Shown here: one piece after another, positions 1-64,000 of the stretch
How positions within the stretch are numbered: the first letter of the stretch is position 1
Layout: every line of letters starts with the position of its first letter
DNA from: Asterochloris sp. CNOR1
Lineage: Eukaryota > Chlorophyta > Trebouxiophyceae > Trebouxiales > Trebouxiaceae
Direction of reading: 5' to 3'
Length of the DNA: 64,000 nucleotides
Assembly: GCA_963969365.1 (NCBI GenBank)
Contig: OZ017747.1
Coordinates: 2,542,001 to 2,606,000 of the forward strand
Made by a program: the position numbers and the translations under genes
Notes under the pieces: model-generated
The model's input: only the letters and a program-made list of their open reading frames with translations
Database searches by the model: none
Told to the model about the DNA's origin: nothing

Positions 1-99
1 TGAATGGCCTGCATCACGCCAACGCCCTGCGCCGCAATGCAATCTATGCGCTGGTGAAACTTCCATGCTGCTGGTTGGGGCTGAAGCTCTTAGCATCGC

Positions 100-1030
100 A
101 TGTTTCAAGTTCAGCACATGCTGACGCAGGCCGCTCAGGGCACCCCAGGCGACTTTGTGAACCCCCATGGCCCAAGCGACCTGGTCTGCAATAGGGAGTT
201 CTTCACCATGACAGAGGACAGACCGCTGGTCAAGGAGGTGTGGCTTGCTTCACACACATGTGCTCGTTCCCCTGGGGCTGCATGCAGCCTTGCGCTGGGC
301 GCCACAGTTGCGTCTCTCCCTCCACCTGCCTCACCCTCTGCAAGGCCTCCACTTGCTCGTCTGTCAGCCACATGTTTGCATAATGCCGGGGCTCCTCATG
401 GCCAACCACCTGCTGACTTTCCATGGTGACCGTCCTCTGCTTCTCTGGGCAAGGGGTCCCTCAGCTGCCTGCACTGCAACTTCCAACACCTTCCCTCAAA
501 AGCTGCTAGGCTTCCTATCCACCCTCCTGCGAGTTATGCTGTACACACCCCTCGCTGCGTGGCAAACCTCACCTGTCAGCAAAGCATATGGTGTCATGCA
601 TTGTTTGACATTGCATAGCACCTCTTGCAGTCTGCACTTCTCAGCTGCCGACACTGTGCAAACTGCTGTCCACAGGTCAAGGACTATGTGCGGGAGCACC
701 ACTTCTTCGAGAAGGCCTTTGTCAAGGAGACCCGCTTCACTGGCAAGGAGCAGCAGGCCGGCACCGGGGAGTCTGAGCAGCTCAGCTGCGAGGAGCGCGT
801 TGTGGAGGCAACCCCAGCTGCACCTCCCTGCCAGGTGAGCAGCTGGTGTTGCGCCTCCCTTGAGCTTCCCCCGCTGTGCAACAATGTCTGTTTGATTGCA
901 TGCTGGTGCTGGATCACTGCTGAGGTCCTATCCCTGGCAACAAAGTCTTGTCACCAACCTGCTGCAGGCTGTCACCAACACAAACAATCTCCCTGTGCAC
1001 ATGCAGGGCTGTGGGGACTGCGCATGCTGA
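100..1030 (+). CDS. Small uncharacterised protein, 3 exons (5' end uncertain)
   Basis: The model joins 100-237, 676-834 and 968-1030 with GT-AG introns, all in phase 0, giving about 120 residues. The first exon contains GDFVNPHGPSDLV and ends DRPLVKE. The second continues VKDYVREHHFFEKAFVKETR and a Glu-rich stretch with EERVVEATP. The last ends in a Cys-rich tail, MQGCGDCAC. The charged repeat-like segment with paired 'EKAFVKETRFTG' phrases is soluble and hydrophilic, and I see no signal peptide or membrane segment. I do not recognise the family. A stress-related hydrophilic protein is a guess only. The ATG at 100 is the first usable start, but an upstream exon outside the window is possible because an acceptor-like CGCAG lies just downstream of it. 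Confidence 0.5.
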
Positions 1031-1860
1031 ACTGAAATAACAACAACCCAGACCCTACATCAGCAGCAAGTATTGCCTTGACGCGGAAGCCAAGGCATCA
1101 CTGCACCAGTCCAGCAGTTGGCAGCCTGACCTTGCAGTGGCATGCTGAGAAGATGCATGCAAGTGATTGCTCTGAAGTTTGCACATGGAGACGTTTGCCA
1201 ATCTGCAGTGAACCCTTTCCTGTGATAAATGTTTGACACTTTTGAACTCGCTATCAGACAGCATGGCAACCAATTCACAGCGTGACATTCCAGGTGAGTT
1301 TTGGGCCTCTCTTGATGCCAGCCACTGAAGCGCATGCAAAGAGGACAGCGGAGTCACCAGGTTAAGTAGGAGGTGTGCTGCCTAACAGGGTCACGATGCT
1401 GGGGGCAACAGTTTTCAATTCAAGTGACAAACAAAGTGATATGTAGTGAGCGGCAGTGCAGGGAGATTGCCAAAACAGACAGTCAGCCCTGAAAGTGCCC
1501 CGACTAACAGTTTTGCAGTGCTTGTATTTGGGCTTGGCCAGTCCAACCAACACACGACAGGCACAGCAGGGACACACCACAAGAAAACGGTGCCACGCTG
1601 ACAGCTGTCAAAATGTGCTGAACTGCCCAAACTTCACAGTCCCTGACGCCTTTGGACTGACAACAGACTCTAGACTTCCTGCTGTTTTGCAGCGCATGCC
1701 GTCGAGACTTTTGTGCTGACTTGTATCTGCCCTGGACAGTGCTCAATACTGCTGCTGACCTCAAGAGAGTGGCTCAAGGTGTGGGCAGGGAGCGTGCATG
1801 CTCCTGCTGGCAGCCAGGACTGGCTGCTGGCATGGTGGTGACACCCCAAGTGCTGCTGTT

Positions 1861-1889
1861 TGCTGTGTGTGTGTGTTGTGTGCTGTGTG
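1861..1889. repeat. TG-rich microsatellite
   Basis: An imperfect run of TG dinucleotides interrupted by TTG and CTG. It lies outside any gene model. Confidence 0.8.
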
Positions 1890-1950
1890 AGGAGCATGGC
1901 CCTGCAACAGTTGACGCTTGAGGCTGGGGTTCTGCGAGAGGATGATGACT

Positions 1951-1974
1951 GAACCTGGGTCTGAACCTGGGTCT
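1951..1974. repeat. Perfect 12-bp tandem duplication
   Basis: The 12-mer GAACCTGGGTCT occurs twice back to back with no mismatch. No function is apparent. Confidence 0.9.
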
Positions 1975-2652
1975 GTACAAGGCCATGATGTCGAGGCGCC
2001 TCAAAAAATTTGGTTGAACTCTCGGGGTTTCCCAACTGCGGTGCAAGGAGGGTAAGTCTGTAGCCCCTTAGCCCTAATGGTTCTGTGTCAGCAGGGTAAA
2101 GGTTTGGGCTCCGTGTGGGCTCCAAGTGTCGGCTGAGGGCCTGAGTGTCAGTGGTGGGGCAGAGGGCGACAGTCCCCGCCCTGGCCCCCAAATGCTGCTG
2201 AGGAGCGTTCATTATGCTGTAGAGCTGGGGCTGCGGCTCTGAGGTGGCACAGGAGTGCCCTGGTCAGCCGGTTCAGTGCCTGGGGAGGTGACCTCTGCAG
2301 GCAGGGTCGGGGGCTGGTGTTGGCAGCAACCGACTGGGATGAAGGTTCGCTGTACAAGGTTCAAACATACGTGCCCTGGTGGAGTGCATCAGGGCCTTGA
2401 CATCGGCCTCTGCAGCAGCTGTTTTGCAACAAATGGCTCCTGAGGTGCCCCTGCTCTGCCCACCAGAACAGATCGATCTGATGGTGCAGTCCGCTCAGGC
2501 CGAAGCCCTGAGACTGGACCTGGCAGAAGTGGGAGCCTGTCAACGACACTAGCCAGGGTAAGCTGGAGTGGGCAAACTTGGGCAGAGCACCCGTAGGAGA
2601 ACGCGTCAAGGGGTCAGCCATAACAGGCAGCACTGGGCAGCAGCTCAGACAG

Positions 2653-5600
2653 TCAGCATGGCCAGAAGAGGCCGCCACCAGCTGAGCACTGGAAGACGGG
2701 GTCGGGCAGCCACTGCAAACCGAAACAGCAAGACAACCAGGTGGGCTGCACAAAGAGAGGCCCCGCAAAATACATGTTGTTGGACCCACCTGGCGCTCTT
2801 TCCATGCCCTGCTGAAGGCTGCCGCCACCGTCTGAGCTGGGCAATGACGTTCTACTGGGAGCCTGCTGGGCTGCCGCCAGAGAAGGCGACTCCTGTGCCC
2901 GGCCAGGGGCAGCGTCAAAACTGCTCGGCCCGCTGGACGGGTGCTGAGCAAGCGACCTGCGCACCAGGGGCGGCTCCTGCTCTGCTGGCCTGCCCGCGGG
3001 GGCCCTCCTGCTGGGAGGCAAGCCCACTGTTGGGGGCAGGGCAAGGGGCCCGTGCCCCTGCCCCGCGCTGAAGGGGTTGGCAGCAGCAGACAGCGCAGAG
3101 GGGCCAGGGGCCCCTGAGCTGTTGCTGCCCTCTGGAGCACTGTGTCCCTGGCCTGGTTGCTGCTGCAAGGCGCCCAGCTGGTGCTGCGTGCCCTCGGAGG
3201 CGGGTGCAGGTGGGGAGCCCCCGCGTGTGTCCAGGTTCACCCGCCCCAGGTCCTGCCACAGCCGGGTCATGCTGGGGGCGGTGCCAGGCTGGTCGCCTGG
3301 TTGGGAGGGACCAGGGGCCTGGCCACGCCCAGCCTCCAGCTGCTGCCCGCCCGCAGGCGCAGGGAAGTGGCCCAGGGACGGCCGCGGGTTCAGCGCCAGC
3401 AGCTGGTGCAGCTGGTGCTGCTGCAGGGCGGTGCTAGGCCCTAGACTCTGTGGCAAAAAGCGGGGCAGCCCCATCAGCTGCTGCTGCTGAGGCCCCACGC
3501 CGTAGCCCTGCTGAGGCCCAGGCATGCAGTGTGCTGCTGGGGCGGCCTCCCCAGATGGGCCTGCCATACCCTGCAGGAATGCATCTGGGTCTGAGTGGAC
3601 TGCTTTGCACTTGGTGGGGCTGACATACAGCATCAGGCTGCGGGTAGCAGCAGGCAGAGCTCTCTGGCACCCACACAGAGGTGCTGCCTACTTGAGCATC
3701 TGGGTCCATCCTGGAGATGATTGTTGTACACTGGCCGGTGTACCGCAGGCAGCCAGTTCACATGCTGTTTGTTTCCTTGAAGATGGACTTGACACTTGGG
3801 CATCCATTGCTGACCTGCACAGCCTGCGCCTGTGTGACGGGCGCCATGCCTGTCTGCTGCCGAGCCCAGGCCAGCCTGCACTCGTTGGCCAGGCCATTGA
3901 CATGGTTGAACATGGTCTCCACGCCTGTCCAGTCCAGCACGGCCACTGAGCTCATCTTTTTGTTGCATCCAAACACCTGCTAAGAGAGACAGGAAGAGCA
4001 GAATGGTTGGTGACATCGCCAATGCTGCTTCCCAGGATGCAAAGGGTTCTGTGCAGGGCCTTACAGTCTGCTGGCCACTTTGGCAAGCTGACAGCCACAC
4101 GCATGACATGACCATCGAAGGCAGAGGGGGTTGGATGATGTGGCTGGCATCAGCAGAGCCCCACCAAGGCGTGGGCAGTCATGATGTAACAAACAGCCTG
4201 TTATGTAACTGGACTGGAAGGGGTGCAATGAGTCATGAGACATGTCATTGATGACACCATGAAGCCTTCTGTCGGCTCACCTGTCCGATCCGCCGCCTGC
4301 TAAGTGCAAAAACGGTGGGCACTTGCCCATCGCGTGCATGTGTCAGAATGCTGCTGAGCAGCCCCTGCAGATCTGTGTCCGTGGTGGCGCTGCCCTGCTC
4401 TATATCGGGGGCCAGCAGCACCAGAAGCGCAGCGCCCGACTGCACAGCACGGTCAACCTCCCTGCAGCAGCACAGTCACTTATCAAATGCCTGCAAGCAT
4501 ACAGAGCTGGGGCTGGGCCATGGGCTACAGAGCTCTTGAGAACTGTTTGAAGGCAGCCATGAGCAGCAGCCATGCGAATCCACCATTAGCCTACTTGCAG
4601 CCACGTCTGCATGCTGGGTGCTGGCCTGTGCTGAGCTTGAGCTGACGCATGGGCACCCACTTGTACTGGTGCGGTCAAGAGCCAGTGCTGAGTGCCCAGT
4701 CAAGCTGCAGAAGTGTGGGAGCTGAAGCAGGCAGCCACACACTTTCAATAGTAACAACATGATGCATCCAGGGATTTACGTGGCAGATGAGCTGCTCCCT
4801 GAGGGGAGGCCTGAGAGATGGCCGCATGTGAGCTGCGGCTTCGATCTACAAGGGACAGATGGAAGGGCCATACTGTCCGTGCTGCTGTAGTGCCCACCTG
4901 AGGCCTGAGACAACACGCTTCCTGACCACCATGCCCAGACCAAAGTTTGCAGCCTTGGCGTCCTGCTGCAGGGACCGCAGCTGCAGGAGCAGCTGTACCA
5001 CAGCATGGTCCAGCTCCTCACTCAGAACCTGAGATGCACAAACAGTTCAGTAAAAAGAGCATCATTCAGTGGACCTTAGATGTCACCAGGGCCTTGCCCA
5101 GATGAGGACACCAACTGGCAGGTGAAGCCTGACCCCAAGCCCATGAGAAGCTCTGGTCACAAGTGGGCATGATACAATGCAGCTCACATGATTCACACAT
5201 GTGAGACTGATACCTGGCAGCAGTCCCATGGTTACAGCTGTGCTTCAGGCAATTCATGCCATCAGAAGGGTATTGCTCACAGCTTTCTGAGGAGATGTCC
5301 TCAGATGCAGGGCAGGTGGGTTGCGTTTGTGCCAGCATGGATCCCCCCTTCACAACCAGCTCAGCAAGCGCACCTGCTGACAGTAATCTGGCGGGTTCAG
5401 GATGACCTGGCCAGAGGGGTCTGTGATGCTGCTGAGGCTGCTGCTGCTGGCGTGGCTGCCCAGCGCTGTCATCCCCTCAGCTTGGCGAGCAGCAGCCGCA
5501 GCAGCCGCCCGCCCACTTGCGGCAACCATGGCAGCCTTCCGCAGGTGGCGCTTGCTGCTGCAGTGCTGCTGGAAGTTGGCAATGCCTGAGCAAATCACAC

Positions 5601-6492
5601 GGCACACCTGCATGCACAGGGGCAGCCGCTGAGTGAGGGCTCGCAGCCAGCGTCGCAGCCTTCAGACGCGTTCGGTGCCACAGTGCTGCTGAGACATGCC
5701 AATGCCAAGCAGATCATGCAGCAGACATGTATGCGCACAGGGGTAGCCAAGGCTTAAGGACTGGAGTGCCCTTGTGGCCTGGAGTCTACCAATGTGCCTG
5801 CATACAATATGCCGCATTACCCCCACAGGAGATACTGATCTAGCAGCAAGCCGCAATCCTCGTTCGGCGGCAGCACCAGGACCCCCGGTGAGGCCCCAGG
5901 GGGGGGAGGCTCGGATAAACACGCTCAGATGATGGGTGGGGATGATCTGGCCCCCTTGGATGCAGTGTGGGGCGCCTCTCACCTTGCACTCGTAATCATC
6001 TGGGCCCGGCTGAGCAATGCCTGCGCGACGCAGTTCCTGCCAGGAGGGCAGCCCAGGGTCTGGCAGGTAGGGGGGCCTGGCGCCCCAGGGGTGGGAGGCG
6101 AAGCCACTCGAGGCCTGCAGCCCAGGCATGAGGGAGGCTGCGGGGTGTCCCGCCATCAGCCCGTGCAGCGCGTGCTGGTGTTGCAGCATTTGCAGCTGGC
6201 TGGCTGCCAGCAGGGCCATCTGCTGCTGGGCCTGGAAGAACTGCTGGGGATCCTGCGCCTGCTGGAGCCCTGGCCAGGCCATGCCCCCTGGCCCTGCCTG
6301 CCAGCCAGCCTGCTGCTGGAACTGTTGCTGCTGAAGCAGCTGAAGGTATTGCTGCTGGGCAGCTCGCGGGTCTGCAAGGGGCAGGGTCTGCCCCAGCGCC
6401 TGTGGCCCACTGCTGAGTGGAGTCTGGCTGGTCATGGGGCCCCTCCCAGGCTGCCCCGACAGGCCACCAGCAGGTGACTGCTGCTCCTCCAT
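2653..6492 (-). CDS. SECISBP2: SECIS-binding protein 2-like protein (U1-type zinc finger + L7Ae RNA-binding domain)
   Basis: The six-exon model (6492-5983, 5607-5374, 5028-4898, 4461-4281, 3976-3815, 3570-2653) keeps frame throughout and gives about 711 residues. Residues 1-165 are Gln/Pro/Gly-rich. Residues 169-191 form a C-x2-C-x12-H-x5-H matrin/U1-type zinc finger that spans the first splice junction. From about 245 to 390 comes an L7Ae fold with the SBP2 hallmarks: YCQQVLSEELDHAVVQLL, RKRVVSGLREVDRAVQSG, LLVLLAPDIE, VPTVFALSRRRIGQ and MSSVAVLDWTG. These match animal SBP2 around its SECIS-contacting core. In the known family this domain binds the SECIS element in selenoprotein mRNAs and recruits EFSec to decode UGA as selenocysteine. 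The 305-residue C-terminal tail is Gln/Pro/Ser-rich and low in complexity, so its end is the least certain part. The start ATG at 6492 follows GAGGCC. Another L7Ae-family RNA-binding role cannot be excluded. Confidence 0.78.
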
Positions 6493-7100
6493 GGCCTCAG
6501 TCTCTGATGAGGCAGTGACAGGCGCAGCATTCAGACACCTTCATCCAGCAGGTACCCTCCTGCTGGCCCTTTGGCACCTGCATGTCACCCAATAGTGTGC
6601 CAATTGATAGGAACTGCGGATCAGAAAGAACCTTGGCGGGCCGTGCACTGCAGCAGAGCCACAGGACGGCAACAGACAACGTCATGCAGTGACTTCGGTG
6701 AAACACGCTTCATTGGACTTGGCGCACTAGTTGCAAGCTTCTGTGGCCTCCAAGCGGCAGTCGCAATGCCGGCACAGCTTCTTGATCAGCTCCCCACAGC
6801 ACCGGCCCATTAAACACTCACCTGCTGCTAGGGAGAACGTCTGCAAGTTGAGTCAACAACACCTGATAATTATATGTATTTATGTTAGGTTATATAACTC
6901 ATGACTCTGCTACGCAGGCTAACAGCTGAAAGCTGATACAGTGAGGGAAAGTGAAACGGCCTGCACCAAACATTTATGAGGATGATACTCAGGCAGATGT
7001 AACATCATCAACTGGTTGTCAGTGCTTTTCAGAGGCAGCGCTGCAGCTTGTCGGCAGTTGACCTTGGGCTCCACCTTTGTTGGACAGCCTGCTCAAGCTT
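6493..7100. other. Intergenic region upstream of the SBP2-like gene
   Basis: This 608-bp gap separates the NDUFAF6 stop from the SBP2-like start, with both genes on the minus strand. It should contain the NDUFAF6 3' UTR and the SBP2-like promoter. An AT-rich patch around 6860-6905 stands out against the GC-rich surroundings. I could not support any coding exon or a specific promoter element. Confidence 0.4.
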
Positions 7101-10068
7101 TTAATACTGGCCCAGGGTGTGCTTCCACTTGACCTGCAGCTGGTGTGAGAACTTCGTGTAGCCACCTGAGTGCAGCGAGGCGGAGTACACATTGAAATCC
7201 TGCTTTTGCAGCGCGTCCAGGTACAGGCTGCAGGCCACTGAGGACAGCATCAGGCTCCTGGCGTCGCGAGGGATTGCAGCGCTCATTGCTCTTGCCTCAT
7301 CCAGGTGCCCCTGCAGGTGGCAAGAACAGTATACTAGCTGGTCGTGAGGCATGCAGCGGCATCATTCACTGCAGCCAGCACTGCCTGCCTGCTTGCAGAT
7401 CTGGCCAGGCACAGCTGAAAGTTGCGCCTGTAGCGCCTCCTTCAAGTCTGGGCTCACCTTGGCTACTGAAGCAACATCAAACACCACATTGCTGAGCGCT
7501 GCAGAGGCAACGCCAGCGTACAAATCCTCATCTTGCAGGTTGTACTGCTGTTTGAGAGCTGCTGGCAGGTAGCAGCGGCGCCTGCAGCCAGTTCAGCGCA
7601 GACTCAGTGCGCAGCTTGTGTGGGCAGGGTGAAGCCAGACTGCTGTGGCTGCTTGGCAGCATCGGGGGAGTGCAGGTGCTCAGAAGTGGAGGTCACCTTT
7701 GCGCAAGGTGGGCTGTGCCTCTCAGCAGCGTGGAGAGGCCAACTGCCTTGCCTAGGTGCGAGGCTGCGTGGTCTGCCTCAGCGCTGTTGACCTGTGCTGC
7801 CTCCAGCTGCAGCCATGGGGAACAGCATGACGTGGGCTGTAGTCTAGGGATGACATGGCCACAACATGTGCAGGCATGCATCTGGCTGCTGCCAAATGCA
7901 GGTTGCTGCCATTTGAAGCCAAACTTTGTTTCACATTGCAGCTTGCACCCTGCTGACACTCTGAGCCAGCATACACCTTTCAGTAGGAAGGCGCGCTATG
8001 CTGGCAAGTGCTGGTGGGACTGCAGGCAATGAATTGAACAACAGCAAGTGGGTCTGCCCTGCTGGCAGGCCTGCAGGGTAGGCAGCACACCTGCAGGTAG
8101 AGCAGCTGAGAGACTGTACCCTCAGCATATTCCTCCAGTTCCCTGACTGTCTGGATGTCCTGCTGCCGCATCATGTCGTCAGCTCGTGTCGAAATGATGC
8201 GCAGGAGACGGTACCGTGTGAGGGGGTGCAGGCTGTTGACCTGCATTAGGCCAACACCAAGTGCTCAAGCGGCCAATTCTGGTGTGGCGGTCAGCCAGGG
8301 GCCACTGTGCCTGCAGCAAATGCAGGCAGCAGATGCAGGCAGTGGTCATCGTATGTGGGACCTGCCGCAGCTATGAACCACAACTTCAAAGGCAACACAG
8401 GATCAACTTTAAAGTGCGACCGATCATTTGCGGTAAGTAGTGTTGGACAGCACTAGCATGGCAGCAACCCAGATGGCCACTTAACGCATATCAATGCAGG
8501 CGGCAAGTGCACAGCAGAATCCTGCCACAAGCTGCCACTGCTGCCCCTAGACAGCAAAACAAGTGGCACCGCATGGCAGACAGCAGCAGCAAGACGCAGA
8601 GCATGACAGACAGCGGCAGCAAGACAGGGCAGCTACGGGATGCCCAGACAAGTCATTCTCCTGAGACCCACTCAGCTGAGGTGAAGCTCAACATGGCAAT
8701 TTGCCTGCCACCAACAGCTTGCCTCTTGCTTGGGGCCTGCAGAGCATGCTGCTGTGCAGGGCCCAATCGAGCGTAAATATCACCTCCCCACTATTGGCCT
8801 GTGCTGGAGATTGGCCAGCAACTGACATGGGCAAGCCTGGCTGGGGAGTGCTTCTTTGGGTGCTGCCCTGGCCTGCCACCAGCCTGCTGTTAGACGGATC
8901 CCATCTGTGCTCTGAGATTTGGGAAGCTGCTACCCCAGATCTGCCTGGCAGAATGCGTGCACCGTGGAAGCTGCGAGCGCCCTTGACCACTCTACTATCA
9001 GACACCTACAGTGTTGCTTTGAGGGTCGGCAAGCTGCTATCCTGGGCCTGCCAGGCTGAAGGGGTGCTCTACTGGGTCTTGCACCAGCCACCAGAGTCTT
9101 GACCTGTCATGCAAAGGATCAGTCACACAGCAAGCTCATCAGCTGGGCACACCTGGCTCAGGGCGGACACCACTGGATGCTGCACCGGCCTGCGCTCGCC
9201 ATACATGCTATTGACAGCATCACGCCACCACTGCATGCGGACGGGGATGAGATTGCTCTCACGCACATGCTCGCCCACCAGCCCCGTCTCGATGTTGAAA
9301 GCGCGCAGCGCAAAGACGGCTGCCCGCAGCTCCTGCAGCAGTAGGACTGGAGTGTGTGGCAAGGCATTCTGGTCTTGCAGCGGGCAGCATGACCCACAGG
9401 TTGTGACAAACTGCCACACAGAGCCAATTGTGGGCTTTATGCAGCTCCTGCAGCAATGGGAATTGCTTGCACCACATCATCAACAACAGCAGCTGGCAGT
9501 GGAGCTGAAAGCCATGCGCTGCAGGAAGTAAGGTGCAGCTGTGCATGGGCTGCTTGGCCCACCGTACATGGCAGCGAGTGTGCCATGCAGCGTCAAAGAC
9601 AGCAGCTCCTGCAGCATGGCAATTGCCAGGCACCAGGCCGTCTATGTGTGGCAGCTGCCAGCAGGGGGCAGGGCCAGGCACTATGAAATTGATCAGTAGC
9701 CCTTTGCAGCTGCACCTTGGCTGCATTGAGCAGTGCATTGAGGCAGAATGCCTTGTATGGTATTGCCAGAGATTTTCCTGCTTACCTTGGGCAGCTGCAG
9801 CAGCCATACATAATTGTCGTAATCAAAGGCCCTGCAGAGCAGTCCATGTTGCAGGCTGATATGCAGTGTCTAGCACTTCGCCCCAGGAGGCACTGCACAA
9901 GCTGCTGATGTCGGTCCTGCCTCACTTGACTTGGTCCACACAATAGGAGAATGCAAACTTGAGATTGTGGTCTGCTGTGTTGGCCAAGCCGCGATGAAGG
10001 CAGAGGCTGGGCAGCTGGGGCAGATTCAGACGTTTTCCAGCTCTTGGAAGTGGTAGCAAGTGCAGCAT
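7101..10068 (-). CDS. NDUFAF6: NADH dehydrogenase (complex I) assembly factor 6, squalene/phytoene-synthase fold
   Basis: Seven exons (10068-9926, 9831-9786, 9332-9153, 8240-8091, 7791-7697, 7581-7458, 7310-7101) join in frame to about 315 residues, close to the human protein. Recognisable blocks in order are AFDYDNYVWLLQLPK, AAVFALRAFNIETGLVGE, RMQWWRDAVNSMYG, VRELEEYAEGTVSQLLYLQ, ADHAASHLGKAVGLSTLLRG, RRCYLPAAL, DVASVAK and the C-terminal DFNVYSASL. NDUFAF6 proteins have a phytoene-synthase-like fold but act in mitochondria in early assembly of the complex I Q/P module. The aspartate clusters of true prenyl-transferring enzymes are absent. The N-terminus from the ATG at 10068 is Arg/Leu-rich and lacks acidic residues, as expected for a mitochondrial presequence. 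The 912-bp intron 8241-9152 contains degenerate copies of the preceding exon's 3' edge. Confidence 0.88.
8820..9100. repeat. Degenerate intronic copies of an NDUFAF6 exon edge
   Basis: The plus-strand sequence at 9126-9200 (3' end of exon 3 plus its donor) recurs in weakened form at about 9026-9099 and 8826-8890, with a shorter trace at 8930-8995. Shared landmarks are GGCAAGCT, CTGGG..C.CC.GGCT, and GGGTCTTGCACC versus GGATGCTGCACC. All copies lie within the intron that follows the exon in the direction of transcription. Confidence 0.55.
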
Positions 10069-10299
10069 GCGGGCATCGGGTGCCCAGGCAACTTGTTGAA
10101 GTTTGACCACAGTCAGCGCACGACTTGCCACTGGCAATGCGGTACGAGGGACACTGTTGACCTGTCTTTCCACAACCAGATAGAAGCTTCGAAGCCTCGC
10201 CCTTCGCAGCCTTATTGGGGGGAGTGCACCTCCAGCCACATTCAGGCCAGCCACAGCGGCAGATCAACTCACTGCTGGCCCTAGGGACCTCGGGTAGCA
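10069..10299. promoter_or_regulatory. Shared divergent promoter region of NDUFAF6 and RCC2
   Basis: Only 231 bp separate the two start codons, which face away from each other, so both 5' UTRs and promoters must fit here. The NDUFAF6 frame stays open through most of it but lacks an upstream ATG. I see no TATA-like element. The assignment rests on position alone. Confidence 0.45.
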
Positions 10300-13200
10300 A
10301 TGGCAGAAACCTCAGAGGCCAAGTGCGGCGAAGTGGTGTTTGCAGGAGGCACTGATTGGGAGAAGGTGTGGCTAGCCCTCCTGCTGCAACAGGCTGCGGC
10401 AGTAGGATCAATTTGACCATGAACAGAGCAGAAGCTGTTGTGTGGTGTCAAGCGCCTGCTTCAGAACAAATCTCCTCCACTCTGTCATTGTCGCTGTGTC
10501 TATTGGCTTGCAGATTGGCAAGGCTGCAGGTGGTGGGAAGAAGCAGTCAGACAAGGAGAAGGCGGTGAGCCGCTTCAGCTGCCATTGCAGTGGTACCAGG
10601 CCTTTTGCAGACAGCGTCTGAGTCTCAGCCCCAGTGCCTGCCTGATACTCTGCCTGCCTGCAGTGCGCACATAGTCCCTGCAGTCTTGGGGCCTCTGTCT
10701 GCCTGCGTCCTCAGCACGCCTATGCCATGAGAGCCAGCATGCCACGCTGGTGCTGCAGGATGAAGCCAGGCGGAAGGAGTCCTATCCTGACCAGCTTGCG
10801 CCTGTTCGGCTGAAGAGTCTCATTGTGAGCTTGTTCTTGGCCTGCAATGTTTGGGTCTGCTTCCTGGCTGCCTGAGCTCAAGGTTGGCCATGACCATCAG
10901 CCTGAAGGCATGCTGTGCAGGGGATCAATGTCGTCTTTGTGGCTGCTGGCTCTGCAGCATGCCACAGCATCATTGGAGACGTGGAGGGGCGGTGCTACGC
11001 TTGGGGGAGGAACAATGTAAGGCTGCAGCACAGCACCTGGTCCCCAAGTGCCCAAGCCTCGCTGGGCCCGCAATGTCCTGCAGCAAAGTGTTCACCACAT
11101 CTTGCACCCTGTCCTGTCGTTCCATGCTGCAATTGGTGGTCCTTCCTCCCTGCCACCCCTCTTCCTGAGCCAGGCATTAAGACTTCAGCAATGTAGTTAT
11201 GCACAAGGGTGCTGCTGATGTGCTGCACACGGTGCAGCACCAGTGGAATACCCCTGAGCTGGTCTGAAGCATGCCCCAAGCATCTGATCATGTGTCCTGC
11301 CAGAATGCTGCAGAAGGGGCAGCTGGGCCATGGAGACCAGCTGCACAGGAATGTCCCAACCATCGTGGAGAAATTGAAGGACATGCACATTGTGGGAGGT
11401 AGGCTCAGCCATCACTTTGAGGGCCCAAAGAGTGCTTTTGCGGTGTCTAATGTGAGGCCTCTGTCGGCCCAGTGTATAGAGTGTTAGTGACTGGTGTTCG
11501 GGCACGTGCTTTGCACAGCGGGCGCTATCAGCGAGGACTGTTCCTGTGCATGCAGCTTCAGGCGGCAAGCACCATTCGGTGGTCGTGACCCAGGACGGGC
11601 GGTCCCTGGCCTTCGGCTCTAATCTGATGGGGCAGTGTGGCAATGGAGTCTTGAAGAGCAAGGACAAGGTGGAAGGTGAACAAGCTGCCTTCTGCCAGCT
11701 GGTTCGGGCTGTATGCACTCAGCCCTGTTCGAACATTGGCTGGGCACCAACATGTCTGCCTCCCAGCTGTTGCTGATCCCCTTCATCTGGCACCGCTCAA
11801 GTGCTGGCTGCCAGCTGTTGGCCACATCAGTGGGCATCACTGCTGGCAGTCAATGCTCTCCTTGCAAGCGCCCTGTTACATACGTGCAGAACTGCCCACC
11901 CCACTTTCTTGGCTGGCGCACCACAGCCTTATCCTCTGCTGATAGTCAGTCACGTCCGCTCTGTGCTGCAGAGCTGCTGCTCCACCCAGAGGAGGCCAAG
12001 GTCACAGGCTGCACCCAGGCAGCCTGTGGGGCCGAGTTCACCATGTGGGTGTGCAGCGGGAAGCTATATTCAGCTGGCAACCCGCAGTATGGAGTGCTGG
12101 GCCACGGCACAGACCATGAGTACAATGCAAAGGACTGTAAGTAGGGTTTCCAGGGGATGGATTCACTTGCCCTGCTTCGCCTGCTGTCTGCATTGCCTGT
12201 CATCAGACCCTACATGCCTTGCCCTGTGAATGGGCAGGCCTGCTGCCAGGTGTGTCCCTTCAGGCAATAGTTGCACTGCCTTGGTGGGTGCAGGCCTGCA
12301 CAGGGAGTGTCATGCTGTCCAGAGTGGTAAGGAATGCACTGCTTCAGCCGCTGGCTGCCTGTCCTGGTCGAGGCATGACCCTGTGGTCTATCTTGATGCC
12401 AGGAGCATCACGCGGCTGCCTCTCTTCAGGTGCTGCCTGCCCTGCCCTGTCAGGGCTGTGGCCTGCAGTGGACAGCATCGTGCGCTTCAAGCCGCCTCTA
12501 CCTGCACACCTGCAGCCTCCGTGAAGCTCATGTACTCGCCCCAGCCCACGCCCAAGCGCATTGCTGCCTTTGGGGACCGCAAGGTGGAGCGGGTGGCCTG
12601 CGGGCATCAGCACACCCTGGCCATTACAGACGATGGGGCGGGCTTTACATGGGGTGAGGGCAGCCATTGTGCAAGAATCAGACCATCTTATGGAGCAGAC
12701 CAGCAGCTCTCTTTTGCTGGTGTCTCTACCACCATGCTGGCGCCTGCAACCCTGTCGCAGTGGCCTCTCCAGTCCTGCCCCCCAGTCGCCTGTGGCATTC
12801 TGTATGTGGTCACTTCAGCTTTTGCATGATGCGTTGTCTGCAGCACAAGGCACTGCTGCAGCACTGATGCTGCCTGCTGCCACTGTGCAGGCATCTCTCT
12901 CATGCATTGCTGCCCTGCAGGCCGCAAATCACAAAGATACGCGATGACATAGCGCCATCACGACACTACTCTCCCTTGACAATACACAGGCAGAGCCACT
13001 GCTCCTACCAGCCACAGACACAGCAAGCAACTTCCTCAACTTGCTTGGTGCCCTGCAGGCAATGGTGGCTACGGTCGCCTGGGACACAAGGTGCAGCAGG
13101 ACGAGTTCAAGCCTCGCCAGCTGGAAGCATTCACCGGCAGGAATGCCACCTGTCCTGAGATTGTGAGTGCCCCACCCGCTGATAATGAAGCATGGTGCTG

Positions 13201-15246
13201 CATTGCTGTCCAGTCAGGTCTTTCTAAGCCTTCACTCGCAGGGTTGTTCCGAGCCCTCAAAATGTGCATGACCTGTCTGCTGTCACAGTACTGCCCATGG
13301 CACACCCTGCACAATGGGCGCTGTGGACTCCTGGAGTGCATGCAGGCGGCGGCCACTCATCCGGCCACGGTGAGTGCGCTGCACACTTGTGCCTGCACAC
13401 CACAGATGCTGAGCCCTTTTGGTCTGTGTGCAGGCAGCCTGCACACAGGCAGCCAGCTTCTGCATGCATGCAAGGGAGCTGGGCGGGCAGTCCTACTTAT
13501 GGGGAAAGGTCAAAGTGTCAGGTGGATTGCCATGGCACTTGCGCCTCTCATACAGTTACCTCAAAGCCAGTTAGTAAAAGTTATGGCGTATGCCTGCATG
13601 CCTATATGCTTCCCAAGTGAACAGGTCTACTATTCAAAGCACTGTGCCCAGCTGCTATCCTGATTGTTCTGCTGCAGGGGACAACATCATGTACCCTAAG
13701 CCGCTGATGGTGAGCGCTGGTGTCGGTGCTGCTTCCCTTGCTCGCTTGCTGTGCTAGCTGTGTGCCCATGACTGTCATGCTCCTGCTGCAGGACTTGAGC
13801 GGCTGGAAGGTTCATCACGCCTCAGCTGGGGCTACGCACTTTGCCGTTGCAGCAGACAACAGCTGCATCACCTGGTGAGCATTGCAACATGCATTGCAGT
13901 AGCGACTGCCCAGCTCCGCTCCTCGGTGCTAGGCTGGGGTGACAGGTGTGTGCAAACCTCTGCCCGCAAGTTTCAAATACGTGTCTGATGTGTGCATGTG
14001 AGCCTCTCCTTCATAGCTTTCTGTGCTGGCCTGTGTTGCGCATACAGCCCTCTGCCGCGCAGTCTCACATGAGCTTCTCAACGCCCACACTGCTTTATGC
14101 AAGGCTACTTGTGGATGCAAGGCGCTGCTGCTTGAGTGCCGTGTGCAGCAATGGCAAAGGGTGGTGTGCATGCATCCCTCTGCCTTTCTGTGTCTCTTGA
14201 TCGCAGGCCTGGCACAAGGGTTGCGTGCATCCAAGCCTCTCCCTTCCCACCTCAGAGGCCTGTGTCGGATCTGCATGAGCAAGTCGCTTTCTTCCACATT
14301 GCAGGGGGCATGCGCAGAATGGAGAGCTGGCCTATGGCAAGACTGGCAAAAAGTCATCTGCCAACCCAGACACGGTGAAGGCGCTGGAGGGTGCTGAGTG
14401 CTACCAGACGGCCTGCGGCATCGGGCACACTCTGTTCCTCATGAAAACAGGCTCCACAGTGGTGAGCAGATGGGCGTGTCAGTGCACCTATTGTCGCATG
14501 TTCAGGCGTTCATTTGGCAATGCAGCAATCGCCTGTCCACCTTGACATGAGGTTGTCAGGCATGCCCACTGAGAGGAAAGTGCATGTTTGCGTGTCCGGC
14601 AGCACTAATTTGACAGACCCAGAGCCCGCGCTTGTTGTGTTCCTCAGATCAGAAAGCTTGTAGCAGGAAAGGATGCGATTGGCGTCAATCTCACCTCACA
14701 TAAGTGTTGATTATGCAGGTTGAGAAGCTGGGAATATTTGAGCCTGAGGTGGCTGCCGAGGAGGCAGAGGCCGAGGAGGAAGAAGAGGAGGAGCCAGCTC
14801 CTATGGGTGCGAGCTGCTCCGGGGCAATTGTGTGTTGCTGTGCCGAAAGAAGCTGCTGCAGCCTGGAATATGCTGCTTCCCTGCTGCCTGTTGCGGAATG
14901 AAGCAGCAGGCTGGCATACTGCTGCAGCATATGTTCACATGAGTGGGAGGGTTTGAAGGCCAGGGCGCTAATTGACTGTGGTCCGCTGCCTGTGGATCTT
15001 GCTTGTCAACGAGAAAGTTCACATGAGAGGCTGGACACACTCTGATTATGGCACTCTGTTTGATGCAGAGAAGGCAAGGGCTGCCCCAAAGGGCAAAGGT
15101 GGGTCATGCTTTGAGCTCATCTGCAATGCAGTTGAAACTGCCAGATTGCGCTGAGGGAATGCTGCCCTGCAGGCAAAGCGGCTGCGGTAAAGCGGAAAGC
15201 AGCTGAGCCTGCAAGCAAGGCAAAACACACAAGAAGCAAAAAGTGA
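10300..15246 (+). CDS. RCC2: RCC2 (TD-60)-like protein, RCC1-repeat beta-propeller
   Basis: Sixteen exons join in frame to about 480 residues: 10300-10365, 10514-10564, 10759-10824, 10921-11016, 11314-11398, 11556-11675, 11972-12136, 12516-12653, 13059-13162, 13434-13521, 13678-13709, 13792-13874, 14305-14461, 14719-14806, 15069-15098 and 15173-15246. RCC1-type repeats are plain: AAGSAACHSIIGD, KGQLGHGDQLHRNVP, SGGKHHSVVVTQDGR, ACGAEFTMWVCSGKLY, ACGHQHTLAITDDG, NGGYGRLGHKVQQDE, DNIMYPKPLMDLSGW and ACGIGHTLFLMKTG. The last parts follow the plant RCC2 pattern. RCC2 is a nuclear/centromeric regulator of Rac1/RalA and mitosis in animals; algal function is inferred. The C-terminus has a run of acidic residues (14757-14795) and a Lys/Arg-rich end that could be a nuclear localisation signal. 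All 15 introns are GT-AG. A TGTAA motif at 15410, 164 nt after the stop, could be its poly(A) signal. Confidence 0.92.
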
Positions 15247-15296
15247 AGCCAGATCGTTGGAATTCATGAGTGACTTTTGTTCAACGCTAGCCAGGC

Positions 15297-18200
15297 TCAT
15301 GTTGCATCTGCCAGTGTGGCCAGCTCCAAGAAGCGCACATAGAATTGGATGGCCTGCAGGTAGCCCTTGACCTGCAGGGCAGACCACTAGCAGTTGGACG
15401 AAGTGCTGCTGTAACCAGCAGCGCAGCGTCCGCAGCCCACCTCAATGCGCTCATCAATGCCATGGACTCTGCTGATATCCTTCTGCTTCAGACTGGCTTT
15501 GAGTGCATTGAAGCGGTAGACATGCGTGCCGCCTGCTGTGATGTCAGGGTAGTGCCTGGAGTCTGTGGCCCCAACGAGCAGGAAAGGCACCACCACCAGA
15601 CCCTGCAACATCAAGTCTGCAGCTGCTCACTACTAAATCGTGGTAGTTGCCTTGTTGAATGCTGGGGACAGCACCCATTCTGCGAGCCACTGCACAGACA
15701 ACTGCAGGCTGGTTGGGGTCATTGCACATTCCGGCGCTACTGACCTGCTCGTCCTGCATAGTTTCCTGGAGAGCACGCTCCACTAATTTAAATCTGCGGG
15801 AAGTACAGCTTGACACAGCTGATGCAGCTGTGGCAGGCTCATCGCTGGAAGGTCTCAGTTTGGCATGCTCCATGTCTGCGCCCAAACGCTGCTGCAGGTA
15901 CTGGTAGGCATACTCGCCTGGGATATCTGCAGCATGAGGCACTCACTCTGTGCATCACTGTTGAGAGCTATGGCTAGATGCATCTGTGATTCATGTCATG
16001 GCAGGCTGTTCAGCCTTAGCCTTGGGCAACTGCCCATGTCCCCAAAGATGCCCTTGGCCTGGTGCTGTCCTGGAGGGCGCAACTGTGGATGCTCTGGCAG
16101 GCATGTCATGCCAGCATTTGCAGACACGCAGCCTCTGTGATGGACACCAACACACCGCTCTGGCAGGCGGGCAGAGGGCTGCATCAGGAGCGCGCTGCAC
16201 ACTCACGGCCAGGGAGAAGGCGGAAGTTGAAGCCAACCTTGCCGCTGTTGGGGAGCACATTGTCTGCAGTGTGGGCATGCAGGTAGGTCACGGCGGCTGT
16301 GGTGCGCACCAGCGCAGCGGTGTCAGGACCTTTCCTTGCAAGGACATGAGCCAGCAAGGCGGGCCTGCAGACAAGTGGCAGCGTCTGGCACCTTCAGGAG
16401 CAGGGGTGGGTAGGGCAGCCGCCAGGGTAAGCCTGCATGCTCACCAGCGCTGTGCCAGACCCAGCAGCCACCGCAGCACAGGTATGGAGCAAGTTGGGGT
16501 CACTGCGCGAATGAATGCTGGCATGGGATCCGTCATCATGATTTGTGGCGGCTGCGACTCCACAGCATGCATGAGCTTGGCCAGACGGGCAGGCACCTGC
16601 ATGCATGCACTGCCGTTGTCAGGCCTAGAGCCTAGGGCATCCATGCAGGCTGCTGGCAGTTGTACAGTGGCCTGGCTGCTTGCCAGGAGTGCCTGGCTGC
16701 ACAAACACGAGTCTGCTGATGATCATGAAGTCCTGCAGATGAGTGCCCCACCATCTGTTCAGTGCTTGCGGTGATGTGGTTTTCTTCAGAGAGCTACAGG
16801 GGATCATGAGAGTGCACAACGTACCTGCAAGCCCTTCCCTTTTTTGTCGATAGGGGGCATGCTGGAGTGGCCCCCTCTCCCAGCCATCTCCACAGTCACG
16901 CTTTCATAGCCCTGCAGCGCAGTCAAAAGGCGGGCGCTGTGGTCATCTAATTGAGTGGCGGGGCTCAGTGAGAGGGTCCTGAGGATGTGATGGCTGAGCA
17001 GCTGGCCAGCGCAGCACCCTGCACCCCCCCCCTCTGTGATGATCTGTGGCATAGGGCAGGAGACACAGCATGCAAGATGTCCTGGGTACACTGCAGGGAA
17101 TCAGCTCCACACTGGCTGGGGCTCTTCACGGACAGCAAGGTCGTTGCGCCCGCACAACAAGCCACAGTCGTGCGTTTTTGCAGCTGGGCTGGCAGCAACA
17201 GAAACACAAAAGGGGAAGTCGCCACGAAGTTGGCCTGCAGATGGGGAGCCAGGCTAGCCACCCGTCCGCCCCTGTCAGCCGCCCCCCGCCAGCGCAGTGG
17301 CCACAGGCTGACCATTTGGTCAGATGTATGTGTGCAGCCGCCTTGGCAGTGGTGACTGCATCCACAGCAGACCTACACAGGACCGGGGCCTAGGGCCTGG
17401 CCTTAAACTTCTCAGATGTTCTCATTAGTGCCATGTTGGCATTTGGGAGTGAGGGCCCTTACTGTTCACAGATACACGCCAGCCAGCACGCAAGCAGCAT
17501 GTAAATCCCTGCACCTGCTTTCACAGCCGTTGCCGCCAGCGCATTGCAGGCAGTTGTGCATGACGGCAGAGTGTCAACAGCCAAGCACGTGCTAGTGTTC
17601 AGACAGCATGCAAGCCCCTGTAATCACCTTCTCAGCTGTTCCCACTAGCGCAATCTTGGCATTTGTGAGTGGAGACAGGCCGTCGATAGCAACCAGGCCT
17701 CCCTCATCCAGCAGGATGTCCAGGCGCACCCCACGCGACTTTAAGAGCTGTGAAATCTTGGCAGCGCCTTGATCGCCGCCCACCTCCTCATCGTGCCCAA
17801 AGGCCAGGTGTACTGTGCGTTCTGGCTGAAACCTGCAGCCGGGGCATGCAGGCTCGGGCTCTGTGTTCAACAAAGGATGGTTGCACTAGGAGGGCAGCTC
17901 CTGCTTGAATCAGGTCTGTGTCAAGCCAGGGCATGCAGCTCACTTAGAGCTGATGGAGTCAGGGGGTCCCTGCAATGGCCTGCTCTAGACAACAGCTACA
18001 TGCTGCACAGGCTTGCCAGCAGCAGGAGGTTGCATGCTGACAAGCAGATGTTGCTGGTTGTGGTCAAGAGCACCTACCCAGCTTTGCGCCACCCCTGCAG
18101 GCAGAGGTGCGCACTGACATCTCTGGGTGCAGCAGGGGTTGGGCAGCCATCATGCGCAGCTGCCACCAGAGAGACCAGCCTGCCCTGCATCATCAGCACA

Positions 18201-19294
18201 AGGGAAGTGCAGACGGGGCTGGGCGGCCACCCTGACTAGCTGCAGAACTCCGGGCACGAAACTCACCCGCGGCCCAGGAGCTCACTGACTGCCTCCAGTG
18301 TGGCTGTCACAACGAACTTGATGTCCATTGCTCCGCGGCCCCAGACGTACCTGCATGCATCGAACATGCTCAAAGGTCTCATGTGAACACACAGCATGAT
18401 GCGTGCGAGGGGCTGCCTGGGGCCAATGCCTGCAAATTGCTGCGCAGGTCCATCAGAAGGCTGTGTCTGTGTCAGGGCAAGGCTGCATCTAGAGGGCCTG
18501 ATGGCCAGGCTTGTGGCAGCCCTCCTGACAGCAGCCAAGCACAATGCATGCCAACTGCAGATGTTCATCTGGGGCCTCACCCCTCATCAATCTCTCCCCC
18601 AAAGGGTGGGTGGCTCCAGGGGCTGCCTGGGCTGTCGTCTGCAGGCACCACATCCAAGTGCGCAACCAGCAGCACAGGGTCCAGCTGAGGCTGCGTGCCC
18701 CGCCAGGTGTATAGCAGGCTCAGGTCATTTATCTGCAGGAGGGGCCTTGACTGTGAGCAGGCCGGCCAACCAAGCAATATGTGCAGGGCGTCGGTGCGTA
18801 ACCAGCCATGCTGGCAGGTGGCTCAGCTTGCCCCTCACAGCTTGAGGTGCAAGGTTGTGTGTGAGTAGCAACAAGGTCTTGCTGCAGTTGTGAAACCAGC
18901 TGGGTCCACCAACAGGCACCTTCTCAGCCTTAAGCTGCTTGTAGACACTGGGATAGGAACTTTGTAGGAATTTGTGTGCTTTGGTGAACTGCTTGGCATC
19001 CAGAGCATGACTTGCAGTGTCTGGGTTGCTGACAGTCTTGAATTGGATGAACTGCGACAGGCGCTCAGGAGCCCCATGAGATCTATTGAGGGACACTGCA
19101 GAAGCGCGATAATATGTTGAGGGACATTGGAGGGGGCATGTCAGTGCAAAATGCTGTCCTGTGCCGGCCAGATCACCCTGAACTGGCTGAAATTGTCTAC
19201 TCGCCCACTTTGCTCGATCTGGCTCAACTCTGGCCAGCAACTTGAACACGACCCCAGCAGCTATGCACAGTGCCACCTTCGTGAGGTTCGACAT
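15297..19294 (-). CDS. M20 metallopeptidase, PM20D1 / carboxypeptidase S type, with N-terminal membrane anchor
   Basis: Eleven exons (19294-19177, 19095-18920, 18732-18581, 18350-18267, 17832-17628, 16911-16825, 16596-16445, 16364-16207, 15917-15745, 15602-15441, 15353-15297) give about 507 residues, matching PM20D1 in length. Residues 4-20 are a hydrophobic signal/anchor. Zinc and catalytic positions are in place: H123 in LLVAHLDVVP, bridging D158 in WGRGAMDIK, the general base pair E192-E193 in FGHDEEVGG, D219 in ILLDEGG and H482 in SRVHGIDE. The lid domain contains GRGGHSSMPP and DNVLPNSGKVGFNF. Family members hydrolyse peptides or N-acyl amino acids in secretory or vacuolar compartments; the substrate here is unknown. 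The first intron (19096-19176) is 81 bp, a multiple of three with no stop, so its retention would keep frame. The gene ends 50 bp from the RCC2 stop on the opposite strand. Confidence 0.9.
17404..17552. repeat. Two degenerate copies of M20 peptidase exon 5 3' edge within the following intron
   Basis: The parent segment at about 17597-17682 covers the 3' end of exon 5 and its donor. A close copy lies at 17408-17457, sharing CTTCTCAG, TGTTC, CACTAG/CATTAG and TTGGCATTTG with the parent. A second copy at 17485-17552 shares CAGCATG, the CACCT donor and CAGC.GTT.CC...AGCGCA. Both lie in intron 16912-17627. Confidence 0.7.
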
Positions 19295-19373
19295 TGATCT
19301 GAGATGCCCCAATCAAATCGACTAAAAGGACTATGCATTTGACTGCTTTGACTCAGGAATGCAGGCTGTTCAA

Positions 19374-20404
19374 TCAAGCTACTACCACCCTGGTAGCGGT
19401 GTGTTTAATCTCCGGAGTGGTGTCATTACGGATGTGCCGCGTCCATTGTGGCTCCCTGCTATAGGTGGCCTCCCAGGCTGCCAGGGGCTGTCCGCCCAGC
19501 ATGTGGGCCATCTTCTTGTAGCCTGTGCGGCGGTGGCCCCATGCATCCCCAGGCTGCCATCCCAGCTTGTGGTCTGGCATGTGGCTGTACCGCTCGACCT
19601 GCATTAAATCAGCAGCTGTCACTAAGCTCTCAAAAAAATGCCCAACCTGACAGCAGAGCTGCTCACAGTCTCACAAAGCCAGGCACCACAAGGACGTAAT
19701 TCAGCTGTTGGCTCAGCCGTTCGTTGAAAATGATGGGGCTTGTCAGACATCAGTCACGCAGCAGCCAGAGCGACAGGCCACCCCGATCACCTGCTCCAAC
19801 CAGTCTGCGAGCTGCACCACGATGATATCCCTGAACTGCTGGTCAGTCAAGAGGATCCTGTGGCCCCCATGCTGCTTGTGGGCCACCACAGAGTGCTGGC
19901 CCGCGGGGGCGTCCAGGGTGGCATCTAGCGAGGCCAGATTCATGATGCAGAAGGTGTGCACTGTGGCCTCTGCGCGCTCCCCAATGATAGCGCGGATCTC
20001 TGGCCTCCTGTCAAAGGAGACGGAGTAGTCCTGCAAGTGCAAAGCATCTCAGAGCCTGGGATATCCTCGAGGGGGACATTTTGAGTGAGGTGGCGCTTGA
20101 AATTGCAAAGGCAGCTGGAGCTGGAGAGCCATCTGCACTATGACCTGGAAGAGTTCTGTGCCATAGATGCTGTGAAACAGGCCTGCCAGGCTGACTGCTT
20201 CTGGCTCGCCCCAGCTCTCCAGCACGCGCTGCACCCCTTGCAGGTGCTCCAGGAACTTGACCCCTGCAGCATAGTGTCAACATGGTGGGTACTTTCCAGC
20301 CTGCCCAGGTCTCCTCATCGCTGCAAGTAGCACAGACCAGTGTCATGATCTGCTGTGTCCGTGCCCTTGGACTTCAGGAATTCTACTGGGTCAGAGGACT
20401 CCAT
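19374..20404 (-). CDS. DUF6817-like (HD-fold-like) protein
   Basis: Four exons (20404-20338, 20263-20145, 20030-19791, 19598-19374) join in frame to about 216 residues. Diagnostic stretches are VKFLEHLQGVQRVLESWG, AVSLAGLFHSIYGTELFQ, IRAIIGERAEATVHTF, FRDIIVVQLADWLEQVERY and WGHRRTGYKKMAHMLG. These resemble a plant and algal protein family of unknown function (DUF6817), in which His/Asp residues (LEHL, LFHSIYGTE, LADWLEQ) are spaced as in small metal-binding helical domains. I infer a soluble enzyme but cannot name the reaction. Its stop lies 79 bp from the M20 peptidase start on the same strand, and its start is 140 bp from the divergent dioxygenase gene. Confidence 0.72.
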
Positions 20405-20544
20405 GAGTTCGGAGCCCAGCTCAGTCCTGTACTGCAACGGCTGTCTCGCCTGCAGACAGATGTCGCGGGAGAGCCTGCAGCTCGTCAGGCAACCTTAAGC
20501 CCCCTTTGAAAGCCACTTTGACTCCATAACGGCAGCACATCGAT
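20405..20544. promoter_or_regulatory. Short divergent promoter region (DUF6817-like gene / dioxygenase)
   Basis: The two start codons lie 140 bp apart on opposite strands, so one compact region must drive both. No specific element was recognised. Confidence 0.4.
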
Positions 20545-23500
20545 ATGGTGGCAGCAAGTCAGCCTGATCATGTCAGGTGAGCGTCATGAGACCCCGAAGG
20601 CAGGCAAATTGTCCTAAGATGTCCCCTCACCCCTGCCATGTGCTCTGCAGAATCTCGGTGCCTGATAAGATCAGACCAGTGCCAAAGCCTGCTGCCTGGA
20701 TCGCAGCAGACATGCAGAAGGCTAGGAGCGAATGGGAGGTTTGCCTGTCCGAGGCTGACGTTGCTGAGGTTGAGGCTGCCCTGGCAGCTGCCATGGCCAC
20801 TGGGAAGGCCATCAATGTGAGCCATACTGCTGTGTAGCTGCAAAGCCATTGAGGAAGCAACATGCATGGATGCTGTGCATGTCGGCCCTTGTGGCGGCCC
20901 TCTCTGCTGCTTTAGCAGGATGTGGGAGCTCTGCCACACATGACTGACTTGACATGGCCTGGCGCAGTTCATCTCTGTGCCAGAACAACTAGAGTGTGCC
21001 TCTTCCTTCCAGCAGAACTTGCTGCAAGCTGGCAAAGATGGATCTGCACGCCTGACCGGCCTATGAGACTCCTCTCCCTGCAGGACCTGACTCAGCATGA
21101 CTTCCCTCTGCCCACGCTGGGGCCCAGGCTGGTCGAGATCCACGAGGAGGTGGTGCATGGGCGTGGCTTCCAGCTCATCAAGGGCCTGCCAGTACAGCGC
21201 TACAGCCCCCAAGAGGTGATGACAATCTACTGGTGAGGCACCCCCCCAATGTGTCTTTGCTTTGGCTGCGCTCTTGACTGCAGGACAGCAAGCAGGGGAT
21301 TAAGAGGTGTGGGTAAAAGCATGTTTCTGCTCGGCTCAGCCAGTACAGGTGTCCCTGCTTGCCATCCGGCTGCCTTAGCTGCTGTTTTAGCTGGAGGCCT
21401 AGTCATGTGCTGGTGTTCTGGGCGGTGCATCGGCCTCATGCACAGCATGCTCACCCTTCCACTGCTGGCATGCGCAGTGACCTGCCTGCAAGCCCTTGGG
21501 TGAGCTGCCCATTGATGAGCCGCCCCTGTGCAGCATGTGCTACATGGCTTGTCCTGTACAGGTGTCTGGGCACCTGGTTTGGCAAGGCGCAGCCCCAGAA
21601 CAAGAAGGCCCACCTGATTGGGCACGTCAGGGTGCGCCTGAGTGACCAAGCTGCACCTGCAAGCCTTGTACATAGCATTGCAATGCATCCATTTGTGCTT
21701 GCCTTGCAGGACGTCCACTCTGGGGACGGCTTGAAGGACCCCGTCAACAGGATTTACTCGTGAGACTAGATGCAGCTGCATGTGCATATAACAGTTACAC
21801 CCTGCTCCCGCCTGGACATGTCTCCCTGAGGCAACACTAAGCTGGTGCTCTGCAGCACCAATGGAGCTGAGCCCTGGCATGTTGACGATGCTGATGTTGT
21901 GGGTGAGCTGTCTTTCCAGCAACTGTGCCCAGTGGCAGTGTCAGCAAAGATGCAGTTGTGGTGTGCGCAAGCCACATGCTTCAAGCCAAGACCAGCTTCT
22001 CTGGAGAACTTCTCTGCCTTTCTCTGCCTGCATGACAGACTGGCCGCGCTTCCAAATTAGCAGCCGGGCCTGTAGGGCTGCTGGACCTGCATCAGGGACA
22101 TGCTGCATGATTGCACGGCCGCAGTGTCTGAGCTCTGGCTGGACAGATGCAGCCCTGCTCATCACATGGCTGCACTACCCACAAGCAGCCCAGCCTGCTG
22201 GGCTGCAGGGCCTGTAAACTGGCAAGCACAGCAGATGTCAGCCAGTGTAGAGATATGCTGGCCTGAGTACATCTCATGGCTCTGTAGGGCTGCTCTGCCT
22301 GCGCACGGCCAGTCAGGGAGGCAAGAGTTGTTGGGCCAGCTCTGCCACTATCCACAATCGCATGTTGGATGACAACCCAGAGCTGCTAAGGCTGCTGTAT
22401 GAGCCATCCTACCTGGACAGGAAGAATGAGGTTCCAGAGGGCAAGCTGCCATGGTTTGTGCTGCCGGTGTTCAACGAGCATCAGGTAGGCTCTCTGGCTT
22501 TCCAGTGCCTGGGTTGGTGGCAAGTATTGCGGGACCTCAGCTGGTTGCTCATATGCTTGGAGTGCCATTCTTGCAGCATCCTTGCTAAAGTCTTTGCTGT
22601 CAGCAGTTGGGCTGCTGATGGCAAGTGCAGCAAGAATTACCTCTGCTGCACATGTTGCAGTGTGCAGCAGACAGTCAGCCTGAAAGGCAGTGCGTCAGCC
22701 TGGAAGGGTGTCATGCCCTCAACAGGCGGCAGGCTGCCCTTCTTCTTGGCTGCCATCACTGCGCCGATCCCATTAGCTTCACCACTGTGCCTGCAGGGCC
22801 ATGTGTGCTGCTTCTACGCAGCGACCTACGTCAAGCTGTGTCAGCGCCATGCTCAGGTGCCCCGCCTTACTGACGAGCAGGAGGCTGCCTTTGCTGAGTT
22901 TGAGCGTCTGGCCAACAGTGATGAGTGTTGTATGCACTACAAGCTGGAGGTGGGGGACATCCAGCTGCTGAACAACCACACTGTGGTGAGCTGGGCCAGC
23001 CGAATACTGTACCTGCCGGCAGCCCAGAGCAGTGCAGTCACTTCAGGCTGTATGCAGGGCAAATTCAAGCTGCCACTCACATGGTGGTGGGCCTGGCCTG
23101 CCAGTGTCTGCTGCCGAAGTGCTGGCTTGCGCTGCCTGCAGCATGCTTGCATGCACAGGTGACGTGCTGCCCTCACCGCATTGCTGTGTGCCTGCAGGTG
23201 CACAACAGATCAGCGTTCACTGACTTTGAGGTGCGGAACTTGCCCTCAGGCTGCTGTCTGTGATTGGCTGAGGTTGGGCTTGATGTGCCAAGGACAAGGC
23301 TGTTGCTCCAGGAGGAAGACCGCAAACGGCACCTGCTCAGGATGTGGCTGGCACCCCAGGATGGCTGGGAGCTGCCAGAGCAGTTTGCCGAGAGGTATCA
23401 CACGGTCACCAAGGGTGAGCTTCAACCTCCAAGAGTATCTTGCATGCAAGATTGCCAGCTTGGCGGAGCCTTGGTGACCTGCAGGTGACCGTGGAGGGAT

Positions 23501-23549
23501 CTATTGTCCAGGAGCCAAGCCATATATCCCATTGACGCCTTTTGGTTAG
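20545..23549 (+). CDS. TauD/TfdA-family Fe(II)/2-oxoglutarate-dependent dioxygenase
   Basis: Eleven exons (20545-20576, 20651-20816, 21084-21232, 21562-21631, 21710-21759, 21856-21902, 22288-22484, 22797-22985, 23198-23230, 23312-23414, 23485-23549) give about 366 residues. The order follows bacterial and fungal TfdA-like proteins: PKPAAWIAADM, LPTLGPRLVEIHEEVVHGRG, GLPVQRYSPQE, GTWFGKAQPQN, then the iron-binding H164-x-D166 in PWHVDDADVVG. Next come IHNRMLDDNPELLRLLYEP and DIQLLNNHTVVHNRSAF with the distal ligand H302. The 2-oxoglutarate anchor is R321 in RHLLRMWLAP. All three ligands and the anchor are present, so the enzyme should be active. The substrate is unknown. No targeting signal is obvious. 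All introns are GT-AG. Confidence 0.9.
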
Positions 23550-23912
23550 AGATCCACCTGGAAAGCACAGTTGGCCAGTCTCAGCCCCCAACTAATGATC
23601 ACATCAAAGTTGACAGGTTTATTGCGTCCAGCAGCCACTACACTTGCAACATTGCTCGCAGTGAGGCTTCCAGATCACCTTGCATCTGAGTGTCAGCATT
23701 TAAGTTTCATCCCAAGTGTGTTGAGCTGCAGTCACTGCTGATGCTGCTGCTGAAACCCAGATTAGCAACAACAAAGCGGGAAGTCATAAATGTGGGGAGG
23801 GAACTGGGAGCTGCCTGATAGAAGTTTGTCACTGGTTGCTGCAGCCAAAGATGGTCTGCCTGGCTTATGCAGGATTCATTAGGACGGGCACTGAGCCATC
23901 AGGATAGCAGAA
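23550..23912. other. Convergent intergenic region
   Basis: This 363-bp gap lies between the dioxygenase stop and the GT61-1 stop. It is less GC-rich than the genes and presumably holds both 3' UTRs. I found no open exon, repeat or clear poly(A) motif in it. Confidence 0.45.
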
Positions 23913-26900
23913 TCACTGTGCTCGTTGCTGCCTCTGAACTAGGCGGCGTGCTCTTGTTTGCCTGGTGCGAGCTGCAGGATAATAATCTGCCACTGCCTGG
24001 TCAAGGATGGGGTACAGCTGCTCCACGTCGATCTGTACATTAACATTGCGTTTCAAAAAGAATTCCTCACACTTCTCAATCCAATCTGGATCGCCTGTAA
24101 TGGCTGGCAGCCTTGCAGGGCAAGTCTTGTTGACGTACACCTGCACGAAGAAATGGCACAGAACATGACACGAGCAAACGTGCCAGCACCGAAGCAGCAG
24201 GATGTTCATCTTGAGATGGTCAGAGCGTAGCCACATATGCCCCCATGACAATAATGAGGGGCCAGCATGCATGTGCACACAGCCAAGGACGCCCACGGCG
24301 CCTTGTTGCAGAGTCACCAGGCAGCCCAGGCAGTAGACAGTTGCTAAGCAAGGGCTGTACCTGCTCCTTTTCTGCGTCTGTGAGCTTCAAGAAAGGGTTC
24401 TCGCCCTCTCCAAATGGAATGTCCTCTATTCTGGGAATCTGAAAGCTTATTCTGCCTGGGTCTGTGATGTTGATGGAATAAAATTTGACCTAAGGGTACA
24501 GGCACGGTGGTCAGCTTGCTGATGGGTGATGTGCATGAGTGTGTGCCTCATCTTGGAATCAGCACTTGCCAAAGCCACATCTCAACACATGTGTGACATG
24601 CACAAGCTGATCGCTGTGGAGCTCGGTACAAGATCTTCAAGCACAGCCCAGCAGATGGCGCAGCCAGCATCGCCAGCAGCCACGTCGGCGATGCTGCATC
24701 AGTCACAGGCACACATAAAAGTCGGACGACTTGAGTGCCAAGCGCACTGTCTGCTGGGCAATGGCACAGCCCTGGCTCCAGGTCCATTGTGTTGGGCAGA
24801 TTCCTGTCGATCCCGCAGCTGCAGCCCCCTGCCATGCGGTGCCTGTTAAGCACTCACTGTGTTGGGCAGGTCACGGACAAGCTCCTGTGGCCACACATAG
24901 CTCTTGGGGTTGCGCTGCATATCTGGGATGATCTGGATGGCTGTCGCGTTTTCAGGCAGAAACACCATATTGGCCATGTCGGCCCCATGCACCCAGATGA
25001 CGGCGGACAGGTTGTTGAATGCCTGCACGGGCAGCAAGAGGGCTGTGTCAGCGGTCGGCAGCATGTTTGTCTGCAGCATGCGCCAGCTGCGCCATGCCCG
25101 CTGCGCCGTGCACGGTGCGCTGCTGAAATGTGCTCAGCTGCATGTCTGCTGCAGGCCTCAGATGTGCAGCATACAGCAGCCTGTCTCAGACCGCATGAGA
25201 GGCCGCAGGCATGACTGCGGCATGGGTGCATGGCCGCATCGTCACACCATGGTGATGGGGCTGGGCACCACCTGGTAGGGCACTGCTGGACTTTGCCCTG
25301 GGCCTGGGCCACAGGCTTGTGAATGCAGAGTGGCAGAGACATGCCAGGAAGGGGACTCTGCCCTGGGCCTGCGCCTGCAGATCCTTGCAACCATCAACGA
25401 GCTTGGTCGGGCAGGCAGCTGGAGCCTGGCAGGCGCAGGCGTCCAACCTTTGACCAGACCTGCAGATTCATGCTGAGCAGCCCCTCATGACTGCCCTTGT
25501 GCAGGAGACAGCACCAGCAGCCAGGGAGTGCTGTTCCTTTTCAACCTCTGCATGCCCTGACCACAATTCCCCCTCTGGTGAAAAGCAGCACCACACCCCG
25601 AAGACTGCTGACTGACCCTGCCCCATGCCGCATAGAGGTGCCGCTTGCTGCAGCCCTGGCCCTGACAAGGCTCTGGTACGATGGCAGGGAGTGCCCACCT
25701 TGGCCTGCGCTTGCAGGTTCATGCCGACCGGAGACATTGGCTCCACAATGGCGTCCGGGTAGCGCTTGGCCAGCTTGCGCAGCACCTCAGGCAGGTTGGT
25801 GATGTGGCGAGGCTGCTCCTTGCCACGGTCGCGCACCCCTATGGTGAAGCGGGAAGCCGACGTGTCCTTTTGGGGAGTGAAACCCCCAAAGGTGCAGTCA
25901 GCCAGGCGCTGCTGCCAGGAGCGCATCATCTCTGGTGAGGGGCCCTCCCTGCCGCGCCGCTGGTCCCTGCAGGGGCAGGCAGCTGTTGGGCGTGGCGGTC
26001 TGGGCACGCCTGGAAGCTGCCCACCTGCATCCTGTGCAGCCATCAGTTGGCCACTGCTGAATTCTAGCCTGTGAAGTGCTGCTGCCACGAAGACGTCATC
26101 TCTACTGAGGGAGCCTTCCTGCCTTGCTGCTCACTTGTTCGAGCAGGTGGCTTGCGAGTGTCAGGTGCAGGGCATTCATGGCGTCGTGCGAGGCTCTGCA
26201 GCCCGCCTGCAGCCCGTGCAGCACGTGAACCAAGCCATTGAGGTGGTTCTACGGTGGGGTGTTCTAGGCCTGTTGTCGGGGACGCATCACCTCAGACAGG
26301 GGCCCCCCCCAGCTGTTCCGTAACAGCAGCAATGTCAGTCCAGCAAAAGCTTGCAGTTCCCGTGCACCTACATCCTTGCAGATGTGAAGGGTTCAAGCCT
26401 CAGGCTGGTGCTTGTAACCCAGCAGCTTGTATCTGGCAGGAAGGGTCATTTGTGGTAAAAGCACGGAATACAAGCAATTGCGGCAGCACACTGACCCACC
26501 GTGCAGCCAACCCGTGTCTCAGCATGAGTTGCCCAACAACAACAGCACCTCAGATGGCAGCACTGCCCCCGGCAGCTCTGCAGGTGGTGGGCATCGATGC
26601 TGTCAGGTGCGCCGGGCAAGCCAGCTCTGCCATGCATGCGCACACAGCACAACACCCTCACCAGGGTTGGCAGTGAATGGGGTCGCTGCGGCACTGAGGG
26701 CCCCACCCCGTGAGCAGCCTGTCAAACAGGACCAGCTGGTTGGCTGAGCTGTTCCCCGGGCTGTCGCTGGACACCAGGGGGTTGGGCCCCGCCAGGCAGC
26801 GGGGCGCCTCAAACGCCTGAGCCTCTGGGAGGTCACGATTGTGCAGGAAGTGGGTGTTGTTGCCGCGGTCGGTGTACAAGATGAGGCGCAGATCAGAGCC

Positions 26901-28153
26901 AGGGTCATAGGTGCAGTCCCCCCAGTAGGTGCACACCAGATTGTGGATGATGGGCAGGTACTGCAGGGCAGAAAGATAGGGCTCTGATGATTGCGAGCAA
27001 TTGACAGTGGTGGGACATGCACAGCGGAGCATGCCTGTGGTGTGCATTTTGTCGTGGATGATGGGCAGCTACTTCAGGGCAGGAAGGGGCGTTGGGAAGG
27101 GGCCAGTGGCTGCCCTGATGAGAAAAGCGCAGACATGCGCAGAGAGGCGCATGTTGGGCTCATGAGGATATGAAGATAGGCAGGCACTACATCACATGAA
27201 GGCATTTTGATGCTGGAAGATGCACAGACGACACAAATGGACACAGAAGCGCACAGAAAAGCGAGCTGTGGCTGTTGCGTCGCAAAACGCCCCGGCTCTG
27301 CACTTTGGTTTGCTTGCCAAGCCGCACCACCCATCTTCTTGGGAGATGGATTCAAGCTGCCAGACCCAGCCTCAGCTATGCAGGAGGAGGCATGGCCATG
27401 GTGGCGACGGGTGCTGCGGCCTTGCAAGCAGGCCAGAGTGCGGAGGCCTGCCCAAACAGAGACCTCTGCAACATGCTGGGGAGTCAGAGGTGTTGGCCTC
27501 ATGCTCGCCAGTGCACAACACAGCACCCCACGAAACGACCAGCTGCTCCATGCCACAGGGGCGGCATGCAGGTCCAGAGTGTCAGGCAAGCTTACCTCTG
27601 CCAGAATGTGAAAGTAGTTCTGATGGAAGACCCACCACTGTGCCACAGCACGTTTGAAGCGTATGACTGTAGGCAGCTCTGGCGAGAAGTAGACTATGTC
27701 AGCTGGGTCGCGGATCTGCCTGACGTCCAGGATCACATTGGTGAGCCAGAAGTCCCGCGAAATGGAGGGCAGGGGCTGAGTGGTGTTGCTGAACACCCAG
27801 AGGTCGCCATTGAAAATCAGGGCATTGCGGAATTCGCAAACGGTGCGATTGGGGTGCTGCCAGGGTTTCAGCTCCGTGCACTGCCAAGTGGTTTCCAGGC
27901 CAATTAGCTCGGGCGGCGGGGGGTGCCTAAAGGGCCAGGCCAGGCTGCCATGCAGGCTGCTGGCCAGCAGCAGCACCAGAAGTGTGAGCTTCAGGCTGGC
28001 TGTGCTGAACGCAGTAGGCCATGTTGCCTGTTGGGCCCTGTCAAGGCCACCAGGTCCAGAGTGGCAGGGCCATGCATGGCTGAGGCACCCCTGCACAGCC
28101 CCTGCAGGAAGGCATGCTCTTGATGAGAGTGGGGGGTGCCAAGCTCTGTGCAT
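23913..28153 (-). CDS. GT61 (DUF563) family glycosyltransferase, copy 1
   Basis: Six exons (28153-27596, 26960-26662, 25966-25699, 25022-24858, 24489-24361, 24140-23913), all with GT-AG introns, give about 548 residues. The N-terminal ~75 residues end in a Leu-rich signal/anchor (LKLTLLVLLLASSLHG). Then follow WQHPNRTVCEFRNALIFNG, WVFHQNYFHILAE, YLPIIHNLVCTYWGDC, DLRLILYTDRGNNTHFLHN, FTIGVRDRGKEQPRHITNL, AVIWVHGADMANMVFLPEN and YVWPQELVRD. The HGA-x-MAN segment corresponds to the HGAgltN block of DUF563/EOGT-like enzymes. Such enzymes add xylose, arabinose or GlcNAc to glycans in the ER/Golgi; donor and acceptor here are unknown. Sequons such as NRT and NNT suggest a luminal protein. It is the inverted paralogue of the gene at 28641-30886. 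Confidence 0.82.
25285..25480. repeat. Degenerate copies of the GT61-1 exon 3 donor edge
   Basis: The parent (about 25688-25726) contains GTGCCCACCTTGGCCTGCG and then CTTGCAGGTTCATGC. Related strings occur at 25288-25325 (TTTGCCCTGGGCCTGGGCC), 25349-25390 (CTGCCCTGGGCCTGCGCCTG) and 25455-25485 (ACCTGCAGATTCATGC). They lie in the intron that follows exon 3 in the direction of transcription. Confidence 0.5.
27049..27095. repeat. Copy of the GT61-1 exon 2 acceptor edge in the upstream intron
   Basis: The parent at 26943-26985 spans the acceptor and first codons of exon 2 (minus strand). The copy begins GTGGATGATGGGCAG exactly as the parent does, continues with CTACTTCAGGGCAG versus GTACTGCAGGGCAG, and then diverges. 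It lies about 105 bp upstream of the used acceptor. Confidence 0.75.
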
Positions 28154-28640
28154 GCCGGCACACCACACTGAAGTCTGACAGCACACCAATACTGGCAGAA
28201 GTTCAGCAGGAAAGGTGCACCAGTAAACACGCGGTACCATCAAGTTGCTGCTTACCAGATGAGGTAGGCTGCATATCAGCTTCTCTCAAGGTCTTCACGG
28301 GAGACATGGCGAACGAGACGGCCGCAAGCTCTGCCGCCCAACACACAGAAGAAGCGGAGCAAACATACACAGGGTGCTGTCGCAAGCGATGGCACCTTTA
28401 GTCAAGTCAGTGTTTGACCTCCAGGTCGAGCCCCAAGATCGCCGATCTTAGACCTTTCGGAGCTAGATAGCCTTGCGGCAAGTGCTGATTTGTGGTGGCT
28501 GGAGACCTCTGCCTGCGCCGCGGGCAGGTGATCGATTAGAGATCCCACTGGGGTCCAGCACCATACAGCATGCTGGAGCTGTGCAAGTGAGGGCAGGACC
28601 CTTCATCAGCCGCACCTCCCGGGTCCCCACCTGACCTTCT
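28154..28640. promoter_or_regulatory. Divergent promoter region of the two GT61 paralogues
   Basis: The start codons of the inverted pair face away across 487 bp. No clear inverted symmetry or TATA element was seen by eye. A shared promoter is inferred from layout only. No coding exon is supported here. Confidence 0.4.
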
Positions 28641-30886
28641 ATGCATCCCATGCAGGCGTTGAAGCCTAGGTGCATGCAGCTGGCTTCAGCAGGCAGCCCC
28701 GCCACGCTGCTGGGCCTGCTGCTTGCCTGCTTCTGCTGTGTTTGCCCGACTGCAGCATGGCCCTTCCACCTCCCGCTTCCAGCAGAGCTGAATGGCGTAA
28801 ACAGCTCATGGACTTGCCAGCCAATCCAGCCTTGGCAGCATCCCAACCGCACAGTGTGCGAGTTCCGCAACATCATTGTCTTCAATGGAAGGCTGTGGCT
28901 TCTTGGAGAGCAGGATCAAACGATGGCTCCTCAAATCGCACGGGAATGGTGGCTGCCACACATCACCCATGGCTTTCGCAACATCAAGAGGCAGGTCTTC
29001 AACGTATTATTTTGATGGGCGCTGAAAGTCATGTCAAGTTACCAGCTGATGGCTTCCTCTTGTTTGCAGGCTGACATTCATGGACCCTGACGATCCCCCA
29101 CGCCTGCTGGTGCTGACAAGGGCTGTCATAAGCTACTGGCTGTTCATGCGCAACCACTTCCACGTCACAGCAGGCAAGAAAGCCTGCCTGCGCTTGTGAG
29201 ATTACATTGCAGATGCAGCTCCACGGCCGGCCTTGAGGCATAGGGAGGCAGAAAGCACAGCTTGCCTGTCTCCAGTGAGCCTGAGCTGGGTTTCAGGGTT
29301 GGCTTACTCCCACTGGCTGCCTGCAGAATATCTGCCCTCCATCCACAACACGCTCTGCACTGTATGGGGGGACTGCAACTATGACTCAGGCAGTGACCTC
29401 CGTCTGATTCTACAGACAGACAGAGGCACACATCCGCATTTCCTGCACAGTCCCCACCTGGAGCAGTCACGGCAACATGAGATGACCAGGTGTCTGGCAG
29501 GCCCCAACCTGGTGTTGTCTACCGACAACCCTGGCAACACTTCTGCAAATGAGCTAGTGCTGGTCAGGAGGGCCCTCATTGGGTTTGGCCCAGAGTGTCG
29601 CAGCGATTACCTGCACTGCTGGCCATGGTGAGCTGCCAGACTCAGCAAGCTGAGGTGCTCCGGCTTACCACCTGCAGCCTGCCAGTAACAAGTACTGGCC
29701 TGCAACAAATGAGCCCAGTCTTGCTTTACAGCTGCTTCTGCAAGGTGCTGGCCATGCTATCGCAGGGATTCCTCCCGCGGCACTGACCGAGATGCCAGGC
29801 CCAGCAAAGGAGTCATGCAGGCCTGGTCCCAGCGCCTCTCAGACTGCATGGGTGGCGCCTTTCTGCCGAGCAAATCCCTGGCAGGCACCATCCCCACAAT
29901 CGTTGTGATGGACAGGGGCCCAAAACGGGCACGGCGTATCACCAACCTGTCAGAGCTTGTTGCAGCCCTGTCATCGCACTATTCCCAAACTCTGATCAAA
30001 ACATATGTACTGGACGACCTCAGTATGGCCCAGCAGGCACAGGCAAGCTGCTGCTGCTTTTGGCAGGTATTGTGCGCTGCAAACAAGTTGGCAGACTGAC
30101 TGACTTGACGTTCACCTGTGGCTTGCAGGCATACAACAATGCCACGGTCCTCATCTGGGTACATGGTGCAAGCATGGCAAATCTGGTCTACATGCCTGAA
30201 GGTGCCATCGGCATTCACATTGTGCCGCGTACTGATGAACTCAAGAACTGGGTCTGGCCAGAGGAGTACGTCAGGGACATTGCAAACACAGTGAGCCCCA
30301 TGTTGACTCCTGTGCAGGCCTCTCAATGCATCTTGCATGGCACGGCCTGCCCTCTCTGCTTATTGCCAGGACAGCAAGGACAAACTGCATAGATTGGTGC
30401 CCTGTTGCTACAGGTAAACCTCCATCACATGAACATCACAAACACTGAGAACCTCAGCTTCTTTGACCAGGCCACCATCGAGAGTGACCCAGCTTTTCAG
30501 GCATTGAGCGAGCAGGAACGCAATCAAGTGCTGGTGAATAAGGCTTGTCCGCCACGACTGACACAGATCACAGGTTGGTCCGCATGACATGTCACATTCG
30601 CCCACACGTAACTTCCAATTGATTGTGCGTGTCTTTACAGGCAGACCAAACCAGTTGGAACTATGTAGAGAGTTTTGGCACAAGGCAAGCAAGCTCTTGT
30701 GTTTGTCGTTTCGGTGTGGGACCTGTGCTCAGCCAGTGTCTCTCTTTGCAGACTAACCTCAATGTGCACGTCGACCCCAATGAACTCATTTTGTTGCTGA
30801 ATAAAGCACTGTCAGATCTCAGAGTCCTTCCCAAGTCGAGGCAACAAGCATCAAGGTTGATCAAGCACAGGCGCCCCCCAGCATGA
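28641..30886 (+). CDS. GT61 (DUF563) family glycosyltransferase, copy 2, with four GC-AG introns
   Basis: Eight exons (28641-28990, 29070-29173, 29327-29627, 29766-30042, 30129-30290, 30414-30573, 30641-30684, 30752-30886) give about 510 residues that align along their length with copy 1: PWQHPNRTVCEFRNIIVFNG, EYLPSIHNTLCTVWGDC, DLRLILQTDRG, VLIWVHGASMANLVYMPEG and YVRDIANT. A Leu/Cys-rich segment at residues 23-40 is the signal/anchor. Introns starting at 28991, 29174, 30043 and 30685 must use GC donors (AG|GC), because no GT gives the required phase and alignment to copy 1 fixes the joints (for example TAE|YLPS versus LAE|YLPI, and WHK|TNLN versus FLK|RNVN). The first of these is the least secure. 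The C-terminus is Arg-rich (ASRLIKHRRPPA). Function is presumed similar to copy 1: Golgi glycan transfer, substrate unknown. Confidence 0.82.
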
Positions 30887-31239
30887 AGCAGACCCAACAC
30901 CGCCCTGATGGCTAGCCGAGTCTCCTGCCTTGTTTTTGCTCTTTGTCTGCCAGACATTTGTAACAGTTATTTGATTAGTTTTGACATTTTCTTTTGAATG
31001 CTACATCTGCCCTGTATAAGTGGTGTCTCATATTGAATTTTGAGCATCTGTAAGACTTCTGTACTACAGCTGCAGTCATCTAAGCTTGGCACGTTGCCTG
31101 CTGCCACTCACAACCTTGATTCAAAATCTGTTCAGAGTGCCTTGCAAGCAGGCTTCTTTCATTTATTGACAAATTAGTTTATGAAGGCCAGAAGGTGAAT
31201 CGCATTTCCCCTCATGCAACCGCACTGCGGCATCTGAAG
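30887..31239. other. Spacer between GT61-2 and the EF-hand gene
   Basis: This AT-richer segment holds the GT61-2 3' UTR and the start of the EF-hand gene. The frame of the EF-hand exon stays open upstream from 31178 and reads YEGQKVNRISPHATALRHLK, which looks protein-like. A mini-exon at 30998-31022 (ATG, then GT at 31023) would join it in phase. That extension is an alternative N-terminus, not a firm call. Confidence 0.4.
31049..31053 (+). terminator. Candidate green-algal poly(A) signal TGTAA for GT61-2
   Basis: TGTAA (UGUAA) is the usual polyadenylation signal of chlorophyte nuclear genes. This copy lies about 160 nt after the GT61-2 stop in AT-richer sequence. Short motifs occur by chance, so support is positional. 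Confidence 0.45.
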
Positions 31240-34200
31240 ATGCTTTCTGTGGTTTCAAGCCTCCTCAAGGTCCAGGAGAAGAAGACCAAGGCCACTATCA
31301 GCGAGGTACAGCAATCATGGTGAACTCCCCTGCAACGCAAGGCCTGCACTCGGTTGTATGGCAGCGCCCTGTGCACCCGGAATGCAGGACTTTGAGGAGC
31401 TGGCTGGGCAGGTGTTCGACTGCGCAGATGCAGATGGTGATGGTCAAGTCACCAAATTAGATCTGTTTGAGTTTACTACTGACAACCAGGTGGACCTGGC
31501 ATGGCATGTGAAGCTGGCAGGCCACAGCAGAGCTCCCCTTGCCCTGGATGGCCCTGATGTTTCCACCGGCCTGCCATGTAGCTGGATGTGTCTCATGTCG
31601 CTCTGGAGAAGCTGTTTCACAGCCTGAGCGATCACAAGCACAGTGTCAGCCGTGATGACTTCCTGGCAGTAAGACCGTTTGCTCAGTGTGCTGGAGGTTC
31701 CAAGCCTTTATGTGTCTACTGCAAACTGCTGTCGCCTTCATGCCGCACTGCTTTTGCACTGTGCAAGCACTCAGAAGCCTGCTGCAGGCCTCACTGGCCT
31801 GCACCGCATTGCTGCTGCCAGGGATTGGGCTGGGCATGCCAGCAGTGCATGAGTCTGCTGCAGGGGATGCTGAAGTACCAGAGGTTGCTGGTGGGCGGGT
31901 TGGAGGGAGATGCAGCACCTTCAGGTGACGAGCATTGGACTCCTCAAGGTCAACTTGCATGCTTCACCCAGTGGCTGGCAGCCACGTGCTCTGCCCGGCA
32001 ACCTTGACAACATCACGGCTGCTCCATGGCCATCTCCCTCATCAACCATGACTTCTGTGCTGCAGGCAGGCTGCAAGCAGAGGCCTGCCCAAGCACCTTT
32101 GCTCACAACAGCCTGTGCTTCTGCAGGCAAGGGTCCGCCCCAGCGCACTGCCAGCGTGGTCAAGACGGCTGCGACGCCCGGGCAGCGGAAATCCACTGAG
32201 AGCCTGCGAGCCAGCACCTCTGGAAGCCTGGGCAGCAGCTTGGCTGCAGCAGAGTCCCTGCCTGCAGCCCCGGCCTCCAGCACTGGCTCCTCCCGCCGCA
32301 GCGTGAGTGGGGCCCCCGTCGGCACCCAGGCAGAGCTACAGCGGGGCAGCGCTCGCGGCAGCCTGCCAGCCAGGGTGGACCGGATGGAGCTGCAGCGGCC
32401 ACAGCGGCAGGCAAGGCTGTGCTCTGGTGCAGCTTCTGTTGACATTGCACCATGGCGCTGGCTGCTTTGCTGGAGCTCAGCTTAGTCACCTGTTTTGCAT
32501 TCCCCGTGAGGAAGCCCTCTGTCCACTCCCAGCAGCTTCACCCAGGGTGGGCGCGCGCCTGGTTATCCGTAGGTGGCCCCCATCAAGTGACTTGGAGTGT
32601 ACTTTTGCTTCCGTGTGACGCAGTCGTCCCTCTGCTCCCAGGGCAGCACTGTTGGGCAGCAGCCGGCCGCGCTGGAGCGTAGGGGGAGCACCCTCAAGCT
32701 GCAGCAAGATCTGCTGAACAGAAAGGAGAAGATGAGGAAACGTAATTTGTGAGTGGTTGAGTCTGAACAACCACTGGCCCAATACCCGTCCCTGCTGTCA
32801 GGCAGGGACAGGCAAACCCGTCGGCATACACGCCACTCAGTCCAGCACAAGATCTCCAATTCAGGAGTGGCTCATATGGCCTGCAACAGCCATGCAGTTG
32901 CCAAGCTACCAGCAGCTGACTAAGGCAGCAGATGCCTCGCAGCCTGCAGGGCTCGCGCAGCGTCAGCAGCTGCAGTCAGCACTTTCCTGCAGCCAGCAGC
33001 ACTGCTGCCGCCACAGCAGCTGTGCCTGCAGCTGTGCAGCTCACAGGAGCAGCCTCCCTTGGCAAACACCACCATAGCTGATGCCATGGCTGCAGGATAC
33101 GCTCCCTGCAAACCTTCAAGCAGCTGTTTGCGGAGATTGATGACAATGGGAATGGGAGGATGAGCTATTCCGAGTTCCATGTGAGTGGCTGCTCCTCGGC
33201 ACTCCTGTGTCTGCTATACGCACTACACGAACAGCATGGCTGCCATCTCCGAAAGCGTTTTAGTGCTGTGGATGCCCACTGGGCAGCAAGCAGCCAGGCT
33301 GGTGCCTGCAGTGCTAGCATCATGCGATAGACTGCAGCAGACTCCGCTGGCACTCCTCTCGCATTGCACCGTTTACGCTGGCAGTGCCAGCACAATCAAT
33401 GTGTTCTGGGCCTCTCCCAATGCGACATCCCTGACAAGCCAGCACGTGAGGCCAATCTGTGATTGCAGCGGATGCCCTGAGCCCTGCATCTGCACTACCA
33501 CTGCCCTGAGCCCGTCATGCAGGCCTCTGTGCTGCTGTTCGCAGGGGTTCCTGGAGAAGACAGACCCAGCCATGCTGCCAGAGGCCTCCAGTATCTTCAA
33601 GACGCTGGACAAGCGCATGGATGGGGAGGTTCGCTTCAAGGTCAGCCCCGTCTGCTGATGCAGTATGCAGCACGCTGCAGCCTGTGCTCCATGCCAGCTG
33701 CTGCTACATGGCCAGCATCTCCCTCAGGGAGGAAGCCGATGTCTTCGAGGCTGCGCTGGATAGTTGCAGAGCATGCCACGCGCCCAGCAGAGGCGCTCCA
33801 GAATCAACCAAGTTTCCTCATATTCTGAGCTCCACTGTGGCATGCCCACTAGCCCTGCCCACTCTCACATGGCAGCCCTCTGGCCGTCATCCTCCAAATC
33901 TTGCAGTGAACGTGCTGCACAGTCCAAAGCACAGAACCCCTGAGATCATGGGTACATGTGGCACCTCACTCCACTCGCGCCGCAGCAATATTGTGCGAGC
34001 AGGAGAGATTGTCCTGAGCCTGTGGCAATCTGCCGTGGTTATCGTCTGGACTCAGAGCTGCGCTGTGGTGTGGACAGGACATCCTGCACATCATCTTCCC
34101 CCAGGCGAGCGACAAGCACCTGACGGAGATGATGCGCATCGTGACCAAGAAGAAGCAGGTGCGCAGCAAGGGCAACCTGGAGGTGCAGGTGCAGGAGCTG

Positions 34201-34978
34201 CGCGACATCTTTGCAGGTGAGGAGGCCCTGGGGCATGCACAGGCCCCCATGGCTGGCTTGCCACCTTTAGCTGCACCAAATCTGGTGGGGCTGCACTCCT
34301 CACATCCAGTGCACCCTGCAGTGGCATGCTTGCATTCATGCAAGCTGCTCAGGCTCTCTTGGCAGGATGGCAGATGCATACATGCACAGCAGGCTGAAAT
34401 CAGCTCTATCATGAGACTGCCTACAGGTCCCTGCTGTTTTCCATCTGCACCTCCCCAGCAGCAGTTGGCTCCCTAATCATGCTGCCCTCAACGTGGTTGG
34501 CAGTGCCCACATTTGTACTGGCCCTGGACTGTGCAGTTTATGACGATTCTGGCACTGGGGAGCTGGCCCTGCCTGAGTTTGTGGAGGCGCTGGTGGCAGC
34601 TGGTGGGTGCAGCGGCTCGCGTGGGCCTTGCTTGAGGCCTGGTGTTGTTCTGGCTGCTAGCGTCGGCCTGCACACCTGGATGCAGCTGCCCTGTGTGCAA
34701 GCTCCTTCGCTGAACAGCTCACCTCTGGATGGCAAGGTTGTCCCTTGCAGGCTACAACCACCAGGAAGCTGAGGAGATGTTTCAAGTTGTTGATGCAGAC
34801 CACGGGGGTGAGCATACGTCGCTGCAGCCCATTTGCACTTTTCAATGGGTTCCTGCTCAAGAAAACAGTTTGACCACATGTCAGAATTGCTGCTGCAGGC
34901 ACAGTGGACGTAGAGGAGTTTGTAGAGTGGTTCTTGCACAGTGAAGATGGCAAGACCAAGGAAAGCAGTGACCAGTAG
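31240..34978 (+). CDS. Multi-EF-hand calcium-binding protein
   Basis: Twelve exons: 31240-31305, 31388-31489, 31582-31668, 31864-31924, 32127-32410, 32642-32748, 33096-33180, 33545-33640, 34078-34216, 34537-34602, 34751-34807 and 34899-34978. EF-hand loops are DADGDGQVTKLD, a degenerate SDHKHSVSRDD, DDNGNGRMSYSE, a degenerate LDKRMDGEVRF, then YDDSGTGELALPE and DADHGGTVDVEE. At least three (first, third and last pair) keep good Ca2+-coordinating residues. Exon 5 encodes a ~95-residue Ser/Ala/Pro-rich disordered insert between the two halves, followed by a basic helix (LLNRKEKMRKRN). No transmembrane, kinase or other catalytic domain is visible, so this is probably a calcium sensor or adaptor. 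Intron 5 starts with GC at 32411, the only phase-compatible donor. The start is uncertain: the frame is open upstream to 31178. Confidence 0.75.
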
Positions 34979-35393
34979 CCTTTTCAAGTCAGAGCACCGG
35001 CACTTCACCCTGTCCCACCAGACCCTGACTGCATGACCCACCTGAACACTTTTATGACTGGCTGCTGTGCAGCATCAAGGGGCTTCCAGGTATTGGGCAG
35101 GGGCTATCCCATAATTGAAAATGCTGCAACTGGTTTTGTTGGAAAAACTTTCCAAGTATCGGAGCCTGTGTTGGCAGATGGGGGTGGGATTTAGGAGAAC
35201 AGGACGGAAGCACTCACATACTTATTGAGCAACCTTGATGATGAACGTGTATCTGAGCCTAACAGTACCCTGGTAAACGCCAGCCAGAAAAGTTGACCAC
35301 GAATGCCCTTGGAGCATACTGGCCCCACCTGGGTGGTATTGAGCAGGAGGTCCCGCGTGGGGTTGTACATGAGCAGGGAGTAGAGGGCATACC
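34979..35393. other. Intergenic region, nothing recognised
   Basis: This 415-bp gap lies between the EF-hand stop and the next start. Minus-strand frames are open here, but they are rich in Trp/Cys/Ser, as expected of the antisense of coding sequence, and no splice-consistent model emerges. Confidence 0.4.
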
Positions 35394-37825
35394 ATGGAGC
35401 ACACCGAGCTCCGCATTTTGCTTCTAAGCACCAGCAGGGGCGCAGAGCAGCACCAGCTGCACCAGCTGGCACAACAGGTCGTGTCACAAGGCCTCTGTGA
35501 GTTGGCAGTGGTCCTGTGCAACAGCCAGACATTGCCGCGCCCGGATATGGCGGACAACAAGCACATCTGCACTGTGCACAGGCGCTTTTTAGATGGCTGC
35601 CAGGCCGCAATTGTACTGCGGTCTGACCGGCTGTTCTGGCAGGACGACGATGAGCAGCGATGGCAGCATACGCAGCAGGCAGTGCCCTGCCTGTCCCTCC
35701 AGCAGAGCAGTGGCCCCCAGCTTCGCCTGCTGTGCTGCAGCGGGCTCTTGCGCCACGAGCTGCAGAGCAGGATGGAGCAGGACCACCACCAGGCAGTGAC
35801 AGTCGCTGCTGGCCTGCTGCGCCCAGATGATGCGCTGCAGGACAGCGAAACTGATGCTGGCCAGCAACAGGTGAATGCGGAATTGCTGTCCTCAGATTGA
35901 GGCTTGCACTCTATCATGACGCTGTGCAGTCTGCTGCAAAGTGCGAGCCTGTGCGGTCTGCCAGCCGCTCGGCACTGATGATCTGTGCTCTACAGCAGTA
36001 GGAGCCATCAGTTGATGCACCTCGACTTCATGCAGCCGGACCGGCCTCCAGGTAGCATCCGTGGCCCTGCAGTTACTCGCTGTTGAATCTGCCTCCACAG
36101 TGCGTGTCAGTGGGAGACCCAGCGGTGGCCCTGGCACCACCACCAAACAGTGTGCACGATTGATGGGCGGACCAAAGTGTGTGCAGCTGGCCATGCCTGC
36201 AGGTGCACACCAGTGGGAGGCCCAGTGGTGGCCTTGGCAGCCCCGCACAGATGCCCTTCCTGGCAGCAGCTTGCAGCGAGCTGCACCATGTGCAACTAGG
36301 CCCCGCCCTGGCGCTGCTGCCCTGTGCAGCAGGTGGCCAGGCTGCAGCGAGTATGAGTGGGCAGGGACTCACAGCCAGCTGCCTCACATGGCTGCGCCAG
36401 GCAGAAGCAGCTCCTGCCGCGCCTGGCAACCAAGGGCCCTGCACAGCACAGCATGGCCCGCCTGCAGCAATGTGGGCAGCAGGGTCGAGCAGCGCCCCGC
36501 CCATGCGCACAGAGTCTCTGGCGGAGCACGAGCGTGTGGCTGCCCTGCACCAAGCAGGCTCCGGCATCATGCGCACACTGTCTGTGCAGGAGCTGTTGCA
36601 GATCTTTGAGGCACAGCAGGTCGGCGAGGGCATGTGTCTGGTCTGTCCTGCAGGCAGTGTGAAGCAGCAGTGTTGGCTCAGGTTTTAGCCTTGCTGCATT
36701 GAGAAGCTGGATGGTACCCTGGCCAGGAGTCCCCTTCTGCTGCCACTGCCACTGCCAGCAGCACCATAAGCATGCTTGGAACTGAGCGAATCGATCCCCA
36801 GCTGCAGCTGTGCCTCCACCCCTGCCGTGCAGGAGGAGCTCAGGGAGGAGCCTGGGGACAGACCCCCAGTGCCCTCTGTTTGCGTGGTGCCTGCCATGCA
36901 CAGTATGGGCCACTGCAATTCAGAGTCCCTGTGCTTGGTAGAGGAGGTGTGTCTTGCAAGAGAACCTGCTGCCTGTTCCTGCCGTGTCCTTGTGCATGGC
37001 TATGGCTCTGTTCTCCATCGGGGGCAGGTTGAACTCTGCCGCAGGAAGCTCACTGCAGTGCCTATGGTCTCCTTACTTGCTCAGTGACTATGCTCCATCA
37101 TGAGCTTGCTGTCAGCTGCAGCCAACAACTCACCACAAGTCCCACGGTGTCCCTGACCTGGTTCTGGTGCCTCCTTCACGAGCTCGTCATGTCATGCTGC
37201 AGGCTGCAAGGGCTTGTCATGTCCAACTCAGTCCAGCGCCTTCCTGCAGGTGGCCCTGAGTGAGATCGAGCCCTGTCCAGAGTCCCCTATGCAGAAGCAC
37301 ATCGGGTGCCAGTTGGTGCCCACCACGTCCGGCAACCTCGAGTTTCTAGTGCAGTCCAGGAGCCCGCCGCTGGGTGTGCCCAGGCCCCCCCAGCCAGACG
37401 GCAACCCCTGCCGCCTGCAGCATCAGCCCAGCCGGGACGACAGCGACATCAGCGGCCTGCAGCTGCTGAGCGTGCCGCGCACCATCTCGATTGGGATGAG
37501 CCCCAGGGTGCTGCAGCAGGCAGCCGAGATGGATGAGCCCCTGGCTGTGGAGCCCATCTCTCCGCGTGCAGTTCAGCTGGCAGCTGCTCTGGCTGAGCTG
37601 GTGGACAGCTGTACAGCGGAGGCAGCCGCCTTTCAGGCAGGCAGCAGGGTCTTTGCTGCCCAGAGCCCTGTGCAGAGCCCAGCTCAGAGGCTGCAGATCC
37701 CAGTTATCAGCATCAGACACAGCCTGTTCAGGTGCCTAATGCCTCCAGCCACCGGCTCTGGGGACTTCACCAGTGGTATCACCAAGAATGTCACAACCCT
37801 CTTGCCCACAAGATTTGGCCCTTGA
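35394..37825 (+). CDS. Uncharacterised protein, at least four exons
   Basis: Exons 35394-35870, 36203-36619, 36833-36946 and 37250-37825 are all in phase 0 and would give about 527 residues. There could be a further exon between the first two, and the set could also be two genes. The first exon has strong GC3 bias and reads ELRILLLSTSRGAEQHQLHQ with alternating hydrophobic segments (LAVVLCN, AAIVLRSDRLFW). The second includes LSVQELLQIFEAQQ. The last is Pro/Ser/Gln-rich (LQLLSVPRTISIGMSPR) and contains the repeated motif SPRVLQQAAE / SPRAVQLAAA. I recognise no family, signal peptide or membrane helix. The intron before exon 2 contains a decayed copy of that exon's start. Confidence 0.5.
36097..36145 (+). 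repeat. Copy of the 36203 exon start in the preceding intron
   Basis: From an acceptor-like CCACAG the copy reads CAGTGGGAGACCCAGCGGTG, against CAGTGGGAGGCCCAGTGGTG in the real exon about 100 bp downstream. Similarity continues through GGCC.TGGCA. The two stretches differ by scattered single substitutions. Confidence 0.75.
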
Positions 37826-37911
37826 GGCTGTCCTGTCTTGCTTGCATGAATTCATTGCAGCAAGGCTTGTGGTCACTCTCTAGTACTAACTAAACGTGCA
37901 ATGCAGACAGC

Positions 37912-40900
37912 TCAGTGCTCCACAGAGCTTGTATCTAGAAAGGCCTTCATCTGAGCTCTGAGGGACTCGAGTTCTACATTCAAGACTTTAAATGCTTTGT
38001 CCCAGCGTTTGAATGTGACTCTACGTTTATTCCAGAAGCGCTGGAAGTCATCACGATGCATTTGCTGCTCTGCTGCAGAGTGATTGCAGTCATGTGCAGC
38101 CTGCATGTAGCGACAGTACGCTGTGAGCACCTTGCTTGTGCAGGCTGGTGCAACATCTGCCAGCTGTGCACACCTTGCCTGTTCATGCCACGAATGTATG
38201 CTGCCAGCACCTGGCGTGGACAGGATATGCAATCAACTGTGGGGTAACCTTGTGGCAATGGCACGGCTGGCTGCTAGCGTCATCACCTTGTGAAGGCCTT
38301 CCATCTTTACTTCAACCCCCTGTATGCTCTGGTGCAGCTGGAAATACACCTCCTGTTTGGTTTGATAGGCATCAAAGCATTCTTTGAACTGCAGCCAACA
38401 GGAGGAATGGTGAATGGTGGCGCACAACTGCAGCTCAACCTCAAACACTCGGATGCCAGTCCATGCCGCAGTGCAGGCCTAAGATGCAACAAGGAAAGAA
38501 AGACACAGCAAGCTGACAAGCAGATTGCAAGCTAAGAAAGGGACTTCAGGCCCGAGCCCAAGCAGCAAGTACTGGGGGCCTGACTGCATCACCCCACCTG
38601 ATGTAGTGATGTAATGCTGGTCTGCAACACAGGCTCCCGCTCAACGTGGTCTGCAAACCACGAGTCATCATACAGGTCTGAGCCGCTGCTCCAGCTGCTG
38701 CGCCGCCCCGCAGCGTCCAAGCCATTGGCCACCCCGTTCTGGGCAGAGTGGGGGCGCCCCTCATGCTGCCGCTGCTGCGGCTGCAGGTGGTGGTCCCCCT
38801 TGTGGGTGCCGGTGGCAGCCTCGCTGGGGGAGCGAGACTGGGTGGGCTGCTGGCGCAGGGCGGCGCTGCCCGGCAGGGACTGGGGTTTCCCTGTGGCTAC
38901 GCCCAGCTCTGGGGCTGGAGCAGCAGGGAGGGAGGCGCCTGGAGGTTGGTCTTCTGGCTCCTGCATATGGGGCAGTGACAGCTCTAGAGTGCTCTGCAGG
39001 GTGCCAGCCTGGACATTGCGCTCAGACGAGGTGCTAGGCACACAAAGGCAGACTCAGCACAGTCATTGTTTCAGCTGGCAGGCAGACAACAGCAAATGGT
39101 GAGATTGTCATTTGAGGGCCTGCATGACTGCACATTGCATCAGGCACCCAGGCAACAGTAAATATATGGCGGGGAGCCCATTCTGTCAAACTGCACAGGC
39201 CCAACGAGGCAGTGAGACAGGCCTCACCTCCTCAATGCGCTGTTTTCTTGGGGCTGCAGCCTGTGCAGGGCTGTCATCCCTGAGCGAGGCAGGCACAGAT
39301 ATTTCCCTGAATGAGGCAGCGGGGGAGGGGCATGCCTTCTGCAGCTTACGCTTCTTCTTGTGGGGCTCCACAGCGTCCCCTGCAGAGTCCACGAAGAACC
39401 ACTGCACGCTGGCCCATTTGTTAGCACATGGTGCTGCTGCATACCTGCTGCTCATCCAGGGATCAATTGTGTCCCATGCTGGAATGTTCGGCCATTGGCC
39501 TGCTGAATGCCTCAGCTGGAAGCAGCAGACACAATCAACAGACTGCATGGACATCAGAGGGCTACTCCCTGCCGCTTTCAGAGAGGCAAGTGCTCAGCAG
39601 AGCATCTGATGACGGCCTGGGCATGCCTGCAAGCATGGGGCAGTGCCCATTCAGCTGGCATCCTGCTACCTGAGCAGGCTCACAGCATCGGTGTAGGGAC
39701 CAGTGGGCCGCCTGCTGACACCCTGGACGAGGGCAGCGTGACCTGGGTGCCCCTGAGTGCTGATCAGGGGTGACTGCTTTGCAGACTGCTGAATGGGGGC
39801 CTCCCAGAGCTGGACAGCATGTCATCCGCTTTTATTTCTGCAGCTTCCTGCCAGAGTGTGTACCTCATGCAGTGCTGGCGCAGCACCCAAGGCTGCATGC
39901 TTCCCAGAGGCAGCGTGCCTGGTGGCCGCCCTCGCTCCACAGCTTGCTTGGCCAGCCTGCACTTGACAGCAGAACCCAGCCAGCCTGCAGTTGACAGCAG
40001 AACCCCTGGCAGCAAATCTTGTGGCCCTTCACCTGAGTGCGATGCTTCCTCCAGGACTGCTTGCAGCGGCAATGCGACCCCGGGGGGCGGCGTGCCCTGC
40101 GGCCGCCCCAGGGGTGAGCGCCCCGCCGGTCGCTTTTGAGAGGACTTGCGGGGCTTCGTGCCGCCCAGGACAGCCTCCAGCCTCCCCCTCTCCTGCTCAG
40201 CCGCCCCACAGAGCTCCTGCTTCAGGTTCCAGCGCCCCCCTTGCGCCACTTCTGCATACTGCCTCAGCGCAGTGGACAGGTCTTTGCCCTGAGGGGCTTT
40301 GAAGCCTGCCACGCTCTTCTGCACCTCCTTCAGGGCTGCCTCCGCAGTCTGCAGGGCAGGTGCATGCCAGGTGTCATGTGGCAGAATCCGAGCACCATGC
40401 AAGCAAGGACCTGCCGGAGCACTGTGGGTGGTCAGACCACTTACGGGCTGCCTCCACATGCTGCAGTGCAGGTGCACCAAGTTAAGAGGTCAGATGCTGA
40501 GCGCTGACACATGTGAGCAGCCGCTGGGTGCCATCAGCAGCAGCACATTCTCACAACCTGTCAGCGACCTGTGCCGATGCGCAAGCGTGCCCGAGCCGAT
40601 GCTTCGCCTCCGGGCAGGCCCCGGGACTTACATATTTGGAGCAGCCATTGGGCGCCGCCAGCAGCAGCATCGTAAGCACTGGGCGCAGGCCGTGCTCCCG
40701 CGCGGCAGCCTGCAGGAGACGCATGGCTTCCGGGGGCAGGCCATGGCTGGCAGACCCCCGGCCTGCCTTGGCTCGGAGTTTCAGAGCCTGCTGCTGCTGC
40801 AGAGCGTGCTGCTGCTCTCCCTGCTGGCGGGTGTGCATGGCCTCCCCCGACTGGGGCTGGGGGGTGGTGCTGAGTGGGCGCGGCCTGTCCCCAGCAGGCA

Positions 40901-41611
40901 CCTTGGCTGGAGGCGGGGTCTGGCTGTTCCTGGGGGGAGGGGCTGGGCTGATTGCATGCCTCTGCGCTGCAGTGGGGGCAGGCGAGTGTGCCTGGTGCTG
41001 AGGGGGAGCAGGTAGCGCCTGCACACCATTGGCTGGCGGTCGCCCTGCAGGAACGAAGATTATTGATGTAAGCCTATGGCCAGGCTGCCTGCTTGTCGGC
41101 AGAGCAGGGTTGAGCAGGGCACTCACCTGCACCAGTGCCTGGCGCCAGCTGGCCTGGAGCCCGCTTGGAGATTGCCTGCATGAGACACACCACAGCTGAG
41201 CTGCCAGGAGTACAGCTGCTTACGAGGAGCATAGCTGCACACCACTGTGGTACCTGGGCCTTCTGCTCAACATGTGCAATGCTCCTGCAACGCGCTCCAG
41301 GAGCATTTGGCACCTCTAAAAGCTCTGTGGTCTCCTGGGGTGTGGCAGCATACTCGAAAGGCTGCCCGTCAACAAGTACCTGCATGGCAGCTGACAGCAC
41401 TGTTGGATCGCTCTTGAGCTGGAGCACCACAGAGATTGTTGCTGGACGCAAAGTGTACCGTTAGGTTCTTTGCACCATCCACTCTGATGCAGGCAGACGA
41501 TCCTGATGCCTGTGCTGCCAGCAAGGCCTTCCTCAGCACTGGGGTCAGCCGCAGCTGCACTGCATGCTGCTGGGGTGCCTGGAAGGCCAGTGCCCTGACA
41601 CCTGACTGCAT
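37912..41611 (-). CDS. ELL: Probable RNA polymerase II elongation factor ELL
   Basis: Ten exons (41611-41459, 41379-41254, 41175-41127, 41044-40632, 40348-40033, 39892-39864, 39515-39228, 38993-38598, 38388-38287, 38100-37912) join in frame to about 686 residues. The N-terminal part (AVQLRLTPVLRKALLAAQ, AKNLTVLVDGQPFEY) is consistent with the ELL N-terminal domain. A winged-helix-like segment follows (LPPEAMRLLQAAAREHGLRP, then LRQYAEVAQGGRWNLKQEL). The middle is Pro/Gln/Ser-rich with a KKKRK cluster. The C-terminal ~100 residues (FKECFDAYQTKQEVYFQLHQ, then DFQRFWNKRR and LNVELESLRAQMKAF) are helical and fit the occludin/ELL domain in place and pattern. ELL suppresses pausing of Pol II within super/little elongation complexes. 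Each match is individually weak, and their order is what persuades. Exons 39892-39864 and 39515-39228 are the least sure. Confidence 0.58.
39951..40006. repeat. 28-bp tandem duplication in an ELL intron
   Basis: Two 28-bp units beginning GCCAGCCTGCA lie head to tail and differ at about two positions. They lie inside the intron between ELL exons 5 and 6. Confidence 0.85.
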
Positions 41612-41889
41612 GTTGAGGTGTCATTTGCACGGCCCTGGCGATTTCAGGGCCATCAGGTTGCTGCTCTAGGACCGTGCTGCTCATGCACTTGCCAACGTAT
41701 CACATAGGCTCCAGCTCCTGCATGCAGATCTGACCTGCGTGCTACTGTTAAACAAGTGCGAGCAAGCTGCCTGCAGTGCAGCTGCACCACATCAACCAAA
41801 CTCACATCGTTAAACTCTAGAGTGAAACGCATGCAGGAAGGCCGCGCGGCCCACTGCTGTCTAGGACCTGACTCTATGAGCCTTTCTGC
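41612..41889. promoter_or_regulatory. Divergent promoter region of ELL and VPS13
   Basis: The starts lie 278 bp apart and face away. A second ATG on the minus strand at 41684, out of frame with the ELL model, might be an upstream ORF start. No motif was recognised. Confidence 0.35.
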
Positions 41890-44800
41890 ATGCTAGAGGG
41901 GTACATCAGTGAATACCTGGCCTCCTATGTTGGACAGTTCCTGGAGGTCAAGAGGGAGCAGCTGAAGTTCAGTCTCTGTGAGTGGCTATACAACAGGCAT
42001 ACATCAGCAGAAGGAAGAGGCAGACAATCAATGCTCTTGCATGGTTGCAGATGGCAGGACAGACATCGTGCTGCACAATGTCAGAATCAAAGTCGAGGCA
42101 TTTGACGCCCTCGACCTGCCATTTGACATCAAGGAGGGCACCATTGGCCGCCTCGCTGTGCAGGCAAGTACTGGGATCTGCTCTGGTAACCCACTGGTCC
42201 ACAGTCATATGCCAAGCTTCGGCACATGTGGAGAGGCGTGTCAGACACAACATGCACAAGACAAGCACAGGATGGCTGAGGCCTGCATCATACCCTACTT
42301 GCCGCACAGTATCCTGGGCCATCACTTGTGCTGTGCACCTGCTGGCATGCTGGCTTAGCAGCTGGCCCCATCATCTCTGCCCCTGCAGTTCCCCTGGGGC
42401 GTCCCCTTTGCCGTCACTCCCCTGATTGTGGAGGTGGAAGATGTCCACCTGCTGGCAGCCCCGCGGCCTGAGGAGCACTGGTCTGGCGAGCACGCTGCCA
42501 AGCGCGCTGCAGCGATCAAACAGGCCGCCCTGGCATCCGGGCCTCTGGGACCGGCCCCTGCCCCCAGCCGCGAGCGCAGGTCCACAGCGCCCTCCTTCAG
42601 CCGCCGCCTGCTTGTCTACGCGCTGCAGTGGCTGGCCAACAGGCTGGAGCTGACAATGCGCAACGTGGTGCTCATCTTCCAGGTGGGCATCAGCAGAGAT
42701 AATAGCTGCGTGCCTGTTTGTCGATGTCCTGCAGTGGTTGACTGGCTGTGCGCACCATTGGTGCTCATCCTCTGGTGAGCGTCAGCAGGAGCTTGGGCGA
42801 CAGTACCTGAGCTGCAGTGGCTGCCCAGCAGGCTGGAGCTCACGGTGAGCGATGTAGTATTTATCTGGCAGTTGGGCACTGCCATCACGTTGCAGCTTTG
42901 GTTATCCTGTCACAGCAGATAGTGCACTGGCTGACCGATCAGCTCGACCTCACCATGAGCAATGAGGTGCTCATCTTCAGGAAAGCACTGGGACTGTGGC
43001 GCAGCAGCTCTGATGACTGACCGGGGGCTCGCTGTCAGCCCATGGTCCTGCCTGTCTAAACTACGTGATCTGCAGCTGGGGCCCCTTGATGTTGTCAGGA
43101 GGGCTGGCTGCCTCTTGCACTCAGCATCAATCCAAGTTCACTCTTGCGGCTGCTGCCGTGGTTTTGGCTGGACATCTGCCACTGAAGTGCTGAAGGGCTC
43201 TGAGTTCCAGGCTGACCGTCCAGGCTTGCCTGCAGGAGGATTCTGCATCACCCCAGGCAGTGGGCAGCCACCTCGGCCTGCAGCTGCAGCACGTGATCGC
43301 CCAGCGTGGACGCAAGCAGAGGCAGCAGCCACCTCCCTCAAGCAATACTGCCAAATCTGTGGTGAGCTCTGCCAGACTGTTGTGACTTCTTGCACACGCT
43401 CTGGCCAGCCAGTATGGCTGCTTGGGCAGCATGTCATGCATGCCCAAAACAAGCACACAGAGCTCCACCTTAGTGCCTCCTTCCCCTCTGACTTTGCAGG
43501 CTGCTCATGTGTCGCGTGACCTGGCTATTGCTGGCCTGTCAGCATTTTGGCAGCCTGCCGACAGCAGATTGCCTGGAGATCAGTGGCTGACTGAGCACGA
43601 GCACCACCACTTGGTGCCAGACGAGAGCTGGAATGTCCTGCAACCACTGGACTGCACTCTGGAGCTGCGCCTGAATCTGCCTGGGCAGCAGCCCAATGGG
43701 GCACACAGCAGCCTGCATGTTGGGGCGACAGTGCCGGTCATGTCAGTGCACCTGCAGCAATCACAGCTTGCTGACATCACAAGGCAAGCAGTCTGGGACG
43801 TCTGCAGTGATGATCATTCCATGTGCTGTGATGTGCTGCGCCATCTCTCTGCTTGGCTGCATAATACAAGCACCCTCTGCTGTCTGCTGTGGTTGCTGCT
43901 TGTGATCTGTTGAACTGCACTCTTGTATGGCCTCGGCCTCCTCAAGGAGACCCACTTGGGCTATGCAGGCTGCTGGATGAGGCTGCAGTGTGGCGCCTTC
44001 GGCAGCAGCATGCTGTTTGCAGGCCAGCTGAGTGGAGTTGCCAGGACTTCGATGCAAGGTTGGGCCTACACTTCTTGTGCCTGCCCATGAGTCAACATGC
44101 ATGAATGCTGTGTATAGCCTGGCTAAAACCTTCTGCGCAGGATGTAGAGCAATCTGTTTCATTTTGGTGTATTCTGCAGGTTTGCTCCTGTTGGCTCTGC
44201 AGGTCAGCTTGGCGATATGCAGGCCGGGCCGTGCTGGAGCAGCTGGCCTTGCCGCCGGACAAGTGGAGTACTGCGCGGCATGTGCGGTGGCAGGCACTTT
44301 CAGCACAGTACTGCAAGCTCCAGGAGGTGGTGCTGCATTGTGCAGCTTGCTGAGTACCCACAGAGCCTCACACTTGACACTTGACACATGAATGACTGCG
44401 TGCCAAATTCTCATTGCTCTCCAGTGCATTGCAGGTCTCATCAACTGCGTGCTGTGCAGGCTGCAGATGGCCAGGAAGCCTTGCGTGTGATGGAAGAAAG
44501 GCTGTCACTGGCTCAAGTGAGAGCTCTCAGAGCTGGTGTCCTGTCCCGCATGCAAGTTCAGAGGCAGGTCAGCAGGGCCCCTGCTCAGGCAGAGACCCCA
44601 CAGTCCCAGACAGCCTACATTGGAGCGCTACCTGGATCTGAGCAGCTGAATGGACAGGCATCCCCTGCTGCAGAGCCTGTAGCAAGGTCAGTCGTCAACA
44701 GCATTGCATTCGCGCAGCTGCTTGACGTGTATTCAGCGGCAGCTTTGCTGGAGCGCTGCGTCATGCTAGCTCATGCATGTGCCACATGCAATGGTTGCAG

Positions 44801-45150
44801 TCTGCATGCGTATCGACATAGGGGTTCCCCTTGACCATTTAGCATGTCTCTTTCATGCAGCCTCCATTAGGCGCTGGTCGTGGCCTAACGTGCCAGACAT
44901 GAAAAGACTGCACCACCTACAGTGCCCTGCTCTGACCCCACTTTGTACTTTTGGCTGCAGTGAAAGGTCCGCAGGGTGGCTCTCGTGGCTGAGCAGCTAT
45001 GTCGGGCGGGTTGGGCCGTCCACAAGCCCCTCCATGCGGCCCTTGACAGGCTTAGAACTAGAGGAGTTGCAGCGCTTGGTGCCTCTGGACTCCTCAGCAA
45101 CCCACGAGGACACTGACAGCAGCAGCCTGGAGCTTTCAGGCGGTCTGCTG
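41890..45150 (+). other. VPS13: VPS13: chorein N-terminal and adjoining RBG repeats
   Basis: Signature blocks are LDLPFDIKEGTIGRLAV, FPWGVPFAVTPLIVEVED, YALQWLANRLELTMRNVV (the position of NVHIRYED in other VPS13s), SPQAVGSHLGLQLQHVIAQR, FWQPADSRLPGDQWLTEH, SAWRYAGRAVLEQLALP, EERLSLAQVRALRAG and GWLSWLSSYVG. The order and spacing match plant and animal VPS13 up to the helical 'WWRY...' and 'GW' segments. Splice phases are consistent at every joint listed for the gene. Confidence 0.85.
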
Positions 45151-48100
45151 GTGAGCCTTGGAAGCCTACGTGTAGCATGCATGATCACTTCTTGGGGTAC
45201 ACCAAGCTTACAGATTGCAGTTAAATGACGAAGCTGTTACAGGTCGCAGACATCAGCACATGTAGTCTGGCAAGCCTCTGACCAACGAGTCACCGTGCCC
45301 AATCTGCAGGTAGTGACGGCCGTGTTCGCCCTCTCAGCAAGCCCTCAGAGGGCACCAGCCTGCAAGCTGCTGGAGCTGGACTTGCAGCAGCTTGCTGTTG
45401 AGTTCCAGATTCGACCAGAAATGCTGTCAGCTCGCATGAGCCTGCAGCACGGCTGCGCTCGCGAGCACAGCCCAACGCCTTCAGCGGGCAATGAGTTCAT
45501 GCACTCAGTACCCTCAGGCAAGACTCTCTGATCTCCTGTTGCATGCATGCAATCTCACATCCAGATTGCAGCAGCTGCACAGCACTGTGCAGCAGTTGAC
45601 AGGGCCCCTACATGCATATCTCACTGCAGGCCTGCGCCTTGCCCATTGCCCTGGCTCAGAGCTGGTTTCAGGCCGACTCCAATTTGTTACCACCCTTCCT
45701 GGAGGTTGGGAGTCTGACAGCTGTAGCTTTCTGCCCATGCAGGTGTGCTGGGGCAGTCTGAATCCCTCAGCAACAGTTGGATGGTGGTGGATACTCCAGA
45801 TGCTGCTGACCCCCACCAGAACATTCATACTGACACACAACCGGAGAGTCCACCTGTCCTCTCCATGGTCTTTCACCAGGCACAACACAAGGGTAAGCCC
45901 AGCTCATATGCCTCTCAATTGTGCTCATGGACGCCACACTTCCAGAAATGCTCATGGCTGCCAACCTTCACATGGCACTGACGAGTATCTTCAAGCCAAT
46001 GACAGCCTGACTGTGACTGCAGAGCCTCTGCTGGAGGTGAACCTGGGGCGCGTCGCGCTCACAGCCCGCCAGTCAGTGTTGTGCGCACTTCAGAAGATTT
46101 TCAAGGCCCCCCAACAGGGCAGCCAGCGCGAGAGGCTGTATCAAGCTGCCCTGGGGCTCGGCAGTGACGGGGTGCAGACGCTGGAGAAGGCGAGGCTGCT
46201 GATGGCCGGCTCCCACAGACTCATGGTGGATGTCAGGGTGGGCACTGTTGCTGATTGGTGGTGCTGCAGCGGCGCTGCCACAGCTGTGAAACCTTGAATG
46301 GTACTGCCTCCTGCCTTCGGCCATGAGGGAGCCACCTCACACAGCCTTGCGGCAGACCTTATGCCGACTTTGTTGATGTCCAGCATGCTTGCCATCTGTG
46401 GGCCCCCATGGTCGGCTGTTGCTGTGCGTCGCTGCTGCTCTGCAGAGCAGCATATCCGCTGGACTCAGCAGGTGGTGCACTCTGCAGAGTTGCCTGGTTG
46501 ACTCCATGAAAGAGGTGGCCAAGGAATGCTGCATTGCCAACAGACCATCAGAAACTGTTACAAGGCTTCGTCCCAGAAGTCTGGGCAGCTGCACACCCAA
46601 TTATGCAGCGTCTGCCTGTGCGCAACATCTCTGGATGCAGAGCTCTGTCACCTGCAGGTTCAGGACTGCATTTTGCTCCTGCCTCTTGGCAGGAAGCAGT
46701 CTGGCTTCTTTAGAGCACAGACAGGCAGCATGCGACTCAGCGGGGAGACCTGTGCTTCTGAGCAGAAGGTCGCCGCTGCAGTGGATGCGCTGAAAGTGGC
46801 TGTCAACAAGGGGCAGGCTGCGGCATTGCAGGACCTCATTCACCGGGTGGGCCCTGTCATCCGGCTGTGCAGCATCTTCCCTGCCCTTCCAGCCTGCAGC
46901 TCCCAAGACAGCAGCGCAAACCACTTTGCAAGGCTGCAGCTAACAAGGGATCCCTCAGTGGAGCAAGCATATGCGTACTTCAACGGAGGATGCTATGCTG
47001 CAGGTTGAGCAGCTGCTGTTTTACTCCACCTGGAGCTGCCACGTTGGTGGCCTGCAGCTGGACATGGCAATGGCAGGGGCAGGGGCAGGGGCAGGGGCCG
47101 AGGCAGAGGCAGAGGCACCTGATGAGGCACCTGATAAGGCCCTTCAGCAGGGAAGCATAGCCAGTGGGCAGCAGACATGCAGGGTCAGCACAGACACAGA
47201 CTTGCCTGGTGAGGCGCCCAGTGACGCGTCCAATGAGGGAGGCACAGCGCCACCAACTGTGAAGGTCAACAGACTGAATCCCCAGAGCGTCAAGGCCACC
47301 ATGCTGGAGCCCCTGATCGTGAAGGCCAAGCTCACTCTGTCAAGGCTGCTCAAGGATCCACAGCTGGCAGCTGCAGATGCTGCAGTGTCCCTGGGGCCCA
47401 TCAGCGGCAGGCTGACACGCCAGCAGATACTAGAGGTTCAGCAAGCTTTGGAGCAGCTTACTACCCAGCCACTTGCGCTTGCCCAGGCCAGCAGCAGTCA
47501 GGTCACTGCAGGTGCAGGCAGAGGCAGCACAGTGCAGGTCAGCAGTGACGTCTATGTAGGTTGTGTCCAGCTTTAACATGGCCAACTGTTCTGAGCTGGC
47601 ATTGAGGTCATGCCCTGAGGCTCTGCCAGAAGCCTTTGCCCAGCAACGCCGCGAGTCTCGCTCGTAAACATACTCGCTAGTGCACCGCCCCTGCATATCA
47701 CACAGCCATGCTTCCCCTCAGTTTGCTAGATTGTCCACCAGCCTCTGCTTGGCAATGCCTCCTGCCTGCGCTCCACTCGCCCTTTCACTGGTGCAGCCGG
47801 CCTCACGCCTCTCCCTCAGCAGCCCAGAGCTCTGCTTCCAGTACCTCGATGAGGAGGGGACTGCTGAGGACGCTCTGCTATCACAGATTGATTTCAGCGG
47901 CAGCAGGCTCAGCACAGATCTGCAGCTCTCAGACGAGGTGGTGGCCCTGAAGGTAGCTGAAATTGGGCTCATGCAAGGCTCATGGTGGTCTTTGCACTGC
48001 AGCATGACCTTCAGTGGAACCACCTCTCCGCTTCTGCACTCTTGAGTGTGCTGCCTTGCAATTTGCCACGTGGTTGCTAATGATAAACATTTACAGTTGA

Positions 48101-51100
48101 GCACCTTTCAGCTTGTGCACTTGAGCATGACACTCTGCAAAGTTACTATGTGCAAGAGTGCAGCTTGGCGACACAAGGTGTGTTCTTTACAGGTACCCTG
48201 TCTGGTGTGCAAGCCTACTGTCATGTCTGTCACAGGTACCCTAGCTGCTGTGCAGGCCTCAGTCAGCAAGATTGCCATCTTGGATGCCAGCGTGTACACC
48301 AGAAGCCCACCCTGCATCTGGGGCAGCTGGCCCCGCCTGGCACGCCACCTGGCAGTGCAGAGGCTCACGCTGCGCATTGAGAGCAGCCAGAGCGATGGTC
48401 TCATGGTGTCAGGCAGGCTGCAGGATGCAATCGCCGATGGCTTTCCTGGGGAGACAGGCAACTTCATCAGGTGTGCCACAAGGTTGGGGGTACGATCAGG
48501 TGGACAGGTTCCCTCCAGCATGCATGAGTAGCTGCGGCAGCAAGGCCTCAGTGTACCTGCAGTGCCAATAAGCAATTGGCTAGAAAGACGGCCTTGAGCA
48601 AGGGTCCTCAGGCTGCATTGCATTCAAGCACCTGAGCCTCAAGCAATGAATTAGGCTTATCAATGTGGCCTGACAAAAGTGGCCTGCCAACAGTGCAACT
48701 GATTAGCGCGTGGCCAAGAGAGCACTGACATGTGCCGCAGGCCTCACCCAGATGCCCCAGCGGTGGGCATGTTTACCTTCTGGAGCAGCCTGGAGCGCCT
48801 GCAGACCTCAATCACGCTGCAAGACGGCTGCTTTGGCACCTCCACCCTGATGCGATTGACCGCGCTGTTCCTGCCAGGCGGCAGCCTCACAGAGCACGAC
48901 ACCACAGCGTCAGAGGATGTGCAAGCAGGCTCCACCACCAGCCAGCAGCAGGAGCCGCTGCTGGTTGAGACTGCCAGCAGCCGCGGCAGTGCAGTGCCTG
49001 ATGGCCTGCCTGAGGCAGCTGAAGGCAGAATGGCTGCTGGAGGCAGCCCTCCTGCCTCCACTGCTGAGCAGGGGGTTGCTGCGCCAGCTGAGGAGGTGGT
49101 CCCTGCCGTGGCCAAGGGTGTGGAGGGCAGGCAGGCAGAGGCTGCCAAGGCGGGGCCTCAGTCCCACCCCAGCAGCGAGTGGGGCCAAGTACAGCTGGCA
49201 CTGTCCCCAGCAGCAGGGACAGCCTCTTCTTCTGCCCTTGATGCTGAGGCTGCCATCTTGGCTGGCCATGTGGGAGAGCCTGCCAGCAGCTCAGCAGCTG
49301 ACAGCTTGCAGCAGAGCACTGGACCGGAGCAGTGCTCGGGCCTGTCTGACGGGACAGAGGAAATGCACTTTGAGACTGACACTGCCTTTGACGCCGACAG
49401 CCAGCAAGGTAGGGGCCAGCCGCACAGCATCCCAGCAGCTGAGGTTCCCCTCCAGAAGCAGGCAGAACAGCTGTCTCTGGAGCTCGTCCGCTGCACAGCC
49501 ATCAATCCCCCTGGCAAGGACCCGCCGGCAGGCAGCGGCGATGCCATGAAGCCTGGCTCCAAAGGCAGCAAAGGGACAGCGCCGCCCGGGAGCAGCAGCA
49601 GCAGCAGGATGCATGAGGTGCGTCTGGATGTGGGCTATTGCCTGCTGCAGCTGCCCCTGGACCTCCCAGCTGAGCACCCCAGGCCCCACCCGGTGCTGCT
49701 CAGCCTGGAGACGCATTCCAAGGGGGCCAGCACGCCTGACCTGACAAGTGCCGGCACAAAGGGCCCTGCCGTGGCAGGGCAGTCCGAAGTGCCGGGGGCC
49801 GCCCCTGCTGTCACGGCGAGCCCCTTCGCCGCGCCTCAGCAGCAGACCGCTGTTGTGCTGGCGTCAGACCTGGTGCTGCACGTCGCCCTTCCCCAGGCTC
49901 AGGCCAGCCGCCTGCGGCTGGCGGAGGTGCCCCCGCTGTTGAGCATCCCCTCCGCGCACATGGTGGCCGTGGCCCCCAGGGCTCTGGCGCACCCTGCTCT
50001 TCAGGAGCAGCTTGGCTGCCAGGACCTGCTGCTGCCCTCCTTTGAGGCCTCTGTGCCGCTCATCAAAGTGATGGCAGACCCGCAGCAGCTGCAGACCATC
50101 GCTGCGGCTCATGCGCGAAGCAGTCTGGAGATGAGGCTCATCAGGGGGCATAACATGCTGCTGGGCGGTCAGCAGAGGTGGGTGCAGGGTCGTGATGCAA
50201 ACCTTCATGCGTCCGGCATGCAGGCAGCCCGAAGGCAACTGTGCACTGCTTGCTTCCGCGCAGCCATCAATGAGTATGACCACAGTGACATGGCATTGCA
50301 CGTATTGCCTTGAGCAGGCTTGCTGGAAGGGCAACACACGTGGCACAGATAGCATCAGAGGCCATGCAAGTGTTGCACTGCAGATTTCTCCTTAGTTGGC
50401 TTGAGTTTATGGCCATCCGGCTTCTGAGTTCTTGCACAACTGCCCCAAGGTCCATACGTCTGTTTGCAGTGGCAGCTGGCAGGCTTCTGCCTGAGGAGCT
50501 GCCATGCGAAGGGCCTTCCACTCTTGTTGCACAGTCTTGGCAGAGCAATCCTGCTTGCATGCAGTGGCAATTGGCAGGACGCCAGCCAGCCTGGCACCTC
50601 TCAGCTGCCCCCTGCTGGACAGCCTGCCTCACCATTCAGTCCAAGGGCAACCACCATCGGGTCTGTCATCGGCAGGTCCATTGAGGCTACCTTTGGGAGC
50701 CTGAGCCTGCAGCTCCTGCTGCGCAATGCGGATACACCAGCCCTGCTCCTGCAATGGCAGACTGTGGCCCTGCATCACGCGGTGTATGGCTCAGGTGACT
50801 CCCTGCACTTGTGGGTAGCTTGTCTGGCATTGGGCTGAAACCTGGCGTGGCCAGGAATCCAGGCATCAGCCTTGGATGTGCTGCCTCAGAGCCTGGCATG
50901 AAGGTGGCAGCTGCTGTGCTGCAATCTGCCCAGGCCTGGCAGTGCAGCTGGACCACAGCTCGGACATGGGCGACCTGTTCTGTTGGGGATTGCATGCCTA
51001 TCCTGGCGCCAACGGCCCAGGCCTGCGCTTGCAGCCCAGTGAGGGATCAGCGTCAGCTGCCTGCTCTCCCTGCTGACTCAGTGTTGGCCTGCAGTGTCGT

Positions 51101-54100
51101 CCTGGCGGCCCCTGGGCATGCAACTGGCAGCCTATCCAGGGCGCAGATTCAGCAGCCTGCTGTCCCTGCTCTTCCTGCTCTCCCTGCTGACACAGTGCTT
51201 GACGTGCAGGGAGGCAAGGCGCTCTGCTGTCCTGGCGCCACCTAGGCTTGCGCCTGGCCGCCCAGCCTGAGCCAGATGCCAGCCACCTGTTCTCCCAGCT
51301 GTCAGGAGAGAACTCTGCCATGCTGCGCAGCAATTCACTGGCCTCCAACAGGTTCAAGCTCCTGGCTTGTGTCATCTGTGCCTCTGGGGCTGCGCTACAC
51401 ATATGAGGTGTCACCCGATTCAACGTGGAGCACGTTGCTTGCGTCACTGTGTGCCTTGTAGGTTGGTGTTTGACTTGCTATGCAGGCTGATGAACGGTCT
51501 GAGGTGCTTGCAGAACAGCTGGTGTCGTGGTACAAGGTTGATGGGAAGGGTTGCCCTTACGCTATCCAGCGTGGAGGTCCGGCCACCTGGTCCATGTCAG
51601 TGGCAGCCAATGCTGCTTCCGGCACCTTTGTGCAGCACCTGAACTGCTGTCTTGCATCCAGACTTTGCTGCTCTGCATACAGGTCTGGGCGTCTGGCTCG
51701 CACCACCAGCGAGCCGGGGCTGCCCATGCTTCCCGGATATACCAGCGGCTTGGGCCGTCGCAGCTTTGAGTCGCAGCCTTTGGGAGCTGCCTCCAGTGCG
51801 CGCCGTATGGGTAGCTCTCGGCTGCGGCCGACAAGGGACCTGGAGCCCATCCAGCAGGGTGTTCCACTGCATGCACAGCAGGGCGCGGCGCAGGAGGCTG
51901 CTGCCAACATGAGCAGCCCGTTTGCAGCCTCTCAGGCAGCAGGCGCGGCCAGGCAAGCCAAGAATGTTGAGCCCTGCTGTGAAGAGGAGGTGCACTCAGC
52001 TATTGTGCGGGGTCAGGACGCCACTAAGAACTGATGTGATGTAGGACCTGATGTAGTCCCACACGGGTAGCTGCTCATATGAGCAGCCTCACAGGCAGCC
52101 TTGGTATCCTGCCTGGCAGACAGGAGGAGTCTGGCTAAGTACTGGCCCTGCTGTCGAGGGCCGCAGAGGCAATTTGTGTCTGTGTCTTGTCTGCATAGTG
52201 ATATCTCAATCAAGGATTGATTATCTCACTTTGCTGCCACAGGCAGAGCATGCCATTCGAGATAGCTTACCTTCATCGCCTGTGTCTACCCAAGGCTGCC
52301 AGTTTCATCCTCAGCACTGGTCTCATCTAGTCTGCTCTGCAGCTGCTGCTGGTCCGCCTCATGGCAGAAGCCGCCCGCTAGCTTCATTCTTGCCACCAGC
52401 GACGCCAATGAGCCAGCCTGTTGTGCGCCTTTGTGCTGCACACTCCCAATCATCTAACTCTGCTGCTGCTGCCTGGGGACAGCAAGCGCCCCCTCTCCAC
52501 CCCCGCCCAACTTCTTACCTCAGCCTCAAGCAGCTTTGCAAATCGTGCAGCTTTCCTGCCTACTGCTGGAGCGTCTGCCCTGCTGCTGCCGCAGATCTGC
52601 TTCAGGGAAGGCCCTGGCCCCCAGCCTGGTGTCGGCCACCAGCAGCACCCACCACCTGCTACTATCACAGTATCTCAGGCTGCACGCTAATCTGCTTGTG
52701 GTTGGTGCAGGTCTGCCACAGGGCAGGCACCAGCCCCCCCCGACCTGGTGTCAGCCTCCAGCAGCCCCAGCGAGCTGCGCTCCTCCATCATGATGGGCGC
52801 TGCCGAGCTGCAGCAGGCGGTGCCCTCGGTGGACAGGAAGGCGCTCCTGGCTGGCCGGGGGGCAGCGCTGAGCCACAGCCCCGACCGGCAGGGGCTGGGA
52901 GCTGCGGGATTCATGCACTCCAGCGCAGCCAGCAGTAGCCCCAGCCTGGACACCTCCTCACAGTAAGCCTTCTATTCCCCCATCTGTCTTGGACCCTGTC
53001 CCTTGCTTGCCACGATGCATGAGGCTGGCAGACTTGTCGATATCACTCCCTTCCTGTCGTGCCTGTTCTGCTTGACCGCCTTGCGGTCTATACCACATGG
53101 AGCAGCAACCACCCCAGCCTAACCGCCTTCTCACATCAAGCGTTTTTGCAAACCCTTTTCACAGTGGGCCCTCTGCTCCATCCATTCCTGCCTCATGTGT
53201 TCTGTGTCTGACCGCCTTCCTCCCTGGTCATAAGGCATGAAGCTGACGGCCCAATTGCTGTATGCTGTTGCGCACTCACTTCTGTCCTTTCTGCACATTT
53301 CTCCTGCCGTGCAGATGTCACTGCATGAAGCTGGCAAGCCCCCATGAGCCTTCCCTGGCTTGACCACCCTCAAGCAGACTGTATTTGGCACACTCCCCAG
53401 TGATCATATGCGGCTCTGACTGCTCTGCAGCAGCACTGCCTCCCTCTCTTGTGTCCTTTTTGTCAGACGCTCATCCTGAGATGCCTCTCGAAGCTTGCCA
53501 ATCTCCGTTCCCTGCTGGCCCACCCCTTGCCCATTCACATCACCATCACTTTTGCTTTAGCATCACCAAAGTAGATATCTGCTGGTGCCCTTCAGGTACC
53601 TTGATGATGGCTTGTCAATCCAGTGCGCCCCACAGGGCATCGGCCTGCCTCCTGACAAGCTGCTTCTGATCTTTGCCTCTGCGGCGTGCTTTGGCACCTC
53701 AGCAGCTGCTGGCAGCACTGAGCACGCGACTCTCATGGCGACTGTCAGTCGCAGTAGCAGCACCCAAACGCCCAGCCAGGCCTGCTTTGAGGGCAGCGCC
53801 ATGCAGCTCCGGCTGTACCTGGAGGTGAGCGGTGGCCTGCAGCGGACTTGGATTACAGCTGTGGAATCGATGCGCTGTGCATGTGACCAGCCCCTTGAGG
53901 TGCACAAGATGGTACAGTGTGGTCATTCATGTCAGTTGATGCTGGCAGCTGCAGCTCATGATGCACTTGGTGGTGCTGGCTTGAGCTGCTCCTCTGTTGT
54001 GCGCCTGTGTGCAGGCCTTGCCAAAGCTCTACTTGTCTTCGTTAGTGTCCAGTCCGTTGAGATCCTCATGAGTGGGCAGCGGGCAGTCCAGCCCAACTGC

Positions 54101-57100
54101 TCTTCCAGTTATACTGCAGCGCGTTAGGGCAAACTCACTCTCTCCGCGCAATGGCTGCAGGCGGCACAGGTTGCCATCTCCTTTGTTTGGAGCAACGCTG
54201 ACTTTTCACACCGCTGCAGTAATTGCAGGCTGGCATGAATGATCCCCTGTCAGAAGCTATTGCCCGCCTATTGGCAGAGCTCCTCACCTGTGTGGACACT
54301 GGCTGCAGGGGTGGCAGTACATCATCCCCTGTCTGAAGCAGTGCCTTGACGCTGTGCAAGAGGGGTACTCCCACCCCTTCCGCGACAGCAGCGCCTGGGC
54401 CAGAGTGCTTGAGCTTGACCAGCAGCACCAGGCAGCCCCAGCCATCGTGCTGCAAGCTGCTACCGACTGCATGGTGGATGCCAAAGTGCATGGCCTCAAG
54501 CTGGAGGCGGTGGCAGACTCTGTGGCAGGCAAGCTGCTTACATTGGTGCTGCTGATTGGATGATTGATGTCCAGGGATGTCTGGCTGGAGGCTGCAGCAA
54601 TATGCAAAAAGTGCTCAGAAACAGTAGCCATGGCACATAGCTGCTGCTCAGTGGAAGATTGACGCAAGGCTGCATGGCCTCTGCTGGAGGCTGTGACAGA
54701 CAATGTGGCGGTTGAGCTCTCTGCACGTAAGGCCACAGCGTGTTCCAAGTGCAACAGCTCCAGTTGCACAGGCAGCACGGTGGAATCGAGCATGGAAATC
54801 GTGCCTGGACAGCACGACAGCACTCTGAAGGTTATCGCTGTTTCTCGAGGTCCTTGCCGGGGTTTGCCTGCAGGGGAGACAGACATGGCAGCCTGCCTGC
54901 TGCTGAACACCACACACGTCCCCTGTGCCCTTGCCTGATATCTGCTGCTGTGTGCTTGCAGGGGAGACAGACAGGGCGGCCTGCCTGCTGGTGAGCACCA
55001 TGGGCTCCCTGCACGGGTGCAGGCACAAGTCCGGTGCGCTGGAGCACACCCTGGCGGTGCCACACTTGAGCATCAGCGTGGCCATGGTGGATGTGGACAC
55101 CAGCCTGGGCATTGGGAGCAGCCGCCTGGAGGCCGGCCCCCTGCTGACGGCTGTGGGCTTTGAGGCAAAGTTGCAGCCGCACGAAGGGGAGGCTGCTGCA
55201 GGTCAGCAGCAGCACCAAGGTGCTGCACTCATCTGCCAGCATGTCCTGCACTTGGCGTGCACCTGCAGCAGCCATTGTGAGGCCTGACTTTCTGCTGAGG
55301 GCAGTGGACTCCAGGCACATGGCTGCAGCTGCCAGAAGACAAGGCGCTGACACTTGCATGAATGCCCGACCTGTGCTCACATTGCATTCGCATCAGCCAG
55401 TGGAAGCAGTGAGCCCTTGGTGATGGCAGCGGATTTTGAAGCTGTGCTGCAGCCATGACGAGGCTGCTCTGGGTCAGTGGCAGCTGGCCTTTGCAGGTCA
55501 GGGCGTCACCAGCAAGCCTTCTGGTCACACAGCACGGGAAGCAAGTGCCTGGCGGCTGCTCATTGAGGCACAGGGGCAGCTGTTTAACAGTGATTCTGGC
55601 AAAATCAGCAGCAGCAACGCTGGGCTTGGGGCGGCGTATGTGGCTGTACACCTGTGGTCCCTCCTGGAGGACAGGCTGCTGCCGCACAACGCTGCAGTTG
55701 GTGCACTTCTATGTCACGGCAGCAACTCCCTGCAGGTCAAGCATCATTGCCTGCATGCCTTACCATACCCTCCCCAGGTCCAGCACTGCTGCAGGTGCTG
55801 ACACCCTGGCATTTGGTGCTGAGCTTCATGCCACCCTGGGCCTCAGGCTGGAGCATGTCTCTGTGTGGGCCTCCTCTCGACGCCTCTGCCTGCTGGCCGC
55901 CCTGCACACAGCTGCCCAGCGGGTGCAGGCCAGGCTGGGGCAGCAGCAAAGGATGCTGTTGCCCCGGCGGCAAATGGTGGCACAGCAGGTGAGCTTTGTG
56001 TGGGTCCCTCTGGACTGAGAGTGCACAAGAGGCTGCTGCCGCGACCTGCTGTTGCACTGCAGATGGGGTTGTTGTCAAACTTGTACACTCCTCTGGCTGG
56101 GCACAAGTGCCATCAGCTAAGTTTTGTTGAGGCCGACAAGCTTGCGGGTGACGCTTCAATTTTCTGGAGCGCCTCAGCAGCTGCTCCGCTGCAGGTGGCG
56201 CCCTCAACAGCACTAGCACCTGCCAAGCTGGTGGTCCAAGCCTCTCTTGGCAAGCTGGCCCTGCTCATCAGCAATGACCGACATGACGAGAATCTGCCCA
56301 TCCTGGAAGCAGCAATCTGCAATCTGCTGGCAGAGGGCCAGATGCAGAGCGACATGACACAGCTCAGCAGCCTGGCCCACCTGCAGCTGCTTGTGGACAT
56401 CCACAACAGCAGTAAGGGCATGTGGGAGCCCCTGGTGGAGCCTTGGCAGTGCTCTGTGGGCTTTAGCAAGCCTGGCACCAGGTGCGCCACCCCAGAAGCA
56501 GGTGTTGTTTGAGTCGAGTTGACAACAACATCAATGTTGAGATAAGCATGCTGCATACTGTGCAAACCTGAAGGGGTTGCTGGCTGGCTTTGCGTGTCCC
56601 GTGCAAGGTGAGCTCTCAGCACAATTCACAACGCTCGGTAACACCTGCTTCAATCTGTGTGCAGCCCTTGATGGCGCAACATACACAAACATGAGAAATG
56701 AGGCTGCTGCGGCCTATGCACATGCAGCTCTCAATGTGTTGTGGTTCATGCAGCTGGAGGCAGTGTGCAGTCAGCATGGATGCTGAGTCAGTGCTGGAGC
56801 TGACTGGCAGCCTGGCAGCAATCCAGGCCTGCCAAGCTGCCCAGCATGTAGTGGCAGACGTTGTGCAGGTCAGTGCAGGTTGTGTATTAGAATTTTGCAT
56901 GTGTCTTCTGTAGTCAGAGTTAGGTTTTCAACTGGGCGTGTTGGCTTCTGTCCAGTCTGCAGGCTGCATAATAGCCAGCAGGACGGCAGAGCTGCTTGGT
57001 GCATCCAGTTATTTGATGGCTCATTTGCCTGTCCAAAGGACGACCAGGTAAACGGAGGAAGCTGCTTAATTGTAAAAGATTGGGAGGCCACAGAAGCCAC

Positions 57101-60100
57101 TTCCCACCCTGCAGGCTGCAGAGCAGCCAGAGGAGGTGGCAGAGCTGCTGCTGGCCTCCAACGACCGCCATGCAGAGGCAGCTCACCGCAGCATGAGCAC
57201 CTTCTGGCTGCACAACCTGACGGGGGAGGCCGTGGAGTTTTGGGCCAGCACGCAGCCGCCGCCAGGGGTCAAGTGGCTGCCTGAGACACGCGGCTGGGGG
57301 CGACTTGCGCTACCGGTCGCCCTGACAGCGGAGGCCGACCCGCAAGGTGGGTCTGCTGTCTGCTGTTTGAGACACACAGGGCTGTGGCAACATGGCGAGA
57401 CACACATGGCTGCGGCGACAATGGCTGACCTCTTGATCTTGCCAAAACTCTGCATGCCCTGACTGTTGAGTCATGGGCTAATGGGCGGGCTCGTGCTGCC
57501 AGCTGCACTGATTACAGAAGCTGCCCCCCTGAGTGGGCCCGCAATGCAGACACTGCCTTGGACACACGACTGTGAGCGGCGTGCTCCAGTAGCCACACTC
57601 ATCACACGAGGATGACAGGCAGGTACGACAAGTCAGTATCTGGCTGTCTGAAGCAAGGCCAGGGTTGCCACTCTGCAGGGGCTGATGGCTTCATGCGACC
57701 CACGCCAGTCCATGACTAATACTGCCACCAGCTGCTGAGGTGGTGCTGCACTGCCTGAAGCAAGGTGTCTCTGCCCGACCTTCACATTTGGTGCATCCTA
57801 GCTAGGCGCAAACTTGCCCCAGCAGCTGAAGGCTGGGGCCAAAGATGCCAGGATGAGCAATGCCTTCTGCAGGGCCTGCTGGCCTTGTGCGTCCCGGCCA
57901 GTCCCGAGCGCTGCCCCAGCTGCTGGGCTACAGTCCCCAGCGCCAGGGCCGCCACGTCGGGGACCCTGGGGGTGCCGCAGGCGCCGCCTGGCAGCCCCCT
58001 GCTGCACCTGCATGGCAGATGGGCGGGCTCGCAGTGCAGGGCCCCCAGAGGGTGCAGCGTGCCACAGACACAAAGCTGTATGTGCGCATCAAGGGGCAGC
58101 AGACAAGCCTTGGCCCCTGGGACGTGGACACCATGGGTGCTGGGTCCCGCTTGGTGAGACTTTGCAGGTGGCATGTGCAGACTTGGAGGCGATGAGGGGC
58201 CTCTGCCTGCAGTAGACGCCGCTCCGCGCAGGGTGATGAGGCAATAGGTAGATGCAGCTGCCAGAGTCTGGCCTGACACCCACCTTCAGTGCGTGTGCCA
58301 TGGAGCTACCACCACGCGCTGGCAGATGTCCTTGCCATATAGCAGACACCAAATGGGTCCATACAGCGTTCCTCCCCTTGTTGAGTGTGCTGCACAATTG
58401 CCGGGGAATCAGCAGATCGCCCTGTCTGGGCAGCCTGTGCCCTCAGTAGCTGCACTGATGACCTCACTGCAGCGAGGGACAGCCCGTCTATCTGTGCAGC
58501 GAGCCTGCTCCCACACAACTTTGCTGGCCAGCTGCCTCCAACGCAGCTGCACATGGAGATGGAGCACCAACCCCATGTCGCCCCTGCTGCAGATCAACGT
58601 CTCCAAATTTGTGGAGGGGACAACCGCTCATCTGTCCGGGCAGCTGCATTTTGAGGTGGAGCACCACCCTCTAGGGGATGTGAGCATCACACTCCACTCC
58701 GCCTGCCAGCTGGTCAACACCACAGCCCTGGTGCTGCACGCCAATCTGTGGGATGAGCAGGATACACGCTTCAATCAGGTGGGCACCATGTTTCATGCAG
58801 CTGCTGCCAATGGCCATGATGGAAGCAGCAGGCTTGAGCCTCACTGCAGAAGCTGGGAGCTCCACTGCAGGCCACCCAGATGCACGCTTTAGCCACCTGC
58901 ACTGCAAAGCGTCTGGGGCCACACAGGGCTTGATGCAGCAGCTGTTGACTTGCATGACGGTCACCCAGGCAGCTCTGAGACATGCAGTTTCAAGCTGCTG
59001 GGGCTGGGTTTGTGGAAAGCTGGTTCCAGTCTGGTCTGTCTGATTGCAGGTGCTCCAGCCAGGCGCAAGGGTCTGGCTGCCTGTCCTTTGCCTGCAGTCC
59101 TGCACACTCTCCCTTCAGCCTCAAGGTGAGGTGGCCACCCCAGGCCTTTTGGCAGCCCTGAGTGCAGGTGAGTCCACATGTATCGAGGCCCACAGGCGCC
59201 TCCAAGCTTTGATGCCCTGTGGCTTGGCCTGACCGCCTGAAACTGATCCATCACCCCCTGCTGGCTGCAGTTGACTTTGGTCGCCACCACAGGGCCTGTG
59301 GTGGAGTGCGCCTGAAGGGCCTGCTGCGGCAGGGCAGCATGCAGGGGTCCGCTGACATGACTGTCACGTGCGACCCCTCTGAGGGCGACGAGGACTCGCC
59401 TGTCCACCTCTGCCTGGGAGTCATGCCTGCAGATGCCAGCGGCGGTGAGCATAGATGTTCACACTGAGAGCAGTCGCATAGCAGCCACTAGCAGCGGCAG
59501 TGCCTGCTGTGCAACTGCTCTCCTCAAAGGTGGTTCTTCATGTTCACCAATCAGAGCAGCTTTGTGTCGTGTTCACCAATCAGAGCATCTCCATGTCTCT
59601 CTGCAGCTCACCAGCTTGTGGTGGCGGCTCCAGTGGCAGTGCACAATGCACTGCCAGTCACTGTCAGGCTGGAGGTTATGGGGCAGCGAAGCGACTTCAT
59701 AACTCCCGCTGCTCTGCTGGAGAGCGCAGATGTGTCTTCCCTGGCCAGGCAGGAGTGGTGCTGGCTGCGGCCAGAGGGCCTGGCAGGCATCAGGATCCAC
59801 ATCGCTGGCTACAGGCCTGTGCAGCTTGATCTGGATGCAGTGCATGCCAGGTGCGGACCTCTTGTGGCTGAGCGCATGCCTCTGCAGTAAAGCTAGCACT
59901 GTTAGTCAACGGGGCAGTCCGAGCTGGTCTCTCAAGAGGCTGCATGCGTGCTGTTGCAGCGAGGCCGGCACGGATCAAGGGGCGGCGTCATACGCTGCCA
60001 CGCTGACGCCAGAGGGAGAGGGGCAGGCAGAGGCATCTATATTCCTCAAGCGCCGCCAGCCCCAGCGCATGCAGGCCCTCACCTTCCAGCTGACCTGCGC

Positions 60101-63100
60101 TCTGTGGGTCTACAACTGCACAGAGCTGCCTGTGGCCATCAGCCAGAGCGCAGAGCCCTTCATCCCGCTTGGGCACACAGACATGCAGGTGCGCGGCCTG
60201 CTGTGCACAGACCATCTCGCTGTCGCTCCACAGAACTCACCCAAAGTCACAGCCTCCAGCGACGCCGCGCACTGCAAGCGGCAGCAGAGTGCTGCTGGAC
60301 CTACTTGGCTGGCGCTTTCTCTGCAGCACCTCACACCCCCATGTGGCCTGTCTGTAGGCGCCCTTCACAGCTGACCAGGTGCCCATGTCCTGGCTGCGCC
60401 CCTACCAGCCTCCCAGCAGCCGGGAGCTGTCCGGGCGCAGCAGTGGGGGCACCCGCTCCGCCACCTCGCACCTCTCCCAGGCCAGCAGCCGGCAGACCAG
60501 CCTGCGCACACGCAGCCAGGGCCTGGGGGAGCTCTTCCGCACCAAGGGGGCAGTGCATCAGAGCCTAATGCACAGCTGGGCCAGCAGCGTGGGGCAGGGT
60601 CTGCAGCAGGGGGCGGACTTCCTGCCCACGCGCAAGCAGCCCACACAGTGGGTTGCTGCCTTGTGCGATGCTGAAGCAAGCAGCACGCCCCTGTTTGTGT
60701 GTGAGGCACCCAGAGCTCACTCCTGCATACGAGCATATGCATGCTGCACAGGCTCTGGCAGGCTGCTGGCGGAACTCATGACCTGCCAGGAGTTATAAGC
60801 TGCTCAGGCTGCACCCCGCATTGACACATGAAGGTGTACGGGGATGCATGCAAGGTGGTACATGGTCCCAGCACAGGCATTTGTATGTGTGTCCCGCCTG
60901 GAAGCAGGGTTGCTCAGCCCCTGCATTGCCCACAATATGGGTTTCTCACTGCGTGCAGAGATGCCTGCATGCAAGGTGGCAACATGGTCCCTGGCAGCTC
61001 CTTCCAGGTGCAGCTGCGCCTGCACGAGTCCCAAGCCCCATTTGGGCAGACCTTCTGGTCTGAGGCGGTGCACCTTGACGCCTTTGGTGGAGCCGCAGTG
61101 GTCACTGTGCCCTGCAGCGCCTCCGCGCTGCAGACGGAGAATATCAGCGCCCTCAACGTCGCTGCTCAGAAGCACCTACGGTCCTGTTACACACTGTCTG
61201 TGACTGCCAGACAGGTGGGGCTCAGTGCTGTCAATGGGACAGCTTTACATGTCAAAGCGCACACATGGTGTCTGTTCAAGGCAGCCCCCAAACATGTTCT
61301 CTCAGTGCAGCAGCCTTATGGCAGCCATTCAGGTCTGGTCTGAAGGTGCACCCAGCCACCACTTGCACAAAGGGACTAACAGCCAGCAGCAGATTTCAGA
61401 GCCGTCCCAGATGCAATCTGCCTGCAACGCTGCCTGATATGGGTGTGGCGCCCTGCTGCTGCGCATCATGCCACTGCCGCTTCAGGTCCCTCTCGAGTGA
61501 CTGCTGCAATGTCAAGGTCTACTCAGTGGCTGAAGGGTGTGGGCCCCTGATTGTACAGGTCCCGTTCATTGCCCCTTGGTCCCCTTTGTGTGTGCAGGTG
61601 GCTGACGGGTGTGGAGCCCTAGCGCTGCACATCATGCCGCGCTACGTGCTCTACAATATGATGGGCGAGATCAAGTACAAGCAGCAGGTGGGGTAGATGT
61701 GTTGAGCTTTGTGCACCAGCTATGGTCAGCAATGACCAGACATCAGAGCCTGGGAGATGTGTGGTGGCAGGCTGCTGTCACTTGCTTCAGGGCTGGTCGG
61801 CATTGACACCTGGGCACACTCGTGGCGCTTTTTGTGCACCTTCCCAGCTCAGCAGCGTCCAGACAGCAATGCTTCACGGCCAGTTGCCTAAGGCTGTGGC
61901 GGGGCTGCCATCTGCCACCTCTGTGCCGCAGGTTGATGTGCAAGGGCCTCACATTCTGCCCTCTGAGGCCTCGCCCCTCAGGCAGATTCATGGCGTGTCT
62001 GCAGGGGACGCAACAGGACTGTCGAGTACCCAGCATGCAATCCTGTCCTGTGCACTGGTTCGATGCGGCTCAGGCGTCCAAAATCTGCATTCGGCCTGCT
62101 GGCGCAGATTGGGACTGGTCACGGGGCTTTAGCCTGGACAGTCCGGGGGACATGTTCATCAAAATTCGATCCAACGAGTGAGAGCCACGCACTGCTGTGA
62201 AGATTTGTGATCCCTGTCTCCAGGGGGTGTGAGTTTCCTTTCGGCGCCAGATTGGCCTGCACCCTGCCATGCACTGGCTTGCAGTGAGTGGATGCTGCCG
62301 CGATTGTGCGATGTGCCAAGCACAAAGCACTGGGATGTGCAGACTCAGCTGCTGTGCCAGGAGACTGTCAAGCACCAACCCGCACAGTGGTCTGCTGCAT
62401 GTCAGCCGACTCGTGGTGCAGCGCTGTGAGTGCATGCAGGACCCTGTTCCATCCACCAAGTGCTGGCCTGCAGGTCAGCCAGCGACAAGAGGACCTGCCT
62501 GGCTCGCGTGGAGATCAGCCTGACTGGCAGGGCGGGGGAGGTCATGTCCATTCGACTGAGCTCCCAGGCCGTCGATGAGCAGCATGGTGGGAGCGCCAGC
62601 AGCGGCTTTGCCCCGTATGGCCTGGACAACCACACCAGCCTCTACCTTGAGTACAGGTGCAAGGCTCTTCAAGTGTCCTCTGCCAGTGTGTGAACCTGCT
62701 GTGCACCCGCAGTCTGCTGTGCAAGGCATGGTGGGCTCCTGCAATCAAGTTGTCTCACTTGCTGTGACATTGCTGCATGCACAGGCCTTTCCAGCCGGTG
62801 GCCTGCGCCAGCGTGTGCGTGTGCGTGTGCTGCTGCTGACCATTCTGTTTGCATGGCAGCCCAGTCTGCATCTGCAGCATGTGCCCTTGCCCGCATGCAG
62901 GCAGCGGGACTTCATCAGCCAGACAGACCTGCTGCAGCCCTCTTCTCGTGCAGCCTATGCCTGGGATGAGCCTGAGCAGGCCCACATGCTGCAGCTGGGC
63001 CTGGACGGCCGCATCCTGGCAGACTGCCCCCTAGACCAGGCAAGGTGGCCGTCCAGCTGCATCCAATGATATTCTTTGGTGTTGCAGTCGCTGTGTGACT

Positions 63101-64000
63101 GGCTCGTGGACAGAACACCTGAAGCTTGCTTCTCCATCTTGACTCTTGTCCTTGTGCGTCTGGATCTGTTGCATGGCCGGACTGCACCCTCGACGAGACA
63201 AGCTGTCAACCAGCTGGAGCCGGCTCTGATGTTGCTTTGTCTGGCTGTTGCACGATTCCCCAGATCTGCCTTTGCCTGCCGGCCCTCAGTCCAAACTCTA
63301 TTGAAGCCACATGTATGGTCACGAGCTTGCCAACAGCACTGTGTCCGCACCAGCCCTTTAATCATGGAGTAGGCAGCTGCCACCTTGCGCCCCTCCCCGA
63401 TGGCGTGCTGTGCATCATGCTCACCATCCAAGGCGACCCCCTGCTCCTGTGCCTGTAGGTGGGCTTCACCCAGCTGGTGACAGCTCCAGCCAACGCCATC
63501 AAGCAGCGCGCAGCAGCCACCCTGCGCCTCTCAGTCGTCTCTGACGGCGCGCGGCGGGTGCTGCGCATCATGGACACCAGCCAGTATGCCGACAGCACCC
63601 TGGCAGGCTCCTCGCTGCAGTCCCTGAGCCCAGCACCAGCCTTCTCAGAGTGGAGCAGAACGCTGAAAGCAGCCTTCAGGGCCATGGGGCAAAGGGATGC
63701 CTGGGCCAGTGATGCCGAGGGCAACAGCGGCGGCGGCGGCCCAGCCACTGGCTCTGGGGACAGGGTGGACCTGCAGCTACGGCTGGCTGGCATTGGCATG
63801 TCTCTGGTGCACAGCGATGCAGAGCTGCTGTACGGACGCTTGGCAGGGCTGCACGCCCATGCAGTGAGCAACCCTGTAGCGCACATGCTGGAGCTGGCGG
63901 TCGCTCAGATGCAGGTGAGCAAGAGTGGCTTTGCTCTGGACCTGCAGCGGCGGCTTGTGGGCACCGCTGGTGCCTGTGGAGGCAGAGGTGCTGTATGGGC
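41890..64000 (+). CDS. VPS13: VPS13-family bridge-like lipid transfer protein, partial at the 3' end
   Basis: One gene of more than 22 kb with about 30 modelled exons runs off the window. The start MLEGYISEYLASYVGQFLEV is the chorein N-terminus, beginning at ATG 41890. Firm exons that keep phase are 41890-41977, 42051-42163, 42389-42682, 43236-43361, 43500-43783, 43969-44058, 44203-44326, 44460-44686, 44961-45150, 45310-45517, 45630-45704, 45743-45892, 45996-46237, 46658-46846, 47004-47501, 47842-47952, 48256-48470, 48741-50177, 50676-50794, 53596-53824, 56063-56481 and the block 57115-63914. VPS13 proteins form a hydrophobic groove that moves phospholipids between organelles at contact sites. 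Introns starting at 42164, 43784, 45518, 54529 and 63040 need GC donors. Exons around 51,000-53,000 and 54,000-56,000 are only partly resolved, and the C-terminal ATG-C and PH-like parts are beyond the window. Confidence 0.9.
42727..42985 (+). repeat. Three decayed copies of a VPS13 chorein exon end in intron 3
   Basis: The parent exon end is 42621-42682 (CTGCAGTGGCTGGCCAACAG to CTCATCTTCCAG, then GTGGGC). Copies lie at about 42727-42790 (starts TGCAGTGG, ends CTCATCCTCTGGTGAGC), 42811-42880 (CTGCAGTGGCTGCCCAGCAG to TTTATCTGGCAG) and 42911-42985 (GTGCACTGGCTGACCGATCA to GTGCTCATCTTCAGG). The second and third have lost the GT donor. The second still reads QWLPSRLELTVSDVVFIWQ, and the third HWLTDQLDLTMSNEVLIF. 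Confidence 0.85.
47071..47118 (+). repeat. Coding GGGGCA/GAGGCA minisatellite in VPS13
   Basis: A 6-bp unit GGGGCA, shifting to GAGGCA, repeats about eight times and encodes an AG/AE dipeptide tract inside exon 47004-47501. It is probably length-variable and unstructured. Confidence 0.8.
48741..50177 (+). other. VPS13: VPS13: long low-complexity exon
   Basis: This uninterrupted 1437-bp frame contrasts with neighbouring exons of 75-250 bp. It begins like a groove repeat (MFTFWSSLERLQTSITLQDG), continues as a disordered Ala/Ser/Glu/Gln-rich linker from about 48,900 to 49,600, and returns to structured sequence (HEVRLDVGYCLLQLPLDL). Linkers of this type occur between RBG repeats in large VPS13 proteins. 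Short unrecognised introns inside it are possible. Confidence 0.65.
50990..51262 (+). repeat. Paired degenerate repeats in the VPS13 51-kb region
   Basis: CTGCTCTCCCTGCTGACTCA at 51060-51079 matches CTGCTCTCCCTGCTGACACA at 51176-51195. Nearby, TCCTGGCGCCA...GGC.TGCGC occurs at about 51000 and again at about 51232, the latter being the start of a likely exon (LAAQPEPDASHLFSQLSG). Confidence 0.6.
52590..52780 (+). repeat. Degenerate copy of a VPS13 exon start upstream of the exon
   Basis: The exon beginning near 52711 (reads DLVSASSSPSELRSSIM) contains CCTGGTGTCAGCCTCCAGCA. The upstream segment at 52597-52660 contains CCTGGTGTCGGCCACCAGCA, preceded in both by CAGGG.AGG...CAGCCCC-like sequence. 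A fainter third trace lies near 52335-52400. Confidence 0.65.
52975..53400 (+). repeat. Diverged tandem units in a VPS13 intron
   Basis: GCATGAGGCTGGCAGAC (53018), GCATGAAGCTGACGGCC (53236) and GCATGAAGCTGGCAAGCC (53324) begin similar segments with CTTGACC.CC downstream. The spacing of roughly 90-215 bp is uneven, so this is a decayed array. Confidence 0.5.
54485..55015 (+). repeat. Two exon-edge copies between adjacent VPS13 exons
   Basis: The exon end at 54489-54528 (CATGGCCTCAAGCTGGAGGC ... GACTCTGTGGCAG) is echoed at 54674-54712 (CATGGCCTCTGCTGGAGGCT ... GACAATGTGGCGG). The next exon start at 54961 (GGGGAGACAGACAGGGCGGC) is echoed with its acceptor at 54871 (GGGGAGACAGACATGGCAGC). Both copies sit in the same intron. 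Confidence 0.85.
56063..56481 (+). other. VPS13: VPS13: exon with the conserved WEPxxEPW segment
   Basis: The exon reads LVVQASLGKLALLISNDRHD, a groove strand pair, and then GMWEPLVEPWQCSVGF. W-E-P-x-x-E-P-W is a hallmark of the VPS13 central region just before the adaptor-binding domain, so it fixes both identity and frame here. Confidence 0.85.
59541..59587 (+). repeat. 17-bp direct repeat before a VPS13 exon
   Basis: GTTCACCAATCAGAGCA occurs twice, 29 bp apart, just upstream of the acceptor of exon 59607. There are no mismatches. Confidence 0.85.
60841..60885 (+). repeat. Copy of the VPS13 exon 60959 start
   Basis: GATGCATGCAAGGTGGTACATGGTCCC-type sequence here parallels the true exon start at about 60960-60995, which has a 4-bp insertion (GATGCCTGCATGCAAGGTGG, then CAACATGGTCCC). 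The copy lies in the preceding intron. Confidence 0.75.
61441..61560 (+). repeat. Two copies of the VPS13 exon 61598 start
   Basis: The parent at 61599-61645 reads GGCTGACGGGTGTGGAGCCC, then GCTGCACATCATGCCGCGC. One copy at 61441-61483 has GGTGTGGCGCCC, then GCTGCGCATCATGCCACTGC. Another at 61530-61556 has GGCTGAAGGGTGTGGGCCCC. Both precede the used acceptor. Confidence 0.8.
62901..63914 (+). other. VPS13: VPS13: C-terminal RBG segment before the window end
   Basis: Exons 62901-63039 and 63459-63914 join through a GC-AG intron. They encode AAYAWDEPEQAHMLQLGLDG, then SVVSDGARRVLRIMD and LAGIGMSLVHSDAELLYGRL. These equal the conserved 'faWDdP', 'dGptrvLrI' and 'GIGiSlVn...ElLY' blocks of VPS13 that precede the APT1/ATG-C regions, which should follow just beyond 64000. 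Confidence 0.85.

Follow-up and report, generated by a model that had tools for sequence, protein, structure and literature searches.

Lengthening of introns without transposons is, to our knowledge, poorly documented. Introners occur in algae too, and work on rice by Vaughn and Bennetzen in 2014 reportedly dealt with small tandem duplications from break repair. Internal gene duplications are also said to be able to include exon-intron borders, and larger intragenic duplications to create introns; in the alga studied here, in contrast, partial exon edges decay inside introns. Such degenerate copies of an exon edge in the adjoining intron, here called echoes, would give direct traces of intron growth by local duplication.

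In the potato RdRp gene PGSC0003DMG402000361, Ma, Lan & Niu 2016 (PMC4974935) describe intron gain through a tandem duplication crossing the intron-exon boundary, together with an 83-bp intronic tandem duplication. As in the alga, the duplication is short, spans a junction that was already there and carries the splice signals along. Potato, however, provides one recent case and a new intron, whereas the alga holds many old, decayed cases, in which we see existing introns growing. Small tandem duplications from the repair of breaks with overhangs are established (Schimmel et al. 2021, PMC8355091). In that report they are, like the algal pairs, direct and short-range and contribute to genome expansion, but they are new mutations, mostly <100 bp, whereas the algal lags peak at 90-120 bp, the copies are old and their mechanism of birth is one that we infer. 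Introns have also been proposed, and partly shown, to be gained when an exonic AGGT segment is duplicated (PMC3443670, PMC2891723). In the second of these papers (2010), tandem duplication within genes is likewise a source of intron sequence; there, the new intron is the duplicated coding segment itself and has its length, whereas in the alga the lag seldom equals the intron length. Introners are repeat-derived intron sequence (Gozashti et al. 2022, PMC9860276), and they are one element at many unrelated sites, whereas each echo matches its own neighbour. In the open-access literature that we searched, decayed duplications across junctions were nowhere described on a genome-wide scale as contributing to intron length. 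The earlier note on this DNA had known of no description of the phenomenon for algae; this holds for a genome-wide account within that literature, but not for the single junction-crossing case in potato RdRp (PMC4974935). Old, short tandem duplications are the most likely source of the echoes described here, which illustrate one way for introns to grow.

We analyzed 264 kb of Asterochloris sp. CNOR1, consisting of the window (the whole stretch of 64,000 nucleotides, which belongs to contig 2) and 200 kb from four other contigs of the 56.4-Mb, 21-contig assembly. The 264 kb contain no N. A gene finder trained on this same sequence and run without RNA support predicted 77 genes with 564 introns, and after convergence its splice signals were sharp, with the consensus CAG/GTGAGC at donors and CTGCAG/G at acceptors. 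Some short predicted exons are surely wrong, a few of them owing to their position in echoes. Pfam agreed with three of the gene names (SQS_PSY for the NDUFAF6 gene, Peptidase_M20, and Glyco_transf_61); the scan for GT61 used the protein of gene g12 (29080-30886), and the echoes sit in g9. A 176-aa piece of VPS13 scored 55.8 bits with VPS13_N, below the cut-off of 80 of this much longer model. In a search with the predicted NDUFAF6 protein, the name was backed by some homologues; the best named match was from Trebouxia (57% identity over 74% of the query), which places the alga nearest to that genus among named matches, and the top-ranked match showed 53% identity over 94% of the query.

Local pairs were detected by self-alignment at a fixed lag range, with short tandem repeats masked beforehand. 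At lags of 30-530, 159 pairs scored at least 90; these are partly non-independent and form 119 independent clusters, 24 of which hold more than one pair. More distant bands of equal width contained only 5 (530-1030), 3 (1500-2000), 1 (3000-3500), and 1 (5000-5500) at the same threshold, and an earlier scoring gave 141 local pairs versus 4-16 in control bands. The lag was mostly 40-250 bp with a peak at 90-120 bp (53 pairs scoring at least 80 in that 30-bp band), and the excess faded to background by a lag of about 500 bp.

In addition, each intron was aligned to its two flanking exons. Introns <60 nt or with a flanking exon <30 nt were left out, which retained 384 of the 564 introns and 768 comparisons. 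Unrelated exons, with pairs within 5 kb left out, served as the control (mean of 20 permutations). At scores of at least 80, matches to the introns' own exons were found in 49 comparisons (24 upstream and 25 downstream), versus 1.65 with unrelated exons and 2 with the own exons in antisense, showing that the copies are direct. At scores of at least 90, the counts were 34 versus 0.25 per permutation. At the lax threshold of 70, own sense exons gave 58 matches, unrelated exons 8.35, and own antisense exons 16, thereby indicating that a small part of the weak matches reflects local composition or inverted repeats; a working threshold of at least 80 was used for this reason. Of 41 matches scoring at least 85, 18 lay within 3 nt of a splice junction, where 1.0 was expected from even placement in the exon. 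The far-lag bands, the unrelated exons and the antisense control rule out chance or composition as the source. The earlier note had proposed that the idea would fall if introns matched their own exon edges no more often than unrelated exons; in this sample the own-exon matches were the far commoner ones, beyond the window too. The copies are local, direct, decayed and often junction-crossing well beyond the five genes in which they had been reported, and they affected 46 of the 384 introns, or about one in eight, in all five blocks. Their frequency varied among blocks, from 5/82 to 16/76 introns (window, 10/106; others, 5/82, 4/56, 11/64, and 16/76).

The copies had also been held to differ from introners, and this was confirmed by the low count with unrelated exons and by searches for dispersed relatives. 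Three echo regions compared with the whole 56-Mb genome gave only self-matches at E <= 0.001, in a search that skips very common words; the M20 echo region, the VPS13 region 42622-42981 and the VPS13 region 54855-55000 each matched itself alone. Within the 264 kb, blastn returned 14 repeat pairs at E <= 1e-8, of which 12 were direct with a lag of at most 198 bp, one was direct at a distance of 1.0 kb, and one was a local inverted repeat; none of the 14 was a dispersed pair.

In the window, a copy of a junction edge was recovered in all five genes named by the earlier note (NDUFAF6, M20 peptidase, GT61, the "35-kb gene," which we took as the gene at 35394-37825, and VPS13). The pairs in these genes and in the gene at 37912-41832 are as follows.

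8828-8876 versus 9144-9193, minus strand: NDUFAF6, copy of the 3' edge of exon 9153-9332 with donor 9152, score 88
9029-9089 versus 9130-9190, minus strand: NDUFAF6, copy of the same edge of exon 9153-9332 with donor 9152, score 85
8908-8960 and 9015-9067, minus strand: NDUFAF6, intron-intron pair adjoining the edge copies, lag 107, score 111
17408-17451 versus 17628-17671, minus strand: M20 peptidase, downstream-intron echo of the 3' edge of exon 17628-17832 with donor, score 143
17495-17581 versus 17604-17690, minus strand: M20 peptidase, downstream-intron echo of the edge of exon 17628-17832 with donor, score 116
26943-26975 versus echo 27054-27086, minus strand: GT61, acceptor and 5' edge of exon 26662-26960, score 132
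25908-25961 versus echo 26078-26131, minus strand: GT61, 5' part of exon 25699-25966, score 127
36194-36244 versus echo 36090-36141, plus strand: gene 35394-37825, acceptor and 5' edge of exon 36203-36640, echo 104 bp upstream, score 120
40627-40669 versus echo 40504-40545, minus strand: gene 37912-41832, 3' edge of exon 40632-40966 with donor, score 108
42622-42689, plus strand: VPS13, source edge (3' edge of exon 42389-42682 with donor) of three degenerate copies in the downstream intron
42622-42689 and 42811-42878, plus strand: VPS13, copy of this edge, score 175
42624-42683 and 42923-42981, plus strand: VPS13, copy of this edge, score 138
42650-42696 and 42742-42788, plus strand: VPS13, copy of this edge, score 103
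54943-55000 versus echo 54855-54912, plus strand: VPS13, acceptor and 5' edge of exon 54962-55201, echo 88 bp upstream, score 191
57104-57149 versus echo 56952-56996, plus strand: VPS13, acceptor and 5' edge of exon 57115-57346, score 112
57866-57904 versus echo 57672-57711, plus strand: VPS13, acceptor and 5' edge of exon 57873-58153, echo 194 bp upstream, score 104

The phenomenon had been said to start at 7458, but no pair scoring at least 72 begins nearby, and the NDUFAF6 pairs begin at 8828. The NDUFAF6 copies lie in a 912-nt intron, and both edge matches are near the noise limit and weaker than those of the other genes. The GT61 echo at 27054-27086 lies 111 bp upstream of its exon copy and is identical to it at 30 of 33 positions; CAG is changed to AAG with the AG retained, and the following codon-length stretch is TAG. 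The donor GT is retained in the echo at 40504-40545, as is the acceptor AG in the VPS13 echo at 57672-57711, and the VPS13 pair at 54855-55000 shows 84% identity over 58 nt. When the VPS13 echo at 56952-56996 is read in the exon's frame, its sequence contains two stop codons. The predicted exon 56963-57047 at this echo is probably false, and the predicted small exon 42818-42844 within a VPS13 copy probably is as well. Echoes can mislead gene finders into small false exons.

Next, we classified the 159 pairs by the location of their two members. There were 59 intron/junction, 25 exon/intron, 41 intron-intron, 12 junction-junction, 11 intergenic, 6 exon-junction, 2 exon-exon, and 3 other pairs; predicted small exons inside echoes blur the junction-junction and exon-junction classes. 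When the annotation was rolled 500 times along the sequence, 24.6 ± 4.7 intron/junction pairs were expected, and no roll reached the observed 59. The expected numbers for exon/intron, intron-intron, and junction-junction pairs were 28.3, 39.6, and 6.9, respectively. The intron/junction class is therefore strongly raised, whereas the exon/intron and intron-intron classes are not. Exon-exon pairs were depleted (2 versus 14.9 expected), and duplications within exons appear to be removed by selection. Same-intron echoes scoring at least 85 comprised 42 donor and 31 acceptor rows of a junction table in which one pair may yield several rows.

The 41 intron-only pairs in about 132 kb and the 11 intergenic pairs in about 41 kb each correspond to about 0.3 per kb. 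The echoes are a subset of wider short-range direct repeats that are present in introns and intergenic DNA at similar density. Base coverage at scores of at least 80 was higher in introns (10.3%) than in intergenic DNA (3.7%), because echoes add to introns. Echo-bearing introns had a median length of 402.5 nt versus 227.5 nt for all 384, although long introns are also larger targets. Hits per number of introns were 26/35 for introns of at least 500 nt, 50/119 for 300-500 nt, 21/125 for 200-300 nt, 39/172 for 100-200 nt, and 12/116 for <100 nt.

The excess of intron/junction pairs could suggest that duplication is targeted to splice sites. We therefore simulated random tandem duplications in which those breaking exons were removed, free copies decayed and detection was identical; the lag distribution was taken from the same detected pairs. 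The simulated share of intron/junction and exon/intron pairs was 45-53% with uniform ages and 56-86% with old ages, versus 53% observed, or 64% when the 18 junction-junction and exon-junction pairs were added, which is above the uniform-age runs. Uniform duplication gave 0.42-0.45 intron/junction, 0.32-0.40 intron-intron, and 0.13-0.17 intergenic pairs, compared with 0.37, 0.26, and 0.07, respectively, in the data. The oldest settings produced too few intron-intron pairs (11-13% versus 26% observed), and no setting reproduced the 12 junction-junction pairs, part of which we take to be gene-model errors. Random duplication under exon constraint alone thus produces junction pairs in roughly the observed number. 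The intron/junction excess can be explained without splice-site targeting, although such targeting may also have contributed. The preference for exon edges largely follows from geometry and from selection holding one copy. Apart from selection, the occurrence of the pairs was independent of gene structure, although no single setting of age and indels fits scores, length/lag ratios and every class share together. The earlier note had proposed a general mode of intron growth by tandem duplication across splice sites; its local, direct and decayed junction copies were borne out, but the tie to splice sites was not, the density elsewhere being similar.

We also examined how the copies decayed. Across 101 exon/intron and intron/junction pairs, the mismatch between exon and echo was 0.185, 0.195, and 0.258 at codon positions 1, 2, and 3, respectively. 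The summed length of exon-side gaps was not a multiple of three in 40 of 47 gapped pairs, and 13 stops were present among 1082 inherited codons. On the exon side of the pairs the mismatch was 0.212, and on the intron side 0.244. By codon positions and frame-breaking gaps, the copies did not evolve as coding sequence. Among readable cases, the copied GT was intact in 25 of 39 and the copied AG in 20 of 31, together 45 of 70 (64%). Median identity per base was 0.77 for intron/junction and 0.80 for exon/intron pairs, and two bases at such rates would be retained in 59-65% of cases, so the copied sites give no hint of being under selection. The echoes resemble relics that decay as noncoding DNA, with neither protection nor special destruction. 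The transition/transversion ratio was about 1.1, all four transitions occurred at 0.08-0.12 per site, and no single change was dominant.

These results bear on the possibility that echoes are alternative or recently lost exons derived from exon duplication. Some echoes keep splice sites, the gene finder called exons within them (42818-42844 and 56963-57047), and position 3 has accumulated somewhat more changes than the first two positions, which would also be expected from exon constraint alone. However, positions 1 and 2 are nearly as mutated as position 3, gaps break the frame, and stops are present, which makes such an origin extremely improbable; the suggestion in the earlier note that the copies could create alternative exons does not agree with this noncoding decay. 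Each pair sets a constrained exon against a free copy and so serves as a small internal clock that requires no outgroup: the difference of about 19% at codon positions 1 and 2 of the exon records change in the noncoding copy, and the further 7 points or so at third positions can be told apart from it.

The explanation that we prefer, and consider quite probable, is that short tandem duplications arose everywhere, followed by selection on exons and decay of the surplus copy. Direct duplications of about 40-250 bp would have arisen genome-wide, in introns, in intergenic DNA and across exon borders alike, probably when staggered breaks or paired nicks were repaired, a route described in plants and mammals. 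A duplication lying wholly within an exon would mostly be purged, whereas one crossing a donor or acceptor would be tolerated if splicing continues at whichever site preserves the coding sequence. The extra copy, comprising the exon edge, the splice site and some intron, would end up in the intron and decay there as noncoding DNA, and the intron would gain the length of the duplication. Since the exon copy is held by selection, junction pairs would stay recognizable longer than intron-intron pairs, and echoes would therefore seem to be a special class. The sample itself demonstrates the local repeats and their excess, the crossing of junctions, the noncoding decay and the lack of dispersed relatives; we infer the birth by tandem duplication, the order of these events and the growth of introns.

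A different birth would be spaced templated copying, in which a break within or close to an intron is repaired with a nearby 40-110 bp stretch, copied as filler DNA from 60-200 bp away, so that the copies were never head to tail. This process would likewise be local, direct and blind to splice sites, and the copied stretch would often be an exon edge. The median ratio of alignment length to lag was 0.44, less than half, with 32 of 159 pairs reaching at least 0.8. Same-lag flanks also showed nothing past the alignment: identity was 0.340 versus 0.355 in the control for 123 pairs, below even the values of simulated tandems (0.362-0.375), which lie so close to the control that the test has low power. 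When shifts were allowed, however, the spacers showed residual similarity above the control (40% versus 23% scoring >70), and indel-rich old tandems in simulation came near to the observed ratios (quartiles of 0.34/0.48/0.68 versus 0.26/0.44/0.69). Moreover, several of the strongest pairs are near full-length tandems, as follows.

C5 31349: lag 92, length 92
C5 34353: lag 91, length 81
C5 35348: lag 90, length 79
C3 43088: lag 106, length 112

Spaced copying is a less likely origin, and our choice is tandem birth with many later indels.

Under the Rogers model, tandem duplication of an exonic AGGT segment gives birth to an intron, so that the intron is a duplicated exon piece, and the introns here do resemble their flanking exons. 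The lag should then equal the intron length, but this was seldom the case; only 3 of 167 junction rows agreed within 5 nt and 13 within 15 nt. In addition, the junction aligned with a site of the same kind (GT with GT or AG with AG) in 45 of 70 readable same-intron rows, and 59 pairs contain intron-side sequence. We rejected this very improbable model for the pairs as a whole, although a few cases of this type may be present.

Under tandem duplication, most pairs are old, and few formed recently. Numbers of pairs cannot rise with age, and a steady process should therefore leave many near-identical pairs in one genome. Only 2 of 52 neutral pairs (intron-intron and intergenic) scored at least 250, whereas a steady state would give 22.5, or 20.4 if indels are more frequent. 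Strong variation of rates from site to site did not account for the absence of young copies, as 18.3 (gamma shape 0.5) or 15.0 (gamma shape 0.3) would still be expected. Repeat-induced point mutation was rejected because no C-to-T change dominated and the transition/transversion ratio was about 1.1. Birth of already diverged copies by crossing-over between divergent haplotypes was rejected by reasoning, since codon positions 1 and 2 should then be near-identical but differ by 19%. Identity of at least 90% was found in 9 of 159 pairs, all of at most 40 nt, and identity >93% in 1 pair versus 4-9 expected, a weaker count. The score test would lose its force for copies that were short and spaced from birth, leaving this weaker identity count alone. 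A past pulse or a slowdown of duplication is likely. More tentatively, and with somewhat less than even confidence, we suggest that tandem duplications of 40-250 bp once came in a pulse, which has since almost ceased and which lengthened the introns of this algal lineage, that a good part of its intron DNA consists of decayed local copies, and that the echoes are datable fossils of this pulse. Such a pulse, if true, would offer a transposon-free origin for the long introns found in green algae. In the fitted age spectrum, most births fell at 0.2-0.3 changes per site per copy.

When exons are compared with their echoes, the decayed copies of exon edges inside adjoining introns, codon positions 1 and 2 yield a near-neutral spectrum of changes whose direction can be read with no need for an outgroup. 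In the 264 kb sample (the window and 200 kb in blocks from four other contigs), the per-site exon-to-echo changes at these positions were 0.117 for G>A, 0.107 for T>C, 0.102 for A>G, and 0.082 for C>T.

Echoes whose splice sites stay intact can mislead gene finders. Two small exons predicted in the window lie inside echoes, and both are probably false:
42818-42844, predicted small exon inside an echo
56963-57047, predicted small exon inside an echo

When 384 introns were aligned to their own flanking exons in antisense, 16 matches scored at least 70, compared with 8.35 for unrelated exons. This excess may reflect a weak local signal of inverted repeats or of composition. Within the 264 kb sample, no dispersed repeat pairs were found at E <= 1e-8; no recent transposon copies are seen in its gene-rich DNA.

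Among the 159 local direct-repeat pairs of the sample (lag of 30 to 530, score of at least 90), only a perfect 39-bp tandem duplication at L018:3332-3410 (positions 13332-13410 of block C5) was fully identical. In the window, 39951-40005 (two copies of a 28-bp unit, 96% matches) is one of the few tandem duplications with a young appearance. In block C4, an imperfect inverted repeat of ~156 bp (L014:2670-2823, block positions 22670-22823) showed 78% identity to its own reverse complement. Additionally, the 912-nt intron of NDUFAF6 contains degenerate self-similarity at 8799-9238, with a lag of ~106 bp over 337 bases, and this stretch resembles a decayed minisatellite.
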